A stretch of 64,000 nt of DNA, taken from assembly GCF_016906305.1 (NCBI RefSeq), contig NZ_JADDOL010000005.1:62001-126000 (forward strand). The letters are read 5' to 3'. The stretch is from Alloalcanivorax marinus. GTDB lineage: Bacteria > Pseudomonadota > Gammaproteobacteria > Pseudomonadales > Alcanivoracaceae. Below are positions 1-64,000 of this stretch, one piece after another; the stretch's first letter is position 1, and the number at the start of each line of letters is the position of its first letter. The notes beneath the pieces are model-generated. The model was given only the letters and a program-made list of their open reading frames with translations. It did not search any database and was not told where the DNA came from. Position numbers and translations under genes: made by a program.

Positions 1-1875
1 ATCACCGGAGGCCTTCTGCTGCTGGCCGGCGTCGGCGCCGCCCTGCTCGGCCTGCTGGGCTTCGGCATACATCTTCTGTGCCAGGGAACCGGAGGCCTCG
101 GTGAGCGCCTTGGTCTTGGCCTCGATGTCGTCCTTGTCGCTGCCCTTGAGCGCCTGCTCCAGGTCGGAGATCGCCGTGTTGATGGCTTCCTTCTCCTCGT
201 CGCTGGCCTTGTCACCCGCCTCTTCCAGGGTCTTGCGGGTGGCGTGCACCAGGTGGTCGCCCTGGTTGCGGGCCTGCACCAGCTCCTCGAACTTCTTGTC
301 CTCGTCGGCGTGGGCCTCGGCGTCCTTGACCATCTGATCAATCTCGTCGTCGGACAGACCGGACGATGCCTTGATCTGGATCGATTGCTCCTTGCCGGTG
401 GCCTTGTCCTTGGCGCCCACGTGCAGAATGCCGTTGGCGTCGATGTCGAAGGTCACCTCGATCTGCGGCACGCCGCGCGGCGCCGGCGGAATGTCTTCCA
501 GGTTGAACTGACCCAGGGACTTGTTCTGCCCGGCCTGTTTGCGCTCGCCCTGCAGCACGTGCACGGTCACCGCGGTCTGGTTGTCCTCGGCGGTGGAGAA
601 CACCTGCGACGCGTTGGTCGGGATGGTGGTGTTCTTCTCGATGATCGGCGTCATCACGCCACCCATGGTTTCGATACCCAGGGTCAGCGGGGTCACGTCG
701 AGCAGCAGCACGTCCTTGACGTCGCCGGCCAGTACCGCGCCCTGAATGGCGGCACCGATGGCCACGGCCTCGTCCGGGTTGACGTCCTTACGGGCTTCCT
801 TGCCGAAGAAGTCGGCCACTTTCTTCTGCACCATGGGCATGCGGGTCTGACCACCCACCAGGATCACGTCGGTGATGTCGGAGGCTTTCACGCCGGCATC
901 GCTGAGCGCGGTCTTGCACGGCTCCAGGGAGCGGGTCACCAGCTGCTCCACCAGGGATTCCAGCTTGGCGCGGGTCAGCTTCACCACCAGGTGCTTGGGA
1001 CCGGTCTGGTCGGCGGTGATGTACGGCAGGTTGACCTCGGTCTGCTCCGCGGAGGACAGCTCGATCTTGGCTTTCTCGGCGGCTTCCTTGAGGCGCTGCA
1101 TGGCCAGGGCGTCACCGCCCAGGTCAATGCCGGAGTCCTTTTTGAACTGGTCGGCCAGGTAGTTGATGATCGCCAGGTCGAAGTCCTCGCCACCCAGGAA
1201 GGTGTCGCCGTTGGTGGCCAGCACCTCGAACTGATGCTCACCGTCCACTTCGGCGATCTCGATGATGGAGATGTCGAAGGTACCGCCACCCAGGTCGTAG
1301 ACCGCGATGGTGCGGTCGCCGCCTTTCTTGTCCAGACCATAGGCCAGGGCCGCGGCGGTGGGCTCGTTGATGATGCGCTTCACCTCGAGGCCGGCGATAC
1401 GACCGGCGTCCTTGGTGGCCTGGCGCTGGGAGTCATTGAAGTAGGCCGGCACGGTGATCACCGCCTCGGTGACTTCCTCGCCCAGGTAGTCTTCCGCGGT
1501 CTTCTTCATTTTCTTGAGGACCTGCGCGGAAATCTGCGGCGGCGCCTGCTTCTCGCCCTTCACTTCCACCCAGGCGTCACCGTTGTCGGCCTTGGTGATC
1601 TTGTAGGGCACCATCTTGATGTCCTTCTGCACCACGTCGTCTTCGAAACGACGGCCGATCAGACGCTTGACCGCGTACAGGGTGTTGGTGGGGTTGGTCA
1701 CCGCCTGACGCTTGGCGGCCTGACCGACGAGGATCTCGTTGTCCTCGGTGTAGGCGATGATGGACGGCGTGGTCCGCGCGCCCTCGGCGTTCTCGATTAC
1801 CTTGGTTTTGTCCCCTTCCATGACAGCGACACAGCTGTTGGTGGTGCCAAGGTCGATACCAATGATCTTACCCAT
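1..1875 (-). CDS. dnaK: Chaperone DnaK (Hsp70), C-terminus cut by window edge
   Basis: ATP-dependent Hsp70 chaperone working with GrpE and DnaJ in the cytoplasm. The N-terminus reads [20 protein letters not shown], the classic phosphate-binding motif of the Hsp70 ATPase domain. 625 residues are visible. The family is usually about 640 residues, so only a short C-terminal tail is missing beyond base 1. The ATG at 1873-1875 is preceded by an AAGGAG ribosome-binding site. The Gln/Ala/Gly-rich stretch near the left edge matches the usual disordered tail. It lies downstream of hrcA and grpE on the same strand, and has its own sigma-32-like promoter at 1952-1982. Confidence 0.98.
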
Positions 1876-1951
1876 AGTGCTCCATTCTCCTTCACACGGT
1901 CCGGACCCCTTTCAGGCCGCCCGGACAGCTGAACCTTATTGACTTGCCAGC

Positions 1952-1982
1952 TATATGGCGGCTGGCTTGCGCTTTTCAAGAG
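1952..1982 (-). promoter_or_regulatory. Sigma-32-type heat-shock promoter of dnaK
   Basis: On the minus strand CTCTTGAA (1975-1982) is followed after 16 bases by CCATATAG-type sequence (from 1959 downwards). This resembles the sigma-32 consensus CTTGAA...CCCCATnT. It lies about 80 bases upstream of the dnaK start and has the same spacing as the grpE promoter. Assigned by eye. Confidence 0.7.
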
Positions 1983-2032
1983 TGCCGCGACCGGGGCTCC
2001 GGAGAGTTCGGCGGCGCGGCGCCACGGGGCGT

Positions 2033-2608
2033 TCAGCCGGCCTTGCTGACCACCACCCGGGCCGGGCGGATCAGACGGCCATTGAGCAGATAGCCCTTCT
2101 CCAGCACCTCGATGACACTGTTGGGCTCGGCGTCCGGCGCCGGCACCATGGTCATCGCTTCGTGGTGTTCCGGGTTGAACGGCTGGCCCAGGGGATCGAT
2201 CTGTTCCAGGTTGTACCTGGCGAACACATCGAGCAGCACTTTCAGGGTCAGCTCCAGGCCCTCACGGGCCGGCTTCAGCGACGGGTCGTCGGCATCCAGG
2301 GTGGACAGGCCCCGTTCCAGGCTGTCGGCCACCGGCAACAGATCGCCGGCGAACTTTTCCAGCGCGAACTTGTGGGCGCTCTCCACGTCCCGCTCGGCGC
2401 GGCGACGCACGTTCTGCATTTCCGCCTGGGCGCGCAGATCGGCTTCGGCCAGGGCCTTTTCCAGTTTGCTCAGCCGCTCACGGGCCTGGGCCAGCTCATC
2501 GTCCTGCGCCTCGGCGCCCTCGTCGATCAGCTCCGGCTCCTGGCGCGGAGCCTGTTCGTTGACTTCGGCCTCGTCGTGGGCCTGCTGTGGTTTGTCCTGT
2601 TCGCTCAT
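2033..2608 (-). CDS. grpE: Nucleotide exchange factor GrpE
   Basis: Exchanges ADP for ATP on DnaK. 191 residues starting [10 protein letters not shown]. The acidic N-terminus is followed by a long charged helical region (about residues 35-90, dimerisation coiled coil) and a C-terminal part with [10 protein letters not shown] and the ending [15 protein letters not shown], typical of GrpE beta-domains. An in-frame GTG at 2612-2614 would add two residues. The ATG at 2606-2608 is preferred because GGAG lies five bases upstream. Lies between hrcA and dnaK, all leftward, with its own heat-shock promoter at 2647-2678. Confidence 0.96.
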
Positions 2609-2646
2609 ATCCACTCCAAAGTCCCCAATTCCGGGAAAGCGGGCAA

Positions 2647-2678
2647 AGATATGGGAACGTGACGGCGGGATTCAAGGG
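2647..2678 (-). promoter_or_regulatory. Sigma-32-type heat-shock promoter of grpE
   Basis: The minus strand has CCCTTGAA (2671-2678), then 16 bases, then CCATATCT (from 2654 downwards), a good match to the sigma-32 consensus. The -10-like element lies about 40 bases upstream of the grpE ATG. Confidence 0.75.
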
Positions 2679-2708
2679 CCGTGGCGGGGAAGGACGGCGG
2701 CGCGGGCG

Positions 2709-3758
2709 TTACAGCTGGGTCAGGGCGGCGGACAGAATGCGGGCGGTGATGTCCACGGTGGGGATCACCCGTTCGTAGTCCATGCGGGTGGGGCCGACCA
2801 CCGCCAGCACGCCCATGGGGCCGTTGTCGACCTTGTAGGGGGCGGACACCAGGGAATATTCCTCGAACGGCTGATAGCCGGACTCCCGGCCGATGAAGAT
2901 CTGCACGCCGTCGGCTTTGACGCTGCGTTCGAGCAGATGAAGGATGTCGCGCTTGCGGTTGAAGGCCTCGAACAGGTCGCGCAGCTTCTCGATGCCGCCG
3001 GCCTCGGCGCGGTCGAGCAGGTTGGACTCGCCGGACACCACGTAATCGGAGTCCTTGTTTTCCGGCCGCAGCGCCTTGCCGGCGATGTCCACGGTGGTCT
3101 GCATCAGTTCGTCGAGCTGGGCGCGGTCCGCGTCCATGGTGCTGAGCAGCCCCTCGCAGATGCTGTCCAGGTCGCAGCCTGCGTAGGTGTGGTTGATGTA
3201 ATTGGCGGCCTGGCGCAGTTCCACCTCGCCGTATTCGCGGCCGGTCTGGATGATGCGGTTCTGCACCTCCGAGCGGTTCACCACCAGCACCACCAGCACC
3301 CGCTGGCCGGACAGCGGCAGAAACTCCACCTGGCGCAGGGTGGTCACTTCCCGGCGCGGCACCGCCACCAGCCCGGCCATGCGGGTCAGTTCCGCCAGGG
3401 TCCTGGAAGCCTGGGAAACCAGCGCCTGGGGCGACTGGTCCGGCGCCAGCAGCTGGCGCAGTTCGTCGCGCAGGCGGGCGTTGTCCGGGTTTTCCATGGT
3501 GGTGGAGGCCAGCAGGGTGTCCACATAGAGACGATAGCCCCGCTCGGTGGGAATGCGCCCCGCGGAGGTGTGCGGGCTGGTCAGCAGCCCCATGTCCTCG
3601 AGCTCGGCCATGATGTTGCGGATGGTCGCCGGGCTGACCTGCAGGCCACCGCCGCCGGCCAGGCTTTTCGAGCCCACGGGCTGACCGTGGCGAATGTGCC
3701 GCTCCACCAGGGCCATCAACAACCGTTGCTTGCGTTCGTTCAGTTCCAGCCGGGTCAT
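2709..3758 (-). CDS. hrcA: Heat-inducible transcription repressor HrcA
   Basis: Repressor that binds CIRCE operators and depends on GroEL for folding. 349 residues. The N-terminal winged helix (MTRLELNERKQRLLMALVER...) contains the family pattern GQPVGSKSL and SPATIRNIMAELEDMGLL. The rest is the GAF-like HrcA domain, ending with VGPTRMDYERVIPTVDITARILS. Length is normal for the family. First gene of the hrcA-grpE-dnaK cluster. A -10-like TATACT (complement of 3787-3792) lies upstream. I see no CIRCE inverted repeat (TTAGCACTC-N9-GAGTGCTAA) near any of the three genes, so its target is probably elsewhere, such as groESL. Confidence 0.95.
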   Translation of the reverse strand: MTRLELNERKQRLLMALVERHIRHGQPVGSKSLAGGGGLQVSPATIRNIMAELEDMGLLTSPHTSAGRIPTERGYRLYVDTLLASTTMENPDNARLRDELRQLLAPDQSPQALVSQASRTLAELTRMAGLVAVPRREVTTLRQVEFLPLSGQRVLVVLVVNRSEVQNRIIQTGREYGEVELRQAANYINHTYAGCDLDSICEGLLSTMDADRAQLDELMQTTVDIAGKALRPENKDSDYVVSGESNLLDRAEAGGIEKLRDLFEAFNRKRDILHLLERSVKADGVQIFIGRESGYQPFEEYSLVSAPYKVDNGPMGVLAVVGPTRMDYERVIPTVDITARILSAALTQL

Positions 3759-3860
3759 GTGCTTCGAATACCAGGAAAGACATCTCAGTATAGCGCGGCC
3801 CCCAGTCTACGCATCCGGCGGCGTTTGCGCACCCGACGCGGCCCACCGTGCGACGGGGGC

Positions 3861-3889
3861 TTACACTGGCGCCGGGAATCGCCTAACAT
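3861..3889 (+). promoter_or_regulatory. Putative sigma-70 promoter of recN
   Basis: TTACAC (3861-3866) and TAACAT (3884-3889) are separated by 17 bases, about 30 bases before the recN start. Both hexamers are moderate matches. Confidence 0.45.
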
Positions 3890-3899
3890 CGCGGCAATA

Positions 3900-3915
3900 C
3901 TGGCCAGAAGGACAG
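3900..3915. promoter_or_regulatory. Candidate LexA (SOS) box overlapping the recN ribosome-binding site
   Basis: CTGGCCAGAAGGACAG fits the gammaproteobacterial LexA pattern CTGT-N8-ACAG with one mismatch in the left half. recN is a classic SOS gene. The site lies just before the start codon, so a bound repressor would block early elongation. Confidence 0.35.
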
Positions 3916-3918
3916 CCC

Positions 3919-5589
3919 ATGCTGACCCATCTCAGTGTTCGCCATTTCGCCACCGTGGACCAGCTGGAGCTGGAGCCGGAGACCGGCCTGACCGTGATCA
4001 GCGGTGAAACCGGCGCCGGCAAATCGGTGATCATCGATGCCCTGTCGCTGACCCTCGGCGAACGGGCGGACAGCGCCGTGGTGCGTCCGGGCTGCGAGCG
4101 CGCCGAGGTGCTGGCCACCTTCCATCTGGGCGACAACCCGTCCGCCCGTGCCTGGCTCGCCGAGCGCGAGCTGGACGACGGCGACGAGTGCCTGCTGCGC
4201 CGCACGGTGCGCGCCGACGGGCGCTCGCGGGCCTACATCAACGGCACCCCCACGCCGCTCACCGAGGTGCGCGAGCTGGGCGAGCATCTGATCAGCATCC
4301 ACAGCCAGCACGAGCACCAGGCTCTGCTGCGCAAGGACACCCACCGCGCCCTGCTGGACAGCCTGGCGGAGGCCGGCGACCTGGCCGCCGAGGTGCGCGA
4401 CGCCTGGCGCCACTGGCAGCGCACCCGTCGCGACCACGACGACGCCCTGGCCAGCGCCCGCGAGCAGACCGAGCGCCAGGAGCTGCTGCGCTTCCAGCTG
4501 GAAGAACTGGACGCCCTGGCCCTGGCGGAGGGCGAACTGGCCGAGCTGGAGCAGGAGCAGCAGCGCCTGGGCAATGCCGACGCCCTGATCCGCCTGTGCC
4601 AGCAGGCGGTCACCGCCCTGTACGATGGCGAGGACGGCACCGTCAACGATCACCTGGGCCAGGTCAGCCACTGGGTGGAGGAAGCCCGCGCCAGCGACGA
4701 CGCCCTGGCCGGCGTGTTCGACACGGTGGAGTCCGCCCGCCTGCAGGTGGAAGCGGCCGCCGAGGACCTGCGTCATTATCTGGAAAAACTGGACCTGGAC
4801 CCGGAACGCCTCAACCAGGTGGAAGAGCGCCTGGGCCAGGCCTACAGCCTGGCCCGCAAGCACCGGCTGCGCCCGGAAGAACTGGTGGAACACCACCGCA
4901 AGCTGGCCGGCGAAGCCGACACCCTGGAACATTTCGACGAGCACCTGGAGGCCCTGGCCGCCGCCGAGCGGGCTGCCCACGACACCTACCTGGGCCACGC
5001 CCAGGCGCTGGGCCGGCGACGCCGGGACGCCGCCACCACCCTGACCCGGGAGGTGCAGAAGCAGCTCAAGGCCCTGGGCATGAAGGCCGCCCGCCTGGAA
5101 ACGGTGGTCGAGGAAGGCAAGCCCGGGCCGGACGGTCTGGAAGAGGTGGAATTCCGCTTCTCGGCCAACCCCGGCCAGCCGCCCCGGCCGCTGGCCAAGG
5201 TGGCCTCCGGCGGCGAGCTGTCGCGGGTAAGTCTGGCCATCCAGGTGATCTGCGCGCGCAATCTGACCGTGCCCAGCCTGGTGTTCGACGAGGTGGACGT
5301 GGGCGTGGGCGGCGGCGTGGCGGAAATCGTCGGCCGCCTGCTGCGTGAGCTGGGCGGCCACGCCCAGGTCCTGTGCATCACCCACCAGCCCCAGGTGGCC
5401 GCCCAGGGCCACCAGCACTGGCAGGTGCACAAGCTGCAGGGCAAGGACACCACCCACACCCGCATTCAGCCCCTGGACGAGGGCGCCCGGGTGGAGGAAG
5501 TGGCGCGCATGCTGGGCGGCGTGGAGATCACCGCCTCCACCCGCGCCCATGCCCGGGAAATGCTGGACAAGGGCCAGCGCGTGGCCTGA
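3919..5589 (+). CDS. recN: DNA repair protein RecN
   Basis: SMC-like ATPase used in recombinational double-strand-break repair. 556 residues, the normal length. The N-terminal ATPase half carries Walker A GETGAGKS at about residues 30-37. A long coiled-coil middle follows (about residues 150-370). The C-terminal half has the signature motif ASGGELSRV and Walker B LVFDEVDVGVGG, then the ITHQPQVAAQG element. The start ATG at 3919 has AGAAGGAC upstream. Divergent from hrcA. A candidate LexA box sits directly upstream, consistent with SOS control. Confidence 0.97.
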   Translation: MLTHLSVRHFATVDQLELEPETGLTVISGETGAGKSVIIDALSLTLGERADSAVVRPGCERAEVLATFHLGDNPSARAWLAERELDDGDECLLRRTVRADGRSRAYINGTPTPLTEVRELGEHLISIHSQHEHQALLRKDTHRALLDSLAEAGDLAAEVRDAWRHWQRTRRDHDDALASAREQTERQELLRFQLEELDALALAEGELAELEQEQQRLGNADALIRLCQQAVTALYDGEDGTVNDHLGQVSHWVEEARASDDALAGVFDTVESARLQVEAAAEDLRHYLEKLDLDPERLNQVEERLGQAYSLARKHRLRPEELVEHHRKLAGEADTLEHFDEHLEALAAAERAAHDTYLGHAQALGRRRRDAATTLTREVQKQLKALGMKAARLETVVEEGKPGPDGLEEVEFRFSANPGQPPRPLAKVASGGELSRVSLAIQVICARNLTVPSLVFDEVDVGVGGGVAEIVGRLLRELGGHAQVLCITHQPQVAAQGHQHWQVHKLQGKDTTHTRIQPLDEGARVEEVARMLGGVEITASTRAHAREMLDKGQRVA

Positions 5590-5701
5590 AACGACCACGC
5601 CCGGCCCGCCGGCGGGCGGGTCGGGACGGGCGATTCAGGGCTGGGCTGGCGGCGCGCCACGGCGGACACCGCGGCACAGGCTGGCGGGGCTGAAAAGAGG
5701 C

Positions 5702-6112
5702 TTACTTCTTCCCGGCTTTGGGCCGGACGTACAGCACCAGGGAGTGGTCGACGATCTCGTAACCGTGCTCCTCGGCGATGCGGTGCTGGCGCTTCTCGAT
5801 TTCCTCATCCAGGAATTCGATCACCTCACCGGACTCCATGCACACCATATGGTCGTGGTGCTCTTCATCGGCCAGCTCGAAGACCGCCGAGCCGCCCTCG
5901 AAGTTGTGGCGCAGCACGATGCCGGCCTGCTCGAACTGGGTGAGCACCCGGTAGACGGTGGCCAGGCCCACGTCCTCGCCGGCGTCCATCAGCGATTTGT
6001 AGATGTCCTCGGCACTGAGATGCCGTTCCTTGGAGGATTCCAGCTGCTGCAGGATTTTCATCCGCGGCAGGGTCACCTTCAAGCCCGCTTTCCTAAGATC
6101 CTGATTATCCAA
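5702..6112 (-). CDS. fur: Ferric uptake regulator Fur
   Basis: Iron-sensing repressor. 136 residues. The N-terminal winged helix contains RKAGLKVTLPRMKILQQLE and DVGLATVYRVLTQFEQAGI. The C-terminal metal-binding/dimerisation domain has the His-rich EEHHDHMVCMESGEVIEF. The CxxC pair of some Fur proteins is not obvious. The start is TTG at 6110-6112, preceded by GGAG at about nine bases. This gives MDNQDLRKAGL, matching the usual Fur N-terminus, and no in-frame ATG fits. Divergent from bamE, as described for Pseudomonas fur/omlA. I see no convincing Fur box in the shared intergenic region. Confidence 0.96.
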   Translation of the reverse strand: MDNQDLRKAGLKVTLPRMKILQQLESSKERHLSAEDIYKSLMDAGEDVGLATVYRVLTQFEQAGIVLRHNFEGGSAVFELADEEHHDHMVCMESGEVIEFLDEEIEKRQHRIAEEHGYEIVDHSLVLYVRPKAGKK

Positions 6113-6163
6113 AATAATTGCTCCGTATGCCGCCAGCGGGGATTCCCGATTCCGTGAGGAACC

Positions 6164-6191
6164 TTGTTCCCCTTAGACAAGTCTGTATTAT
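6164..6191 (+). promoter_or_regulatory. Putative promoter of bamE
   Basis: TTGTTC (6164-6169) and TATTAT (6186-6191) are separated by 16 bases. Transcription would begin close to the upstream candidate ATG at 6204, which favours translation from the ATG at 6222. Confidence 0.4.
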
Positions 6192-6221
6192 CGCCCGGAC
6201 ATTATGCCAAGTCGAAACATC

Positions 6222-6719
6222 ATGCCAAGGACCATTCTCGTTTCCCTGTTGTTCGCCGCCCTGCTGGCCGGCTGCAGTTCCCTGCGATTCCCCGGGGTGT
6301 ACCGCATTGATATCCCTCAGGGGAATGTGGTCTCCCGGGACATGCTGGCCGAGCTGGAGCCCGGCATGACTCCCGAACAGGTACGTTTCGTACTGGGGCC
6401 GCCCACCCTCACCGATCCGTTCACCCCGGACACCTGGTTCTACCTGCTGCATTACCAGCCCGGCAAGGCGGACACCGTGGAACAGCGTGTGGTGGTGTAT
6501 TTCGAAGGGGGCCGCTACAGCCACTACGAAGGTCAGGCGCTCGCCGACGTGCGTGAACGCACCTCCGGCCGCCGCGACCGCGAACTGGAGCTGCGCGCCG
6601 AGGACCGCCGTCGTGACGGCGGCACCGTCGACCAGGAACCGCTCAACGATCCCGAGCCGGACCCGGGCGCGCCGCCGAGCACCCCGGAAGCGACCACGGT
6701 GCCGCTGCCTCGCTCGTAA
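6222..6719 (+). CDS. bamE: Outer membrane assembly lipoprotein BamE (SmpA/OmlA)
   Basis: Lipoprotein subunit of the BAM complex that inserts beta-barrels in the outer membrane. 165 residues. The signal peptide MPRTILVSLLFAALLAGCSS ends in a lipobox with Cys at residue 18. The SmpA/OmlA core follows: VYRIDIPQGNVV, LEPGMTPEQVRFVLGPPTL, FTPDTWFYLLHY. The C-terminal tail beyond about residue 110 is charged and Pro-rich, probably disordered. An ATG at 6204 would add six residues in front of the signal peptide. The 6222 start gives the more normal lipoprotein leader. Divergent from fur. Confidence 0.93.
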   Translation: MPRTILVSLLFAALLAGCSSLRFPGVYRIDIPQGNVVSRDMLAELEPGMTPEQVRFVLGPPTLTDPFTPDTWFYLLHYQPGKADTVEQRVVVYFEGGRYSHYEGQALADVRERTSGRRDRELELRAEDRRRDGGTVDQEPLNDPEPDPGAPPSTPEATTVPLPRS

Positions 6720-6754
6720 AGCGCCGCCGCCTGGTCTTGAAACGCCGCGGCGCT
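6720..6754. other. Hairpin between convergent bamE and rnfH
   Basis: AGCGCCGC (6720-6727) and GCGGCGCT (6747-6754) form an 8-bp stem with a 19-base loop, overlapping the rnfH stop codon. There is no T-tract, so it is only a possible weak terminator. Confidence 0.35.
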
Positions 6755-7053
6755 CAGCCGTCCCGGCGCCCCCGCCGGGCGCGGGCCCGCCGCGCCGCCT
6801 TGGGGTCCACCCGCAGCGGCCGGTAGATTTCCACCCGCTCGCCGTCCGTCAGCACCCGCTCCGCCGGGTGCGGTTCCGCCTTGCCAAAGATCCCCATGGG
6901 CGCCGTTTCCAGCTCCAGGCCCTCGAATTCCCCGGCGATGCCGGACTGTCGGGCGGCCTCCAGCATGGTGGTACCCGGCGCCACGTCCAGGGCGATCAGG
7001 CGCTGCCGGTCCGGCAGCGCGAACACCACTTCCACGCGCAGGGTGTCAGCCAT
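6754..7053 (-). CDS. rnfH: RnfH/RatB-family small protein (UPF0125)
   Basis: Small beta-grasp (ubiquitin-like) protein of the RnfH family; molecular role poorly defined. 99 residues starting MADTLRVEVVFALPDRQ. Family features are the central GLELETAPMGIFGK and ERVLTDGERVEIYRPLRVDPK, followed by a basic Arg-rich tail. The upstream in-frame start at 7078-7080 lacks similarity and would lie inside the neighbour. The start overlaps the end of the transporter gene by eight bases. In many relatives rnfH sits between bamE and ratA. Here ratA is replaced by the transporter. Confidence 0.9.
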   Translation of the reverse strand: MADTLRVEVVFALPDRQRLIALDVAPGTTMLEAARQSGIAGEFEGLELETAPMGIFGKAEPHPAERVLTDGERVEIYRPLRVDPKAARRARARRGRRDG

Positions 7054-8446
7054 GGGCGGCGGACCAGATCGCATAGGCAATCACCGCGATCATCGCCAGC
7101 GGCGAGAAGATCCGCACCAGCGCCCGCCACGCCATGTACAGCGCGAAGCTCTTCATGGCCAGCTCCTTGCGCGCCTGGGTTTCCTTCATCACCCAGCCGG
7201 CGAACAGGGCGATCAGCAGCCCGCCCAGGGGCAACAGAATGCTGGTGGACAGGAACTCGATATTCTCGAAGAAGGTGCCCATCAGGAAGGTGTGGTCCTT
7301 CCAGAGGTTGAACGACAGCACCGACCCGATCCCCAGCACCCAGGCGGCGCCGCCCACCAGAAGGGCCGCCGCGCCCCGGCCACGGCCGCGCTCCACCAGC
7401 CAGGCCACCATCGGCTCGCCCAGGGAGATCGACGAGGTCCAGGCGGCGCACACCACCAGCACGAAGAACAGGGAACCGAACAGCACGCCCCCGGGCATCT
7501 GCCCGAACGCCAGTGGCAGGGTCACGAACATCATCCCCGGGCCCTGGGCCGGCTCCAGATTGCCGGTGAACAGCAGCGGGAACATGGCCAGGCCGGCGCC
7601 CAGCGCCACCAGCGTGTCCAGGGCGGCGATGATCACCACGGAAGAACCGATCGATACCGGACGGGTACGCCCGGTCTTCTTGTCCTTGATCTCGCGGGGC
7701 ATGTAGGCGCCGTAGGCCATGATCGCGCCCATCCCCAGGCTCAGGGTGAAGAACGCCTGCCCCAGGGCGATGACCACCGCCTCCCCGGACAGCTTGGAAA
7801 AATCGAACGCGAACAGGAAGCCGACCCCTTCCGCGAAGCCCGGCGTGGTGGCGGCGTAGCCGATCAGCACCACCAGCAGCACGAACAGCAGCGGCATCAG
7901 CACTTCCACCGCCCGCTCCAGGCCGCGCTTCACGCCCAGCGCCACCACGCCCATGGTCAGCACCATGAACAGGCTGTGGGAGCCCAGCATCAGCCAGGGG
8001 TTGGCCTGCATGGCCTCGAAATTGGCCTGGGACTGCAGCGCGGTCATGCCCTGGAACAGGCCTCTCACCGCCTCCCACACGTAGATCAGCGCCCAGCTGG
8101 CCACCACCGAATAGAACGACAGAATCAGAAAACCGGACAGAGCGCCCAGATAGCCGATGCCCTTCCAGCGGCGGCTCACCTTGCTCTGCTCCGCCAGCCG
8201 CCCCATGGAGTGGATCGGGCTGAGCCCGCCGCGCCGGCCCAGCGTGACCTCGGCGATCATGATCGGCACCCCGATCAGGGCGATGCACGCCAGGTACAGC
8301 AACACGAAGGCGCCGCCGCCGTACTCCCCGGTGATGTAGGGGAACCGCCAGATGTTGCCCAACCCCACCGCGGACCCGGTGGCCGCCAGAATAAACACCC
8401 ACCGGCTGGTCCACATGCCGTGGACCGGCTTGTTCGTTTCGTTCAT
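7046..8446 (-). CDS. Sodium-dependent transporter, SNF/NSS family
   Basis: Na+-coupled symporter of the neurotransmitter:sodium symporter family, probably for an amino acid or amine; substrate not deducible. 466 residues with 11-12 hydrophobic segments. Diagnostic motif GSAVGLGNIWRFPYI in the first membrane helix (about residues 22-36). Further support comes from AFFTLSLGMGAIMAYGAYM near the middle. Start chosen at MNETNKPVHGMWTSRW; the upstream in-frame extension has no family similarity. Divergent from smpB and overlapping rnfH by eight bases, suggesting co-transcription with rnfH. Confidence 0.93.
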   Translation of the reverse strand: MNETNKPVHGMWTSRWVFILAATGSAVGLGNIWRFPYITGEYGGGAFVLLYLACIALIGVPIMIAEVTLGRRGGLSPIHSMGRLAEQSKVSRRWKGIGYLGALSGFLILSFYSVVASWALIYVWEAVRGLFQGMTALQSQANFEAMQANPWLMLGSHSLFMVLTMGVVALGVKRGLERAVEVLMPLLFVLLVVLIGYAATTPGFAEGVGFLFAFDFSKLSGEAVVIALGQAFFTLSLGMGAIMAYGAYMPREIKDKKTGRTRPVSIGSSVVIIAALDTLVALGAGLAMFPLLFTGNLEPAQGPGMMFVTLPLAFGQMPGGVLFGSLFFVLVVCAAWTSSISLGEPMVAWLVERGRGRGAAALLVGGAAWVLGIGSVLSFNLWKDHTFLMGTFFENIEFLSTSILLPLGGLLIALFAGWVMKETQARKELAMKSFALYMAWRALVRIFSPLAMIAVIAYAIWSAAHG

Positions 8447-8609
8447 CGGATCACAACCCCTCGACGCAGTGCCGCCATTGTCTTGATTTTCCCGGGGCCT
8501 CTCAAGGGAAGTGGGCGACCACTCACCCGCCGCCCGGCCCTTGACCACGGTTAAGACAAGGTTTAACAAGTTCAGCGCCGCCGCGCTCGCCACGGGGCCG
8601 GCCACTCTC

Positions 8610-8615
8610 TATAAT
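8610..8615 (+). promoter_or_regulatory. -10 element of smpB
   Basis: A perfect TATAAT lies ten bases before the smpB ATG, so the mRNA leader must be very short or absent. I see no good -35 hexamer. Confidence 0.45.
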
Positions 8616-8624
8616 CGCCGCCCC

Positions 8625-9101
8625 ATGGGCAAAGCGAAAAAACAGACGTCGAGCAGCAACGCCATTGCGCAGAACCGCAAGGCGCGCTTCGACTATCATC
8701 TGGAAGAGTTCTTCGAAGCCGGTTTGGCGCTGGAAGGCTGGGAAGTGAAATCCCTGCGCGCCGGCAAAGCCAACCTGACGGAGTCCTATATTCTGCTCAA
8801 GGACGGCGAGGCCTTTCTGTTCGGCGCCCGCTTCGAGCCCCTGCCCACCGCCAGCACCCACTTCGTGCCGGACCCGCAGCGCAGCCGCAAGCTGCTGCTG
8901 CACCGCAAGGAACTGGCCAAGGTGTTCAGCGGTGTGCAGAAGCAGGGTTTCACCTGCGTGCCGGTGAACCTGCACTGGAAGCGGGGCCTGGTGAAGCTGG
9001 ACATCGCCCTGGCCAAGGGCAAGCAGAAACACGACAAGCGCGCCACCGAGCGCGAACGGGACTGGAACCGCCAGAAGCAGCGCATTCTGCGCCAGAACTG
9101 A
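8625..9101 (+). CDS. smpB: tmRNA-binding protein SmpB
   Basis: Binds tmRNA and brings it to stalled ribosomes for trans-translation. 158 residues. Family core [40 protein letters not shown] and a basic C-terminal tail ([15 protein letters not shown]), which normally enters the mRNA channel. The ATG at 8625 gives [10 protein letters not shown]. The ssrA RNA it serves is 0.6 kb downstream. Followed by a strong terminator at 9143-9168. Confidence 0.97.
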
Positions 9102-9142
9102 GCCAAGGCCGCCGCGTTCCACAACGCCCGCCCGGACAAAGA

Positions 9143-9168
9143 AAAGGGCCGCCCGAGGGCGGCCCTTT
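9143..9168 (+). terminator. Intrinsic terminator after smpB
   Basis: AAAGGGCCGCCC and GGGCGGCCCTTT form a perfect 11-12 bp stem with a small loop, 42 bases after the smpB stop. The flanking A and T runs would let it work in both directions. Confidence 0.85.
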
Positions 9169-9197
9169 CCGTTTCGGCCTTTGAGGCCCAGGGCCTG

Positions 9198-9491
9198 CTA
9201 GAACGCCTTGCCGGTGCGCCCGTGCCGCCGGCGCCAACCGCGCACGTCGTCACGCACCAGCCAGTACAACTGCAGCCAGGCGCGCAGCACCGCCGGCAGG
9301 AAGTACACCGCGAACAGCAGCACGGGAATCCGCGCCTCGCCGCTCACCGCCATCACCGCCGCGATGCCGCCGGCGTACAACGCCACGGTCAGCAGCAGAC
9401 CCAGGGTACGAGCCAGCAACGGACGGGCCGTCACCGGCGCCAGAACGTTCTCGGCAACCTCTCCAGCTGATCGAAGGATCGCTTTCATCAT
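9198..9491 (-). CDS. Small two-helix membrane protein of unknown function
   Basis: Not recognised. 97 residues starting MMKAILRSAGEVAENV. Two hydrophobic segments lie at about residues 25-48 (LLARTLGLLLTVALYAGGIA) and 50-70 (RIPVLLFAVYFLPAVL). A strongly basic C-terminus (RGWRRRHGRTGKAF) predicts a cytoplasmic end. The ATG at 9489-9491 has GAGGAG five bases upstream. Longer in-frame starts up to 9551 lack a ribosome-binding site. Convergent with smpB and separated from it by the terminator, so the ribosome-binding site is the main reason to believe it is real. Confidence 0.6.
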   Translation of the reverse strand: MMKAILRSAGEVAENVLAPVTARPLLARTLGLLLTVALYAGGIAAVMAVSGEARIPVLLFAVYFLPAVLRAWLQLYWLVRDDVRGWRRRHGRTGKAF

Positions 9492-9709
9492 CTTGCTCCT
9501 CATTAAACGATCGGGATCAGCGGCCGGCTTTATCATCGGAATTCGGGGCACGCTGTAAGGACCATGATGCGCCCGGCCCGTGACGATTCCATGGCAATCG
9601 GGTCCGATTGTTGGACAATCTATGTAAAAGCGCGTTAAGCCGCTCTTTTTCCGGCACTTTTTCTTCGCGGAACCACCCCCTTGCCTTTCCCCGGACCGCC
9701 CCCATCTCC

Positions 9710-9715
9710 TACAAT
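9710..9715 (+). promoter_or_regulatory. -10 element of ssrA
   Basis: TACAAT lies 13 bases before the predicted mature 5' end of tmRNA. The best -35 candidate (TTGCCT at 9681) is too far away at 23 bases, so only the -10 is called. Confidence 0.45.
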
Positions 9716-9727
9716 AGCCCGATCACA

Positions 9728-10085
9728 GGGGGCGACATGGCTTCGACGCCGGTAAAGAAACCTGTGGTGCATGTCGAGTAGCGTCGCAATGCTCGTAAAT
9801 CCCTTGTGGCATACTAAAGTAATCGCAAACGACGATACTTACGCACTAGCGGCTTAAACCCCGCTTATCGCCAAACGACCCAGCCTGTGGGGAAGTGCGG
9901 CGAGCATCGCTACACAGGCTCGCAGCAAAGTCCGTCCCGGACGGCGCTGTTAAAACCTTAAGGGACTCGGTGACTGCGCCCTGTCTGTCGGGCCGCAGCC
10001 ACTTAAATCAATAGACCTGACTAAACATGTAGATCCACAGGCGGATTGCTGGCGGACGCGGGTTCGATTCCCGCCGCCTCCACCA
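9728..10085 (+). ncRNA. ssrA: Transfer-messenger RNA (tmRNA)
   Basis: Rescues stalled ribosomes with SmpB. The 5' end GGGGGCG pairs with CGCCTCC before the 3' ACCA, giving the tRNA-like acceptor stem, and a T-arm GGGTTCGATTCCC lies just before it. The mRNA-like part encodes the tag ANDDTYALAA (resume codon GCA at 9825, TAA at 9855-9857), close to the Pseudomonas tag. Total length about 358 bases, as expected for one-piece tmRNA. The CCA is encoded at 10083-10085. Confidence 0.97.
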
Positions 10086-10141
10086 GACACAAAAAAGGCC
10101 GGCCCAATGGGCCGGCCTTTTTTGTGTCTGGTGGAGGCGGC
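10073..10141 (+). terminator. Long perfect palindrome acting as the ssrA terminator
   Basis: Two 33-base arms (10073-10105 and 10109-10141) are exact inverse complements around the loop AAT. The inner part (AAAAAAGGCCGGCCC / GGGCCGGCCTTTTTT) is a normal bidirectional terminator. The outer 13 bases of the left arm are the 3' end of tmRNA itself, including the acceptor strand and CCA, so the right arm carries an inverted copy of the mature tmRNA 3' end. Confidence 0.85.
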
Positions 10142-10171
10142 TGGTTGAGGAGCCAAGTCCGGGTTCGACAA

Positions 10172-10263
10172 GCGAAGCACCGCTTCGCGCAGGACGTCCC
10201 CGCCAAGCGGGGACGGTCCCGGCCAACGGCCGGGATGGCCGAATCGCCAAAAGCGATCCGGCC
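10172..10263. repeat. Row of four adjacent hairpins downstream of ssrA
   Basis: Four consecutive stem-loops: 10172-10188 (7-bp stem, 3-base loop), 10196-10214 (8 bp, loop CAA), 10217-10235 (8 bp, loop AAC) and 10236-10263 (6 bp, one A-C mismatch, 5 bp, 5-base loop). No ORF with coding character overlaps. The arrangement resembles a cluster of REP-type intergenic repeats, or a structured RNA. I cannot test genome copy number. Confidence 0.6.
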
Positions 10264-10595
10264 ACCTTCCCCCCGCCGGTCCGCCACCTCCCACCTGTAG
10301 AAACGCTCGTTCGACCTCGATTCCAACGCCAGCGCCGAAAATCGCGGTGGAACCATGGCTCCTACACCACCAGCCCACACCTGCCCCCAAACCACCCACC
10401 CACCCTCAAATCCGCACCAAAAAAGTGCATCAATCTTATGAAGCTCCAACATTCACCACCTGAATACCCCTAAACCCTTCACTTTCCTGCCAATTCCCGT
10501 GTATACAAGAACGGCACATAACTTGCTCCAAGCCCTAAAACCGCCCACGACGCTGCTCGGGCGGCACTACAACACGCAGTCAGAGGAGTCACCTC
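10264..10595. other. Non-coding gap with repeat remnants and the leader of the TauE/SafE gene
   Basis: No credible gene. Up to about 10375 there are partial inverted motifs (CTGTAG near 10297 and CTCCTACA near 10350) that look like a degenerate intergenic repeat. From about 10380 the sequence becomes A/C-rich and ends in the leader carrying the TGTATACA operator at 10500. Confidence 0.5.
10500..10507. promoter_or_regulatory. TGTATACA operator upstream of the TauE/SafE permease gene
   Basis: Exact GntR/FCD-type palindrome (context gTGTATACAa), 89 bases before the TTG start at 10596. One of nine exact copies between 10.5 and 43.3 kb. Confidence 0.65.
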
Positions 10596-11429
10596 TTGGA
10601 ATTCCTGGATCAATACAGCGCCGCCTGGCTGGCGGGCCTGGTGGTCGCCCTGCTGGCCACCGGCGTCATCGCCGGCATCATGGCCGGTCTGCTGGGGGTC
10701 GGCGGCGGCATCGTCATCGTGCCGGTGCTCTATCATCTGTTCACCCTGCTGGGCGTGGACGAGTCCGTGAAGATGCACGTGGCGGTGGGCACCTCCCTGG
10801 CCACCATCATTCCCACCTCGATCATGTCGGCCCGGGCCCATGCGGCCAAGGGCAACCTGGACGCCTCGCTGCTCAAGACCCTGGGCCCGGCGCTGGTGAT
10901 CGGCGTGCTGATCGGCACCTGGCTGAGCGGCTACCTGGGCGGCACCGCCCTGACCGCCATCTTCGCCGCCGTGGCGCTGCTGGTGGCCGCCAACATGGCG
11001 TTCCGCACCCAGGGCGGCGCCCTGGCGGAATCGCTGCCCCCGACCCCGTTCAAGCAGCTGATCGGCACCGTGATCGGCGGCTTCTCCACCCTGATGGGCA
11101 TCGGCGGCGGCACCTTGACGGTGCCGATCCTGACCCTGTTCAACTACCCCATTCACAAGGCGGTGGGCACCGCCGCGGCCATCGGCCTGTTCATCAGCGT
11201 GCCCGGCGCCATCGGCTTTCTGCTGCACGGCATGGACGACCCGGGCCGGCCGCCGTTCACGGTGGGCTACGTGAACCTGATCGGCTTTATCCTGATCGTG
11301 CCGATGACCATGCTGATGGCCCCGGTGGGCGCGCGGCTCGCCCACGCCATCAACGCCACCCGCCTGCGTCAGGCGTTCGCGCTGTTCCTGTTCATCACGT
11401 CCCTGCGGATGTTCTACGGGCTGCTCTGA
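10596..11429 (+). CDS. TauE/SafE-family sulfite/organic anion exporter-like permease
   Basis: Inner-membrane permease of the TauE/SafE (DUF81) family, whose members export small anions such as sulfite or sulfoacetate; substrate unknown here. 277 residues, about eight membrane helices. Two related Gly-rich family repeats are visible: AGLLGVGGGIVIVPVLYHLF (about residues 30-49) and LMGIGGGTLTVPILTLF (about 165-181). The start is TTG, with AGAGGAG eight bases upstream; no ATG fits. First gene of the plus-strand module, ten bases before the HpxW-like gene, so export of a carboxylate or amide product is plausible. Confidence 0.88.
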   Translation: MEFLDQYSAAWLAGLVVALLATGVIAGIMAGLLGVGGGIVIVPVLYHLFTLLGVDESVKMHVAVGTSLATIIPTSIMSARAHAAKGNLDASLLKTLGPALVIGVLIGTWLSGYLGGTALTAIFAAVALLVAANMAFRTQGGALAESLPPTPFKQLIGTVIGGFSTLMGIGGGTLTVPILTLFNYPIHKAVGTAAAIGLFISVPGAIGFLLHGMDDPGRPPFTVGYVNLIGFILIVPMTMLMAPVGARLAHAINATRLRQAFALFLFITSLRMFYGLL

Positions 11430-11438
11430 GGAAACGAC

Positions 11439-13031
11439 ATGCTGCACACCAAACGCGCCCTGGGCGGCGTCTTTGTCGCCCCCCATCACCTGGCCGCCCA
11501 GGCCGGCCGGGACGTGCTCCGCGAGGGCGGTAACGCCGCCGAGGCGATGATCGCCGCCGCCGCCGCCATCGCCGTGGTCTACCCGCACATGAACGCCATC
11601 GGCGGCGACGGCTTCTGGCTGCTGGCCGAACCCGGCCAGGCGCCGCGCGCCATCGAAGCCTGCGGGCCGGCGGCGGCCGCCGCCGACGCCGACTTCTACC
11701 GGAGCCGGGGCCACGACGTGATCCCTTCCCGGGGGCCCCTGGCCGCCCTCACCGTGGCCGGCACCATCAGCGGCTGGGAGCGGGCCCGGGAGATCGCCGG
11801 CCAATGGGGCGGCCGCCTGCCCCTGCCCCGGCTGCTGGAAGACGCCCATCGCCACGCCCGGGACGGCATCGCCGTGACCCCGAGCCAGGCCGCCCTGACC
11901 GCCGCCAAGCTGCCGGAGCTCGGCGACGTGCCCGGCTTCGCCGACACCTATCTGCTGGACGGCCAGGTGCCCGCCGAGGGCCGCGTTCTGCGCCAGGCCC
12001 GGCTGGCCGACACCCTGGAGCGCCTGGGCCGGGCCGGGCTGGACGACTTCTATCGCGGCGAGCTGGCCGCCGCCATGGCCGAGGACCTGGCCCGGGTGGG
12101 CAGCCCGGTGAGCCGGGACGATCTGGCCGCCTATCACGCCCGGGTGGTGGAGCCGCTCTCCACCCGGCTGCGCACCGCCACCCTCTACAACCAGCCGCCG
12201 CCCACCCAGGGCATGGCCTCGCTGATGATTCTGGGCCTGTTCGACCGCCTGGGCGTCACCGAGGCGGAAGGCTTCGAGCACCTGCACGGCCTGGTGGAAG
12301 CCACCAAGCAGGCGTTCCTGATCCGCGACCGGCACTGCACCGACCCGGCCTACATGGACGTGGACCCGGCGGATTTCCTCACCGACGCCGACCTGGCCGA
12401 GCGGGCCGCCCGCATCGACCCGACCACCGCCCTGCCCTGGCCTCAGCCGGCGCTGCCCGGCGACACCATCTGGATGGGCTGCATCGACCGGGAAGGCCGC
12501 AGCGCCAGCTTTATCCAGAGCATCTACTGGGAGTTCGGCAGCGGCGTGGTGCTGCCCTCCTCCGGCGTGCTGTGGCAGAACCGGGGCATCAGCTTCTCCC
12601 TGGACCCGGACGCGCCCCAGGCGCTGAAGCCGGGCCGCAAGCCGTTCCATACCCTGAACCCGGCCATGGCGCGCTTCGACGACGGCCGCACCATGGTGTA
12701 CGGCACCATGGGCGGCGAAGGGCAACCGCAAACCCAGGCGGCGGTGTTCAGCCGCTACGGCCTGTTCAACCAGCCGCTGCAGCAGGCGGTCACGGCGCCG
12801 CGCTGGCTGCTGGGCCGGACCTGGGGCGAGGAAAGCACCAGCCTGAAGCTGGAGGCCCGCTTCGAGGCGGCGCTGGTGGAAAAGCTGCGCGACGCCGGTC
12901 ACCAGGTGGAAATGCTGGACCAGGATTTCAGCGACACCATGGGCCATGCCGGCGCCGTGGTGCGGCACCCGGACGGCGTCATCGAAGGCGCCAGCGATCC
13001 GCGCAGCGACGGCGTGGTGGCGACCCTCTGA
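11439..13031 (+). CDS. Gamma-glutamyltransferase-fold Ntn hydrolase, HpxW (oxamate amidohydrolase)-like
   Basis: Self-processing N-terminal nucleophile hydrolase. 530 residues, matching HpxW of the Klebsiella purine pathway (about 530) rather than secreted GGT (about 580), and with no signal peptide. N-terminal AAQAGRDVLREGGNAAEAMIAAAAA and NAIGGDGF are family motifs. The expected cleavage and catalytic Thr is Thr343 in PGDTIWMGCIDREG. The downstream PSSGVLWQNRGISFS and GTMGGEGQPQTQAA fit the small subunit. HpxW hydrolyses oxamate to oxalate and ammonia. The nearby HpxZ homologue supports this reading, but the exact substrate is inferred. Start ATG has GAGGAAACGAC upstream. Confidence 0.8.
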   Translation: MLHTKRALGGVFVAPHHLAAQAGRDVLREGGNAAEAMIAAAAAIAVVYPHMNAIGGDGFWLLAEPGQAPRAIEACGPAAAAADADFYRSRGHDVIPSRGPLAALTVAGTISGWERAREIAGQWGGRLPLPRLLEDAHRHARDGIAVTPSQAALTAAKLPELGDVPGFADTYLLDGQVPAEGRVLRQARLADTLERLGRAGLDDFYRGELAAAMAEDLARVGSPVSRDDLAAYHARVVEPLSTRLRTATLYNQPPPTQGMASLMILGLFDRLGVTEAEGFEHLHGLVEATKQAFLIRDRHCTDPAYMDVDPADFLTDADLAERAARIDPTTALPWPQPALPGDTIWMGCIDREGRSASFIQSIYWEFGSGVVLPSSGVLWQNRGISFSLDPDAPQALKPGRKPFHTLNPAMARFDDGRTMVYGTMGGEGQPQTQAAVFSRYGLFNQPLQQAVTAPRWLLGRTWGEESTSLKLEARFEAALVEKLRDAGHQVEMLDQDFSDTMGHAGAVVRHPDGVIEGASDPRSDGVVATL

Positions 13032-13064
13032 CGCGCCCCCTCCACCTTAAAGAGCAACCCCCTC

Positions 13065-13098
13065 GGCGACGGACCGGCCCCCGGCCGTCGCCTTTTTT
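13065..13098 (+). terminator. Intrinsic terminator after the HpxW-like gene
   Basis: GGCGACGG (13065-13072) and CCGTCGCC (13085-13092) form a stem followed by six T. It separates the permease/HpxW unit from the TRAP unit. Confidence 0.8.
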
Positions 13099-13127
13099 AT
13101 CCCGGCCCGTCGACCACGCACCGTCCG

Positions 13128-13135
13128 TGTATACA
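13128..13135. promoter_or_regulatory. TGTATACA operator upstream of the TRAP operon
   Basis: Exact palindrome, context gTGTATACAt, 141 bases before the dctP start and 30 bases after the terminator. A second inverted repeat lies between it and the gene. Confidence 0.6.
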
Positions 13136-13163
13136 TTCGGGGCACCGTGCACCATGGAGAGAC

Positions 13164-13183
13164 ATTTATTGTCCTCAATAAAT
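13164..13183. promoter_or_regulatory. Inverted repeat in the TRAP operon leader
   Basis: ATTTATTG-TCCT-CAATAAAT, two exact 8-base arms, A/T-rich within a very GC-rich region. A TATAAT lies just downstream at 13200-13205. It could be a second operator; no regulator is assigned. Confidence 0.4.
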
Positions 13184-13275
13184 ACCTAACCCCTTGTTTT
13201 ATAATAAAAAGCGGTTTTGGCACAAAGTCTGCTCTATTCCTCCTGTCCTTACTCCCTTTCGGCAGGAGACCTTCC

Positions 13276-14274
13276 ATGATCCGTATTACCCGTTCGCTCA
13301 CTCTCGTGGCCCTGTGCCTGCTCGGCCTGGGCGCCCAGGCGGCCACCGTCGTCAAACTGCACCACGACCTGACCGAGGACAGCGCCCAGCAAGAGGGCGC
13401 GGTGCGCTTCAAGGAACTGGTGGAAGACCGCAGCGGCGGCGCCATCGAGGTGAAGATCTACCCCAACAACGCCCTCGGCGACGACGTGCAGGTGGCCCAG
13501 CAGATGCAGTTCGGCGCGGTGCAGGCGGCGCCCATTCCCACCGCCAAACTGAGCGGTTTCAATAAGCAGCTGCAGCTCATCGACCTGCCGTTCCTGTTTC
13601 CCTCCCGGGAGGTGGCCTATGAGTTCCTGGACGGCCCGGTGGGCGAGCGGGTGCTGAGCGGTCTGCGTGACGCCGGCTTCGAGCCCGCCATGTTCTGGGA
13701 AAGCGGCTTCAAGCAGATGACCTGCGACCGGGCGGTGCACGAACCCGCCGACCTGAAAGGCACCAAGTTCCGGGTCATGGAAAGTCCGCTGCTGATCGCC
13801 CAGTACAAAGCGGTGGGCGCCAACCCGGTGCCGATCGCCTTCTCGGAAACCTACACCGCCCTGCAGCAGGGCGTGGTGGACTGCCAGGAAAACCCGCTGG
13901 TGTCGATCTCGCAGATGAAGTTCTACGAGGTGCAGGACTACCTGATGCTTTCCAACCACGGCTACCTGGGCACCGCCTTCATCTTCAGCAAGGTGTGGTT
14001 CGACGGCCTGCCCAAGGACCAGCAGGACATCCTGATGGCCGCCGCCCGCGAGGCCGGTGAGTATCAGCGCGAGCGCTCCGCCGCCCGCGAACAGGGCTAC
14101 CTGGACGGCATCAAGGCCGCCGGCGGTACCGAAGTGATCGAACTCACCGACGCGCAGAAGCAGGCCTTCCGCGACGCCATGGACCCGGTCTACGAAGAAT
14201 TCGGCGGCATTCTCGGCGCGGACCTGATGCAGGCCACCCGCCAGGAACTCGAGCGTCTGAGCGCCGGCCAGTAA
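13276..14274 (+). CDS. TRAP transporter solute-binding protein, DctP family
   Basis: Periplasmic receptor of a tripartite ATP-independent transporter, typically for an organic acid. 332 residues. The signal peptide MIRITRSLTLVALCLLGLGAQA ends in an Ala-x-Ala site. DctP features: GAIEVKIYPNNALGDDVQ, LDLPFLF-type segment (IDLPFLFPSREVAYEFLDGP), the ligand-binding region DLKGTKFRVMES, and NPVPIAFSETYTALQQGVVDCQENP. AGGAGA precedes the ATG. First gene of dctP-dctQ-dctM, followed by amidase and hpxZ, so the ligand may be an amide-bearing carboxylate such as oxalurate or oxamate (inference). Confidence 0.92.
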   Translation: MIRITRSLTLVALCLLGLGAQAATVVKLHHDLTEDSAQQEGAVRFKELVEDRSGGAIEVKIYPNNALGDDVQVAQQMQFGAVQAAPIPTAKLSGFNKQLQLIDLPFLFPSREVAYEFLDGPVGERVLSGLRDAGFEPAMFWESGFKQMTCDRAVHEPADLKGTKFRVMESPLLIAQYKAVGANPVPIAFSETYTALQQGVVDCQENPLVSISQMKFYEVQDYLMLSNHGYLGTAFIFSKVWFDGLPKDQQDILMAAAREAGEYQRERSAAREQGYLDGIKAAGGTEVIELTDAQKQAFRDAMDPVYEEFGGILGADLMQATRQELERLSAGQ

Positions 14275-14296
14275 CGGTCGGCGGGGAGCAATCATC

Positions 14297-14803
14297 ATGT
14301 GGCAACGATTCAGCGACGGTCTCGCCAAACTGGAGGCGGCGGCGGTGGGCAGTCTGATCCTGTTCGCCGCGCTCATGCTGTGCGTGCAGATCAGCGCCCG
14401 CGCCCTGTTCAACTTCTCGTTCAGCTGGGCCGAGGAAAGCGTGCGCTACGCCATCATCTGGATGGTGTTCCTGTCCTGCGGCCTGGCGTTTCGCAAGGAC
14501 GCGCACATCAGCATCGACGTGCTGCGCCAGATTCTCCCCGGCCCGGCCCGCAAGACCCTGGAAGTGCTGATCACCCTGGCCTGCGCGGTGCTTGCCGGGC
14601 TGCTGGTGTGGTACGGCGGTGCCATGGTCCAGACCCTGCACCGCTTCGGGCAGGTGTCACCGGCCATGGAGGCCCCCATGTATTGGTTCTACCTGGCGAT
14701 CCCGTTCAGCGGCGTGCTGATGCTGATCCGCCTGGCGGAATCCCTGGTGCGCATACTGCACCCTCGGCCGGCCCAAGAGCCGGCCCCGGTTCTGGCGGGG
14801 TAA
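14297..14803 (+). CDS. TRAP transporter small permease, DctQ family
   Basis: Four-helix membrane subunit linking the receptor to the large permease. 168 residues. The four hydrophobic segments lie at about residues 15-35, 50-68, 88-108 and 132-150. The family pattern FSWAEESVRYAIIWMVFLSCGLAFRKDAHI is clear. The downstream dctM gene starts four bases after its stop. Confidence 0.93.
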   Translation: MWQRFSDGLAKLEAAAVGSLILFAALMLCVQISARALFNFSFSWAEESVRYAIIWMVFLSCGLAFRKDAHISIDVLRQILPGPARKTLEVLITLACAVLAGLLVWYGGAMVQTLHRFGQVSPAMEAPMYWFYLAIPFSGVLMLIRLAESLVRILHPRPAQEPAPVLAG

Positions 14804-14807
14804 CGAT

Positions 14808-16091
14808 ATGGGCGCGGGTTTCTTCGTGATGGTGTCCGGCCTGCTGACCGTGGGCCTGCCGATTTTCGTGGCACTGACCCTGGCGGTGTTCATCGGCCTG
14901 CATCTGGAAAACGGCACGCCGCTGATGCTGATCATTCAGCGCATGTTCTCCGGCCTGGACAGCTTTCCGCTGATGGCGATTCCGCTGTTCATCCTGGCCG
15001 GCAACCTGATGAGCACCGGCGGCCTGTCCCAGCGCATCCTGCGCGTGGCCATGCTGCTGGTGGGCCCGATGCGTGGCGGGCTGGCCATGACCACGGTCAC
15101 CGGCTCCATGTTCTTCGGCGCCATCTCCGGCTCCAGCCCGGCCACCGTGGTCTCCATCGGCCGCATGATGCTGCCCACCATGACCGAGCAGGGCTACGAC
15201 AAGAAGTTCACCCTGGGCCTGCTGATGGCCACCGGCGCCCTGGGCATCATCATTCCGCCCAGCATCTTCATGATCGTGTACGGCGCCGTGGCCGGGGTGT
15301 CCATCGGCGCCCTGTTCATGGCCGGCATCGGCGCCGGCCTGGTCTACGGCGCGGTGTTCTTCGGCTATTGCTGGTACCGGGCCCGCCGCGACGGGCTGGA
15401 GCCGCAGCCCTGGCCGGGCCTGGGCGAGCTGCTGGCGGCGGTGCGCGAGGCGATCTGGGGGCTGGCGATTCCGGTGCTGATCCTGGGCGGCATCTACGGC
15501 GGCGTGTTCACGCCCACCGAGGCGGCGGCGGTGGCGGTGGCCTACGCCGCCTTCGTCGGCCTGTTCGTGTACCGGGAGCTGGACCTGGCATCGCTGTGGA
15601 AGGTGTGCGTGGACAGCGCCGTGATCACCGCCCAGGTGATGATCATCATCTCGGCGGCGGCGGCGTTCTCCTGGTACCTGACCTCCACCGGCATCACCGA
15701 AACCATCGCCGGCGGCCTGCTGGCGCTCAGCGACAGCCCCTGGACCCTGCTGCTGCTGATCAATGTGGTGGTGCTGATCGCGGGCATGTTCCTGGACCCC
15801 AACTCCATCGTCATTATCCTGGTGCCGTTGATCGTCAATGTGGCCCGGGCGGTGGGCATCGACCTGGTGCATCTGGGCGTGATCCTGTGCGTGAACTGCG
15901 CCATCGGCATGTTCACGCCACCGTTCGGCATGAACCTGTTCGTCGCCAGCGGCCTCGGCAATGTGCGTTACTCCGAGGCGGTGCGCGGCGCCCTGCCACT
16001 GGTGTGGCTGGCGATGCTGGCGCTGCTGATCGTCAATGTGTTCCCTGAAATCAGCCTGTGGCTGCCCCGCACCGTGGTCTCGGGCATGTAG
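14808..16091 (+). CDS. TRAP transporter large permease, DctM family
   Basis: Main ion-coupled membrane subunit of the TRAP system. 427 residues, about 12 hydrophobic segments. Family motifs include FPLMAIPLFILAGNLMSTGG, GAISGSSPATVVSIG, IIIPPSIFMIVYG and FTPTEAAAVAVAYA. It forms a unit with dctP and dctQ and is followed 20-30 bases later by the amidase gene. Confidence 0.95.
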   Translation: MGAGFFVMVSGLLTVGLPIFVALTLAVFIGLHLENGTPLMLIIQRMFSGLDSFPLMAIPLFILAGNLMSTGGLSQRILRVAMLLVGPMRGGLAMTTVTGSMFFGAISGSSPATVVSIGRMMLPTMTEQGYDKKFTLGLLMATGALGIIIPPSIFMIVYGAVAGVSIGALFMAGIGAGLVYGAVFFGYCWYRARRDGLEPQPWPGLGELLAAVREAIWGLAIPVLILGGIYGGVFTPTEAAAVAVAYAAFVGLFVYRELDLASLWKVCVDSAVITAQVMIIISAAAAFSWYLTSTGITETIAGGLLALSDSPWTLLLLINVVVLIAGMFLDPNSIVIILVPLIVNVARAVGIDLVHLGVILCVNCAIGMFTPPFGMNLFVASGLGNVRYSEAVRGALPLVWLAMLALLIVNVFPEISLWLPRTVVSGM

Positions 16092-16122
16092 CCGGGCCAC
16101 GTCATCGGAAATGGAGACGTTC

Positions 16123-17286
16123 GTGAAACTGGAAAACGGCTTTCTGGACTTCGACCCGGTCCATCTTCACCCCACCGGCCGCGGCACGCTGGACGGCCGG
16201 CGGTTCGCGGTGAAGGACGTGTACGACATCGCCGGCACCGTTACCGGCATCGGTCATCCTCTTTATCGTGAAACCCACTCGCCCGCCGACCATACCTCGC
16301 CGCTGGTGGAAACGCTGCTGGCCGCCGGCGCCGAGCTGGTGGGCAAAACCCACACCGACGAGCTCACCTACAGCCTGGCCGGCCAGAACGTGCACTATGG
16401 CACGCCGCCCAACCCGGCGGTGCCGGACGGCATCCCCGGCGGGTCCTCCAGCGGCTCCGCCTCGGTGGTGGCCGCCGGCCTGGTGGACTTCGCCCTGGGC
16501 AGCGACACCGGCGGCTCGGTGCGGGTGCCGGCCAGCTACTGCGGGGTGTACGGCCTGCGCCCCACCCATGGGCGGATGGACGACCGGCACACCGCGCACC
16601 TGGCGAAAAGCTTCGACACCCTGGGCTGGTTCGCCGGCGACGCCGCCACCATGGCGGCGGTGGGCCAGGTGCTGATGACGCCGGACACCGGCCCCGCCCC
16701 GGTGGAACTGCGCCTGCTGCGCGAGGGCCTGGACATGGCCGACGAGACCGTGGTGGACCAGCTGCGTGACCTCACCGCCGACGGCTTCGCCGGGCTGCGC
16801 CTGGACGAGGACGCCACGGTGGGCCCGCTGGACGCCTTTTTCCAGGCGTTCCGGCCGGCCCAGGCGTTCGAGGCCTGGCAGTATTTCGGCGAGTGGATCA
16901 CCGCCCACCAGCCGCAATTCGGCCCGGGCATCCGCGAGCGCTTCGCCGCCGCCGCCGCCATCACCCCGGAGCAGGCCGCCGAGGCCCGCGCCGCCTGCGA
17001 CGCCCTGCGCCGGCGGGTCCGGCAACTGGTGGGCGAAGGCAACGTGCTTTGTCTGCCCACCACGCCCACCTCGGCGATCCCCCTGGACGCCAGCGACGAG
17101 CAAGTGGACGAGGTGCGCTTTCGCACCCTGTGCATGACCGCCGTGGCCGGCACCGCCGGCCTCCCGCAGCTGAGCCTGCCGCTGCTGCGCGACGCGCGCG
17201 GCCCGGTGGGTCTGTCGCTGATCGGCCCGCCGGGCAGCGACCGGGCGCTTCTTGACCTGGCGGTGAAGTGGGAGCAGGCACGATGA
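16123..17286 (+). CDS. Amidase-signature enzyme, AMI1-like
   Basis: Hydrolase of the amidase-signature family with the Ser-cisSer-Lys triad. Lys is in RFAVKDVYDIAG, and the Ser pair in GGSSSGSASVVAAGLVDFAL and GSDTGGSVRVPASYCGVYG. It resembles plant AMI1 and short bacterial amidases (TVTGIG, YSLAGQNVHYGTPPNPA), about 390 residues, shorter than AtzE/HpxY (about 460). The GTG at 16123 has GGAG seven bases upstream. An ATG at 16111 would add four residues with a weaker site. ATGA overlap with hpxZ shows translational coupling. In Klebsiella the partner of HpxZ is an AtzE-type amidase (HpxY), so this may be a replacement. Substrate unproven. Confidence 0.85.
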   Translation: MKLENGFLDFDPVHLHPTGRGTLDGRRFAVKDVYDIAGTVTGIGHPLYRETHSPADHTSPLVETLLAAGAELVGKTHTDELTYSLAGQNVHYGTPPNPAVPDGIPGGSSSGSASVVAAGLVDFALGSDTGGSVRVPASYCGVYGLRPTHGRMDDRHTAHLAKSFDTLGWFAGDAATMAAVGQVLMTPDTGPAPVELRLLREGLDMADETVVDQLRDLTADGFAGLRLDEDATVGPLDAFFQAFRPAQAFEAWQYFGEWITAHQPQFGPGIRERFAAAAAITPEQAAEARAACDALRRRVRQLVGEGNVLCLPTTPTSAIPLDASDEQVDEVRFRTLCMTAVAGTAGLPQLSLPLLRDARGPVGLSLIGPPGSDRALLDLAVKWEQAR

Positions 17287-17669
17287 GCGCCGAACTGGAC
17301 CTCCCGGAGGTGGTGGCGGAAGTACGCGCCGCCTTCGAGGAATACGAAAACGCACTGGTCAATAACGACGTGGCGGTGCTGGATCGGTTATTCTGGGAAG
17401 ATTCCAGGGTGGTGCGCTACGGCGCCGGCGAAAACCTGTACGGCTACGACCAGATTCAGGCGTTCCGTGCCGCCCGGCCAGGCAATAATCTGGCCCGCAC
17501 CCTGCATAACACCCGTATCACCACCCATGGTCGCGACCTGGCCACGGTCTGGACCGAGTTCACCCGGCCGGGCAATTCCCGCACCGGGCGCCAGAGCCAG
17601 GTATGGGCGCGCCGCCCCGAGGGCTGGCGCGTCGTGGCCGCCCATGTATCGTTCATGGACGAGGGCTAA
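17283..17669 (+). CDS. hpxZ: HpxZ/AtzH-family protein (DUF3225, SnoaL-like fold)
   Basis: 128 residues. The N-terminal part EVVAEVRAAFEEYENALVNN, then DRLFWEDSRVVRYGAGENLYG, then TEFTRPG and GWRVVAAHVSFM match HpxZ of oxalurate catabolism and AtzH of s-triazine degradation, single-domain NTF2/SnoaL-like proteins. The start overlaps the amidase stop (ATGA) and the regulator gene follows five bases after. The close match to HpxZ is the strongest clue that this module handles oxalurate/oxamate-type compounds. Confidence 0.85.
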   Translation: MSAELDLPEVVAEVRAAFEEYENALVNNDVAVLDRLFWEDSRVVRYGAGENLYGYDQIQAFRAARPGNNLARTLHNTRITTHGRDLATVWTEFTRPGNSRTGRQSQVWARRPEGWRVVAAHVSFMDEG

Positions 17670-17674
17670 AAACA

Positions 17675-18403
17675 ATGAGCGAGCAGTCATCTCCCGTGTC
17701 CGCCGTACCGTTACCGGTGGACACCGACCGCCCCCTGGCGGAGCAGATCCGTCGGGCACTGTCCGATGAGATTCTCGGCGGCGCCCTGCCGCCGGGCACC
17801 CGTCTGGACGAGATCGCCCTGGCGCGCCGCTTCGACGTGTCGCGCACGCCGGTGCGCGAGGCGCTGCGGGAGATGGCCTCCGCCGGGCTGGTGGAACACC
17901 AGCACCGGCGCGGCGTGTTCGTGATCGAGATCCCCGACCAGCGGCTGGCGGAAATGTTCGAGTACGCCGCGGAAATGGAAGCGGTGTGCGCGCGCATGGC
18001 GGCGGTGAAGATGACCCGGGCGGAGCGCGAGGAACTGCTGGCCGTGCACCTGGACAGCCATGTGCACGTGGTCAATGAGGACGTGGACGCCTACGACGCC
18101 GCCAACCTGCGCTTCCACGAACGGTTGTTCAGCGGCTGCCACAACAGCTATTTGTTCGAAGCCGCCATGGCCGCCCGCTCCCGGGTGCTGGCCTACCGCC
18201 GGGTGCAGTTCACCGTGGGTGATCGGCTTTCCACCTCGTTCGCCGAGCACAGCGGCATCGTCATGGCCATCGTGCGCGGCGAGAGCGAGCACGCCGCGGA
18301 ACAGATCCGCGACCACGTGCTCAGCGCCCACCGTACCTCCCAGAACTACCTGGGGCGCCGGGCGCCCCGGGAAGAGGACGATCAGTCGTCCCAGGTTTCC
18401 TGA
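17675..18403 (+). CDS. GntR-family transcription regulator with FCD domain (regulator 1)
   Basis: 242 residues. N-terminal winged helix: PLAEQIRRALSDEILGGALPPGTRLDE, ARRFDVSRTPVREALREMASAGLVEHQHRRGVFV. The all-helical FCD ligand domain follows, with the metal/ligand pattern around EYAAEMEAVCARMAA, NLRFHERLF and AEHSGIVMAIVRGESEHAAEQIRDHV. Last gene of the plus-strand module and probably its regulator. FadR/FCD regulators recognise t-GTATAC-a type palindromes, which occur upstream of this module at 10500 and 13128. Tail-to-tail overlap of 22 bases with the next minus-strand gene. Confidence 0.9.
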   Translation: MSEQSSPVSAVPLPVDTDRPLAEQIRRALSDEILGGALPPGTRLDEIALARRFDVSRTPVREALREMASAGLVEHQHRRGVFVIEIPDQRLAEMFEYAAEMEAVCARMAAVKMTRAEREELLAVHLDSHVHVVNEDVDAYDAANLRFHERLFSGCHNSYLFEAAMAARSRVLAYRRVQFTVGDRLSTSFAEHSGIVMAIVRGESEHAAEQIRDHVLSAHRTSQNYLGRRAPREEDDQSSQVS

Positions 18404-19371
18404 ATGAAACGCAGGTCGTAGGCTTTCCGGTAATCCAGCCCCTCGGGCAGGGTGCCGGCCTCCACCATGTCCTGGTAGAACGTCTTCCAGCGCTCATCAC
18501 TCATCATGCCGTAGCGGCCGCCTTCCGCGTCGGAGGCCAGCAGAAGATTCTGCGCCTGCATTTCCTTGATGCTGTAGGCGATCAGAGCGTCCGCCATTTC
18601 CGGGTTGTGGGCCTGGATCAGCGTATTGGCGGGCCCGGGGTTCTCGAAGTAGGCCGCCCAGCCCTTGGCGGTGGCGTCCACCATGGCCTGCACCACCTCC
18701 GGGTGTTCGTCGATCATCGCCCGGGTGGTGTCCAGGGTGCCCGCGTAGGCGCCCCAGCCGGCGTCCGCCAGCAGCAGGCTTTTGGCGGCCACCTTCTCCT
18801 TGCCAAGGAAATAACCGTCGTTGGTGATGTAGCCCTGCTGGGCGATGCGTTTGTCGGCGATAAAGGGACCGATGGTGTAATCGTAGGGACGCAGCTGATC
18901 GTCGGTGAAACCGTATTGCGCTTTCAGCCACGGCCAGTAGGCCACCCGGCCGGCGGTGGGGATGCGGATGCCGGCGCCCTTGAGGTCGGCGATCTCGTCG
19001 TAACCCTGCCCTTCATGGACCATCAGCGATTGCGGGTCCTTCTGGAAGAAGGCCGCCACCGTCACCAGCGGCAGGCCCTGCTTCACCGCGTTCAGCGACT
19101 GCAGGCTGTAGCCCATGCTGAAATCGGTGGCGCCGCCCAGCAGCAGCTGCACGTTGTTGACCTGAGGGCCGCCCATCTTGATGGTCACGTCCAGCCCTTC
19201 CTGCTCATAAAGCCCCAGGGCCTTGGCGGCGTAGATGCCGCCGTGTTCCGCCTGGGCGTACCAGGTGGTGCTCACCGTCACCGGCGTCAGCTCGGCGGCC
19301 TGCCCGACGGCGACCACGCCGCCCATCAGTACCCCGGCCAGCGCCCCGCGCGCATGCTTCCAACGTTTCAT
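18382..19371 (-). CDS. ABC transporter substrate-binding protein, NMT1/ThiY-like (SBP1)
   Basis: Periplasmic receptor for a nitrogen heterocycle-type ligand. 329 residues. Basic N-terminus and hydrophobic signal (GALAGVLMGGVVAVGQA). The mature part has STTWYAQAEHGGIYAAKALGLYEQEGLDVTIKMGG, a hallmark of the NMT1/THI5-like family. The ATG at 19369-19371 has GGAGGT upstream; a GTG four codons earlier is less likely. Last gene of the minus-strand operon containing the ABC permease and ATPase. Paralogous to the proteins at 34554 and 35803. Confidence 0.9.
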   Translation of the reverse strand: MKRWKHARGALAGVLMGGVVAVGQAAELTPVTVSTTWYAQAEHGGIYAAKALGLYEQEGLDVTIKMGGPQVNNVQLLLGGATDFSMGYSLQSLNAVKQGLPLVTVAAFFQKDPQSLMVHEGQGYDEIADLKGAGIRIPTAGRVAYWPWLKAQYGFTDDQLRPYDYTIGPFIADKRIAQQGYITNDGYFLGKEKVAAKSLLLADAGWGAYAGTLDTTRAMIDEHPEVVQAMVDATAKGWAAYFENPGPANTLIQAHNPEMADALIAYSIKEMQAQNLLLASDAEGGRYGMMSDERWKTFYQDMVEAGTLPEGLDYRKAYDLRFIQETWDD

Positions 19372-19396
19372 CGCGACCTCCACGGTCAGAAAAGGA

Positions 19397-20209
19397 TCAA
19401 CCGGCCGCCTGGCCGGGCATCCGGAAGTGATGGATTTCCTCGAAGGCGCGCACCCAGCCTTCGATCAGGGAGGCGAGCATCTTGTCGCCCTCTTCCCGGC
19501 AGGAGCCGGCCGGATCCCCCACCACCCCGCTTTTGCTCAGATCATGGGTCAGCCAGGCATAGCGGAAGCGCCCTTCCGGCGTCAGCAGCCCCTGGTGCGG
19601 CGGCGGGTATTCGCCCACCGCCCGGTCCGGGTGCACATGCTCCTCGGCCAGCGCCATCATCAGGCTGGTCTCGGAACGGCCGGCGTGGATGCCTTCCTCC
19701 AGCTCCCTGGTGGACAAAAAGTCGCTGGCGCAGTGGGGCACCGCCCAGGAGAACACCGGGAACAGACAAAAATCCTGGTATTCGGCGCGCAGGTCCCGGG
19801 CGATGATTTCCACCACCTGGGGCTGGCCGCCGTGGCCGTTGAGCAGCACCAGTTTGCGGAAGCCCATGCGGTAAACGCTTTCGCCGATGTCCCAGAGAAT
19901 CCGCATCAGCGTTTCCGCCTTGAGGATCACGGTGCCGGAGAAATTGATGTGCTCATTGGATTTGCCGCACCACACCGGCGGCAACGCGAACGCCGGTATC
20001 GACGGCGGCAGCGCCGCCAGGGCGCGGCCGGTCAATTCCGTGGCGATGGCGGTATCGGTGCACACCGGCAGGTGCGGGCCGTGCTGCTCGATGGCGCCGA
20101 TGGGCAGCACGATCACCGTGTTTTCCTTGTCCGGCAGCGCTTCGATGGCCGGGGCGGTGAAGTACGGCAGAAAACGGGACGGCGGCACCGCGCCGTGGAG
20201 CTGGGTCAT
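19397..20209 (-). CDS. Creatininase-family amidohydrolase
   Basis: Metal-dependent hydrolase of the creatinine amidohydrolase family, acting on cyclic or acyl amides; substrate not known. 270 residues. Metal-binding signature GAIEQHGPHLPVCTDT (about residues 38-53), then KLVLLNGHGGQ and HAGRSETSLMMAL, as expected. The ATG overlaps the stop of the FAD oxidase gene (ATGA). Sits between an FAD oxidase and SBP1 in the long operon, so a ring-opening step on an imported heterocycle is a reasonable guess. Confidence 0.88.
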   Translation of the reverse strand: MTQLHGAVPPSRFLPYFTAPAIEALPDKENTVIVLPIGAIEQHGPHLPVCTDTAIATELTGRALAALPPSIPAFALPPVWCGKSNEHINFSGTVILKAETLMRILWDIGESVYRMGFRKLVLLNGHGGQPQVVEIIARDLRAEYQDFCLFPVFSWAVPHCASDFLSTRELEEGIHAGRSETSLMMALAEEHVHPDRAVGEYPPPHQGLLTPEGRFRYAWLTHDLSKSGVVGDPAGSCREEGDKMLASLIEGWVRAFEEIHHFRMPGQAAG

Positions 20210-21570
20210 GCCGCCGCCTCCTCGTCCCAGGTGCGCATCTTGCCGGGGTTGAGCAACCCCTGGGGGTCCAGGCGGCGCTTCATGGCCAGCTGTCCCGGGT
20301 CCACGGTGAGCTTGCCACCGTCCTCGAGAATGTAGGTGTGCGGGTTGCTGACGAACACGCCGTTGTCGCGGTGGAACTGGATGATGTCGTTCAGCCGTTC
20401 CTCGCTGGTATAACGGATCACCTGCAGGCCGCTGCAGGTCACCGCGCCGTCCGCGCGCAGAAACTCCAGATGCAGCATTACCTCTTCGCCGAAGTGGTGG
20501 TGCATCTGCTCCACCTTTTCCACGTTCTCCCAGGGGCGGAAGCCGCTTTGCAGATAGGTGATGTCCTTGTGCTTGCGGAAGATGTGCAGGGTGGTGTGGT
20601 TCCAGCTGTGTTCGATCATGCTTTTGGTGGTGCCGAACACCTCGGCGTGGGACTGCTCCTCGACCAACTGGCCGCCGAATTTTTCGCGCAGCTCATGGAG
20701 CGCGTCCATGCCCGGCCGATTGACGATGGCCACCACCGCGGTGTGGCCGGCGGGAATCCGGTCTTCCAGGCCACACATTTGCGGCAGCGGATCCGCCAGC
20801 AGCGTCAGCAGCTTTTTCATGGTGCCGCAGGTGCTGCCCAGGGCCTGGCAGAACCTCACCGCCTGCATGAAATCCGGGAAGCTGAGCAGGTTCTCGCGCC
20901 AGTCCAGGGCCGGGGCCAGGGCGAACTCCAGCTCGGTGATCAGGCCGTTGACGCCGTAGGCATGGTAAAGATCGCGGGCTTCGGCGCCGCGCAGTTCCTC
21001 GGCCTCGGGCTGCTCCGCCATGCTCAGGGCACGCACCCCGAGCACATTGCCCGGGTCGCCGATGGAGCCGTAGGTGATCGAGCCGACGCCGCCGAAGCCG
21101 CCGCAGAAGAAGCCACCGGCGGTGGCCAGCCGGTAGGTGGACGGCATCAGCCGCAACTCCCAGCCGTGCTCGCGGGCGGCCTTGTCGATGTCCACCAGCC
21201 GGGCGCCGGCCTGCACCCGAGCCACGCCGTCCTTGATCCAGAGAATCCGGTTGAGGCCGCTCATGTCCATCAGCACGCCCCCGTGCAGCGGCGTACTCTG
21301 CCCGTAGTTGCCGGTGCCGCTGCCACGCAGGGTGAGCGGAATGCGGTGCCGGCTGCAGGCCGCCGCCACCCGCTTCACGTCCTCTTCGCTGGCGGGCTTG
21401 ACCACCAGCTCCGCCTGTTTGCCACGGAGCTGCTCCACCAGCACCGGGCTGAACCAGGAAAAATCCTTGGAATAGCGCTGCAGGGCGCGGTCCTCGGTGC
21501 TCATTTCAAGCCCGTCCAGATCCGCGCACAGCTGTTGCAAAGTCTCGTTGTCGGTCATCGTGCTCTCCAT
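20206..21570 (-). CDS. FAD-binding oxidoreductase (GlcD/VAO type)
   Basis: Flavoprotein of the vanillyl-alcohol-oxidase fold. 454 residues. FAD-binding PP-loop region RGSGTGNYGQSTPLHGGVLMDMSG at about residues 80-105, the second part ATAGGFFCGGFGGVGSITYG at about 150, and the C-terminal GlcD-like ending DPQGLLNPGKM. Three in-frame starts (GTG 21585, ATG 21570, ATG 21558) lie within 30 bases. I chose ATG 21570 because GGAGAG lies seven bases upstream. Directly follows the permease stop. Electron donor unknown. Confidence 0.85.
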   Translation of the reverse strand: MESTMTDNETLQQLCADLDGLEMSTEDRALQRYSKDFSWFSPVLVEQLRGKQAELVVKPASEEDVKRVAAACSRHRIPLTLRGSGTGNYGQSTPLHGGVLMDMSGLNRILWIKDGVARVQAGARLVDIDKAAREHGWELRLMPSTYRLATAGGFFCGGFGGVGSITYGSIGDPGNVLGVRALSMAEQPEAEELRGAEARDLYHAYGVNGLITELEFALAPALDWRENLLSFPDFMQAVRFCQALGSTCGTMKKLLTLLADPLPQMCGLEDRIPAGHTAVVAIVNRPGMDALHELREKFGGQLVEEQSHAEVFGTTKSMIEHSWNHTTLHIFRKHKDITYLQSGFRPWENVEKVEQMHHHFGEEVMLHLEFLRADGAVTCSGLQVIRYTSEERLNDIIQFHRDNGVFVSNPHTYILEDGGKLTVDPGQLAMKRRLDPQGLLNPGKMRTWDEEAAA

Positions 21571-21585
21571 TGTTTTGCTCTCCAC

Positions 21586-22389
21586 CTACTGCTCGACCTT
21601 GAGGGCGCTTTCGTGCCAGTTGCGCAGCACCCGGTCGGACAGCCACACCATCAGCGCGAACAGGGTGATGCCGGTCAGCGTGATCAGCCCCAGGGCGGCG
21701 AACATACGGGGAATGTCCAGGTTGTAGCCGGACTGCAGAATCAAATAGGCCAGGCCGGCCTGGGTGCCGCCGGTGCCGGCCACGAACTCGGCCACCACCG
21801 CGCCGATCAGCGCCAGGCCGGTGCTGATGCGCATGCCGCCGAAGAAGTACGGCAGGGCACTGGGGATGCGCAGGCGGATCAACTGCTGCAGCCGGCCGGT
21901 GCGGTACATGCGGAACATGCTGAGCAGATTCGGGTCGACGCTGCGCAGCCCCAGGGTGGTGTTGGAAATGATCGGGAAGATGGCGATGATCACCGCGCAC
22001 ACGGTGAGCGCCCAGGTGGTGTCGTCCACCCAGATGATGATCAGGGGCGCGATGGCCACGATCGGCGTCACCTGCATCAGCACCGCATAGGGGAACAGGC
22101 TCACCTCGATCCAGCGGCTCTGCACGAACAGCAACGAGGCGGCGGTGCCCAGCACCACCGAGATGGCGAACGCCATCAACGTGACCTTGAGGGTCATCAG
22201 CAGGCTGTGGAACAGCACGCCCCAGTCCTCCACGAACGCCTTACCGATGTCCACCGGTCCGGGCAGGATGTACACCGGCGTGCCGGTGGCGCGCACCACC
22301 GCTTCCCAGAGCAGCAGGAACACCACGCCCACGAACAGCGGCGCGGCGATCTGCACGAAACGTTCGTTTTCCAGCAACGGGGATTTCAT
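21586..22389 (-). CDS. ABC transporter permease (SsuC/TauC/ThiX type)
   Basis: Inner-membrane subunit of the importer. 267 residues, about six helices. The cytoplasmic coupling region carries the BPD signature RMYRTGRLQQLIRLRIPSALPYFFGGMRIS and GLALIGAVVAEFVAG. Its ATG overlaps the end of the ATPase gene. It would serve SBP1 and possibly the orphan receptors at 34554 and 35803. Confidence 0.93.
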   Translation of the reverse strand: MKSPLLENERFVQIAAPLFVGVVFLLLWEAVVRATGTPVYILPGPVDIGKAFVEDWGVLFHSLLMTLKVTLMAFAISVVLGTAASLLFVQSRWIEVSLFPYAVLMQVTPIVAIAPLIIIWVDDTTWALTVCAVIIAIFPIISNTTLGLRSVDPNLLSMFRMYRTGRLQQLIRLRIPSALPYFFGGMRISTGLALIGAVVAEFVAGTGGTQAGLAYLILQSGYNLDIPRMFAALGLITLTGITLFALMVWLSDRVLRNWHESALKVEQ

Positions 22390-23261
22390 GAGTTCGCCTC
22401 CTCGCCCTGGCGGCTGGCCACTTCCAGCGCCTCGGACACGCGCCGGCAGTAACCGGCGAATTCAGTGGATACCCGGAATTCCTGACCGCGCGGATAGGGC
22501 GCCTCGATGGGCACGTCCTCGATCACCCGGCCCGGCCGCGCCGCCATCACCACCACCCGGTTGGACAGATAGACCGCTTCGTACACCGAGTGGGTCACGA
22601 ACACCACGGTCCAGCCATTGGCTTTCCACAGCCGCAGCAGGTCGTCGTTGAGCTTGTTGCGGGTCATTTCGTCGAGGGCGCCGAACGGCTCGTCCATCAG
22701 CAGCAGGTTGGGTTCGGTGACCATGGCGCGGGCAATGGAGACCCGCATCTGCATGCCGCCGGACAGCTCCCGGGGGTAGGCGTTGCCGAATTTGTTCAGG
22801 CCCACCATGTCCAGGGCCTGGTCGATGCGCTGCTCGGTGTCCGGCCCTTTCTCGCGGTTCAGGTCCAGGGGCAGGCGCACGTTCTTGCGCACCCGCGCCC
22901 ACGGCATCAGGGTGGCGTTCTGGAACACGAAGGCCAGCTTGCGGCCTTTCTGGCCGACCACGTCGTAGCCCTGCTCCCACCATTTCACTTCGCCGCGGGT
23001 GACGTCGCCGAGGCCGGCCATCAGCCGCAGCAGGGTGGATTTGCCGCAGCCGCTGGGCCCCAGCAGGCTCACGAACTCCCCTTCCTTGACGGTCAGTTCC
23101 ACGTCCTTGAGGGCCACGGTGCCGTTGTTGTAGACCTTGTCCACGCCGTGCACGTCGACGATGGGACGGCCTGCCCGGCCGTTGCCTTGCGGCGTGCCGG
23201 CGGTGTCCGGGTCCTGCCCGGCCACGACCACCTCGGGGCGGATTGCTTTCACGTGTGTCAC
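22386..23261 (-). CDS. ABC transporter ATPase (SsuB/TauB/ThiZ type)
   Basis: 291 residues. Walker A LLGPSGCGKSTLLRLMAGL, Q-loop FVFQNATLMPW, ABC signature LSGGMQMRVSIARAM, Walker B LLLMDEPFGALDE and switch His in VTHSVYEA are intact. An N-terminal extension of about 35 residues precedes the domain. Overlaps both neighbours by four bases. Confidence 0.95.
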   Translation of the reverse strand: MTHVKAIRPEVVVAGQDPDTAGTPQGNGRAGRPIVDVHGVDKVYNNGTVALKDVELTVKEGEFVSLLGPSGCGKSTLLRLMAGLGDVTRGEVKWWEQGYDVVGQKGRKLAFVFQNATLMPWARVRKNVRLPLDLNREKGPDTEQRIDQALDMVGLNKFGNAYPRELSGGMQMRVSIARAMVTEPNLLLMDEPFGALDEMTRNKLNDDLLRLWKANGWTVVFVTHSVYEAVYLSNRVVVMAARPGRVIEDVPIEAPYPRGQEFRVSTEFAGYCRRVSEALEVASRQGEEANS

Positions 23262-24889
23262 GGGTTTTCCTCCTTCATGGCCAGGGATTGAGCGGGCAGC
23301 TCAACCCAGGACCCCTGGGTGTTCACGCTGAGGGTCAGAATGCGAAGGTCGGCGGCGCGGATCGCGCCGGGGGCGCGGCCGCTGCCGTCGTTGAGGGCGT
23401 AAGCGGGGTAGCAGGCGCCACTGACACTGAGGCGCAGGCGCTCGCCGGCGCGCAGCAGCGCGCAGGTGCCGCGCAGGTCCACGGTCACCGGGCCGTTGCC
23501 ACGGGCGCGGGTGTAGCCCTGGGTCAGGTTGCGGGCGCGGCCGTCGGCGTCCACCACCGACAGCACCGCGCACAGATCGAAGCTGTCCGCGTCGGCGGCG
23601 GCGTTGAGCGTCACGCTCACCGGGCCGGCCAGCTGGTGATCCTCTCCCAGCGGCGCGCCGGTGTAGGTGAGCACGTCCGGGCGGGCGTCCACCACGGTGC
23701 GGTCGTGGATCCCCGGCGAGGGCGCCAGATGGCCGCCCACCGCCGGCACCGGCCGCCACGGATCGTGGATAAAGGTGTCCACCACCGGTTCACCGGTTGC
23801 GCCCAGGCGGCCACCGCCGATGTCGAAGCCGGCGCTGCCGTCACTGGCCAGTGGCAGGCGCGTGCCCGGTGCCGGCGGGTAGTCGGCGTAGGCGCGCCAG
23901 CGATTGGCGCGCAGGTCGTAGAGCTGCACCGTCGGGTCGCGGTCCACGCCGGTGTCGTGGCCTTTGAGAAAATGATCGAACCAGCGCAGTTGCAGGGTAT
24001 CGATGGTGGATTGGGCGGCGTCGCCCAGCCACGCCTGGCCCACCGCCGGGGTCCACGGCAAATGGGTCCAGGGCCCGATCACCAGCCGCTGGTGGGCGGC
24101 GCCGGCGCGCAGGTGCTCGAAGGTGGCGAAGGTGCCGGTGAGAAAGCTGTCGAACCAGCCGCCCACGTGCAGGGCCGGCAGGTCCACCACCGGCAGGCAG
24201 CCGGCCACCGAGCGTTCTTCCCAGTAGTCACTGTCCAGGGAGCGGTCCAGCCAGTCGCCGTAGAAGGTGCCGCCGAGCAGGTCGCGCACCGCCGGCGAGG
24301 CCGGGTCGATCAGTTCATCGGCGCCGGGGCCGTGGCCCAGGCGGTAGCGTTGCGCGAAGCGCTCGTGGTTGCCGTCGCGGCGGTCGCTTTCGGCACCCAG
24401 CTGGGCCGCCCAGGAGAGGCTGTTCTGCAGCCGGAAGGCGCCGCCTTCGTAGGCCCAGTCCCGGTCCAGACGGAAGCCGGTCATGGCCGGCGCGATGGCT
24501 TGCAGGGCCGGGTGGCCGCTGGCGGCGGCGAACAACTGAGTGACGCCCTGGTAGGAAAAGCCGTACATGCCCACCCGGCCGTTGCAGGCGGGCAGCGCGG
24601 CCAGCCATTCCAGAGTGTCCTCGCCGTCCCGTTGTTCATTGATAAAGGGCTCGAAGCGCCCTTCCGAGGTGCCGCGCCCACGCACGTCCTGGATCACCAC
24701 CAGGTAACCCTGGGCCGCGTACCAGGACGGATGGGCGTAGGTGACCGTGGAGGCGATGCGCCGACCGTAGGGCTGGCGCATCAGCAGCGCCGGGAACGGA
24801 CCCTCGCCCTCGGGCACATAGAGGTCCGCGTCCAGCCGCACGCCGTCGCGGGTGCGCATGGACACCACTTCCGGCATCGGCGTTTTCAT
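23258..24889 (-). CDS. CocE/NonD-family hydrolase (X-Pro dipeptidyl-peptidase fold)
   Basis: Serine hydrolase acting on an ester or amide; substrate unknown. 543 residues. The alpha/beta domain has the nucleophile motif GRVGMYGFSYQG and the oxyanion region LMRQPYGRR. VIQDVRGRGTSEGRFEPF is a strong CocE signature. The catalytic Asp region ALHVGGWFDSFLTG and C-terminal jelly-roll (from about residue 350) complete the family architecture. Overlaps the ATPase gene downstream and the cupin gene upstream by four bases each. Predicted cytoplasmic (no signal peptide). Confidence 0.88.
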   Translation of the reverse strand: MKTPMPEVVSMRTRDGVRLDADLYVPEGEGPFPALLMRQPYGRRIASTVTYAHPSWYAAQGYLVVIQDVRGRGTSEGRFEPFINEQRDGEDTLEWLAALPACNGRVGMYGFSYQGVTQLFAAASGHPALQAIAPAMTGFRLDRDWAYEGGAFRLQNSLSWAAQLGAESDRRDGNHERFAQRYRLGHGPGADELIDPASPAVRDLLGGTFYGDWLDRSLDSDYWEERSVAGCLPVVDLPALHVGGWFDSFLTGTFATFEHLRAGAAHQRLVIGPWTHLPWTPAVGQAWLGDAAQSTIDTLQLRWFDHFLKGHDTGVDRDPTVQLYDLRANRWRAYADYPPAPGTRLPLASDGSAGFDIGGGRLGATGEPVVDTFIHDPWRPVPAVGGHLAPSPGIHDRTVVDARPDVLTYTGAPLGEDHQLAGPVSVTLNAAADADSFDLCAVLSVVDADGRARNLTQGYTRARGNGPVTVDLRGTCALLRAGERLRLSVSGACYPAYALNDGSGRAPGAIRAADLRILTLSVNTQGSWVELPAQSLAMKEENP

Positions 24890-25311
24890 GCGCCCACCCC
24901 CTGCAGCACACGCAGGTCTTCCGCATCGAGCCGGTCCGGAACACCGTTGCGGATCAGCTCGGCGAAGTGTTCGTCCGGCACCATCACGGTGAGGGTGTAG
25001 AGGCGCCCGGCGCCGGTGTTCTCCACCACGTGCTCGGCGCCGGCGGGCACCACCATGGCGTCGCCCTTGCGCAGTTCCACCCAGCTGTCGTCGCAGCGGG
25101 CGCGGCCTTCGCCTTCCAGCACGAAGAACAACTCGTCGGCGGTCTTGTGGGTGTTGGGCGGCGTCAGGCCACCCTCGTCGAAGATTTCCACGCAGGCGAT
25201 GAAATCCAGTTTTTCCTTGATGGAATCGAACATCACCACCAGACGGTTGCTTTCCCCCGCCTTGATGCGGAAGGCTTCGAACTGATCGGGGCGTTTAAAG
25301 AAGGGCAGCAT
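24886..25311 (-). CDS. Cupin-domain protein
   Basis: 141 residues, a single cupin barrel. First motif region PPNTHKTADELFFVLEGEGRAR, second AMVVPAGAEHVVENTGAG, with His and Glu in metal-binding positions. Could be a small isomerase, dioxygenase or sensor; none is assigned. The ATG overlaps the stop of the isochorismatase-like gene (TGATG). Confidence 0.85.
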   Translation of the reverse strand: MLPFFKRPDQFEAFRIKAGESNRLVVMFDSIKEKLDFIACVEIFDEGGLTPPNTHKTADELFFVLEGEGRARCDDSWVELRKGDAMVVPAGAEHVVENTGAGRLYTLTVMVPDEHFAELIRNGVPDRLDAEDLRVLQGVGA

Positions 25312-26108
25312 CAACGGGCCTCCAGGGCGGCGATCAGATCGGTGGACAAGGCGGTGAACCCGAAGATCTGCCGCGCGTTGTAAAGCGTCGCGTCCCAACA
25401 GAACGCCGGCGAGGTGGTGGCGGTGCAGTCTTCCAGCAGCACGGTGTCGTAGCCGAGGAAGTTGGCGTCCGCCAGGGTGTGCAACACGCACTGGTCGGCG
25501 TTGACGCCGGCGAACAGGCAGGTGCTGACACCCAGGTTGCGGAGAATGGAATCCAGGGGCGTGTCCCAGAAGCCGCTCATGCGGAATTTGTCCACGCGCA
25601 CATCGGCGTCGGCCACCGTCAGTTCATCGATGACGGCGGCGCCCCAGCTGTCTTTTTCCAGCACCGGCGCGCCGGAGGCGGGCACCGGATCGCCCAGCCC
25701 CACGTCCTCGCCGCTGCCGTTGTAAACATGGCGCAGGGCCGGGGAAATGTTCATCAGGTCCCGGCGGTTGCCCCAGTTCACCCACACCACCGGCACGTCG
25801 GCGGCGCGCAGCGCGGGCAACAGGGTTTGCAGCGGCGCCAGAGGGCGGCGCGCCGGCGTGGTGTCCACGCCGATATGATCGAGCCAGCCGCCGGGGGTGC
25901 AGAAGTCGTTCTGCATATCCACCACGATCACGGCCAGACGATTGAGATCAAGACGCAGCGCTTTCGGCTGCGCCGGAAAAGAGACGACACGGGGAGCCGG
26001 TGTCGGGCGGCTGAGATCGGCGAGCTCGCCGTTGACGCCCCACTGACTGCCGGGGCGGGTGCCCATCGGGTGCAGGGCGCTGTTCAGGTCGGAGAAACGG
26101 TCCGTCAT
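25311..26108 (-). CDS. Isochorismatase-like cysteine hydrolase (RutB/biuret-hydrolase type)
   Basis: 265 residues. The catalytic triad is visible: Asp in VIVVDMQNDFC, Lys in VDKFRMSGFWDT and Cys in GVNADQCVLHT. The segment CTPGGWLDHIGVD after the Asp resembles biuret/triuret hydrolases and RutB ureidoacrylate hydrolase. About 50 residues precede the fold, longer than BiuH. These relatives cut ureido or carbamoyl amides, which fits a heterocycle catabolic operon. Exact substrate unknown. First of eight tightly packed genes; 83 bases downstream of the porin gene. Confidence 0.82.
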   Translation of the reverse strand: MTDRFSDLNSALHPMGTRPGSQWGVNGELADLSRPTPAPRVVSFPAQPKALRLDLNRLAVIVVDMQNDFCTPGGWLDHIGVDTTPARRPLAPLQTLLPALRAADVPVVWVNWGNRRDLMNISPALRHVYNGSGEDVGLGDPVPASGAPVLEKDSWGAAVIDELTVADADVRVDKFRMSGFWDTPLDSILRNLGVSTCLFAGVNADQCVLHTLADANFLGYDTVLLEDCTATTSPAFCWDATLYNARQIFGFTALSTDLIAALEAR

Positions 26109-26191
26109 GGTTCGGCTCGGCCTCTTCCGGAATCAGGGCGGCCTCCGGACGACGGCGCAGAGGGGCACCGCCGCCGGGGCCGATGGGTCAA

Positions 26192-27274
26192 TCAGAACTT
26201 CAGGCGGGTGCCCACGCCGTAGCTGTCGCCGTCACCGAGGGTATCGATGTCGTCGTTCATGTAGTTGGCGTAGATGTCGAGCTGGTCGTTGATGATCCAG
26301 TCGTAACCCACGGTCCAGGTTTCGCGCTCGGCGTCGACTTCGCCGTCGAACTCGGACTTGGCGTAGGCGGCCAGGATGGAACCCGGGCCCACCGGAACGC
26401 CGACGCCGCCCTGGTAGGTGTCCACGTCCACATCACCGACGGTGGTCTCGGTATCCAGGCTGTGGTACATGCCGTACACCTTGACCACCTGGAAGTCGTA
26501 GCTGGCGCCCACCAGGTAGGCGTCCTGGTCGGTGACGGAGAACACGCCGCCGCCGATGGCCGCCAGACCACCGCCTTCACCGAAGCCCGGGCTGTCGCCG
26601 CTGTTCAGCGCGCCCTGCTTCACGGAGTGGGCCGCGGCGGTCAGCATCAGGCCGCCGGCGCGGTACACCAGGTTGCCGCCGAATTTGTTTTCGGAATCCT
26701 CACCGGATTCCTCGCCGAAGGCGTACACCACATTGGCGGTGAGGCCACCCATTTTCGGCGACACGTAGGAAATACCGTTGCTCCAGCCGGAGTCACCCAC
26801 GGTGGCGCCGTAGTTGCCGCCCTGGAAGGAATGCAGGATCGCCGGGGAGAACACGAAGGAACCGCCGAACGGGTTGGAGAAGATCACCGGCAGGAACATG
26901 GGCGCGCCAACACGACCGGCGGCGATCTGACCCAGGTCACCGTTGAAGCCGACCTGGGCGGCACGAGCGAAGAACTCGTCGCCGTTGTAGCGGCCGTCGT
27001 CACCGGTGTCGGGACGCAGGAACATCTCCGCCTTGGCGAAAGCGGTGGTGCTTTCGTTGATGTCGGCGGTGGCGGTGAAGCCCACGAAGGACGTGGTCAT
27101 GCCACCGGCATCCAGAACCTTGGAATCGTCGGCGGCGCCCGGTGCTTCCCGGCTGCCCGCGAACACGTCGAGCAGACCGTAGAAATCCACATTGACGTCC
27201 GCGCTGGCCATACCGCTCGCGCCCATCAGCGTGGCGGCCCCCAAAGTCGTCGCAACCTTTCTGTTCAGTTTCAC
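26192..27274 (-). CDS. Outer-membrane porin (general porin, Gram-negative type)
   Basis: 360 residues. Signal peptide ending GMASA, followed by VNVDFYGLLDVFAG. Alternating beta-strand pattern throughout and a C-terminal Phe (GVGTRLKF), typical of 16-stranded porins. The constriction-loop segment may be around PVIFSNPFGGSF. Same strand and directly upstream of the eight-gene operon. A TGCATACA operator variant lies 244 bases upstream, so it may form the outer-membrane entry step of the pathway. Confidence 0.9.
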   Translation of the reverse strand: MKLNRKVATTLGAATLMGASGMASADVNVDFYGLLDVFAGSREAPGAADDSKVLDAGGMTTSFVGFTATADINESTTAFAKAEMFLRPDTGDDGRYNGDEFFARAAQVGFNGDLGQIAAGRVGAPMFLPVIFSNPFGGSFVFSPAILHSFQGGNYGATVGDSGWSNGISYVSPKMGGLTANVVYAFGEESGEDSENKFGGNLVYRAGGLMLTAAAHSVKQGALNSGDSPGFGEGGGLAAIGGGVFSVTDQDAYLVGASYDFQVVKVYGMYHSLDTETTVGDVDVDTYQGGVGVPVGPGSILAAYAKSEFDGEVDAERETWTVGYDWIINDQLDIYANYMNDDIDTLGDGDSYGVGTRLKF

Positions 27275-27517
27275 AGGTTTTCCTCTCTGAAAAGTGGGGA
27301 GCAGTCCGCCGGCGGCGCCTTCAGTCGCGTCCGCCTTCGGGTGCCCGTGCCACCGGTACAGCCGGTGTCCCCCGGATTCGCTCCGTCTTCCCGACCGGTC
27401 ACGAAACCCTCTTTAAATACGTCGCCAACGCATCCCGCGACGGCGGCTGTTCGAACCGGGTGATCAGGCAAACACCCGGTTCGTGATCCTGTGCACCGGA
27501 CCGGCAACGGCCGGTCT

Positions 27518-27525
27518 TGCATACA
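27518..27525. promoter_or_regulatory. TGCATACA operator variant upstream of the porin gene
   Basis: One mismatch from TGTATACA. On the minus strand it overlaps a TATGCA -10-like hexamer placed 16 bases after TTGAAA. It lies 244 bases before the porin start. Confidence 0.4.
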
Positions 27526-27797
27526 CGGTACGGTGATACTTTCAAGATGCGTGCCAGAGACGTGGCCGGGCGTGTGAAAGGCGGGAAACAGGTGAAAGGG
27601 CCGTCAAGGAATGCGTGGCCCGCGCGTCGACGCGGTGTTTGGCTGCCCGTTTTTGGGGCGGTCGGGCCCGAGTCGCCCTATCCGGGCGCGACGGTAATAC
27701 AAGAATGACGAAGATCGACGGCGGAAAACAGGGAGAAGACCGGCTTCGATCTTGTGTTACCGCCCGGCAAACCGGCGCGGGCCGGTGGCTGACCCAT

Positions 27798-27833
27798 AAA
27801 AAAAGCGGCGCGCCTTCGTCCAGGCATCGCCGC
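27798..27833 (-). terminator. Terminator of the minus-strand Rieske operon
   Basis: On the minus strand GCGGCG (27828-27833) pairs with CGCCGC (27805-27810), followed by seven T (complement of 27798-27804). It lies 22 bases after the stop of the last Rieske gene. Confidence 0.65.
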
Positions 27834-27835
27834 CA

Positions 27836-27849
27836 TTTTGTATACAAAA
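27836..27849. promoter_or_regulatory. Perfect 14-bp operator TTTTGTATACAAAA
   Basis: The most symmetrical copy of the TGTATACA motif in the window. It lies between the end of the Rieske gene (27856) and its terminator. Its target is unclear: it is 562 bases upstream of the porin start. Confidence 0.55.
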
Positions 27850-27855
27850 GTTCGC

Positions 27856-28842
27856 TCAGGCGTCGGTGAGGGCGTGCTCATCGAGCAGGCGCTGCATCAT
27901 GCGGCGCATCACCAGGCCCGGTTTATCCGACGCCATGTGCTTTTCTCCGCGCGGATCCAGCGGCATGTCCGGATCCGTGCTTTCCAGCACCCTTTTGTCT
28001 TCCAGCGTGACCTTGCGATCAAACGCCAGCAGCGCCTCGCGGTCGAAGCCGCCGCCGTGGTCCTGCTGCAGGCAGAATTGCACCACCTGGGAACGCCCCT
28101 GGTCGATGGGCACCTGGCAGTTGACGATCACATGGGCGGGGCCGCCGTCGGCGTAATTGATGCGCAGCCGGCACACGAAGGGGACGTACCAGGAGCAATC
28201 CAGGAACCGTTCATTGCGGTCCTGCTGGGCATGGTGGGCCTGGGTGACGCCCAGGCGACCGGTGTAATGGAAGCCGCCGTCGAATTCGGTGATTTCCGCG
28301 TCCTCCGCCACCAGATGCTCCGGGCTGCCGAAGGTCCCCAGATGCACATAGCTGGGGTGCGCCATATCGAGCTCGTTCTCCATCACGCGCAGCCCTGCCA
28401 CCTTCCACTCCTCGTAGAATTCCTGAATCAGCTCGAAGTCCGGCTCGGCGGCCTCCGGGATGGCGGGAATATCGAACAGCGGCGTGTCCAGCGCCACCCA
28501 GGCATAACCGTAACGGCTGGTGCAGTGGTAGGCCGCCACCCGGCGGCGCGGGCCCGGATCACGGTCCGGCATCTGCGGAATGTGCACGCACTGGCCGGCC
28601 CGGTCGTAGCGCCAGCCGTGGTAGGGACAGGCCACCTTGCCGTCACACACCTCGCCCAGGGACAGTTGCGCGGTGCGGTGGCAGCAGCGGTCCTCCAGGG
28701 CCGCCGGCGCGCCGTCATCGTCGAGAAACAGCACCAGCGGCTGGCCCAGCAGCACGAAGCCGCGCGGGCCCTCGCGCAACCGGTCCAGCGGCATCACCGG
28801 ATACCAGAAGCGGCGAAACACGGGATGATCCATCACGTTCAT
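27856..28842 (-). CDS. Rieske [2Fe-2S] mononuclear iron oxygenase, HpxD/NdmA-like (Rieske 1)
   Basis: 328 residues. Rieske cluster ligands C53-x-H55 (DRCCHRTAQLSLG) and C72-x-x-H75 (CPYHGWRYD). The mononuclear iron site is in MENELDMAHPSYVHLG (Asp-x2-His-x4-His pattern). It resembles the single-component oxygenases NdmA/NdmB (methylxanthine N-demethylation) and HpxD (hypoxanthine oxidation). Start ATG has GGAGGAC upstream and overlaps the MFS stop (ATGA). Last gene of a seven-gene operon. No reductase is encoded nearby. Purine substrate inferred from family and context. Confidence 0.87.
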   Translation of the reverse strand: MNVMDHPVFRRFWYPVMPLDRLREGPRGFVLLGQPLVLFLDDDGAPAALEDRCCHRTAQLSLGEVCDGKVACPYHGWRYDRAGQCVHIPQMPDRDPGPRRRVAAYHCTSRYGYAWVALDTPLFDIPAIPEAAEPDFELIQEFYEEWKVAGLRVMENELDMAHPSYVHLGTFGSPEHLVAEDAEITEFDGGFHYTGRLGVTQAHHAQQDRNERFLDCSWYVPFVCRLRINYADGGPAHVIVNCQVPIDQGRSQVVQFCLQQDHGGGFDREALLAFDRKVTLEDKRVLESTDPDMPLDPRGEKHMASDKPGLVMRRMMQRLLDEHALTDA

Positions 28843-30059
28843 GGGGTGTCCTCCTCGGCGGGGTGAAGCGGTGGCGGGCGGAAAGTCAGTCCGAGCAGGA
28901 ACGACACGCCCACCGCCGACAACAGAAACAGCATGGCCGCGGGAAACCCGAAGCCGTCGCGCAAGGCGCCAAACAGCAGCGGCCCCAGTGCGCCCATCAG
29001 CATGGCCAGCCCCTGCACCAGCGCCGACAGGCGGCCGGCCTCGGTGGGCGTGGCGGCGTAATCCAGCGGCAGGGTCAGCGCCAGCGGAAAGGAACCGCCC
29101 AGACCGATTCCCGCTATCACCGCCCAGGGCACGCCACCGGAGGCCGGTGCCCACCACAGGCCCACGATGCCCACCATCAACAGCAGCAGGCTGATCGCCA
29201 TGGCCGGGCGCCGGTCCCGTGAAAAGCCGGCCAGCGGCGGCACCAGCAACGCGGCGGCGATCTGCGCGCCGGTGAACACGGTGAGCAGCGCCGCGCCCTG
29301 GGCCTGGCTGTGCCCCTGGGCCACATAGAACGGCACCAGCCAGGCCAGCAACGACATATAGGCAATGGAGCCGGTGCCCAGAAACGCCGCCATGCGCCAG
29401 GCACGGGCATCGGCCCAGGGCAGCGCCCGGGCGTTGTCGCCCCGGGGCCGCGCCAGGGTCACCGGCCACAACAGCGCCGCCACCAGCGCCGGCAACGCCC
29501 AGATGCCCAGGGCCAGCCGCCAGTCGCCGCCGGCGCCGTCCATCAGCGCCGGCGTGGCGGCGGCGCCCAGGGCCGCGCCCAGGTTCATGGCGGTGGTGAA
29601 CAGGCCCATCATCAGCGCCGCCCGGCCCGGGAAATATTGTTTGATCACCACCGGAATCAGCACCTGCCCGCAGGCGATGCCCAGCCCACCCACCAGGGTG
29701 GCGGTGAACATCACCGCGGGATTGAGCCCGACCCAGCGCCCCAGGCAGCCCGCCGCCACCAGCAGCAAGGCCACGCGCAGCCCCTGGCCACTGCCGAGAC
29801 GGCCTATCAACCAGCCGCCCACCAGCGCCACCGCGCCCATGCAGAAGGTGGGCACGGCGGCCAGCAGGCCGGCGGCGGTGCTGCTCAGGCCCAGGTCCAT
29901 GCGCACCGCTTCCAGACTCACCCCCAGGGAAGTGAGCAGCGGCCGCAGATTGAGGCCGGCCACGGCGATCATCACCGCGATCCAGCCCAGGCCCACCGCC
30001 ACCGGCCGAGCCGGCGCGGGCCGCACCGCCGGTGACGCGGGCAGTTCAGTGGCGGCCAT
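28839..30059 (-). CDS. MFS transporter, CynX/NimT family
   Basis: 406 residues, 12 hydrophobic segments. The first-helix motif LNLRPLLTSLG identifies the CynX/NimT (cyanate/nitroimidazole transporter) family. The start overlaps the stop of the 2OG oxygenase gene by one base (TGATG) and the stop overlaps the Rieske start. Probably imports or exports a small heterocycle or pathway product; direction unknown. Confidence 0.88.
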   Translation of the reverse strand: MAATELPASPAVRPAPARPVAVGLGWIAVMIAVAGLNLRPLLTSLGVSLEAVRMDLGLSSTAAGLLAAVPTFCMGAVALVGGWLIGRLGSGQGLRVALLLVAAGCLGRWVGLNPAVMFTATLVGGLGIACGQVLIPVVIKQYFPGRAALMMGLFTTAMNLGAALGAAATPALMDGAGGDWRLALGIWALPALVAALLWPVTLARPRGDNARALPWADARAWRMAAFLGTGSIAYMSLLAWLVPFYVAQGHSQAQGAALLTVFTGAQIAAALLVPPLAGFSRDRRPAMAISLLLLMVGIVGLWWAPASGGVPWAVIAGIGLGGSFPLALTLPLDYAATPTEAGRLSALVQGLAMLMGALGPLLFGALRDGFGFPAAMLFLLSAVGVSFLLGLTFRPPPLHPAEEDTP

Positions 30060-31048
30060 CAGTAGGTGGCGTTCAGTTTGGCCATCAGATGCTCACCGGC
30101 CAGGATCGGCGGATAGCGCGATGGATGGTCGGCGTCCGCGCAGCTTTCGATGCAGCGGATTTCCGCGTCCGGGTTGGGATGACAGAAAAAGGCGATGGAA
30201 TAGCGGCCCGGCGAATCGCCGCTGACGAACGGCGAGACCCGGTGCGGCGTGGAGCAGAACACGTCGTTGGTCCAGCGCTGCATCAGGTCACCGGTGTTGA
30301 CCACCACGGTGCCGGGGATCGGCGGCGCGGTGATCCACTCGCCGCTGCGGGTACGGACTTCCAGGCCGGCCACGCCGTGCTGGAACAGCAAGGTGATGCT
30401 GCCGTAATCGGTGTGCGCGCCGGCGCGCTTCTCGCCGGCCTGGGGCGTGTAGCCCCTGGGCAGCGGCGGGTAATGCAGCAGCCGCAGGGTATGGTGCAGC
30501 TGGTCATGGGTGTCGATAAAGAAACCGTCGGGCAGATCCAGGGCCACCGCGAACGCTTCCAGCACCCGGTTGGCCGCGGCCACGCAGCCGTCCATCAAAT
30601 CCAGCACCGTATCGCGGAAGTCCTCGGGCCTCGCCGGCCAGCGGTTTTCCCGGTAGGGCCGCTCTTCCTCGGCGAGGCTGTCCGCCGCCGGTTCCGGCCC
30701 GGCGTTGAACGCCTCCTTCAGATCGCCGGGCTTGCTGGCGTCGAGCCGTTCCCGGCGCACCGCCACATAGCCCCGGTTGCTGCTGGCGCTTTGCCAGGCA
30801 ACGCCCATCTTCTCTTCGTAGGGCAAGGCAAAGAAGCGCCGCGATGCCTGAAAGGAGCGATCCAGAAGGGGTTCCGGCACACCGTGGTTGGCCAGATAGA
30901 AAAAGCCCCAGTCGGCGCTGGCCTGGCGCATGGCGGCGGCCACCGCCTTGCGGTCCTCGGCGCCGCCGTGGAGAAAGGGGCCGAAATCGATCACCGGAAT
31001 GGCGCCGGCATCGGTGCGCCGGGCGGTGGTTTCTTGCAAGGTTTCCAT
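30059..31048 (-). CDS. 2-oxoglutarate/Fe(II) dioxygenase, isopenicillin-N-synthase-like (2OG-1)
   Basis: 329 residues. N-terminal DIOX_N region (IPVIDFGPFL, WGFFYLANHGVPE), then the 2OG-FeII core. Iron ligands H212 and D214 (AGAHTDYGSITLLFQ) and H269 (STPHRVSP), with the 2OG-binding Arg in GRYSIAFF. The fold group includes thymine-7-hydroxylase, a nucleobase oxidase. Placed between an 8-oxoguanine-deaminase-like gene and the MFS gene. One of three paralogues in the window (33619, 44667). The ATG at 31048 is preferred over an upstream in-frame start without similarity. Confidence 0.87.
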   Translation of the reverse strand: METLQETTARRTDAGAIPVIDFGPFLHGGAEDRKAVAAAMRQASADWGFFYLANHGVPEPLLDRSFQASRRFFALPYEEKMGVAWQSASSNRGYVAVRRERLDASKPGDLKEAFNAGPEPAADSLAEEERPYRENRWPARPEDFRDTVLDLMDGCVAAANRVLEAFAVALDLPDGFFIDTHDQLHHTLRLLHYPPLPRGYTPQAGEKRAGAHTDYGSITLLFQHGVAGLEVRTRSGEWITAPPIPGTVVVNTGDLMQRWTNDVFCSTPHRVSPFVSGDSPGRYSIAFFCHPNPDAEIRCIESCADADHPSRYPPILAGEHLMAKLNATY

Positions 31049-31080
31049 CGGGCAGCTCCCTGGGGCACGGGGCCCCGTCC

Positions 31081-32442
31081 TCAATAAAGTTCCGCCACCG
31101 CTTCGGCGGCGCGGGCGCGCAGGCCGGCCAGGTCGAGGCCGGGAATGGCGCCATCGCGCACCCGCACCCGTCCGTCCACCAGCAGGTGGCGTACGGACGC
31201 GCTGCCGCCGCCGGCCACCGGCGCGATGGCCGGGTCGTGCATGCCGAAGTAACGCGGCTGGTCCAGGTCGTAGACCGCCAGATCGGCGGCCTTGCCCGGC
31301 GCCAGTTCACCCACCTGGTCCAGGCCGAGCACGCGGGCACCGCCGGACGTGCCCCAATGGATCACGTCTTCCACGGTGACCGCGTCGGCGCCGCCCAGGG
31401 CGCGATGGATCATCCAGGTGGTGTGCGCCTCCTGGATCATGTCGGCGGCCTCGTTGGAGGCGGCGCCGTCCACCGCCAGGGAAACGGGAATACCGCGGGC
31501 GGCCATCTCCGGCACCCGGGCGATGCCACTGCCCAGCCGGCAGTTGCTTTGCGGGCAATGGGCGATGCCGGTGCCGGTTTCCGCCAGAATCGGCAGTTCC
31601 GAATCGGCCACGTGCACCATGTGCGCGAACCACACGTCCTCGCCCAGCCATTCGTTCTCGCCGCAGAATTCCACCGGCGTCATGCGGTGCACGTCGCGGC
31701 AGTACTCCACGTAGTTGAAGGTTTCCGACAGGTGGCTGTGCAGGCGCAGCCCCAGGGCACGACCGGCGCGGGCCAGTTCGCGCAGGGTCGAGGGGTCCAC
31801 GGAGAAGGTCGGCGTGGTGGGTGCCATCACCACCTGGCGCAGGGCCCGGGGGCCACTCTGGTGGTAGCGCGCCGCCAGCCGTTCCACGTCGGCCACGTAC
31901 TGGTCCAGCGTCTCCGGCCGCAGATCATTGGGGTAGCCGGGGTGCCGGCCCTGTTCGGTGGCGCCGCCCCGGCAAAGGGTGAAGCGCACGCCGAGGCGCC
32001 CGGCCACCTCGAACAGCACGTCGCCCATCTCGCTGTCGAGGCCGCCGTAGTAGATGTAATGGTGGTCGGCGCAGGTGGTGGTGCCGGACAGCAACAGTTC
32101 CGCCAGCCCCACCTCCGCCGCCACTTCCAGATGGCGGTCGCGGATGCGCGTCAGGCGCGGATAGGGCACCGCCCCCAACCAGCCGAACAGCGGCTCGTTG
32201 ATGCCTTCCGGCACCGCCTTGAGGACGCTTTGAAACAAATGGTGGTGGGTGTTCACCCAGCCGGGATAGACCACGCAGCCACGGGCATCCAGCACCTCCT
32301 CGCCGGCCGCCGGGGTCAACCCGGCGGCCATGTCCGTGATCAGGCCGTCACGCACGCGGATGTCCACCGCGCCGGCGCGGGCGGCGTCGCCCGCCCGGCC
32401 GGTCATCACCGCGTCCGCGCCCTGGATCAGCAGGTCGGTCAC
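31081..32442 (-). CDS. Amidohydrolase, 8-oxoguanine deaminase-like (copy 1)
   Basis: 453 residues. Zn-binding VNTHHHLFQSVLKAVP (His 66-68), later HSHLSET, HMVHVADSE, HCPQSNCRLGSGIA and the Asp in LAVDGAASNEAADM match the 8-oxoguanine deaminase/AtzA-TrzN deaminase group. 8-oxoguanine deaminase makes urate, which feeds the puuD branch 9 kb away. Start is GTG (32440-32442), with AGGAG upstream, overlapping the Rieske stop (GTGA). A second homologue is at 43273; the two may differ in substrate. Confidence 0.82.
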   Translation of the reverse strand: MTDLLIQGADAVMTGRAGDAARAGAVDIRVRDGLITDMAAGLTPAAGEEVLDARGCVVYPGWVNTHHHLFQSVLKAVPEGINEPLFGWLGAVPYPRLTRIRDRHLEVAAEVGLAELLLSGTTTCADHHYIYYGGLDSEMGDVLFEVAGRLGVRFTLCRGGATEQGRHPGYPNDLRPETLDQYVADVERLAARYHQSGPRALRQVVMAPTTPTFSVDPSTLRELARAGRALGLRLHSHLSETFNYVEYCRDVHRMTPVEFCGENEWLGEDVWFAHMVHVADSELPILAETGTGIAHCPQSNCRLGSGIARVPEMAARGIPVSLAVDGAASNEAADMIQEAHTTWMIHRALGGADAVTVEDVIHWGTSGGARVLGLDQVGELAPGKAADLAVYDLDQPRYFGMHDPAIAPVAGGGSASVRHLLVDGRVRVRDGAIPGLDLAGLRARAAEAVAELY

Positions 32443-33488
32443 GACGCCTTCTCCTGCTTCACCGGAATGCGCGCGTGGTCGCTGCGTGCTTCACTTTCGC
32501 CGAAGCGTTCCAGCAGCGCCTTCATCATCTTGCGCATCACCATGCCGGGCTGATCCGAGGGCATGTGTTTTTCCTCGCCGCTGGCGGTGTCCAGGGGCAC
32601 GTCGTAATCGGTGCTTTCCAGCACCCGCTTGTCTTCCTCGGTGACCTGCCGGTCGAAGGCGATGATCTCCGCCTCCGGTGCCTCCTGCTCGCTGTCGCTG
32701 CGGAACGCCCACTGGCAGATCATCGAATGCTCATCGTCGATGGGCGTGGCATAGGTGACGATGGAGTGCACCAGACCGTTGGGATAGCGAATGTTCAGCC
32801 GCCGCCCGAACGGCATGTACCAGTTGCTGGTCATGTGGCGCACGGTGGTGTCGCTGTCCATCTGCAGCAGCTTTTTCTGGGATTCCGGGTTGTTCACCGG
32901 CGCCTTGGTTTCGAAGTGAAACCCGTACTCGCCTTCCTTGATGTTCAGGTCGGCGGGGATCGGCTTGTCGAACTGGCCGAAGCTTTCCCGGTGCACGAAG
33001 CTGAAGTGGGCGTTGTCGAAGGAGTTCTCCATCAGACGCAGGCCGGCGGTGCGCCACACCTCGTGGAACTGATGGAACATGCGATAGCCCGGCTCCTTGG
33101 CTTCCGGCATGTCGGGAATGTCGGTAAGCGGTTCACCCAGGCAGACCCAGACGTAGCCGTAGCGCTCGTCGGCCTTGAAGGCCGGCACCTTGGCGCGGCC
33201 GGCGGGGCGGTCCGGGGTTTGCGGGATTTTCTTGCAGGCGCCGGTGCCGTCGTAGTTCCAACCGTGGTAGGGGCAAACGATGTTGTCACCCTCCACCCAG
33301 CCCAGGGACAGTTTGGCGCTGCGGTGGGCGCAGCGGTCCTCGGCGGCCTGCGGCTTGCCCTGGCTATCCAGCCACAGCACCAGATCCTGATTGAGCAGAC
33401 GGAACGGCTTCGGGCCGTCGTTGAGTTGCGCCATCGGAATCACGGGATACCAGAAGCGGCGCAGGACGGGTTGTTGGGTTACTAGCAT
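32439..33488 (-). CDS. Rieske [2Fe-2S] mononuclear iron oxygenase, HpxD/NdmA-like (Rieske 2)
   Basis: 349 residues. Rieske ligands C53-x-H55 (DRCAHRSAKLSLG) and C72-x-x-H75 (CPYHGWNYD), followed by GACKKIP and RAKVPAFKADERYGYVWV, which closely resemble the methylxanthine demethylase NdmA. Iron site in MENSFDNAHFSFVHRESFG. The C-terminal segment EEDKRVLESTD and HMPSDQPGMVMRKMM is shared with Rieske 1, so the two are paralogues. AGGAG precedes the ATG. Follows the 2OG-2 gene after 130 bases. No dedicated reductase nearby. Confidence 0.88.
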   Translation of the reverse strand: MLVTQQPVLRRFWYPVIPMAQLNDGPKPFRLLNQDLVLWLDSQGKPQAAEDRCAHRSAKLSLGWVEGDNIVCPYHGWNYDGTGACKKIPQTPDRPAGRAKVPAFKADERYGYVWVCLGEPLTDIPDMPEAKEPGYRMFHQFHEVWRTAGLRLMENSFDNAHFSFVHRESFGQFDKPIPADLNIKEGEYGFHFETKAPVNNPESQKKLLQMDSDTTVRHMTSNWYMPFGRRLNIRYPNGLVHSIVTYATPIDDEHSMICQWAFRSDSEQEAPEAEIIAFDRQVTEEDKRVLESTDYDVPLDTASGEEKHMPSDQPGMVMRKMMKALLERFGESEARSDHARIPVKQEKAS

Positions 33489-33582
33489 GGCTCATCTCCT
33501 ATGGACGAGGCAGCCCCCGCCGAGAGCCTGTTCGCGCTCTTTAAGGCCGGCTTTTCCTCACTGTTGGCGGAAGGTTGAACGC

Positions 33583-33613
33583 GGCGCGGGCCTCCGCCAT
33601 TCGGACCCGCGCC
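33583..33613. repeat. Intercistronic hairpin between 2OG-2 and Rieske 2
   Basis: GGCGCGGG (33583-33590) and CCCGCGCC (33606-33613) form an 8-bp GC stem with a 15-base loop and no T-tract. It may tune expression or mRNA stability rather than terminate. Confidence 0.5.
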
Positions 33614-33618
33614 GGACA

Positions 33619-34557
33619 TCAATAGGACGCGGCGCGTCGGCTCACCAGATAGTCGCCGGTCAGGATCGGCGCGTAGCGACAAGCGTTGTCATCACTCACG
33701 CACTGATCGAGCACACGGATTTCCGCCTCGTTGTCCGGGTCGTTGAAAAAGGCCACCGAATAGCGGGCACGGCCGCCGCCGGCGTGCTCGGGCAGACGCA
33801 CGCGGTGCAAAGTGGAGCGGTACACATCGTTGGTCCAGCGGGCCATGATGTCGCCGGTATTGATCACCACACCGCCGGGCACCGGATCCACCGGTACCCA
33901 TTTACCGTCGGCGTCGCGCACTTCCAGGCCGCCGATGTCGTCCTGGAACAGCAAGGTCACGCTGCCGTAATCGGTGTGCCCGCCGGCCCGCGCCTGGCCA
34001 CGCTCGGCCTGGAACGCTGGCGGCAGCGGCGGATAATGCAGCAGCCGCAGAATCTGGCTGTGGGTGCGATGACGATCGCGGAAGTAGCCGGGTTCGGTAC
34101 CCAGCCCCAGTTCGAACGCCTCCAGCACCCGCATGGACAAATCCGACACCGCCGCGAAGAAACCTTCCGTGGTGGCGCGGAACGCCTCCTGGCCCGGCGG
34201 CCAGCGATTCACCTGTCCGTAAAGAGCCGGCTCCCGGATCTGAAAACTTTCCTTCAGGTCCGGCGCGCGCTTCACATCCAGGCGCTCCTTGCCCACCGCC
34301 ACATAGCCGGTGTTGGCATCGGTGTCGTCATAGGCGAAGGCGGCTTGCGCCTTGACCGTGTCCGGCAGCGCGAAGAAGTCCCGCTGGGCCTGGAACAGCG
34401 CCTTGAGCTGATCGTCCGGCAGGCCGTGGCCCACCAGACACATAAAGCCCACATCGCGGGCGGCGCGGTCGATGGCCGTGACCACCGCCGCCCGCTCGCC
34501 CTGTTCGCCGTCGAGAAAAGGGGCGAAATCGATCACCGGCACCCGGGTCGCACTCAT
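33619..34557 (-). CDS. 2-oxoglutarate/Fe(II) dioxygenase, isopenicillin-N-synthase-like (2OG-2)
   Basis: 312 residues. DIOX_N part starts VPVIDFAPFLDG, with GFMCLVGHGLPDD. Iron ligands: His and Asp in AGGHTDYGSVTLLFQ and His in STLHRVRLPE; 2OG Arg in ARYSVAFF. Strongly similar to 2OG-1 (shared KESF/KEAF, LLHYPPLP, MARWTND). Its ATG overlaps the SBP2 stop (ATGA), so receptor and oxygenase are translationally coupled. Nucleobase hydroxylation is an inference from context. Confidence 0.87.
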   Translation of the reverse strand: MSATRVPVIDFAPFLDGEQGERAAVVTAIDRAARDVGFMCLVGHGLPDDQLKALFQAQRDFFALPDTVKAQAAFAYDDTDANTGYVAVGKERLDVKRAPDLKESFQIREPALYGQVNRWPPGQEAFRATTEGFFAAVSDLSMRVLEAFELGLGTEPGYFRDRHRTHSQILRLLHYPPLPPAFQAERGQARAGGHTDYGSVTLLFQDDIGGLEVRDADGKWVPVDPVPGGVVINTGDIMARWTNDVYRSTLHRVRLPEHAGGGRARYSVAFFNDPDNEAEIRVLDQCVSDDNACRYAPILTGDYLVSRRAASY

Positions 34558-35576
34558 GGCAGCACCGGCTCCTCGGGCAGGAATTCCAGGGTGTAGGCCT
34601 TTTTGTAGTCCAGGTCCTTGGGCACCATGCCGGCCTTGGCCATGAAATCGAAGGTGGCTTTCCAGCGCGCGTCGGTCATCACGCCGAGCCCCTTGGTTTT
34701 GGCGTCACCGCCGGCCACCAGGCCGTAGTCCTTCATTTTCTCGATGCCGAAGGCGATCTGCTCATCGGTCATCTGCGGGTTGTCCTGCTTGATCAACTTA
34801 TTGGCCGGCGCCGGATCCTGGAAATAGCTTTTCCAGCCTTCCATGGACGCCTGCACGAAGCGGCGCAGCACCTCAGGTTTCTCCTCCACCCATTCCCGGG
34901 TGGTTTCCAGGGTCTGCGCGTAGGGCGGGTAACCGTACTCCGCGAACAGGAACACCGACGGCGTCACGCCGCCCTTCTCCATGGCGAACGGTTCGGAAGT
35001 GACATAGCCCTGCTGCACCACCGACTTGTCGGCCAGAAACGGCTGCACGCTGAAGGTGTAGGGCCGGATCATGTCGTCGGTAAAGCCGTAGTTGGCTTCC
35101 AGCCAGGGCCAGAAGGTTTGCTTGGCTCCGGAGAACACGTACACCGGCTGGCCCTTGATCTCTTCCAGGGATTTCACGTGGGGATGCGCCAGCAACGCCT
35201 GGGGGTCGCTCTGGAACGGCGCGGCGATGGTCACCACCGGCAGATCCTGCACCAGGGATTTGATGTTGCGGATCGGGTAGCCCATGGTGATGTTTTGCTT
35301 GCCGGCCAGCAGCAGCTGAACGTTATTGACCTGCGGCCCGCCCATCTCGATGTCCACGTCCAGGCCGTACTTCTTGTAAATGCCGGTGGCCTTGGCCTGA
35401 TAGAAACCGCCGTGCTCCGCCTGGGCGAACCAGTTGGTGCCGAACACCACCTTGTCGGGCTCCGCCGCCCCGGCCAGCGCCGCCGACAACAGACCCGCCC
35501 CCAGCGTCACACCGGACAGCAGCCGCCGGCCCCGTTTCCACCACCCTTCGAAATGCGTTCCCCGTGCCTTTGTCAT
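34554..35576 (-). CDS. ABC substrate-binding protein, NMT1/ThiY-like (SBP2)
   Basis: 340 residues. Signal region LLSGVTLGAGLLSAALAGAA, then FGTNWFAQAEHGGFYQAKA and KKYGLDVDIEMGGPQVN. The last 14 residues (AYTLEFLPEEPVLP) are identical to those of SBP3, suggesting duplication. No ABC permease or ATPase in this operon; the set at 21586-23261 is the nearest candidate. First gene of the Rieske/2OG operon. GGAG precedes the ATG and the operator lies 19 bases upstream. Confidence 0.9.
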   Translation of the reverse strand: MTKARGTHFEGWWKRGRRLLSGVTLGAGLLSAALAGAAEPDKVVFGTNWFAQAEHGGFYQAKATGIYKKYGLDVDIEMGGPQVNNVQLLLAGKQNITMGYPIRNIKSLVQDLPVVTIAAPFQSDPQALLAHPHVKSLEEIKGQPVYVFSGAKQTFWPWLEANYGFTDDMIRPYTFSVQPFLADKSVVQQGYVTSEPFAMEKGGVTPSVFLFAEYGYPPYAQTLETTREWVEEKPEVLRRFVQASMEGWKSYFQDPAPANKLIKQDNPQMTDEQIAFGIEKMKDYGLVAGGDAKTKGLGVMTDARWKATFDFMAKAGMVPKDLDYKKAYTLEFLPEEPVLP

Positions 35577-35594
35577 GGTGCGCTCCGTATAAAA

Positions 35595-35602
35595 TGTATA
35601 CA
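35595..35602. promoter_or_regulatory. TGTATACA operator of the SBP2-oxygenase operon
   Basis: Exact palindrome (aTGTATACAg) ending 19 bases before the SBP2 start codon, so binding would block initiation or early transcription of the seven-gene operon. Confidence 0.7.
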
Positions 35603-35757
35603 GCTTGGTATCCAGACTCAGATACCCGGGAAGAGGCAAAGGCTGTGCCAGCTTTGTGGGTATTGCCGGAAGCCTTGCGGCACGCGGCCTGGGGGCGAAA
35701 AGGAAGGAACAGCGGCGGAGCAAGGACGCACCGGGGTGGCGCGCCCGTGCCGTCTTT

Positions 35758-35792
35758 GTGCACAAGATCGCGCCCTTGGCGACCTTGTGCAC
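35758..35792. repeat. Hairpin between SBP3 and SBP2 genes
   Basis: GTGCACAAG (35758-35766) and CTTGTGCAC (35784-35792) with an inner TCGC/GCGA pair after an A-C mismatch. No T-tract on either strand. It could terminate SBP3 transcription weakly or be an intergenic repeat. Confidence 0.5.
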
Positions 35793-35802
35793 GGCGGCTG
35801 GC

Positions 35803-36801
35803 TCAGGGCAGTACCGGCTCCTCGGGCAAAAATTCCAGGGTATAGGCTTCCTTATAGTCCACGTCGTCGGACACCAGGCCCGCCTTCACCATGAACTCAA
35901 AGGTCTTCTCCCAGCGCGCATCGTTCATGTAGCCGATGCCCTTCTCGCCGGCGTCGCCACCGGTGACGATGCCGTACTCCTTGAGCTTGGCCAGACCGTA
36001 GGCGAGCTGCTCATCGGTCATCTCCGGATTGTCCTTCTGGATCAGCGCATTGCCCGGCGCCGGATCGTTCAGATAGCTCTTCCAGCCTTCCAGCGTGGCC
36101 TGCACGAACTTACGCACCATCTCCGGCTTCTCCTTCACCAGCTCCCGGCGGGTCTCCAGAGTCGCCGCGTACGGCGGGTAACCGTAATCCGCGAACAGGA
36201 AGAAATTGGGCGTCACACCTCCCTTCTCGGCGGCGAACGGCTCGGAACTCACATAGGCCTGCTGCACCAGTTCCTTATCCGCCAGGAACGGCCCCAGACT
36301 GAACGTATACGGCTTGGCCTGGGAATCCTTGAACCCGTACTCCGCCTGCAGCCACGGCCAGTACGTGGACCGCGCCGACGTGGAAATCAGCACCGTGCGA
36401 TCCCCCACGTCCTTCAGATCCTTCACCTGCGGATGGGCGATCAAACCCTGCGGATCCTTCTGAAAACACGCCGCCACGCTCACCACCGGCAACCCCTCGC
36501 CCACCGCTTTGATATTGCGCAGCGGATAGCCCATGGTGAAATCGTACTGACCGGCCACCAGCAACTGCAGACCATTCACCTGCGGCCCGCCCATCTTGAT
36601 GGTCACATCCAACCCGTACTTCTCATAAATCCCGGTGGCCTTGGCCTGATAAAACCCGCCATGCTCGGCCTGGGCATACCAACTGGTCCCCACCGTCACC
36701 TTCTCCGCGGCCCCCGCCGCGCCGACGCCGGCCAGCCCCAGCACCGCCACCACCGCCGCCCCCAGGCGCCGGCACACACCACTCTTCAACATCACGCGCA
36801 T
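35803..36801 (-). CDS. ABC substrate-binding protein, NMT1/ThiY-like (SBP3)
   Basis: 332 residues. Signal peptide LGAAVVAVLGLAGVGAAGA, then GTSWYAQAEHGGFYQAKATG and YEKYGLDVTIKMGGPQVNG. Very close to SBP2 along its length, with the same C-terminal end. Single-gene unit with its own operator variant at 36848. No membrane partner adjacent. Confidence 0.9.
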   Translation of the reverse strand: MRVMLKSGVCRRLGAAVVAVLGLAGVGAAGAAEKVTVGTSWYAQAEHGGFYQAKATGIYEKYGLDVTIKMGGPQVNGLQLLVAGQYDFTMGYPLRNIKAVGEGLPVVSVAACFQKDPQGLIAHPQVKDLKDVGDRTVLISTSARSTYWPWLQAEYGFKDSQAKPYTFSLGPFLADKELVQQAYVSSEPFAAEKGGVTPNFFLFADYGYPPYAATLETRRELVKEKPEMVRKFVQATLEGWKSYLNDPAPGNALIQKDNPEMTDEQLAYGLAKLKEYGIVTGGDAGEKGIGYMNDARWEKTFEFMVKAGLVSDDVDYKEAYTLEFLPEEPVLP

Positions 36802-36847
36802 CAGTGTTCTCCGTCAGATTGCTTGCGTTCGCTTCGAACTCTCCTTT

Positions 36848-36855
36848 CGTATACA
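36848..36855. promoter_or_regulatory. CGTATACA operator variant upstream of SBP3
   Basis: One mismatch from TGTATACA (context ttCGTATACAag), 47 bases before the SBP3 start. Confidence 0.55.
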
Positions 36856-36960
36856 AGCAACCTTCATGCCCACCCACCGACACCGCCCCCTCACCAAACC
36901 GGTGCACCCACCCTGAAGCCGCCCGGAGCCGTGTGGCCGGTGTCGCCCTCCCCGGACCGT

Positions 36961-36982
36961 CGTTGGCCAGGGATGGCCAACG
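36961..36982. repeat. Hairpin in the SBP3/flavodoxin intergenic region
   Basis: CGTTGGCC and GGCCAACG form an 8-bp stem with loop AGGGAT. It resembles a dispersed intergenic repeat. Not followed by a T-tract on either strand. Confidence 0.5.
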
Positions 36983-37062
36983 CGAGCCTACAAGGACGTA
37001 TTCACGGCGTGTCCGGGATGGGGCCCACTCCCGCTCCTGCGGCCCCGATGGAGAAAAAACCT

Positions 37063-37734
37063 TCACTCCCCATACGCCGCCAACTCCACCGACCCGGGCT
37101 CCGGCACTACCTGCCCCACCAACCGCCCCACCCGCGCCCCCAACGCAAACGCAATCGCCCGCTCGTTATCATCCACCCCGCGCGTCCCATCGAACCCGGT
37201 CACCGCCGACGCCCCATACGGCGACCCGCCCTTGGTGGTCCGCACCAGCTCCGGCACGCTGTGCGGCACCCCCACCAGAATCATGCCGTGTTGAAAAAAC
37301 GGCAGAAGCAACGTGATCAAGGTCACCTCATTACCGGAATGCATGCCCCCGGTGGAGGTAAAGGCCGCACCCAACTTGCCGATCAACGCCCCCTGCCGCC
37401 ACAACGGCGCCACCTCATCGATAAAGGCCCGCAACGGCGTGCTCATCAACCCGTAGCGGGTCGGCGAGCCCCAGACGATGCCGCGCGCCCAGATCAGATC
37501 CTCCTGGCTGGCCCGGGGCAGCGCCCGGTACTCCGCCTGCGCCGCCAGGAAATCCGCCCGCTGGGCATCGACGCTGTACTCCGGCGGCTCGATGTCGACG
37601 CGCCGCAACCGCACCTCCGCCCCCTCCGCTTCGGCACCGCGCACCACCGCGCGGGCCAGTTCCAGGGTGCTGCCATAGCGGGAATCACAGATCACACAGA
37701 CACGTCGTGGTTCGGAAGGTCGCGATTCGGACAT
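37063..37734 (-). CDS. WrbA-like flavodoxin/NAD(P)H:quinone oxidoreductase
   Basis: 223 residues. FMN-binding start VCVICDSRYGSTLELARAV and WGSPTRYGLMSTPLRAFIDEVAPLW match WrbA and its relatives; GAAFTSTGGMHSGNEVTLITLLLPFFQHGM is the typical third segment. Reduces quinones with NAD(P)H in relatives. It has its own TGTATACA operator, so it belongs to the purine regulon, where it might support oxygenase electron transfer or protect against quinones (inference). GGAG precedes the ATG. Confidence 0.85.
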   Translation of the reverse strand: MSESRPSEPRRVCVICDSRYGSTLELARAVVRGAEAEGAEVRLRRVDIEPPEYSVDAQRADFLAAQAEYRALPRASQEDLIWARGIVWGSPTRYGLMSTPLRAFIDEVAPLWRQGALIGKLGAAFTSTGGMHSGNEVTLITLLLPFFQHGMILVGVPHSVPELVRTTKGGSPYGASAVTGFDGTRGVDDNERAIAFALGARVGRLVGQVVPEPGSVELAAYGE

Positions 37735-37784
37735 GAGCGTCTCCGGTTTGCGGTAAGGGATTGCCCCGAATTGGAGCCTGGCGC

Positions 37785-37792
37785 TGTATACA
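37785..37792. promoter_or_regulatory. TGTATACA operator of the flavodoxin-like gene
   Basis: Exact palindrome (cTGTATACAg), 51 bases before the start at 37734, in the divergent region shared with guaD. Confidence 0.65.
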
Positions 37793-37939
37793 GGCAAGGC
37801 CCGTGCCACGCCGGAGGGCGGAAAGCGCCGCGCCCGGCCCGGCGACACGCACCGCCGCGGCGCATCGAAACACCATTCCGCACCACGCCGGCCCTTGGCC
37901 GGCAAGGCTTGCCGCACGCCCATAGAGCGACTAAAAAGG

Positions 37940-37947
37940 TGTATACA
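37940..37947. promoter_or_regulatory. TGTATACA operator of guaD
   Basis: Exact palindrome (gTGTATACAt), 22 bases before the guaD start codon. Confidence 0.7.
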
Positions 37948-37969
37948 TTCCCCCAAAAAAGAGGTCGCG

Positions 37970-39247
37970 ATGGCGCAGCCCCTTCTGATCCGTGCCAGCC
38001 TGCTCAATCCGGTGGACGCCGACCACTGGGTGTTCTACCGGGACGGCGGCGTGCTGGTGCACGAAGGTCGCATCCTCGGCGTGGGCGCCATGAGCGAGTT
38101 CCGCCAGCAGCCGGTGGGCGCCATGCTGGAACTGGACAGCCTGCTGGTGCCGGGCTTCGTGGACGTGCACATCCACTGGGTGCAGCACCACGTGCGCGGC
38201 CGCTTTCAACGGGATCTGATGGAGTGGCTACGCAACCATATCTGGCCCGAGGAAATGGGCTTCGACAACGAACTGTTCGCACGCCGCCACGCGCAGAATT
38301 TTTTCCACGACACGGTGCGCGCCGGCACCACCCTGGGCATGGCCTACTCCAGCCCCCATGTGCGCGCCCTGGAAATCGCCGCCAGCGAAGCCATCGGCGA
38401 CTGGGTGCTGGGCAACTCGATCATGGAAAAGGCAGCGCCGGAGCCGCTCTGCCGGGCCAGCCCGGACAACGCCGACCAGGTGGCGCCGCTGCTGAAAAAA
38501 CTGGGCCGGGAACACTACGCGGTGACGCCGCGTTTCGCGCTCAATTGCAGCGCCGCTCTGATGCGCGACCTGGGCGATCTGGCCCGGCGGGAAAACGCCC
38601 TGATCCAGACCCATCTCTCGGAATCGGTGAACGAAGTTCGCGAAATTCGCGAGGCCTTTCCCGAAGCCCAGGACTATACCGACGTCTACGACCGGGCCGG
38701 CCTGCTGGGCCCGCGCTCGGTGCTCGGCCACTGCATTCATCTCAGTACCCGGGAACACCAGACCCTGGCCCGGCGCGGCGCCTGGATCGCCCATTGCCCA
38801 TCGTCCAACGAGGCGCTGGACAGCGGGCGCATGGACCTGCAGGCGATACGCCGCCACGGCATTCGCTACGCGCTGGCCTCGGACGTGGGCGCCGGGCCCA
38901 GCCACAGCATGCTGCACGTAATGCAGCGTTTCCTGGCCCAGCACCGCGACGCCGGTGTCGACGTGAACGCCCGGGAGGCGCTTTACCATGCCACCCTGGC
39001 CGGCGCCGAGTGCCTGGGCCGGGGCGATCGGGCCGGCAGTTTCGCGCCCGGCAAGCGCGCCGACTTCGTGGAGCTGCCGCTGCCCGACGGAAGCGGCGGC
39101 CCGGACCACTGGTTTGAATCCCTGCTGGCCGGTGAAGCCCGGGATCTGGAAGAGCGCCCGCTGCGCACCTGGATCGAGGGGCACCCCATGGAAACCGACT
39201 TCGACGACGAGGACGACGACCACTGGCCGCCGCCGGACTGGGATTGA
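37970..39247 (+). CDS. guaD: Guanine deaminase
   Basis: Zn amidohydrolase converting guanine to xanthine and ammonia. 425 residues. Metal ligands in PGFVDVHIHWVQHH (His 67, His 69), then TPRFALNCSAALM, IQTHLSESVNEV, LGHCIHLS, HCPSSNEALDSG and ASDVGAGPSHSM, all typical of GuaD. The very acidic tail (DFDDEDDDHW) is unusual. GAGGTCGCG precedes the ATG. Convergent with uraD six bases away. Its product xanthine needs an oxidation step to reach urate, and no xanthine dehydrogenase is present here. Confidence 0.92.
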   Translation: MAQPLLIRASLLNPVDADHWVFYRDGGVLVHEGRILGVGAMSEFRQQPVGAMLELDSLLVPGFVDVHIHWVQHHVRGRFQRDLMEWLRNHIWPEEMGFDNELFARRHAQNFFHDTVRAGTTLGMAYSSPHVRALEIAASEAIGDWVLGNSIMEKAAPEPLCRASPDNADQVAPLLKKLGREHYAVTPRFALNCSAALMRDLGDLARRENALIQTHLSESVNEVREIREAFPEAQDYTDVYDRAGLLGPRSVLGHCIHLSTREHQTLARRGAWIAHCPSSNEALDSGRMDLQAIRRHGIRYALASDVGAGPSHSMLHVMQRFLAQHRDAGVDVNAREALYHATLAGAECLGRGDRAGSFAPGKRADFVELPLPDGSGGPDHWFESLLAGEARDLEERPLRTWIEGHPMETDFDDEDDDHWPPPDWD

Positions 39248-39253
39248 TGTCGA

Positions 39254-39784
39254 TCAGCCGCCGGCGCGGGCGGCCAGGCGCAGCCGCGCGATGCGGTTGA
39301 CCTGGGCCACCGCGGTGGCGCGCTCGGTGTCCGCGTCGTTGTTCAGACGCGCCTCGAAGGCCTGAAGAATCTCCCGCCGGTGCAGGCCGCGCACCGCCAC
39401 GATAAAGGGAAAACCGAAACGCGCCCGGTAGGCCGCGTTGAGTGTCTGGAAGCGCTCGAACTCCTCCTCCGTGCATTGGTCCAGCCCGGCACCGGCCTGC
39501 TCGGCGCCGGAGTCGGCGGTGAGCGCCTCGCCCACCGCCAGCTTGCCGGCCAGGTCCGGGTGGGCGCGCAGCACCGTCAATTGCGCGCCGGCATCGGCGG
39601 CGTCGAACACCGCCGCCAGCCGCGCCGCCAGCCCCTCAACGGTATCGTCCCGCGCGCTCAGTCCGGCGCGGTGGGCCTGGCGGGCGATCCAGGGGGAGTG
39701 CTCGTAGACGTCGCCGTAACAGGCCACGAAGGCGTCCTCGTCCAGGGTGCTGGGGCGCGGCGACAGCCGCTCGGTTTCAGCCAT
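39254..39784 (-). CDS. uraD: 2-oxo-4-hydroxy-4-carboxy-5-ureidoimidazoline (OHCU) decarboxylase
   Basis: Third step of urate breakdown, giving (S)-allantoin. 176 residues. Catalytic His75 in VLRAHPDLAGKLA, and the signature FQTLNAAYRARFGFPFIVAVRG; RREILQAFEARLNN completes the family. Overlaps puuE by eight bases, so the two are co-transcribed leftward from the 40747 operator region. Confidence 0.95.
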   Translation of the reverse strand: MAETERLSPRPSTLDEDAFVACYGDVYEHSPWIARQAHRAGLSARDDTVEGLAARLAAVFDAADAGAQLTVLRAHPDLAGKLAVGEALTADSGAEQAGAGLDQCTEEEFERFQTLNAAYRARFGFPFIVAVRGLHRREILQAFEARLNNDADTERATAVAQVNRIARLRLAARAGG

Positions 39785-40694
39785 GCTGCGTCATCCAGTG
39801 TCGGGCGATATCGAGGCGCCGGGCCACCCAGACGTCCGGGTGGGCGCGCACGTGGCGCAGAAACCTTTCCAGGGCGGCGGCGCGTCCCGGGCGCCCCGCC
39901 AGACGGCAATGCAGCCCCACCGACATCATGCGCGGCCCCTCCGCGCCCTCCCGGTAGAGATAATCGAAGGTATCGCGCAGATAGCGGAAGAACGGCTCGC
40001 CGTCGCCGAACCCCGCCGGCGAGGCGAACCGCATGTCGTTCACATCCAGGGTATAGGGCACCACCAGATGGCGCTGGTCCGCCACCCGGGTCCAGAACGG
40101 CAGATCATCGTTGTAGTCGTCGGCGTCATAAAGAAAACCGCCGTGCTCCACCACCAGCCGCCGGGTATTGGGGCTGGTGCGGCCGGTGTACCAGCCCAGG
40201 GGCCGGTGGCCGGCGGCGCGGGTCAGCGCCTCCACGGCACGGCCGATGTGTTCCGCTTCCACCGCCTCCGGCACGTATTGGTAGTCGATCCACCGATAGC
40301 CGTGGCTGCAGATTTCGTGGCCTTCATCGACCAGGGCGCGAATCACCTCGGGATGGCGTTCGGCGGCCATGCCCACGGCGAACACGGTGAGCGGCAGCCG
40401 ATAGCGCCGGAACAGGCGCAGCAGGCGCCAGACGCCGGCCCGGCTGCCGTACTCGTACAGGGACTCCATGCTCATATGGCGCACGTCGGGGCGCGCCTCG
40501 ACCCCCGTCATCTCAGAGAGAAAGGATTCCGACGCGGGGTCGCCGTGCAGCACGCAATTCTCACCGCCCTCTTCGTAATTGAGCACGAATTGCACCGCCA
40601 GCCGGGCGCCGCCGGGCCAGCGCGGGTCCGGCGGCGTCGGACCGTAGCCGATCAAATCACGGGGGTAGCCGGACGCCGGCTCCTGTTCCGCCAT
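39777..40694 (-). CDS. puuE: Allantoinase PuuE (polysaccharide-deacetylase fold)
   Basis: Converts allantoin to allantoate. 305 residues. Typical opening YPRDLIGYGPTPPDPRWPGGARLAVQFVLNYEEGGE and GYRWIDYQYVPEA are diagnostic of the metal-independent PuuE type, with SHGYRWIDY replacing the usual NodB metal motif. The ATG at 40694 has AGGAG upstream; the in-frame extension to 40976 runs into uraH and is rejected. Divergent from uraH. Allantoate-degrading enzymes are not in the window. Confidence 0.94.
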   Translation of the reverse strand: MAEQEPASGYPRDLIGYGPTPPDPRWPGGARLAVQFVLNYEEGGENCVLHGDPASESFLSEMTGVEARPDVRHMSMESLYEYGSRAGVWRLLRLFRRYRLPLTVFAVGMAAERHPEVIRALVDEGHEICSHGYRWIDYQYVPEAVEAEHIGRAVEALTRAAGHRPLGWYTGRTSPNTRRLVVEHGGFLYDADDYNDDLPFWTRVADQRHLVVPYTLDVNDMRFASPAGFGDGEPFFRYLRDTFDYLYREGAEGPRMMSVGLHCRLAGRPGRAAALERFLRHVRAHPDVWVARRLDIARHWMTQHG

Positions 40695-40746
40695 GTGCCT
40701 GTCTCCTTTCACTGGCCGGATCTCGCTGGCCGGATCGAATTGCACC

Positions 40747-40754
40747 TGTATACA
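40747..40754. promoter_or_regulatory. TGTATACA operator between puuE and uraH
   Basis: Exact palindrome (cTGTATACAt) in the 112-base divergent region, 53 bases from each start (puuE 40694, uraH 40807). One site could control both directions. Confidence 0.7.
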
Positions 40755-40806
40755 TCTTTGTGGTTTTATTGTCGACATTGCAAAACACAATATCGAGGAG
40801 CGACCC

Positions 40807-41166
40807 ATGGGGCGTCTCACCACGCACGTGCTCGACACCGCCAGCGGGCGGCCCGCCACCGGCCTGGCCCTGGAACTGTGGCGCCTGGACGATGAACGCC
40901 TGTCCCTGATCGGAGAATGCAAAACCGATGCCGACGGCCGCTGCCCGTCGCCGTTGCTGGAAGGGGAGGCGTTCACGCCCGGGCGTTATCAGCTGCTGTT
41001 CCGGGCCGGTGATTATTTCCGCGACCGGAACCCGGGCGACGCCCCGCCGGAGCCGGCGTTCCTGGACGAAGTGATCGTGCGTTTCGGGGTCGCCGACGCC
41101 GACCGCCACTATCATGTGCCCTTGCTGCTGTCGCCCTACGGCTACAGCACCTACCGGGGGTCCTGA
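40807..41166 (+). CDS. uraH: 5-hydroxyisourate hydrolase (transthyretin-related)
   Basis: Second step of urate breakdown, opening 5-hydroxyisourate to OHCU. 119 residues. N-terminal RLTTHVLDTASGRPATGLALELW with the active-site His7, and the C-terminal signature HYHVPLLLSPYGYSTYRGS are diagnostic. GAGGAG precedes the ATG. puuD begins two bases after the stop. Confidence 0.96.
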   Translation: MGRLTTHVLDTASGRPATGLALELWRLDDERLSLIGECKTDADGRCPSPLLEGEAFTPGRYQLLFRAGDYFRDRNPGDAPPEPAFLDEVIVRFGVADADRHYHVPLLLSPYGYSTYRGS

Positions 41167-41168
41167 CC

Positions 41169-42359
41169 ATGGAAGGGCATCTCCATGAGTGGGCGAACCT
41201 GCTGATCCGCTGGCTGCACATCACCGTGGGCGTGGCCTGGATCGGCGCCTCGTTCTACTTCAACTGGCTGGAGAATCAGCTGGAGCGCGACGGCGACAAA
41301 CCCGAAGGCGTGGAAGGCACCCTGTGGGCGATCCACGGCGGCGGCTTCTATCACCTGCAAAAATTCCAGGTGGCGCCGGCGCGGCTGCCGGAGCGTCTGC
41401 ACTGGTTCAAATGGGAGGCCTACTACACCTGGATCAGCGGCTTCCTGCTGCTGGCGGTGGTCTATTACCTGAACGCCCGCACCAACCTGATCGACCCCTC
41501 GGTGGCGGACCTGTCGCCGCTCGCCGCCAGTCTGATCGGTCTGGCCACCCTGGCGCTGAGCTGGCTGGTCTACGACGGCCTGTGCCGCTCGCCGCTGGGG
41601 CGCAGGCCGGTGGCGCTGGCCGCCGTGCTGTTCGCGCTGCTGGTGCTGCTGGCCTGGGGGCTGAATCAGCTGTTCAGCGGTCGTGGCGCCTATATCCACG
41701 TGGGCGCCGCCATCGGCACCTGCATGGTGGCCAATGTGTTCTTCGTGATCATCCCCGGTCAGCGCGCCATGGTGGCGGCCATGCAGGCCGGCCGCGCGCC
41801 GGACGGCGCCCGGGGCCGGGCCGGCGCCCTGCGCTCGCGGCACAACAACTACCTGACCCTGCCGGTGCTGTTCATCATGATCAGCAACCATTTTCCCGGC
41901 ACCTACGGCAGCCACTGGAGCTGGCTGATTCTGGTGGCCCTGGCGGCGGTGGGCATCGTTATTCGCCATTACTTCAACGTGCGCCACCTGCCCGGCCGCC
42001 ATTGGCCGCTGCCGGTGCTGGCGCTGGCCGGCCTGGTGACGATCGTGGCGGCCACCGCGCCGGTGGCTTTGCAGAAGGACGGCGGCGACGGCGCCGGCCC
42101 CACGGTGCCGCTGGCCCAGGTGCGCCCGGTGATCGAGCAACGTTGCGCGGTGTGCCACGCGGCCCGGCCCTCCTTCGGTGGTTTCGCGACGCCGCCCAAG
42201 GGCATTCGCCTGGACGACGACGACGCCATCCGCCAGCACCGCCGGCAGATCGGTCAGGTGGCGGTGCGCACGCACATCATGCCGCCCGGCAACATTACCG
42301 GCATCACCGAGCAGGAGCGCGCGCTGCTGGAACGCTGGCTGAACCAGACGGCGCCCTGA
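41169..42359 (+). CDS. puuD: Membrane urate oxidase PuuD with cytochrome c domain
   Basis: First step of urate breakdown (urate to 5-hydroxyisourate), coupled to the respiratory chain rather than to peroxide formation. 396 residues: about eight membrane helices (DUF989/PuuD domain) followed by a C-terminal c-type cytochrome. The haem motif C326-A-V-C329-H330 lies in VIEQRCAVCHAARPS and a distal Met in HIMPPGNI. N-terminal WLHITVGVAWIGASFYFNWLE is typical. Co-transcribed with uraH. Confidence 0.95.
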   Translation: MEGHLHEWANLLIRWLHITVGVAWIGASFYFNWLENQLERDGDKPEGVEGTLWAIHGGGFYHLQKFQVAPARLPERLHWFKWEAYYTWISGFLLLAVVYYLNARTNLIDPSVADLSPLAASLIGLATLALSWLVYDGLCRSPLGRRPVALAAVLFALLVLLAWGLNQLFSGRGAYIHVGAAIGTCMVANVFFVIIPGQRAMVAAMQAGRAPDGARGRAGALRSRHNNYLTLPVLFIMISNHFPGTYGSHWSWLILVALAAVGIVIRHYFNVRHLPGRHWPLPVLALAGLVTIVAATAPVALQKDGGDGAGPTVPLAQVRPVIEQRCAVCHAARPSFGGFATPPKGIRLDDDDAIRQHRRQIGQVAVRTHIMPPGNITGITEQERALLERWLNQTAP

Positions 42360-42360
42360 G

Positions 42361-42380
42361 GGTGACCGCGCGCGGTCACC
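42361..42380. repeat. Perfect 20-bp palindrome after puuD
   Basis: GGTGACCGCGCGCGGTCACC begins two bases after the puuD stop and 20 bases before the operator at 42400. No loop and no T-tract. It may be a second operator or a weak terminator. Confidence 0.6.
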
Positions 42381-42399
42381 TTGCGTGGCCAGGACAAGA

Positions 42400-42407
42400 T
42401 GTATACA
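42400..42407. promoter_or_regulatory. TGTATACA operator of GntR regulator 2
   Basis: Exact palindrome (aTGTATACAt), 46 bases before the regulator start, consistent with autoregulation. Confidence 0.7.
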
Positions 42408-42452
42408 TTTCGGGCTCGACGCATTTCGGGTTCGACCCAGAGGTTTCCTTCC

Positions 42453-43193
42453 ATGGCCACGGCTCCCGACTCCGGCAAGTTCCCCTCCGCCGCCACCCTG
42501 GCCCCCGCCCGGGGCGCGCGCAAAGCCAGTGACCAGACCATCTACGATTCAATCTACGAGGCGGTGCTTACCCAGCGGCTGCCGCCGGGCTCGCGGCTGC
42601 CGGAGGTGGCGCTCAGCGAGATGTTCGGCGTGAGCCGCTCCATCGTGCGCAAGGCGCTGACCCGCCTGACCTCCGACCATGTGATCGAACAGCGCCCCAA
42701 CCAGATGGCCATGGTGGCGCGCCCGGACGTGGAGGAAACCCGGCAGATTTTCGCCGCCCGGCGGCTGGTGGAAAGCGAGGTAATGCGGCTCACCGCCGGC
42801 ACCCTGAGCAAGGCGCGGGTGCAGGAACTGCGCAAGCTGGTGAAGGATGAGAAGGCCGCCCACGACAGCGGCCGCGATCAGGACCGCGTGCATTGCTCCA
42901 TGGAAGTGCATCGTTTCCTGGCCCGGCACTGCCCCAATCAGGTGCTGGGGCGGATGATGCGTGACCTGGTTTTGCGCACCTCCATCGTCATCGCCCTGTA
43001 CAAATCCCCGGGCATCACCGCCTGTTTTCTGGGCGACGACCACGGCCGCCTGGCCACCCTGATCGCCAAGGGCGACGGCGAGGCGGCGGCGGCCCTGGCC
43101 CACGACCATCTGGTGGCGCTGGAAAACCTGCTCGACCTCAACGACGACAGCCGCCCCATCGATCTCGCCAGTATTCTGCGCCCGCCTTCCTGA
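42453..43193 (+). CDS. GntR-family transcription regulator with FCD domain (regulator 2)
   Basis: 246 residues. Winged helix: SDQTIYDSIYEAVLTQRLPPGSRLPEVALSEMFGVSRSIVRKALTRL. FCD-domain helices follow with His and Asp positions (MEVHRFLARHCPN, GDDHGRLATLIAKGDGEAAAALAHDHL). Lies centrally in the purine genes and has a TGTATACA site upstream, so it is the best candidate for the regulator of the whole set. Ligand unknown. Confidence 0.9.
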   Translation: MATAPDSGKFPSAATLAPARGARKASDQTIYDSIYEAVLTQRLPPGSRLPEVALSEMFGVSRSIVRKALTRLTSDHVIEQRPNQMAMVARPDVEETRQIFAARRLVESEVMRLTAGTLSKARVQELRKLVKDEKAAHDSGRDQDRVHCSMEVHRFLARHCPNQVLGRMMRDLVLRTSIVIALYKSPGITACFLGDDHGRLATLIAKGDGEAAAALAHDHLVALENLLDLNDDSRPIDLASILRPPS

Positions 43194-43234
43194 TTCCGGC
43201 ACGGCTCCTGCTTGTCGTCAGTGATCCCGATTTC

Positions 43235-43242
43235 TGTATACA
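43235..43242. promoter_or_regulatory. TGTATACA operator of the 8-oxoguanine deaminase-like gene at 43273
   Basis: Exact palindrome (cTGTATACAg), 30 bases before the start. A TTGTCG at 43212 lies 17 bases before TGTATA, so the operator would cover the -10 region. Confidence 0.7.
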
Positions 43243-43272
43243 GTCCGATCTCTGCACCTCAAGGAGCCACGC

Positions 43273-44637
43273 ATGCCCCGCACCCTGCTGCTGAAGAACG
43301 CCACCCTGGTCGCCACCCTGGACGACGACCAGGGTGAGATCGCCGACGGCGCCGTGCTGATTACCGACAACCGCATCAGCGCCGTGGGCGCCACCGCGGA
43401 CCTGCCGCACAGCGCCGATGAGGTGATCGACCTGCGCGGTCATGTGGTGATTCCCGGGTTGGTGAACACCCACCATCATATGTTCCAGTCGCTCACCCGG
43501 GCGCTGCCGGCGGCGCAGAACGCGGAGCTGTTCGACTGGCTCAGCGCCCTGTTTCCGGTGTGGGGCAACATCACCCCGGAGATGATGACCGCCTCGGCCA
43601 CCACCTCCATGGCGGAGCTGGTGCTGTCCGGCTGCACCACGGCGGCGGACCACGCCTATCTGTACGTGAACGGCTCGCGGCTGGAAGACAATCTGGAGGC
43701 GGCCCACGCGGTGGGGCTGCGCTACCACGGCGTGCGCGGGGCGATCACCCTGGGCCGGAGCCAGGGCGGTCTGCCGCCGGATCAGGTGGTGGAGCAGGAC
43801 GAGGACGCGGTGCTCAAGGAGATGCAGCGGGTGGTGGAGACCCACCATCAGCGCGCCGACGACGCCATGATCCAGGTGGCCCTGGGCCCCTCGTCCCCGT
43901 TCACCGTGACCCCCGACCTGATGCGGCAAAGCGCCCTGCTGGCCCGCGACCTGGGCGTGCTGATGCACACCCACACCGCCGAGAACAGCAAGGATCTGGC
44001 CTTCAGCCAGGAACGCTACGGCATGACCCCGGCGCAGTTCGCCGAGCACACCGGCTGGGTCGGCGAGGACGTCTGGCACGCCCACTGCGTGCACCTGGAC
44101 GACCACGGCATCGACCTGTTCGGCCGCACCGGCACCGGCGTGGCCCACTGCCCCTGCTCGAACATGCGCCTGGCCTCCGGCATCGCGCCGATCCGCAAGA
44201 TGCTGGACCATGGCGTCAAGGTCGGCCTGGGCGTGGACGGCACCGCCTCCAACGACGGCAACGACCTGCTCGGCGAAGCCCGCCAGGCGATGCTGGTGGC
44301 GCGGGTGCGCCATGAGGACCCCACCGCCATGAGCGCCCGCGAGGCGCTGTGGCTGGCCACCCGGGGCGGCGCCCGGGTGCTCGGCCGGGATCACGCCATC
44401 GGCCGGCTGGCACCGGGCTACTGCGCCGACCTGATCGCCTTCGACCTGAACGACATCGCCTACGCCGGCGGCCAGATCGATCCGCTGGCGTCCCTGCTGT
44501 TCTCGGCGCCGCGCCGGGTCAGCTACAGCTTTATCAACGGCCGCAAGGTGGTGGACCGGGGCCGGCTGGCCACCGTGGACCTGCCCCGCCTGGTGGAAAA
44601 CCACAACCGCCTGGCACGGCAACTGATCGGCGCCTGA
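43273..44637 (+). CDS. Amidohydrolase, 8-oxoguanine deaminase-like (copy 2)
   Basis: 454 residues. Zn motif LVNTHHHMFQSLTRALP (His 67-69), SGCTTAADHAYLY, MHTHTAENSKD, HCVHLDDHG, HCPCSNMRLASGIAPI and LGVDGTASNDGNDLLGEARQ match characterised 8-oxoguanine deaminases more closely than copy 1 does. AAGGAG precedes the ATG. Heads a unit with 2OG-3 and an alpha/beta hydrolase. Would supply urate to PuuD, either from damaged guanine or as part of an oxidative guanine route. Confidence 0.86.
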   Translation: MPRTLLLKNATLVATLDDDQGEIADGAVLITDNRISAVGATADLPHSADEVIDLRGHVVIPGLVNTHHHMFQSLTRALPAAQNAELFDWLSALFPVWGNITPEMMTASATTSMAELVLSGCTTAADHAYLYVNGSRLEDNLEAAHAVGLRYHGVRGAITLGRSQGGLPPDQVVEQDEDAVLKEMQRVVETHHQRADDAMIQVALGPSSPFTVTPDLMRQSALLARDLGVLMHTHTAENSKDLAFSQERYGMTPAQFAEHTGWVGEDVWHAHCVHLDDHGIDLFGRTGTGVAHCPCSNMRLASGIAPIRKMLDHGVKVGLGVDGTASNDGNDLLGEARQAMLVARVRHEDPTAMSAREALWLATRGGARVLGRDHAIGRLAPGYCADLIAFDLNDIAYAGGQIDPLASLLFSAPRRVSYSFINGRKVVDRGRLATVDLPRLVENHNRLARQLIGA

Positions 44638-44666
44638 CGGTGCCGGCCCACGCCGGGAGAATGCCC

Positions 44667-45647
44667 ATGAGCACCGATTTCGACGCCCTCCGGGTCGACC
44701 AGGACGCCCTGCCGATCATCGACATCTCCGGCCTGCGCTCGCCGCGCGCCGCCGAGCGCCGGGCCGTGGGCCTGGCCCTGCGCGCCGCCTGCACCGACAA
44801 GGGCTTTTTCTATATCCGCGAGCACCGCATCGATCCGGCGCTGCAGGCGCGGGTGTTCGAGGCGTCGCGCGCCTTCTTCGCCCTGCCCATGGAGCACAAG
44901 CGCCAGGTGGACATGGCCCATTCGCCGGCCAACCGGGGCTACGACCCGCTGCGCGGCCAGACCCTGGAAGCCGGCGCGCCGCCGGACCTGAAGGAGAGCT
45001 ATTACATCGGCGAGGAGCGCGGCCCGGACGATCCCAAGGTGCGCGCCGGCAAGTTCAATCACGGGCCCAACCAATGGCCCGCCCAGGTGCCGGACTTCCG
45101 CCCGGCCATCGAGGCCTACTACCAGGCCATGACCGCCCTCAGCGAGCGCATCATGGCCGGCCTGGCCCTGTCCCTGGATCTGCAGGAGGACTTCTTCGCG
45201 GACTTCTGCGTGGAGCCCCAGGCCATCGTCCGCCTGCTGCACTACCCGCCGCAGCCGGCCAATCCGGCCCCCAACGAAAAGGGCTGCGGCGCGCACACCG
45301 ACTTCGGCGGCATCACCCTGCTGCTGCAGGACGACAACGCCGGCCTGCAGGTCTGGGACGAGGCCGGCGGCGGCTGGCTCCACGCCGACCCGATTCCCGG
45401 CACCTACGTGGTCAACCTGGGCGACATGATCGCCCGCTGGACCAACGACCGCTATCGCTCCACCGTGCACCGGGTGGTGAATATTTCCGGGCACGAGCGG
45501 TACTCGGTGCCGTTCTTCTATTCCGGCAACCCGGACCATGAGGTGCGCTGCCTGCCCGGCTGCCTGGCACCGGGTGAACAGCCCAAGTACCCGCCGGTGA
45601 CGGTGGAGCAGCACCTTATGGAAATGTATCGGCGGACCTATGCGTGA
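44667..45647 (+). CDS. 2-oxoglutarate/Fe(II) dioxygenase, isopenicillin-N-synthase-like (2OG-3)
   Basis: 326 residues. LPIIDISGLRSP and KGFFYIREHRIDP form the DIOX_N part. Iron ligands: His and Asp in GCGAHTDFGGITLLLQ and His in STVHRVVNISG; 2OG Arg in ERYSVPFF. More distant from 2OG-1 and 2OG-2 than those are from each other. The ATG at 44667 is seven bases after GGGAG; another ATG six bases upstream is too close to that site. Overlaps the next gene by eight bases. Confidence 0.87.
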   Translation: MSTDFDALRVDQDALPIIDISGLRSPRAAERRAVGLALRAACTDKGFFYIREHRIDPALQARVFEASRAFFALPMEHKRQVDMAHSPANRGYDPLRGQTLEAGAPPDLKESYYIGEERGPDDPKVRAGKFNHGPNQWPAQVPDFRPAIEAYYQAMTALSERIMAGLALSLDLQEDFFADFCVEPQAIVRLLHYPPQPANPAPNEKGCGAHTDFGGITLLLQDDNAGLQVWDEAGGGWLHADPIPGTYVVNLGDMIARWTNDRYRSTVHRVVNISGHERYSVPFFYSGNPDHEVRCLPGCLAPGEQPKYPPVTVEQHLMEMYRRTYA

Positions 45648-46431
45648 GGCGCCGACGTTGTCAGAGCCGGTACGCGATCTGATTCTGATTCACGGCGCCT
45701 GGGCCGCCGCCTGGGTGTGGGACGATCTGCTGGCGCCGCTGCGCGCGGCCGGCTTCCGGCCCCGGGCGGTGGAACTGCCGGGCAACGGGCACGGTCCGCT
45801 GGGCGGCCTGGACGCCGGTCTCGACGATTACGAGAACACGGTGCTGGCGCTGCTCGATACCCTGCCCGGCCCGGTGGGGCTGGTGGCCCATTCCGGCGGC
45901 GGCGTCACCGCCACCCGGGTGGCGGAACGGGCGCCGGAGCGGATCGCCGGCGTGGCCTTCGTCGCCGGCATGATGCTGCCCTCCGGCACCGGCTTCGCGG
46001 ACATCACCGCCGCCCTCAAGGCCGACCACCCGGAGGCCGCCGGCATCGTGCCGCACCTGCTCTGGAACCAGGCACGCGGCGCCAGCCGGGTGCCACCGGA
46101 GGCCGCCCGGCGCATCTTCTTCCAGGATCTGCCCGAGGCCGCCGCGCGGCGCGCCGCCGGGCGCCTCACTCCGCAACCGGAAAAAGCCCGCGCGGCGGTG
46201 CCGGTGTGGAGCGCCGGACGGTTCGGGCGGGTGCCACGCCTGTATGTGGAAGCTCTGCGCGACCGCTCGGTGGTGCCCGCCGCCCAGCGGCGCATGCAGG
46301 CGCTGGTGCCCGGCGCCCGGGTGGTGTCCCTGGACACCGGCCACGCGCCCCAGGTGGCCGCGCCGGCGGCGCTGGCGGAAGTGCTGGGCGAGTTTTTCCG
46401 CGACCCCGCCGCCGGCCCTCAAGGCGCCTGA
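45640..46431 (+). CDS. Alpha/beta hydrolase (esterase/hydroxynitrile lyase-like)
   Basis: 263 residues. LILIHGAWAAAWVWDDLLAPL is the oxyanion segment. The nucleophile Ser is in VGLVAHSGGGV, an Asp candidate lies near VEALRDRSV, and the His in LDTGHAPQVAAP. Resembles the salicylate/methylesterase-like group. Eight-base overlap with 2OG-3 implies a shared step; substrate unknown. Confidence 0.82.
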   Translation: MREAPTLSEPVRDLILIHGAWAAAWVWDDLLAPLRAAGFRPRAVELPGNGHGPLGGLDAGLDDYENTVLALLDTLPGPVGLVAHSGGGVTATRVAERAPERIAGVAFVAGMMLPSGTGFADITAALKADHPEAAGIVPHLLWNQARGASRVPPEAARRIFFQDLPEAAARRAAGRLTPQPEKARAAVPVWSAGRFGRVPRLYVEALRDRSVVPAAQRRMQALVPGARVVSLDTGHAPQVAAPAALAEVLGEFFRDPAAGPQGA

Positions 46432-46454
46432 AAAGCCCGAATGGGCACAAGCTT

Positions 46455-46474
46455 TGCATACACTTCCGTATACA
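46455..46474. promoter_or_regulatory. Paired operator variants upstream of the SBP4 operon
   Basis: TGCATACA (46455-46462) and CGTATACA (46467-46474), each one mismatch from TGTATACA, with centres 12 bases apart. The pair ends 22 bases before the SBP4 start. The spacing of about one helical turn would suit two dimers on one DNA face. Confidence 0.55.
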
Positions 46475-46496
46475 GAACATAACGAGGAGTGACGCC

Positions 46497-47489
46497 ATGA
46501 AGGTTCGTGCCCTGCGATCCATTCTGTTTGCCTTGGGGGTAAGCACGCTGACGGCCGGCGCCCAGGCCGCCGACAAAATCCGCTGGCTCAACGACTGGCT
46601 GCCCGCCGGCGACAAGGCGGTGATCTATCTCGGCGTGCAGGAAGGCCTGTTCAAGGACGCCGGCATCGAGGTGGAGATCATGACCGGTCGCGGCTCCAGC
46701 GACGTGGTCACCAAACTCGGCACCGGCGCCGGCGACATGGGTTCCGGCGGCCTGTCGGCGCTGATGCAGGCCAAGGCCGGCGCCGAGGTGCCGGTGACCG
46801 CGGTGATGTCGATCTACACCCGGCAGCCGGACGCGGTGTTCGTGGCGGAAGGCGCCGGCATCGACGACCTCAAGGATCTGCAGGACAAAACCCTGGCCAC
46901 CGCCACCTTCTCGGCCTCCAACGTGACCTGGCCGCTGGTGCTGGAGGCCAATGGCATGACCCCGGACGCGGTCAAGGTGCTGAAGGTGGACCCGGGCGCC
47001 ATGGGCCCCATGTTCGCCACCGGCCGGGTGGACGGCACCATCAACTGGATCACCAAGCTGCCGGCCTTCCAGGCCCTGGCGAAGGACGCCGGCAAGACCG
47101 TCAAGGTGCTGCCCTGGTCGGAATACGGCTTCAACGGCTACGGCCTCTCCATGTTCGCCTCCGATCGTCTGATCGAGGAAAACCCGGCCCTGGTGAAGAA
47201 GTTCGTGGCGGTCTACAAGCAGGCCCTGGAGATGGCCGTGGCCGACCCGGCCAAGGCCGGCGCCGCCCTCAAGGCGATGGTGCCGGACATCGACGCGGAC
47301 ATCGCCGCCGAGGAATTCGCCGTCTCAGCGCAGCTGATCGATACCGACATCGCCAAGCAGGACGGCCTGGGCGCCTTCGAGCCGGAGCTGCTCAAGGAAA
47401 CCTGGGCCTGGGTGGCCAAGGCCCAGAACCTGCCGGCGGATGCGCTCGATCCGGAAGACGCCGTGACCCGCGCATTCATCCCGGAGTGA
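46497..47489 (+). CDS. ABC substrate-binding protein, NMT1/SsuA-like (SBP4)
   Basis: 330 residues. Signal peptide LRSILFALGVSTLTAGAQA. Mature part IRWLNDWLPAGDKAVIYLGVQEGLFKDAGIEVEIMTGRGSSD. It lacks the AQAEHGG motif of SBP1-3, so it belongs to another branch, probably with a different ligand. GAGGAG precedes the ATG. Followed by its own ATPase, permease and a deaminase. Confidence 0.9.
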   Translation: MKVRALRSILFALGVSTLTAGAQAADKIRWLNDWLPAGDKAVIYLGVQEGLFKDAGIEVEIMTGRGSSDVVTKLGTGAGDMGSGGLSALMQAKAGAEVPVTAVMSIYTRQPDAVFVAEGAGIDDLKDLQDKTLATATFSASNVTWPLVLEANGMTPDAVKVLKVDPGAMGPMFATGRVDGTINWITKLPAFQALAKDAGKTVKVLPWSEYGFNGYGLSMFASDRLIEENPALVKKFVAVYKQALEMAVADPAKAGAALKAMVPDIDADIAAEEFAVSAQLIDTDIAKQDGLGAFEPELLKETWAWVAKAQNLPADALDPEDAVTRAFIPE

Positions 47490-47493
47490 GCCG

Positions 47494-48297
47494 ATGAGCA
47501 CCCGCCTCGAGCCCGGCGGCGAACGCCCGGCGATCCGCTTCGACCGGGTCGGCCAGGTGTTCACCTCTTCCGACGGCAGCCGCGTCACCGCCCTGGACGA
47601 GGTCAGTTTCACCCTGCGCCGCCACGAGTTCGTGGCGGTGATCGGCCCCTCCGGGTGCGGCAAGTCCACCCTGCTGCGGATCATCGCCGGACTGGTGAAA
47701 CCCACCCACGGCCAGGCGGAAATCTATGGCCTGCCGGTGGCCGGCCCCCGGGAAGAAGTGGGCATCGTGTTCCAGCAGCCCACGCTGCTGCCCTGGCTCC
47801 GGGTGCGTGACAACGTGACCTTTCCCATGAAGCACAAACACGGCCGGGTCAGCGCCACGGAAAAGGCCCGCGCCGAGGAACTGCTGGAGATGGTCGGGCT
47901 GCGCGACTTTGCCCATAAACGCCCGGATGAGCTGTCCGGCGGCATGCAGCAGCGGGTGGGCATCGCCCGGGCGCTGCTGCACGATCCGGACATTCTGCTG
48001 ATGGACGAACCGTTCTCGGCGCTGGACGCGTTGACCCGCGACGAGATGAGTTTCGAGCTGCTGCGCATCTGGGCGGAGCGGCCCAAGACGGTGCTGTTCA
48101 TTACCCATTCGATCCCCGAGGCCCTGCTGCTCGCCGACCGCATCCTGGTGATGTCGGCGCGCCCCGGCCGGGTGCGGGAAATCATCGACGTGGGCCTGGC
48201 CCGGCCACGTTCGATGAAAACGCTGTCGGAGCCACGCTTCCATGACCTCGCCAACCAGATCCGCGCCCAGGTGTTCCGGCCCGAGGCGTTGGCCTGA
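47494..48297 (+). CDS. ABC transporter ATPase (SsuB/TauB type)
   Basis: 267 residues. Walker A VIGPSGCGKSTLLRIIAGL, Q-loop FQQPTLLPWLR, signature ELSGGMQQRVGIARAL, Walker B ILLMDEPFSALDA, switch ITHSIPEA. Starts four bases after SBP4. The permease starts one base after its stop. Confidence 0.95.
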   Translation: MSTRLEPGGERPAIRFDRVGQVFTSSDGSRVTALDEVSFTLRRHEFVAVIGPSGCGKSTLLRIIAGLVKPTHGQAEIYGLPVAGPREEVGIVFQQPTLLPWLRVRDNVTFPMKHKHGRVSATEKARAEELLEMVGLRDFAHKRPDELSGGMQQRVGIARALLHDPDILLMDEPFSALDALTRDEMSFELLRIWAERPKTVLFITHSIPEALLLADRILVMSARPGRVREIIDVGLARPRSMKTLSEPRFHDLANQIRAQVFRPEALA

Positions 48298-48298
48298 G

Positions 48299-49075
48299 AT
48301 GCGCCGGACGCTGCTGAGCGCCCTGGACCGGGGCGCGCCGCTGATCGCCGCCCTGCTCCTGTTGCTGATCTGGGAAGCAGCCTGCCGGCTGCTGACGGTG
48401 CCGTCCTATCTGCTGCCCACCCCCAGCGCCATCGTGCAGAGCGCCTTTCAGGTGCCTCTGAGCAGCTGGCTCGACCACACCTGGGCCACCCTGCGGGTGA
48501 GTCTGCAGGGCTACGCCCTGGCGGTGCTGATCGGTATCCCCCTGGCGGTGGCCCTGGCCAACAGCCGGCTGCTGTCCCGCGCGCTCTATCCGCAACTGGT
48601 GATCATCCAGTCCACGCCGATCGTGGCGGTGGCGCCGATCATCGTGGTGGTGCTGGGCGCCGGCGACGCGCCACGGGTGGTGATCACCTTTCTGATCACC
48701 TTCTTTCCGATCGTGGTGTCCACGGTCACCGGCCTGCTGGCCACGCCGCCGGCGATGATGGAGCTGTCCCGCTCCCTGGGCGCCGGCCGCCTGCGGGCGG
48801 TGCGCGATATCCAGCTGCCGTTCGCGGTGCCCTACATCTTCTCGGCGCTGCGCATCTCGGTGACCCTGGCGATCATCGGCGCGGTGGTGGCGGAGTTCGT
48901 GGCGGCGGAAAACGGCCTGGGTTTCTTCATCGCCTTTTCCACGTCCTTCTTCAAGGTGCCCCAGGCGTTCGCCGCGCTGGTGGTGCTGGTCAGCCTGAGC
49001 CTGGCGTTGTTCCAGCTGGTGGCACTGACGCAGCGCCTGCTGTTTCCCTGGAGCCTGCCGAAAACGGAGCCATGA
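48299..49075 (+). CDS. ABC transporter permease (SsuC/TauC type)
   Basis: 258 residues, about six helices. The coupling motif LSRSLGAGRLRAVRDIQLPFAVPYIFSALRIS and IIGAVVAEFVAAENGLGFFI are typical. Start MRRTLL just after the ATPase stop. A longer in-frame start inside the ATPase gene is rejected. Followed one base later by the deaminase. Confidence 0.93.
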   Translation: MRRTLLSALDRGAPLIAALLLLLIWEAACRLLTVPSYLLPTPSAIVQSAFQVPLSSWLDHTWATLRVSLQGYALAVLIGIPLAVALANSRLLSRALYPQLVIIQSTPIVAVAPIIVVVLGAGDAPRVVITFLITFFPIVVSTVTGLLATPPAMMELSRSLGAGRLRAVRDIQLPFAVPYIFSALRISVTLAIIGAVVAEFVAAENGLGFFIAFSTSFFKVPQAFAALVVLVSLSLALFQLVALTQRLLFPWSLPKTEP

Positions 49076-49076
49076 G

Positions 49077-49556
49077 ATGAACCACGAACACCACCTGCGC
49101 CGCGCCTTCGAGGTGGCCCGACAGGCCATGGAAGACGGCGGCCACCCGTTCGGCGCCCTGCTGGTGGGACCGGACGGCCAGGTGCTGATGGAGCAGAAAA
49201 ACGCCTTCTTGCCGGACCACGACATGACCGGCCACGCCGAGCGGGTGCTGATGACCCGCGCCTCCACCACCTGGGGGCCGGAGTTCCTCGCCGACTGCAC
49301 GATGTACACCTCGGCGGAACCCTGCGCCATGTGCGCCGGCGCGGTCTACTGGACCGGCGTCGGCCGGGTGGTCTACGGCCTGTCCGAAAAGCGTCTGAAG
49401 GCGCTGACCGGCGATCACCCGGAAAACCCCACCCTGGATCTGCCCTGCCGTCAGGTGTTCGACGCCGGCCAGCGACCGGTGGACGTGATCGGCCCGCTGC
49501 TGGAAGACGAGGCGGCGGCCCTGCACCAACGTTTCTGGGCGGCCACCGGGCACTGA
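49077..49556 (+). CDS. Cytidine-deaminase-fold enzyme, guanine/nucleoside deaminase type
   Basis: 159 residues. Zn-binding HAE in DMTGHAERVLM and the Cys pair in TSAEPCAMCAGAVYWTG. Small size and the motif GHPFGALLVGPDG match GuaD-type guanine deaminases of the CMP/dCMP family (Bacillus type) and cytosine-like deaminases. This fold is unrelated to the amidohydrolase GuaD at 37970. Its position behind an ABC importer suggests it deaminates the imported heterocycle. Confidence 0.85.
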   Translation: MNHEHHLRRAFEVARQAMEDGGHPFGALLVGPDGQVLMEQKNAFLPDHDMTGHAERVLMTRASTTWGPEFLADCTMYTSAEPCAMCAGAVYWTGVGRVVYGLSEKRLKALTGDHPENPTLDLPCRQVFDAGQRPVDVIGPLLEDEAAALHQRFWAATGH

Positions 49557-49706
49557 GGGTCCTCCGATCCGGGACGGCCACCGTCCCGCCCCTGGCGACA
49601 ATAACGCTTTGGCATTAACATATAACCACTTTCTTTACCCTTTCCCGCGCCGCGGCCCCGCCCTCGGGCAAGCGACGCCATCGTGGTTGATTCGCCGGAG
49701 TAACCG

Positions 49707-51398
49707 ATGACCGTCTGGACGCGCCTGCTGCCGTTTTTGAGCTGGCCCCGTCCCACGCGCCGAGCCCTGCGCCAGGATCTGTTCGCCGGCGTCACCGTGG
49801 GCCTGGTCCTGATTCCCCAGGCGCTGGCCTACGCCACCCTGGCCGGCATGCCGCCGGTCACCGGGCTGTACGCCGCCCTGCTGCCCAGCGTGGTGGGCAT
49901 CCTCTGGGGCTCCTCGCCGCTGCTGGCGGTGGGGCCGGTGGCCCTGACCAGCCTGCTCACCTTCGCGGCGCTGAGTCCCATGGCCACGCCGGAAAGCGGC
50001 GAATGGGTGACCCTGGCGATCTGGCTGGCGATCTATGCTGGCCTGATCCAGTTTCTGCTCGGCGCCCTGCGCCTGGGACTGATCGCCAACTTCGTCTCCA
50101 ACGCGGTGATCACCGGCTTCCTCAACGCCGCCGCCCTGATCATTCTGGTGTCGCAGTTGCCGGCCCTGCTGGGGCTGGACGGCGGCGGTTGGGGGGCGGC
50201 CCTGGATTCACTGACCCACCACCTTGCCCACCCGGACCTGACCTGGCTGTGGACCCTGGCGTTCGGCCCCGGTGCCATGTTGCTGCTGTTCGCCCAGCGG
50301 CGGTTGTGGCCGAAGCTGCCCGGGGTGCTGGTGGTGTGCGTGCTCGGCATCGCGGTGAGCGCCACCCTGGGCTACGCCGCCCTGGGCGGTTCCGTGGCCG
50401 GCCAGGTGCCCGCCGGTCTGCCTCTGCTGCACTGGCCCGATGCCCTGACCCTGGAACAGCACCGGGCGCTGCTGCCGGCGGCGCTGATCATCGCCCTGAT
50501 CAGCTTCACCGAAGCCATGTCCAGCGCCCGTTCCCTGCCGTCGCCGGACGGTCGCCTGTGGGATCAGAACCAGGAGCTGGTGGGCCAGGGCCTGGCCAAG
50601 GTGGCCAGCGGCCTGAGCGGCGCCTTCCCGGTCAGCGGTTCATTCTCGCGCACCGCCCTGAACCGCTACGTGGGCGCCACCAGCGGCTGGTCGGCGCTGT
50701 TCGCGGCGCTCTGCACGGTGCTGTGCCTGCTGTTTCTGACCGGCTACCTGCAGCATCTGCCCCGCGCCATCCTGGCCGCCATCATCATGGTGCCGGTGTT
50801 CAATCTGATCACCCCGTCCGCCTTCGTGCGGCTGTGGCGCGCCTCCCTGGACGACGGCATCGTGGGCATCGCCACCTTCGTGGTGACCCTGGTCTCGGTG
50901 CCCTATCTGCACTGGGGCGTGTTCACCGGCTTCGTGCTGGCGATGCTGTTCTTCCTCTACCGTCGTGCCCACCCGCGTCTGATCGAGCTGGGCCTGCACG
51001 CCGCCGGCACCCTGCGCGACCGTCGCCTGCACAACCTGCCGCCGATCGCGCCGGGGGTGCTGGCGCTGCGCCTGGACGCCTCGCTCACCTACCTCACCGC
51101 GCCGCTGCTGGACCGCTTTATCCGTGAACGGCTGCGCGATGAACCGGACCTGCGGGTGGTGCTGATCTGCGCCTCGGCCATGAACGCCATGGACGCCACC
51201 GGCGCCGATACCCTGGAAAGGCTGCAGGCCGACCTGCACGCCCGGGGCGTGCGGCTGGCGTTCTCCGGCGTGAAGAAGCAGGTACGCGATGTCATGGCGC
51301 ACACCGGCCTGCTGGAACGGTTCGGCGAGGCCAATCTGTTCGTCAACAACCGTGACGCCATCGAGGCTCTGGGCGAGACAACGGCCTCGGCCACCTGA
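49707..51398 (+). CDS. SulP-family anion transporter with STAS domain
   Basis: 563 residues. About 10-12 membrane helices, with LFAGVTVGLVLIPQALAYATLAGMPPVTGLYAALLP near the N-terminus, the SulP signature. C-terminal STAS domain from about residue 440 (GVLALRLDASLTYLTAP, SAMNAMDATGADTLERL). Transports sulfate, bicarbonate or a carboxylate. No regulon operator upstream, so it probably marks the return to core genes. Confidence 0.92.
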   Translation: MTVWTRLLPFLSWPRPTRRALRQDLFAGVTVGLVLIPQALAYATLAGMPPVTGLYAALLPSVVGILWGSSPLLAVGPVALTSLLTFAALSPMATPESGEWVTLAIWLAIYAGLIQFLLGALRLGLIANFVSNAVITGFLNAAALIILVSQLPALLGLDGGGWGAALDSLTHHLAHPDLTWLWTLAFGPGAMLLLFAQRRLWPKLPGVLVVCVLGIAVSATLGYAALGGSVAGQVPAGLPLLHWPDALTLEQHRALLPAALIIALISFTEAMSSARSLPSPDGRLWDQNQELVGQGLAKVASGLSGAFPVSGSFSRTALNRYVGATSGWSALFAALCTVLCLLFLTGYLQHLPRAILAAIIMVPVFNLITPSAFVRLWRASLDDGIVGIATFVVTLVSVPYLHWGVFTGFVLAMLFFLYRRAHPRLIELGLHAAGTLRDRRLHNLPPIAPGVLALRLDASLTYLTAPLLDRFIRERLRDEPDLRVVLICASAMNAMDATGADTLERLQADLHARGVRLAFSGVKKQVRDVMAHTGLLERFGEANLFVNNRDAIEALGETTASAT

Positions 51399-51456
51399 CA
51401 AGCGCGCCGGTTTTGGAGAGAATCGGGACTCCGAGAAGCAGGATACGATCCGCCGC

Positions 51457-52128
51457 ATGAAGCGATTTTTTCTTTCCGTACTGGGCTTGCTGGTGATCGC
51501 CGCCCTGGCGTCCCAGCTCTGGTACCTGGGGCTGGTGCTGCAGCTGCGCGGCCAGAACCCGAAGGACACCGCCTTCATGGAGCGCGCCCGCGCCCATGGC
51601 CAGGTGAGCTACCAATGGCGCGATTACGAGCACATCGCCGACGACCTGAAGCGCGCGGTGCTGATCTCCGAGGACGCCCGCTTCGTGGAGCACTCCGGCT
51701 TCGACTGGCGCGGCATCCGCCATGCCATGGAGCGCAACGAGGAAGCCGGCCGCCCGGTGGCCGGCGGCTCCACCATCACCCAGCAGCTGGCCAAGAACCT
51801 GTTCCTGAGCTCGGAAAAAACCTATACCCGCAAGCTTCAGGAAGCCCTGATCGCGGTGATGCTGGAGCTGTCCCTGTCCAAGCAGCGCATCCTGGAGCTG
51901 TACCTGAACACCGCCCAATGGGGCAACCGGGTGTTCGGCGCCCAGGCCGCGGCGCGCCACTATTTCGGTGTCGACGCCGACCAGCTGTCCCCGGCCCAGG
52001 CCGCGCAGATGGCCGTGCTGCTGCCCCGCCCCAGCTATTACGACGTGCGCGGTACCACCGACTACGTGCAGCAACGCACGCTCTGGATTCAGGAGCAGCT
52101 GCCCCTGGTGCGTATCCCGTCGCCTTGA
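51457..52128 (+). CDS. mtgA: Monofunctional peptidoglycan glycosyltransferase MtgA
   Basis: Polymerises lipid II into glycan strands without transpeptidation. 223 residues. N-terminal membrane anchor (FFLSVLGLLVIAALASQLW). Glycosyltransferase-51 motifs: ISEDARFVEHSGFDW, AGGSTITQQLAKNLFL, RKLQEALIAVMLE and KQRILELYLNTAQWG. ATG at 51457. Confidence 0.95.
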   Translation: MKRFFLSVLGLLVIAALASQLWYLGLVLQLRGQNPKDTAFMERARAHGQVSYQWRDYEHIADDLKRAVLISEDARFVEHSGFDWRGIRHAMERNEEAGRPVAGGSTITQQLAKNLFLSSEKTYTRKLQEALIAVMLELSLSKQRILELYLNTAQWGNRVFGAQAAARHYFGVDADQLSPAQAAQMAVLLPRPSYYDVRGTTDYVQQRTLWIQEQLPLVRIPSP

Positions 52129-52188
52129 ACTTGTCGGGCGCGCGGGACTCTGTGTTCCGTGGCCCTGTGAAATTCTGGAGACCGCCGT

Positions 52189-53262
52189 ATGAGACCGTTC
52201 CGGTTACTCGTCCCTCTTGTGTTCCTGCTCACCGCCTGTGACGACCCGGCACCGCCCGCCGCCCCCGAGCAATCCACGGAGGTGCCCGCCGAAGCCCCGG
52301 CCACCCAGGCCCGTGAGGGCCTGGCCGGCATCTGGCGCCCGGCCGGTGACAGCGAACTGAACGCCCTGGTGCTGGAAGACGACGGCCAGCTGTATCTGGT
52401 CAATGGCGGGCCCCGCCGGGGCCTGCGCTGGGAGAAAACCGACCAGGGCGCACTGGCCCTGCACTACCTGGACGACGGCGGCCTGATCGTCGACCAGACC
52501 CTGACCGCGACCCTGGACAACCCGGCCCTGACCCTGGAGGGCGACTCCCCCTTCGCCGGCGAATACCGCCGCGACGCCACCGACATCGGCACCGTGGAAG
52601 GCCGCCTGATCCTGCCGGAGGACGCGGCCATACCGGAAACCGGGGTGGTGGTGCTGACCCTGCGCGACCTGTCCGGCGGCGACAGCGCGCCGCTGGCCCA
52701 GCGGCTCACCCGCCTGACCCTGGAGGGCGACCTGGCCCAGCCCTTCCGTCTCTATTTCGACCAGAGCCGGGTGGCCGCCGACCGCCGTTACGGCCTGGAC
52801 GCCCGCGTGCTCGCCGACGGCGCCACCCTGTTCGCGATGCCCGCGCCCCTGCGCGTGCTGGACGACGGACAGCGTCCGGTGACCCTGCCGCTGAGCCCGG
52901 CCAGCGCCAACGCCGGCCTGGAAGACACCTACTGGAAGCTGCTGCAGGTGGAGGGCCGCCCGGTGCCGGCGCCGGAGGGGCAGAATCGCCAGGCGCACCT
53001 GGTGTTCCATGACCAGCAAGGGGAAGTGAAGGGCAACACCGGTTGCAACACGCTCAGCGGGCGCTACCAAAGCGAAGGGCAGCGGCTTACTCTTGAGAAC
53101 CTGACCAGCACGGAAATGGCCTGCGCCGGCGACAATGTGGCCGAGGGATTCATGGACGTGCTGAACCGCACCCGGCGTTTCCAGGTGGAAGGCCAGCGCC
53201 TCAATCTCTATGACGGTGAAAACGGTCTGCTGGCGGTGCTGCGGGCGGAGTACCTCTATTAG
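52189..53262 (+). CDS. Lipoprotein with YbaY-like and META (HslJ-like) domains
   Basis: 357 residues. Lipoprotein signal MRPFRLLVPLVFLLTACDDP, with the lipobox Cys at residue 17. A Pro/Ala/Glu linker is followed by an NlpE-like region (LAGIWRPAGDSELNALVLEDDG) and a YbaY-type part (GRLILPEDAAIPETGVVVLTLRDLS). The C-terminal META domain (TYWKLLQVEGRPVP, GNTGCNTLSGRYQ, LTSTEMACAG, LNLYD) carries the HslJ signature. Probably an envelope-stress lipoprotein; function unproven. Confidence 0.85.
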   Translation: MRPFRLLVPLVFLLTACDDPAPPAAPEQSTEVPAEAPATQAREGLAGIWRPAGDSELNALVLEDDGQLYLVNGGPRRGLRWEKTDQGALALHYLDDGGLIVDQTLTATLDNPALTLEGDSPFAGEYRRDATDIGTVEGRLILPEDAAIPETGVVVLTLRDLSGGDSAPLAQRLTRLTLEGDLAQPFRLYFDQSRVAADRRYGLDARVLADGATLFAMPAPLRVLDDGQRPVTLPLSPASANAGLEDTYWKLLQVEGRPVPAPEGQNRQAHLVFHDQQGEVKGNTGCNTLSGRYQSEGQRLTLENLTSTEMACAGDNVAEGFMDVLNRTRRFQVEGQRLNLYDGENGLLAVLRAEYLY

Positions 53263-53285
53263 GAACCTGTATCGGGAAACCCTCT

Positions 53286-53987
53286 ATGCGCGTCCACTAT
53301 CTGTCCCATGTACCGTTCGAAAAACTGGGAACCATGGCCGGCTGGCTGGAGCGTCAGGGCCACACGGTGAGCGGTTCGCGGCTCTATCACGGTGACCCGC
53401 TGCCGGACCCGGACCAGTTCGACGCCCTGATCGTGATGGGCGGCCCCATGGGCGCCGACGACGAGCAACGCTATCCCTGGCTGGACGGCGAGAAACGCCT
53501 GATCGCCGCCAGCCTGGAACGGGACCGCAAAATACTGGGCGTGTGCCTGGGCGCGCAGATCATCGCCCGGGTGCTGGGCGCGCCGGTGACCCGTAACCCG
53601 CAGCGGGAAATCGGCTGGTTCCCGGTGCAAAGCACCGAGGCCGGCCGCGCCGACCCGATCGGCGCGGTGTTCGACGACGGCCAGCCGGTGCTGCACTGGC
53701 ACGGCGACACCTTCGCCATTCCCCACGGCGCCGTCCATCTGGCGCGCAGCTGGGGCTGCGAAAATCAGGCGTTCCGCTACGGCGAGCGGGTGCTGGGCCT
53801 GCAGTTTCATCTGGAGCTGGCGCCGGACAACGTGCGCGCCCTGTGCCACGAATGCGCGGACGAACTGCGCGATGGCGGCCCCTGGGTACAGAGCGAAGCG
53901 GAAATGCTGGCCCACCCGCCGCTGTTCGACGACGCCCGCCGACGCCTGAACCGCTTGCTGGAAGTCTTCCTGCCGGAGCCCGGCTGA
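53286..53987 (+). CDS. Class I glutamine amidotransferase-like protein
   Basis: 233 residues. Nucleophile Cys in ILGVCLGAQIIARVLGAP and His in GLQFHLELAP, followed by the Glu. Similar to GuaA N-domain-like stand-alone amidotransferases. Synthase partner unknown. Followed by a terminator shared with leuA. Confidence 0.88.
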   Translation: MRVHYLSHVPFEKLGTMAGWLERQGHTVSGSRLYHGDPLPDPDQFDALIVMGGPMGADDEQRYPWLDGEKRLIAASLERDRKILGVCLGAQIIARVLGAPVTRNPQREIGWFPVQSTEAGRADPIGAVFDDGQPVLHWHGDTFAIPHGAVHLARSWGCENQAFRYGERVLGLQFHLELAPDNVRALCHECADELRDGGPWVQSEAEMLAHPPLFDDARRRLNRLLEVFLPEPG

Positions 53988-54080
53988 AGGAAGCAGCCCA
54001 CAGCGCCGAGGCTCGCTGCTAAGCGGCTCAGGGCGCGCCCCCGCTGGAGGGGACTTCCGCCAAAGCGCGATGAACCAAAA

Positions 54081-54114
54081 AAAGCCCGCCCCTCTTTCGA
54101 AGGGCGGGCTTTTT
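54081..54114. terminator. Bidirectional terminator between amidotransferase and leuA
   Basis: AGCCCGCCC (54083-54091) pairs with GGGCGGGCT (54102-54110), flanked by a run of A and a run of T. It serves both convergent genes. Confidence 0.85.
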
Positions 54115-54136
54115 CGTGGCCCGGGGGCCGTTCCGG

Positions 54137-55822
54137 TCAGGCCCGGGCGCGGGCCGGCTGCTCGGCCTCGGAGGCCGCCACCCGGCCGGCGGCGGACAGA
54201 ATCGCCTGCAGCGCGGCGGCGGTGGTGTCCGCCGCCAGGGCCACGGCGCTCTGCACCTGCTCGCCCACCTGCACCCGCACACAGGCCATGGCGTTGGCCT
54301 CGGTGTTGTCGCCGAGGGAGTACTCGTCGAACGCCTCCACCCGGATCTGCCAGCCGTGGCGACGATTGAGCGCGTCCACCAGGGCACCCATGGCGCCTTC
54401 GCCGCGACCTTCCAGGTCCACCGTGGCCCCTTCCTCGTCGCCGACGCTGATGCGCGCCCGCACGCCGTCGTCGGCGCGGTGCAGGTCGTAGGAACGCAAC
54501 GTCCAGCCCGCCGGCACGTTCAGGTAGTCGCCGTTGAAGCGGCGGTGAATCCGCTCACCGGTGATCTCGCCACCGTCTTCCTCGGCGTCCTGCTGCACCA
54601 CCATGGCCAGTTCCTGCTGCAACCAGCGCGGCAGGCTGATGCCGAAGTCCCGCTCCAGCACATGGGCCACGCCGCCCTTGCCGGACTGGGAGTTGATGCG
54701 CACCACTTCCTCGTAGCGGCGGCCCAGATCGTGCGGGTCGATGGGCAGATAGGCCACGCGCCAGATGTCGCCCGGGGTATAGCGCGCCAGGCACTTGCGG
54801 ATGGCGTCCTGGTGGCTGCCGGAGAAGGCGGTGAACACCAGATCCCCCGCATAGGGATGACGCGGGTGGGTGTCGATCTCGGTGATCTCTTCCACCAGGG
54901 CGCGGATTTCCTTCATGCGCGAGAAGTCGATCTCCGGATCGATGCCCTGGGCGTACAGGTTCATACCCGCGGTCACCAGGTCCATGTTGCCGGTGCGCTC
55001 ACCGTTGCCGAGCAGGGTGCCTTCCACCCGGTCGGCGCCGGCCATCACCGCCAGCTCCGCGGCGGCCACGCCGCAGCCCCGGTCGTCATGGGTGTGCACG
55101 CTGATCAGCACGTGCTCCCGGTAGCGGATGTTCTCGTGCACCAGTTCCACCTGGTCGGCGAACACGTTCGGCGTGCTCACTTCCACCGTGGCCGGCAGGT
55201 TGATGATCACCCGCTGGCCCTGGTCCGGACGCCACACTTCGTTGACCGCGTCGATCACCTCGATGGCGAAATCGGTCTCGGTGGCACTGAAGGTCTCCGG
55301 CGAATACTGGAACGACCATTCGGTGTCCGGCTGTTTGGCGGCGGCGTCACGCACCCACTCGGCGGACTTCACGGCGATCGCCTTGCAGCCCTCCTTGTCC
55401 ACGTTGAACACCTGCTCGCGGAAGGTGGGCGAGGTGGCGTTGTAAATGTGCACCACCGCCTTCTTGGCGCCCTTGAGGGACTCGAAGGTGCGCTCGATCA
55501 ACTCCTGGCGGGCCTGGCTGAGCACCTGGATGTGCACGTCGTCGGGCACCAGGTCTTCCTCGATGAGGGCGCGGCAGAAGTCGTAATCGATCTGGCTGGC
55601 GGACGGGAAACCCACTTCGATTTCCTTGTAACCGAGCTCCACCAGCAGCTTGAAGAAGCGTTTCTTCTGGGCCACCGACATGGGCTTGATCAGCGCCTGG
55701 TTACCGTCGCGCAGGTCCACCGCCGCCCATAGGGGGGCTTTCTCGATGCGCTTGGACGGCCACTGGCGGTCCGGTTTGTCGATGGTGGGGAAAGGCGCGT
55801 ACTTGCGATGATCGAAACTCAT
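54137..55822 (-). CDS. leuA: 2-isopropylmalate synthase
   Basis: First committed step of leucine synthesis. 561 residues, the longer LeuA type found in Pseudomonas. Catalytic barrel starts WAAVDLRDGNQALIKPM (substrate and metal Asp), GFPSASQIDYDFCRALIEE. HTHDDRGCGVAAAELAVMAGADRVEGTLLGNGERTGN is the signature. C-terminal allosteric domain from about residue 430 (RISVGDEEGATVDLEGRGEGAMGALVDALN). Divergent from an Lrp-type regulator, with a hairpin in the leader. Confidence 0.97.
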   Translation of the reverse strand: MSFDHRKYAPFPTIDKPDRQWPSKRIEKAPLWAAVDLRDGNQALIKPMSVAQKKRFFKLLVELGYKEIEVGFPSASQIDYDFCRALIEEDLVPDDVHIQVLSQARQELIERTFESLKGAKKAVVHIYNATSPTFREQVFNVDKEGCKAIAVKSAEWVRDAAAKQPDTEWSFQYSPETFSATETDFAIEVIDAVNEVWRPDQGQRVIINLPATVEVSTPNVFADQVELVHENIRYREHVLISVHTHDDRGCGVAAAELAVMAGADRVEGTLLGNGERTGNMDLVTAGMNLYAQGIDPEIDFSRMKEIRALVEEITEIDTHPRHPYAGDLVFTAFSGSHQDAIRKCLARYTPGDIWRVAYLPIDPHDLGRRYEEVVRINSQSGKGGVAHVLERDFGISLPRWLQQELAMVVQQDAEEDGGEITGERIHRRFNGDYLNVPAGWTLRSYDLHRADDGVRARISVGDEEGATVDLEGRGEGAMGALVDALNRRHGWQIRVEAFDEYSLGDNTEANAMACVRVQVGEQVQSAVALAADTTAAALQAILSAAGRVAASEAEQPARARA

Positions 55823-55922
55823 GGGTTGCTCCAGATTGTGTTGTTTTGCCGGGTTGGCCTTGGCGTTGGGCCGCGACCGGGATCACCGGTGGGGCGCGGC
55901 GTGGCGCCGGAAAATCGGTCCC

Positions 55923-55948
55923 GGTTCCCGCCCGGTAAGGCGGGAACC
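55923..55948 (-). promoter_or_regulatory. Hairpin in the leuA leader
   Basis: GGTTCCCGCC and GGCGGGAACC form a 10-bp stem with a six-base loop, about 100 bases before the leuA start. I see no Leu-codon-rich leader peptide, so classic attenuation is not supported. It may bind a regulator or be a structured 5' leader. Confidence 0.4.
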
Positions 55949-56100
55949 CGACCGACCGCGAGGCGACTTGTGATCGTCTCGCGGCACAGGAACCAGTCTA
56001 GGCATCCGCACCGACAATGTGCTTGCTTTTTTCTTCTTATTTCGCCACCTTCCGCAATGTTCCGCTTTTTATTTTAATGATTCCGAGGTTTTGTTGCGCC

Positions 56101-56589
56101 ATGGAGAAAAAACTCGCGAAACTCGACCGCACCGACGTGCGCATCCTCGACGCCTTGCAACGCGACGGCGGCCTGACCAACCAGCAACTGGCGGAGCAGG
56201 TCGGCCTGTCGCCCTCGCCCTGCTCCCGGCGGGTGCAGAAGCTGGAGGAAGCCGGCGTCATCCTGCGCCGGGAAACGGTGCTCGACCCGCGCCGGCTGGG
56301 GCTGGATCTGACCGCCATGATCCAGATCAGCATGGACCGCCACACCCCGGAGCGCTTCGCCAACTTCGAAGCCACGGTGGCCGAGTACCCCCAGGTGCAG
56401 CAGTGCTATCTGGTCACCGGCCAGGAAGCGGATTATCTGCTCAAGGTGGTGGTGCCGGACATCGACCAGTACCAGCAGTTTCTGCTCAACAAGATCACCC
56501 GCATCGAAGGCGTCACCGGGGTGCGTTCCAGTTTCGTGATGCGGCGGGTGATCGATACGTCGGCGCTGCCGTTGACGTACATGGATTGA
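56101..56589 (+). CDS. Lrp/AsnC-family transcription regulator
   Basis: 162 residues. N-terminal helix-turn-helix: LDRTDVRILDALQRDGGLTNQQLAEQVGLSPSPCSRRVQKLEEAGVI. C-terminal RAM ligand domain: TPERFANFEATVAEYPQVQQCYLVTGQEADYLLKVVVPD. Typical length. Divergent from leuA, so leucine-responsive control of leuA or branched-chain pathways is likely. ATG 56101 chosen; an upstream in-frame extension is non-homologous. Confidence 0.93.
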   Translation: MEKKLAKLDRTDVRILDALQRDGGLTNQQLAEQVGLSPSPCSRRVQKLEEAGVILRRETVLDPRRLGLDLTAMIQISMDRHTPERFANFEATVAEYPQVQQCYLVTGQEADYLLKVVVPDIDQYQQFLLNKITRIEGVTGVRSSFVMRRVIDTSALPLTYMD

Positions 56590-56736
56590 GTTGAAAGTTA
56601 AAAGTTAAAAGTTGAAACGCGGGCGGGCGCCGGGAAGCTGGCCCGCCGTGCCCGCGCTTATGGCACCGAGCTGCCCGCCGTCTGTCCATTTTGGCCAGCG
56701 CCGCCCGTTCAACTTTTAACTTTCAACTTTTAACTT
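56590..56736. repeat. Inverted heptamer-repeat cluster (first)
   Basis: The left arm (56590-56618) is built of AAAGTTA-type heptamers. The right arm (56707-56736) carries their complements (TAACTTT). Together they could pair over about 20 bases around a GC-rich 90-base centre. It lies directly after the Lrp stop. Same unit as the pair at 57988-58078. Confidence 0.75.
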
Positions 56737-56771
56737 GCCCCTTTTCTCATCCCCCCTGCTACCCTGGCCCC

Positions 56772-57233
56772 ATGAAGCGTTTACTGATCGTTGCCCATGC
56801 CCCTTCCCCCAATACCCGCCGGCTTGCCGAGGCGGCGCTGGAGGGCGCGCGCGATGGAGACGTCGAGGGGGTGGAGGCGGTCTGGAAACCGCCCCTGGAG
56901 GCCGGCGCGGAGGACGTCATGGCCTGCGACGGCATCCTGCTGGGCACCACCGAGAACCTGGGCTACATGAGCGGGGCGCTGAAGGATTTCTTCGACCGCA
57001 CCTATTACGCGGTGATCGATGATAAGCAGGGGCTGCCCTGCGCCCTCTATATCCGCGCCGGCCATGACGGCACCGGCACCCGCCGGGGGATTGAGTCCAT
57101 CGTCACCGGGTTACGCTGGAACTGGGTCCAGGACCCGCTGATATGCCGTGGCGAGTGGCGCGATGACTTTCTCGAACCGGTGCGTGAGCTGGGGCTGTAC
57201 CTGGCCGCCGGCCTGGACGCCGGGATTTTCTGA
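56772..57233 (+). CDS. Flavodoxin-like NAD(P)H-dependent reductase
   Basis: 153 residues. FMN-binding start KRLLIVAHAPSPNTRRLAEAAL, then CDGILLGTTENLGYMSGALKDFFDRTYY, typical of short WrbA/flavodoxin relatives. Substrate unknown. Start ATG at 56772. Confidence 0.8.
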   Translation: MKRLLIVAHAPSPNTRRLAEAALEGARDGDVEGVEAVWKPPLEAGAEDVMACDGILLGTTENLGYMSGALKDFFDRTYYAVIDDKQGLPCALYIRAGHDGTGTRRGIESIVTGLRWNWVQDPLICRGEWRDDFLEPVRELGLYLAAGLDAGIF

Positions 57234-57345
57234 ACCGGAAAAGCGCCGTTGCCCACCCTCCTCCGGATTGGGTGTACCCTTGAAATCCGGGTGGCGGGCA
57301 CACACCACTCAATCACGAGTTTCATTTCCCGAGCAGGAGGACAGC

Positions 57346-57966
57346 ATGCGCATCACCGTGGAAGGTATTTCCGAAGGACAACCGATTCCCGGCCAGTTCG
57401 CGTTCGCGGTGCCCCATGCCCAGGACCACATGGCCCTGAGCGACAACCGCAATCCCCGGGTAACGTGGGACGGCGTGCCGGAAGGCACCCGCAGCTTCGC
57501 CGTGGTGGTGGTGGACCCGGACGTGCCGTCCGATGCCAGCAACGTCAATCAGGAAGGCAAAACCCTGGCCGAGGAAATGCCCCGGGTGGACTTCTACCAC
57601 TGGCTGCTGGTGGACATCCCCGCCGAAGTGCGCGAAATCGCCGAGGGCGAGGACTCCGACGGCGTGACGCCGCGCGGCAAGAGCACCGGCCGGGTGGAGA
57701 AAGGCGTGCGCGGCGCCAACGACTACACCGACTTCATGGCCGGCGACCCGGACATGAAAGGCGTCTACGGCGGCTACGACGGCCCCTGCCCGCCCTGGAA
57801 CGACGAGCGCCTGCATCACTACACCTTCACCGTCTATGCCCTGGACGTCACCAGCCTGGGCCTGGACGGCGACTTCCGTGGCGGCGACGTGATGAAAGCC
57901 ATGGAAGGGCACATACTCGACCGCGCCAGTGTTACCGGCACCTATACGTTGAAAGCGAACGTTTGA
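57346..57966 (+). CDS. YbhB/YbcL-family (PEBP) protein
   Basis: 206 residues of the phosphatidylethanolamine-binding/Raf-kinase-inhibitor fold. Motifs PRVTWDGVPEGTRSFAVVVVDPDVP, DFYHWLLVDIPAE, GGYDGPCPPWNDERLHHYTFTVYALD. Cytoplasmic, no signal peptide. AGGAGG precedes the ATG. Function in bacteria poorly known. Confidence 0.93.
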   Translation: MRITVEGISEGQPIPGQFAFAVPHAQDHMALSDNRNPRVTWDGVPEGTRSFAVVVVDPDVPSDASNVNQEGKTLAEEMPRVDFYHWLLVDIPAEVREIAEGEDSDGVTPRGKSTGRVEKGVRGANDYTDFMAGDPDMKGVYGGYDGPCPPWNDERLHHYTFTVYALDVTSLGLDGDFRGGDVMKAMEGHILDRASVTGTYTLKANV

Positions 57967-57987
57967 GCCGTCAGCACGGCGATAGCC

Positions 57988-58078
57988 AGTTAAAAGTTAA
58001 AAGTTAAAAGTTAAAAGTTAAAAAAGGGGGAGGCCCGGTCGGGCCTCCCTTTCAACTTTTAACTTTTAACTTTCAACT
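57988..58078. terminator. Heptamer-repeat hairpin and bidirectional terminator between the PEBP gene and bioD
   Basis: The core is GGGAGGCCCG-GT-CGGGCCTCCC (58028-58049). It is flanked on the left by about five AGTTAAA heptamers and on the right by TTAACTTT-type complements, extending the stem well beyond a normal terminator. Serves both convergent genes. Confidence 0.8.
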
Positions 58079-58081
58079 CTC

Positions 58082-58723
58082 CTAGACCACCGTGAACGCC
58101 CCCGGCAAATGCTGCCGCAGGGTGAGCAGATTCTCCTCCCGCACATCCATCTCGCCGAAGCAATTGGCCACCGTCCCCGTGTAGTGCAACCCGTCGGCGC
58201 GGATCGCCTCGGCGGTGAGCAGGGCGTGGTTGATGCAGCCCAGTTTCATGCCCACCACCTGGATCACCGGCAGGTTCAGTTCCACCGCCAGGCCGGACAG
58301 CATTTCCCGGTCGTTGAGGGGCACCCGCCAGCCGCCGGCGCCTTCCACCAGCACCAGGTCCGCCGGGTGGCTGTTGAGGGCGCCGCGCACGTAGCCGGCC
58401 AGTTGCGCCAGGGTGATGCGCCGGTTTTCCTGTTGGGCGGCGATGTGCGGCGCGATGGCCGCGTCCAGGGCCACCGGGTTCACCACCTCATAGGGCAGCG
58501 CCACCGAGGAGGCCGCCATCAGGTTGAGCGCGTCCTCGTTGCGCGGGCCCTCGGCGGTGCGCTCGCAACCGGCGGCCACCGGCTTGAGGCCGTAGCAGCG
58601 CAGCCCGGCGTCCCGGGCCCGTTCCAGCAGACGACAGCCGACCCAGGTCTTGCCCACCTCGGTGTCGGTGCCGGTGATAAAGAACACGCCCTTGAGCACG
58701 GGCAGCGGTGGACGGTCACTCAT
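58082..58723 (-). CDS. bioD: Dethiobiotin synthetase
   Basis: Penultimate biotin step, forming the ureido ring from DAPA, CO2 and ATP. 213 residues. P-loop GVFFITGTDTEVGKTWVGC and substrate region GLKPVAAGCE. VLVEGAGGWRVPLND is diagnostic. Last gene of bioB-F-H-C-D. Confidence 0.96.
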   Translation of the reverse strand: MSDRPPLPVLKGVFFITGTDTEVGKTWVGCRLLERARDAGLRCYGLKPVAAGCERTAEGPRNEDALNLMAASSVALPYEVVNPVALDAAIAPHIAAQQENRRITLAQLAGYVRGALNSHPADLVLVEGAGGWRVPLNDREMLSGLAVELNLPVIQVVGMKLGCINHALLTAEAIRADGLHYTGTVANCFGEMDVREENLLTLRQHLPGAFTVV

Positions 58724-58745
58724 GCGGGGTCTCCTTGAACCCGGG

Positions 58746-59516
58746 TCAGCGTAGGGCGTGCACGAACAGCACCCGCCAGGTCAGCGGCAGGCCGGCGGGC
58801 TGACGGCGCGCTTCGTAGGCGTCGCACATGGCGCGCCAGGCGCGTTTGCCGGTGAGCCCGGTGGCGCCGCCCTGGACATGGTCCACGCCGGTGGCTTTGA
58901 ACGCGCGCACCAGGCTTTTCACGTCCGGGTAGTGTTCGGTGAAGGTCAGGTTTTCGGCGTGCTGAAGACTCAGCCCGGCGCCGGCCAGGGCGCGCCGCCA
59001 GTCCGGTTCCGCCGGCAGCCGGTTGACGTGGGGGCGGCGGTCCGCCGCCGCCCAGCTGTCGGTCATTTCGTGCAGGGAGCCGGCCAGCGGCACCGCCAGC
59101 AACAGCGAGCCCGCGGGCATCAGCACCCGCGCCAGTTCCGCCGCGACCCGCTCCGGCGCACACCATTGCAGGGCGAAGCTGGAAAACACCAGGGCCTGCC
59201 CGGCGTCCGCCAGGGGCAGGCGCTCGGCGTCCGCGCACAGGGGCTGGAAGCGCGGGCCGGTACGGCCGCGCGCCGCCGCCTCGGCGAGCATGGCCGGCGA
59301 CAGGTCCACGCCCAGCCAGCGGCTGGCCGGCCAGCGCGCCTGCTGGGCGCGGGCCAGGGGCGCGGTGGCGCAGCCCAGGTCCAGGGCGCGCTCGCCGACC
59401 AGCTCCGCCGGCGCCATGTCCAGCAGGCTGCGGGCGCAGGCCAGCTGCAGACCGGCGTGGGCGTCGTAGCTGGCGGCGGCGCGCCCGAAGCGCTCGCCCA
59501 CCGCCTGCTTATTCAT
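58746..59516 (-). CDS. bioC: Malonyl-ACP O-methyltransferase
   Basis: Methylates malonyl-ACP to start pimelate synthesis. 256 residues. SAM motif ALDLGCATAPLARAQQ and the family start VGERFGRAAASYDAHAGLQ. SSFALQWCAPERVAAELARVLMPAG is typical. Start MNKQAVG at 59516; a longer reading upstream enters bioH. Overlaps bioH by eight bases. Confidence 0.94.
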   Translation of the reverse strand: MNKQAVGERFGRAAASYDAHAGLQLACARSLLDMAPAELVGERALDLGCATAPLARAQQARWPASRWLGVDLSPAMLAEAAARGRTGPRFQPLCADAERLPLADAGQALVFSSFALQWCAPERVAAELARVLMPAGSLLLAVPLAGSLHEMTDSWAAADRRPHVNRLPAEPDWRRALAGAGLSLQHAENLTFTEHYPDVKSLVRAFKATGVDHVQGGATGLTGKRAWRAMCDAYEARRQPAGLPLTWRVLFVHALR

Positions 59517-60315
59517 CCAGGAAGCGGTGCTGGCGATGGAAGTCATCGACGGCGCGATTGAAGGTATCGGGAGCGGACAGAAACGGCACATGGGCGACCT
59601 GCTCGATCAGCGCCGTATCGCCGCGCTCGTTGAGCAGCGGCTCGACGGCGGCCATCGCCGCCGCCGGCACGATATGATCGCGCTCGCCGAAGATCATGCG
59701 CAGCGGCGGCGTCAGCGACGCCAGGTCCGCGCGCAGGTCGGTGTCGCGCAGGATCGCCAGCCCTTCGCGCAGGGCGCGGTGGGCCGGCAGACCACAGAAA
59801 TAGAGAATCTCCTTGAGGCGGGCCACATCCTGACGCATGGACTCGGCGCCCTTGCAGTTCAGCGCCAGAAAGCGCACCAGGGTGCCTTCGTAGTCCTCCC
59901 GGCACATCTTCTCGAAGGCGTCGAGAATCTCCGGCTTCATGGCCGCCGGCCAGTCGTCGGCGGCGGTGAAGCGGGGCGTGGTGGCCACGGTGACGATGGA
60001 TTGCACCCGCCGCGGTCGGGTCAGGCCCAGGCGCAGGGCCACCAGACCGCCCAGGGACCAGCCCAGCAGATGGGCCCGCTCGGGCATCACCGCCGCCACC
60101 TGGTCGGCCAGAAAGTCCAGGGTGTAGTCGTCGTTGGGCAGCGGGCTCTGGCCCATGCCGGGCAGGTCGATCACCGTGACCCGGAAGTGTTCCAGCAGCG
60201 CCGGCACGATGTCGTCGAACACGATGGCGTGCAGCCCCCAGCCGTGCAGCAGCACGATGTCGCCGGCGTCCTGATCGGCCCGGCCGGTGCACCGGTAGGT
60301 GTTGTGAAAGGGCAT
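59509..60315 (-). CDS. bioH: Pimeloyl-ACP methyl ester esterase
   Basis: Releases pimeloyl-ACP from its methyl ester. 268 residues. IVLLHGWGLHAIVFDD, nucleophile Ser in HLLGWSLGGLVALRL, Asp in IFGERDHIVPA and His in VAHVPFLSAP. Starts within the bioF stop (TGATG). Confidence 0.93.
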   Translation of the reverse strand: MPFHNTYRCTGRADQDAGDIVLLHGWGLHAIVFDDIVPALLEHFRVTVIDLPGMGQSPLPNDDYTLDFLADQVAAVMPERAHLLGWSLGGLVALRLGLTRPRRVQSIVTVATTPRFTAADDWPAAMKPEILDAFEKMCREDYEGTLVRFLALNCKGAESMRQDVARLKEILYFCGLPAHRALREGLAILRDTDLRADLASLTPPLRMIFGERDHIVPAAAMAAVEPLLNERGDTALIEQVAHVPFLSAPDTFNRAVDDFHRQHRFLDE

Positions 60316-61472
60316 CAGCTTGGGCACTTGGCGGCCTCCAGAGCGTTCAGCAGAACATCCACGTCCGCCTCCTCGTGAGCGGCGGACAGGGTCACCCGCA
60401 GGCGCGCCTGCCCCTCCGGTACCGTGGGCGGACGGATGGCGGTGACGCGCACGCCCCGCTCCGCCAGCGCCCGGCTCAGCGCCAGGGCGTCGCCGTCGTC
60501 GCCGAGCCGAATCGGCTGGATCGGCGTGTCCGACGCCATCAACTCGTAGCCAAGCCCGGCGGCGCCGCGCCGGAAGCGGTCGATCAGCGTGGCCAGCTTG
60601 TCGCGCCGCCATTGTTCGCGGCGGGCTTTGTCCAGGCTCACCAGGGTGGCGGCGGCCACGGCGGCGGGCAACGCGGTGGTGTAAACGTAGGTACGGGCGA
60701 ATTGGATGAGTGTCTCGATCAGATCCTCGGAGCCGGCCACGAACGCCCCGGCGGTGCCCAGGGCCTTGCCCAGGGTGCCCATGTACACCGGCACCCGATC
60801 ATTGACGTCCTGGGCGAACAGGGTGCCACGGCCCTGGCCATCGAGCACGCCCAGGCCATGGGCGTCGTCCACCATCAGCCAGGCGTCGTGGGCCTCGCAG
60901 GCGGCCAGATAGTCGGCCAGCGGCGCCTGGTCGCCGTCCATGCTGAACACGCCGTCGGTGACCACCAGCTTGCGCGGCGCCGGGCTGCGCGCCAGCTGCC
61001 CGCCAAGGGCCTCGGCGTCGTTGTGGGCGAAGCGCCGGGAGCGGGCGCCGCTGAGCTGGCCGGCGTCGAGCAGGGAAGCGTGGTTGAGGCGGTCCTGAAA
61101 CACGGCGTCGCCGGGGCCCACCAGCGCAGTCAGGGCGCCCAGGTTGGCCATATAGCCGTTGGAGAACAGCAGCGCCCGCTGGCGGCCGGTGTGCTCGGCC
61201 AGCGCTTCTTCCAGTTCCTGGTGGGGACGCTGATGGCCGCACACCAGATGGGAGGCGCCGCTGCCCACGCCCCAGCGCAGGGCGGCGTCGCGGAAGGCGG
61301 CGATCACCTCGGCGTCGTTGGCCAGGCCGAGATAATCGTTGGAACAGAAATTCAAAACCTCGCGGCCGTCCACCCGGGTGACGCGCCCACTGGGCGCGTC
61401 CATCATTTGGGGCCGGCGATAGCGCTGCCGGGCGCGCCGCTGGTCCAGGCGCGCCTTGAGATCAAAGCCCAA
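60315..61472 (-). CDS. bioF: 8-amino-7-oxononanoate synthase
   Basis: PLP enzyme joining pimeloyl-ACP and alanine. 385 residues. [10 protein letters not shown] near residue 47, [11 protein letters not shown], and [12 protein letters not shown]. The PLP Lys is in [10 protein letters not shown]. The start is TTG (61470-61472), giving [14 protein letters not shown] like other BioF proteins. GGAG lies eight bases upstream and no ATG fits. Confidence 0.94.
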
Positions 61473-61486
61473 CGGAGCGCTCCGGG

Positions 61487-62656
61487 TCAGGCGTCCACCG
61501 GCCGCTGGGCCGGGCGTCCGGTGTCCTTGTCGAGCACGTGCTTGGCGGCCCGCTTGCCGTCGGCCTGATAGGCCATGGCGTCGTGGTAGAGGCCGCTGTC
61601 CGCCGCTTCCTGCTCGGCCACCTGCTGGCGCAGGGCCTCTTCGTGGGCCTCGTCGGAGGCCTCGTGGCGCGGGTCCAGCGGGTGGATGCCCAGGCGCTCG
61701 AACAGCTGCTTGTCGTGGTTGGCTTCCGGGTTGTCGGTGGTCAGCAGGCGCTCGCCGTAGAAGATCGAATTGGCGCCGGCCAGGAAGCACAGGGCCTGGG
61801 CCTCGTCGTGCATTTCCTGGCGGCCGGCGGACAGCCGCACGTAGGATTCCGGCATCAGAATGCGCGCCACCGCCACGGTGCGCACGAACTCGAACGGGTC
61901 CAGGTCGGCCACGTCCGCCAGCGGCGTGCCCTCGATCTTGACCAGCATATTGATGGGCACGGATTCCGGATGGTGCGGAAGGTTGGCGAGCTGCTGCAGC
62001 AGGCCCACCCGGTCGTCCCGGTTCTCGCCCATGCCGACGATGCCGCCGCAGCACACCTTCATGCCGGCGTCGCGCACGTTGGCCAGGGTGGAAAGGCGAT
62101 CGTTGTAGGTGCGGGTGGTGATGACCTGGCCGTAGTACTCCGGCGAGGTGTCCAGGTTGTGGTTGTAGTAGTCCAGGCCGGCCTCGGCCAGATCCTTCGC
62201 CTGGCCTTCGTCGAGCATGCCCAGGGTCATGCAGGTTTCCATGCCCAGCGCCTTAACCTGACGCACCATGTCCAGCACATAGGGCATGTCCTTGGCGCGC
62301 GGGCTGCGCCAGGCGGCGCCCATGCAGAAGCGCGAGGCGCCCTTGTCACGGGCGGCGCGGGCTTCTTCCACCACGCGCGTCACTTCCAGCAGCTTCTCTT
62401 TTTCCAGCTCGGTGTTGTAGTGGCCGGACTGGGAGCAGTACTTGCAGTCCTCCGGGCAGGCGCCGGTCTTGATCGACAGCAGGGTGCTCACCTGCACCGC
62501 GTTGGGATCGAACCGCTCCCGGTGTACCTGGGCGGCGCGGAACACCAGATCGTTGAAGGGCAGCGCGAACAGGGCTTCGATCTCACCCCGATGCCAGTCA
62601 TGGCGTACGGCATTCATGGCGGATGGCTTACGGGGCGTGGCGGCGGCTACAGGCAT
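61487..62656 (-). CDS. bioB: Biotin synthase
   Basis: Radical-SAM enzyme inserting sulfur into dethiobiotin. 389 residues, with an extended C-terminus compared with Pseudomonas (about 350). Radical-SAM cluster in [17 protein letters not shown]. The [2Fe-2S] region includes [10 protein letters not shown] and [10 protein letters not shown]. Start MPVAAAT with GGAGAG upstream. First gene of the biotin operon, under a BirA-type operator at 62705-62736. Confidence 0.96.
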
Positions 62657-62682
62657 GATGGTCTCTCCGAACGGTTGCCCAA

Positions 62683-62710
62683 AGCCTAGCAGGCCGCCGG
62701 GCTCTGTCAA
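62683..62710 (-). promoter_or_regulatory. Sigma-70 promoter of bioB
   Basis: Minus-strand TTGACA (62705-62710) and TAGGCT (62683-62688) are separated by 16 bases, about 30 bases before the bioB start. The -35 lies inside the BirA-type operator. Confidence 0.65.
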
Positions 62711-62736
62711 CTTGAGAACCCTTGCAAAGGTTTACG
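62705..62736. promoter_or_regulatory. BirA-type biotin operator
   Basis: On the minus strand CGTAAACC, 16 bases, AGTTGACA. This fits the BirA half-sites TGTAAACC and GGTTTACA/GTTGACA with the usual 16-base spacer. It covers the bioB -35 hexamer and ends six bases before the comF start, so BirA could affect both genes. Confidence 0.7.
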
Positions 62737-62741
62737 GATGG

Positions 62742-63443
62742 ATGTTTTTTGATCTTTTTCGCGATGACGTGCCGCGTGGCCGCTGCGTGCTGTGTGCCCG
62801 GCCGGACGACACCGGCCTTTGCCGGCATTGCCGCCGGGAGCTGGACCTCCACTGTGCCCTGGACGGCCCTCTTTGCCGTTGCGCCCTGCCGGCGCCGGGG
62901 CTGGCGCCCGGCGATCTGTGCGGGCGCTGCCTGCGCCAGCCACCGGGCTTCAGCGCCGGCTATTGCCACTGGGCTTACCGCTTTCCGCTGGACCGGCTGA
63001 TCAATGCCTACAAACACCACGGACGCCTGCCGGTGGAGCGCGCCCTGGAAGCGCTGGCCACGGCGGCGCCGCTGCCCTGGCCGGAGGCGGACCTGCTGTG
63101 CCCGTTGCCCGCCCATTGGCGGCGCCGCTGGGTGCGCGGTTTCGATCAGGCGGAACGGCTGGCGACGGCGTTGGCGGCCCATTGGCGCCGTCCCGTGGTG
63201 CCGCTGCTGCGGCGCCAGCGAGCCACCCGGCCCCAGCAGGGCCGCAGCCGGGCCTGGCGGGTGCGCAGCCTGCGCCACGCTTTCCGGGCACTGCCCGCCA
63301 GCCGTGGGCGGCGGGTGCTGCTGGTGGACGACGTGATCACCACCGGCGCCAGCGTGCGCGCCGCCACCCATGCGTTGCGGGAAGCGGGCGCGGAGGAAGT
63401 GCGGGTCTGGGCCCTGGCCAGGACGCTGGACGCGGGCCCCTAG
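62742..63443 (+). CDS. comF: ComF-family phosphoribosyltransferase-like protein
   Basis: 233 residues. N-terminal Cys pairs (CVLCARPDDTGLCRHCRREL, CRCALPAPGLAPGDLCGRC) suggest a zinc finger. C-terminal PRTase motif RVLLVDDVITTGASVRAATHALREAG. Needed for natural competence in relatives. The ATG at 62742 gives MFFDLFRDD. Divergent from bioB. Confidence 0.9.
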   Translation: MFFDLFRDDVPRGRCVLCARPDDTGLCRHCRRELDLHCALDGPLCRCALPAPGLAPGDLCGRCLRQPPGFSAGYCHWAYRFPLDRLINAYKHHGRLPVERALEALATAAPLPWPEADLLCPLPAHWRRRWVRGFDQAERLATALAAHWRRPVVPLLRRQRATRPQQGRSRAWRVRSLRHAFRALPASRGRRVLLVDDVITTGASVRAATHALREAGAEEVRVWALARTLDAGP

Positions 63444-63447
63444 AGGT

Positions 63448-64000
63448 CTAGCGCCCCGCCGGTACCACGTCGATACGGGGCACCGGCTCGTAGGTCACCC
63501 CCATCACCAGCGCGTCTTCGCCGGCGTCCGAGGCCGCCATCTCGATGTCCTGGGGACGCAGACGGGGGTGGCGGCCGTCCAGAAACTTGCGCGCGGCGAA
63601 GGCGTTGAGGGTGCGCTCCCGGGCCTCCTGCAAAGAGATGCCTTCGCCGCCCAGCAGAGTACGCAGGTATTCGGCGCAGGCCACGTCCTCGTCGCCGGTG
63701 GGGTGGGAGGCCACCAGCACCACCGTGGGCGGTGCCTGCTCGAGAATATAACGGGCGGTGGCGCGGGCATTGACCAGCGCCGCCACCAGCACCTGTCGGC
63801 TGTCCCGGGCGCGCAGGGTGGCGGCCACGCCGTTGGTGGTGCGCATGATCAGGTAGCGGTCACGCACATCGGTGTGGCGGATTTCCCAGGGCGAGTTGCC
63901 GTGGTCGAACCCTTCGATGGGCAGCGCCTCCACCTCGCCCACCAGCAGACCCTGCGGGTAATCGCGGCGCAGCGCGAAGGCGTCGTCGGGGCTGGCCACC
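63448..64000 (-). CDS. ComB-family (2-phosphosulfolactate phosphatase-like) protein, N-terminus beyond window
   Basis: About 184 C-terminal residues visible. LLVGEVEALPIEGFDHGNSPWEI and IMRTTNGVAATLRARDS are typical of ComB-like phosphatases (2-phosphosulfolactate phosphatase). The rest includes VLVASHPTGDEDVACAEYLRTLLGGEG. Many bacteria with ComB lack coenzyme M, so the substrate here is uncertain. Convergent with comF four bases away. Confidence 0.85.
   Translation of the reverse strand, partial: VASPDDAFALRRDYPQGLLVGEVEALPIEGFDHGNSPWEIRHTDVRDRYLIMRTTNGVAATLRARDSRQVLVAALVNARATARYILEQAPPTVVLVASHPTGDEDVACAEYLRTLLGGEGISLQEARERTLNAFAARKFLDGRHPRLRPQDIEMAASDAGEDALVMGVTYEPVPRIDVVPAGR

Follow-up and report, generated by a model that had tools for sequence, protein, structure and literature searches.

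Genes and regulators of the island

The window, by which we mean the whole stretch of 64,000 nucleotides of Alloalcanivorax marinus DNA analysed here, contains a 36-kb block of purine-breakdown genes across which a palindromic word, TGTATACA, marks the promoters. The genes of this block are arranged as follows:

10596..13031, + strand: TauE and a gamma-glutamyltransferase-family protein (GGT)
13147..17669, + strand: TRAP DctPQM, amidase and AtzH-like protein
17675..18403, + strand: R1, GntR-FCD regulator (open frame from 17603)
18382..27274, - strand: porin, isochorismatase, cupin, S15 peptidase, ABC, FAD oxidase, creatininase-like protein and NMT1-a
27856..35540, - strand: two Rieske (VanA_C) and two 2OG oxygenases, amidohydrolase, MFS and NMT1-b
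38000..39247, + strand: guanine-deaminase-like amidohydrolase (below NCBIfam cut-offs)
39254..40694, - strand: OHCU decarboxylase and allantoinase PuuE (above NCBIfam cut-offs)
40807..42359, + strand: HIUase and PuuD-type urate oxidase
42453..43193, + strand: R2, GntR-FCD regulator (open frame from 42381)
43273..46431, + strand: 8-oxoguanine deaminase, 2OG oxygenase and alpha/beta hydrolase

The first-pass annotation, which was made from the sequence alone, had noted two FCD regulators, one of them with a site before its own gene. Both were recognised by Pfam with GntR and FCD domains above cut-off, and the gene of R2 is the one preceded by a site (42400). Among the oxygenases, Rsk1, a Rieske protein, has NdmA as its best PDB match. 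Riboswitch control of the NMT1 genes was considered and rejected, as the sole Rfam match in the window at the gathering threshold is a tmRNA, and no purine riboswitch was present among the sub-threshold Rfam hits in 9500-52000.

Distribution and conservation of the octamer

The nine exact copies of TGTATACA listed in the first-pass annotation were all recovered, whereas 100 dinucleotide-shuffled versions averaged 0.04 copies and never contained as many as nine, in agreement with its rough estimate of fewer than one expected copy. It had also been asked whether the motif is equally common elsewhere: in the whole genome (4,054,516 bases) the word is found at only 13 places, nine of them inside the window, while the reversed control word has 0 occurrences. 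The probability of nine of 13 copies falling into one 32.7-kb stretch is about 1e-16, for a stretch that was picked post hoc. Of the four places outside the window, sister species share two and lack the other two. Within the noncoding DNA of the region, the octamer is the most frequent 8-mer. The sites are the following:

10500..10507, + strand: TGTATACA, 96 bases upstream of TauE-GGT; exact in 8/8 genomes read, including G029
13128..13135, + strand: TGTATACA, upstream of DctPQM-amidase-AtzH-R1; exact in 8/8 genomes read
27518..27525, - strand: one-mismatch site, TGTATGCA on the - strand, about 250 bases upstream of the porin
27839..27846, no strand assigned: TGTATACA, 10 bases beyond the stop codon of Rieske gene 2 and about 565 bases upstream of the porin
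35595..35602, - strand: TGTATACA, upstream of the NMT1-b/2OG/Rieske/amidohydrolase/MFS operon
36848..36855, - strand: one-mismatch site upstream of NMT1-c; a one-mismatch site at the equivalent place in 7/7 genomes
37785..37792, - strand: TGTATACA, upstream of an FMN reductase (WrbA-like); 7/7 genomes
37940..37947, + strand: TGTATACA, upstream of the guanine-deaminase-like gene; 7/7 genomes
40747..40754, no strand assigned: TGTATACA, between PuuE (-) and HIUase (+); 7/7 genomes
40770..40777, no strand assigned: TGTCGACA, a second GT-N2-AC palindrome in the PuuE/HIUase interval; kept in 7/7 genomes
42400..42407, + strand: TGTATACA, 53 bases upstream of R2; 7/7 genomes
43235..43242, + strand: TGTATACA, upstream of 8-oxoguanine deaminase; exact in 4/7 genomes, GGTATACA in the remaining 3
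46455..46474, + strand: two one-mismatch sites upstream of NMT1-d/ABC; each of the two other genomes examined has an exact copy

Allowing up to one mismatch, the window holds 14 copies. The four one-mismatch sites described in the first-pass annotation are among them, but it had left out a further copy, TGTAAACA at 25721, which lies within the isochorismatase gene. All nine exact copies fall into the noncoding 6.4% of 10400-46600, a placement that depends on the use of shortened gene starts, based on ortholog matches and domain starts; for NMT1-b, FMN reductase, guanine deaminase, PuuE and R2, the open frame at its full length overlaps the site. The distance of 19-90 bases to a catabolic unit, which had been given for most sites, is close to the 19 to 96 bases to inferred gene starts found for eight exact sites, where the lowest value assumes that DctP begins at a GTG codon, perhaps too early a start, but the site at 27839 does not stand before such a unit. 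The long operon at 26108-18382 is linked to the octamer only via the sites before the porin, and its assignment assumes that the porin is cotranscribed. The variant TGTCGACA at 40770 occurs as a single copy in the window, a number not above chance, and is possibly a variant operator.

Conservation of the octamer in relatives marks it as a real control site. Six upstream regions retain it in all Alloalcanivorax genomes compared (7 or 8), as against 5 of 1,398 control 8-mers, in comparisons whose genomes and loci are partly close kin, and the one-mismatch copies examined are likewise conserved. TGTATGCA was found 223-252 bases upstream of the porin in 5/5 genomes examined, and the 13128 site stands before the amidase in genomes without the TRAP genes. 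Conservation is partial at 27839, where the site is present in four of the seven R2-bearing genomes read, and at 35595, where it is present in 4/7 genomes and the other three are without any copy at up to one mismatch.

R1, R2 and known FCD operators

According to the structural study, TGTATACA is the core of the solved operator of Atu1419 from Agrobacterium fabrum, an FCD regulator of the VanR type (PMC7797058; PDB 6Z74, 6ZA3 and others), whose binding to ATGTATACAT is documented there by crystal structure and gel shifts (PMC7797058). This bears out the earlier assignment of the motif to the GntR/FCD operators. R1 matches Atu1419 with an E-value of 1.4e-15, and the contact residues Arg31, Glu34, Arg45 and Arg49 are retained in R1 and R2, as judged by aligning R1 to Atu1419 and R2 to R1. 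Position 46 is Thr in R1 and Ser in R2. The three His of the FCD metal site (three His and one Asn/Asp) occur in all 22 aligned sequences, while the Asn ligand is kept in R1 and replaced by Ser in R2, which thus differs from Atu1419 at both Thr46 and Asn137. The structural model of R2 (mean pLDDT 84) contains six main helices at 93-225 and a 5-residue terminal helix; with a C-terminal domain of six helices instead of seven, R2 falls into the VanR group of FCD proteins, and the predicted fold matches that of Atu1419. However, the targets of Atu1419 are hydroxycinnamate genes, and the identity amounts to only 20-odd percent.

The closest published purine precedent, likened here by description and gene linkage, is HpxS of Klebsiella pneumoniae, a GntR regulator of a cluster with allantoinase and guanine deaminase, two enzyme types also present here; it is listed with a 2-nt GT-AC spacing (PMC4609117; PMC4494728). 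Compared with that cluster, the present island is much larger and additionally includes oxygenases and R1. The caffeine N-demethylase (Ndm) loci are similar in that a GntR gene adjoins purine-type Rieske oxygenase genes, although the passages covered call these regulators only likely repressors and give no operator (PMC10380055). A query for TTGTATACAA together with GntR had no literature match, and a TGTATACA operator for purine genes was not described among the matches listed for purine, urate and GntR regulons, in a search of the literature outside RegPrecise and most subscription journals.

Among 13 genomes of the genus, R2 and this urate oxidase are present in exactly the same eight, and in the genus R2 adjoins the PuuE-type allantoinase and the guanine deaminase. 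Upstream of its closer relatives, TGTATACA is the top 8-mer (22 of 34 loci, 0.03 expected); an exact upstream copy was not found in the other 12 of the 34, and the 38-43% group of R2 relatives has one in only 7/46. Of 19 loci from other genera, 16 have the octamer close to PuuE, PuuD and R2-like genes, and R2-like genes lie near PuuE and guanine-deaminase-like matches at several loci elsewhere. R1 was found in 11 of 390 genomes of the order (cut-off E 1e-40), and two of four distant R1 relatives have an adjacent TGTATACA, both from one genus. Other genes of the GntR type in the genus also have the octamer alongside, so the octamer alone does not single out one regulator.

Two probable regulators at one operator

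We consider TGTATACA to be the operator of FCD (VanR-type) GntR regulators, with R2 acting on the purine genes and R1 on two operons, and assign this reading a probability of about 0.75. R2 would sit at the octamer before the genes that deaminate guanine and 8-oxoguanine, oxidise urate and hydrolyse allantoin, as well as before the oxygenase and uptake operons linked to them, and at 42400 it would regulate its own gene. It is most likely a repressor that is released by a metabolite of the purine pathway. R1 would use the same octamer at 10500 and 13128, before the operons that encode the gamma-glutamyltransferase-family protein, the TRAP proteins, the amidase and the AtzH-like protein and that probably serve an oxalurate-oxamate limb. 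The first-pass annotation had proposed one regulon; a set of catabolic operons under one operator is upheld, but a single regulon is doubtful, as R2 relatives carry sites in many other genera and G029, a genome without R2 and urate oxidase, retains R1 and both sites of its side (10500, 13128). On these grounds, the one regulon probably means two with a common octamer, R2 for guanine and urate and R1 for the amidase/AtzH-type (oxalurate-like) genes. G029 has eight further TGTATACA sites beyond these two. Points against this reading are the NMT1-b site missing in 3/7 genomes, the odd placement of 27839, the loci of R2 relatives that lack an exact upstream copy, and the octamer having no -10 box at a constant position to it.

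It is unlikely that a single regulator, R2 or R1, runs the whole island through TGTATACA while the second FCD protein has a different target. One octamer serves throughout, an attempt to separate R1 sites from R2 sites by their flanking bases gave no clear difference by eye and no two classes, and R1 and R2 occur together in 8/13 genus genomes. As every R2-bearing genome of the genus has R1, all sites there might in principle be served by R1; however, R1 alone leaves the octamer before R2 relatives unexplained in genera where no R1 was found at E 1e-40, just as R2 alone does not account for the two sites kept in G029. Far less probable still is that a different FCD regulator encoded in the genome reads the sites. 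A search with R2 gives seven matches in this genome at an E-value of 0.001 or below, and further GntR genes of the genus adjoining a copy would fit this reading, but the octamer stands before R2 itself in 7/7 genomes and R2 co-occurs with the purine genes. The closest paralog, R3, was rejected as reader of the sites, because its recognition helix is altered and the 20 kb around it contain no site.

Least credible of all is that the word is no protein operator and reflects promoter elements or the composition of A+T-rich noncoding DNA. The octamer does include TATACA, with 4/6 matches to a -10 box, and A+T content is higher in the noncoding DNA of this region (0.38 vs 0.32), but the shuffles and the reversed word do not reproduce its frequency, and the word is confined to the island and two conserved loci. 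Moreover, the candidate -35/-10 frames around the octamer vary.

Returning to R2 and R1 as probable joint users of the octamer, a wider scheme can be put forward tentatively, and we hold it to be doubtful in its entirety: two diverged FCD regulators with one identical 8-bp operator may cross-wire two limbs of one pathway, an upper one from guanine/xanthine to urate and allantoin and a lower one of oxalurate type, with Rieske/2OG oxygenases replacing the classical molybdenum xanthine dehydrogenase. Nine exact operators and four near ones, together with two candidate regulators and one natural R2-less genome, form a test set for how related GntR proteins share or split an identical operator. In addition, the link to purine use narrows the range of likely substrates for uncharacterised oxygenases, binding proteins and porins.

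Distribution of the octamer in the window and the genome

The first-pass annotation had placed nine exact copies of the palindromic octamer TGTATACA in the window, and all nine positions proved correct. Its estimate of fewer than one copy by chance agrees with a shuffled expectation of 0.04, nine copies being reached in 0 of 100 shuffles, and the four one-mismatch copies it named were also found, together with an additional, intragenic one at 25721. In the own genome (G000; 4,054,516 bases, 56 contigs), the octamer is not equally common elsewhere, as nine of its 13 places lie in the window, and the octamer read backwards, used as control word, has zero occurrences across the same 4,054,516 bases. 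Nine of 13 sites would fall in one 32.7-kb stretch with a probability of about 1e-16; correction for 124 such stretches raises this to about 1e-14, the stretch having been picked post hoc. All nine sites are noncoding, as opposed to 6.4% of the region, based on our own gene starts (longest open frames, trimmed using ortholog matches and domain positions). The gene names around the four sites outside the island, the purine-breakdown gene block of about 36 kb, were given partly by eye from the sequence.

Own-genome TGTATACA sites outside the island
C14:62249, 150 bases upstream of another TRAP transporter
C23:189593, flanked on one side by a second porin and on the other by an IclR-like gene that has an amidohydrolase after it
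C19:12747, 130 bases upstream of a gcvT-like gene
C23:288488, within a long open frame

These were compared with 20 regions with non-island sites from six sister genomes (G020, G021 and G023 complete; G018, G019 and G028 partial). The sites at C14:62249 and C23:189593 were found again in G020, G021 and G023, whereas those at C19:12747 and C23:288488 have no counterpart in the 20 regions, and therefore about eleven of the 13 own-genome sites appear to be functional and the other two to have arisen by chance.

Gene content of the island

The left edge of the island is marked by a tmRNA gene (9728-10085).

Island gene products and the basis of their assignment
8-oxoguanine deaminase: Pfam/NCBIfam, above cut-off
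Guanine-deaminase-like protein: Pfam/NCBIfam, below cut-offs
HIUase: Pfam/NCBIfam
PuuD-type urate oxidase: Pfam
OHCU decarboxylase and PuuE: Pfam/NCBIfam, above cut-off
Rieske and 2OG oxygenases, NMT1-type binding proteins, ABC and TRAP transporters: Pfam/NCBIfam
Amidase, AtzH-like protein, gamma-glutamyltransferase-family protein: Pfam/NCBIfam

The gamma-glutamyltransferase, amidase and AtzH set is probably an oxalurate-oxamate limb (HpxW, HpxX, HpxZ). Among solved structures, the Rieske oxygenase Rsk1 best matches the methylxanthine demethylase NdmA, and the 2OG enzyme at 44640 best matches 9OVH, a 2OG-dependent ethylene/succinate-forming enzyme, with thymine dioxygenase lower in the list. 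As side evidence, the presence of these oxygenases in a urate island (27856-35540 and 44640-45647), together with the absence of XdhB matches above the curated cut-off in all 13 genus genomes, hints at a possible molybdenum-free purine oxidation; since weaker XdhB relatives occur in 9/13, xanthine could still be a substrate of a different molybdenum enzyme.

Conservation of the sites and association with R2

Two regulator genes are encoded in the window:
17675..18403 (+), R1, GntR-FCD regulator
42453..43193 (+), R2, GntR-FCD regulator

The island was read in six further R2-bearing genomes (G018, G019, G020, G021, G023, G028) and in the R2-less relative G029, while G026, whose R2 is 99% identical, was covered by site positions only. 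With the own genome included, exact copies stand before FMN reductase, guanine deaminase, PuuE/HIUase and R2 in 7/7, and before TauE and DctP/amidase in 8/8, G029 among them; before NMT1-b, before 8-oxoguanine deaminase and at 27839 the copy is exact in 4/7. One-mismatch sites recur before NMT1-c (7/7) and before the porin (5/5 genomes examined), and the two other genomes examined for NMT1-d each have an exact copy there. Across six upstream regions of 260 bases, two of which overlap and whose ortholog starts were set by us, every other genome retained the octamer, as opposed to 5 of 1,398 other 8-mers, four of these five being parts of a single further palindrome, TGTCGACA, which lies at a distance of 23 bases from the PuuE site. 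Flanks are near-identical in G018, G019 and G028, and because the genomes belong to few lineages, these counts far exceed the number of independent events.

Three observations concern single positions. The copy at 27839-27846 (4/7 genomes), some 565 bases before the porin, has the stop codon of Rieske gene 2 on one side and a terminator-like hairpin on the other; TGTCGACA at 40770-40777 is a second GT-N2-AC palindrome near the PuuE/HIUase operator (7/7); and TGTGCACA lies upstream of NMT1-b at 35757-35764 (4/7).

R2 orthologs (at least 71%) occur in 8/13 genus genomes, and exactly these eight carry urate oxidase of the island type (Fisher p 0.0008, relatedness ignored). Genome-wide TGTATACA counts are 10-16 with R2 and 4, 0, 3, 4 and 10 without it, the 10 belonging to G029, of which two sites were read. 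Beyond the genus, 80 R2-relative loci (1,234,611 bases), the best 80 of 523, mutually related and no random sample, hold 68 TGTATACA sites versus two control-word copies, with a site in 37/80. Within these best 80, TGTATACA is the most frequent upstream 8-mer of the 34 loci with 49-86% identity (22/34 versus 0.03 expected), and in the group with 38-43% identity (46 loci, L165-L210, upstream of R2-like genes) TGTGTACA occurs in 15/46 and TGTATACA in 7/46, a possible operator drift in which TGTGTACA has become the commoner form. Nineteen longer loci of other genera, picked by us from the matches (63 of 390 genomes), contain at least one TGTATACA in 16/19 and 36 in total, with no control word; many sites lie upstream of PuuE, PuuD or the regulator, and 25/36 fall outside rough gene calls (81.5% coverage).

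Proposed division of sites and probable mode of control

R1 orthologs (at least 77%) are present in the eight R2-bearing genomes and in G029, which is without R2 and urate oxidase, yet keeps R1 and both R1-side sites, at 10500 (before TauE) and 13128 (before DctPQM-amidase-AtzH-R1). Distant R1 relatives have an adjacent TGTATACA in 2/4 cases, both in one genus. On these grounds, two operators are assigned to R1 and the remainder to R2 in the predicted division, with cross-binding expected. The octamer does not single out one regulator, since it also adjoins further GntR genes of the genus. R3, a paralog in the own genome (C1; L111, 10609-11346), is 37% identical to R2, has a changed recognition helix (VGRTLVQKVL) and adjoins a PuuE-like gene; TGTATACA is absent from its surrounding 20 kb. 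Another GntR gene of the genus (L084 at 6589, L086 at 8630) has GTATACTGTATACAGTATAC-like palindromes 114 bases upstream.

Atu1419, an Agrobacterium FCD regulator of the VanR group with a solved structure, binds 5'-ATGTATACAT-3'; Arg45 contacts the G of the operator, and mutating this G and its partner C abolished binding. Two of its palindromes coincide in part with -10 boxes, and Atu1419 is termed a repressor (PMC7797058). Arg31, Glu34, Arg45 and Arg49 are likewise present in R1 and R2, which differ at position 46 (Thr in R1, Ser in R2), as aligned from R1 to Atu1419 and from R2 to R1 with our own numbering. In the model of R2 (pLDDT 84), six main helices make up the C-terminal part, and Foldseek lists Atu1419 among the matches of this model, though 3IHU superposes better. 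Sites at 19-96 bases before start codons fit repression. Activation is a possible alternative, as PMC4609117 counts HpxS with the activators or repressor/activators.

GntR control over purine genes is already known from HpxS, for which PMC4494728 gives a 2-nt GT-AC spacing. A description of TGTATACA as a purine-gene operator was not found among the literature matches listed. The newer element is a single octamer that two diverged regulators apparently have in common across two limbs of the pathway.
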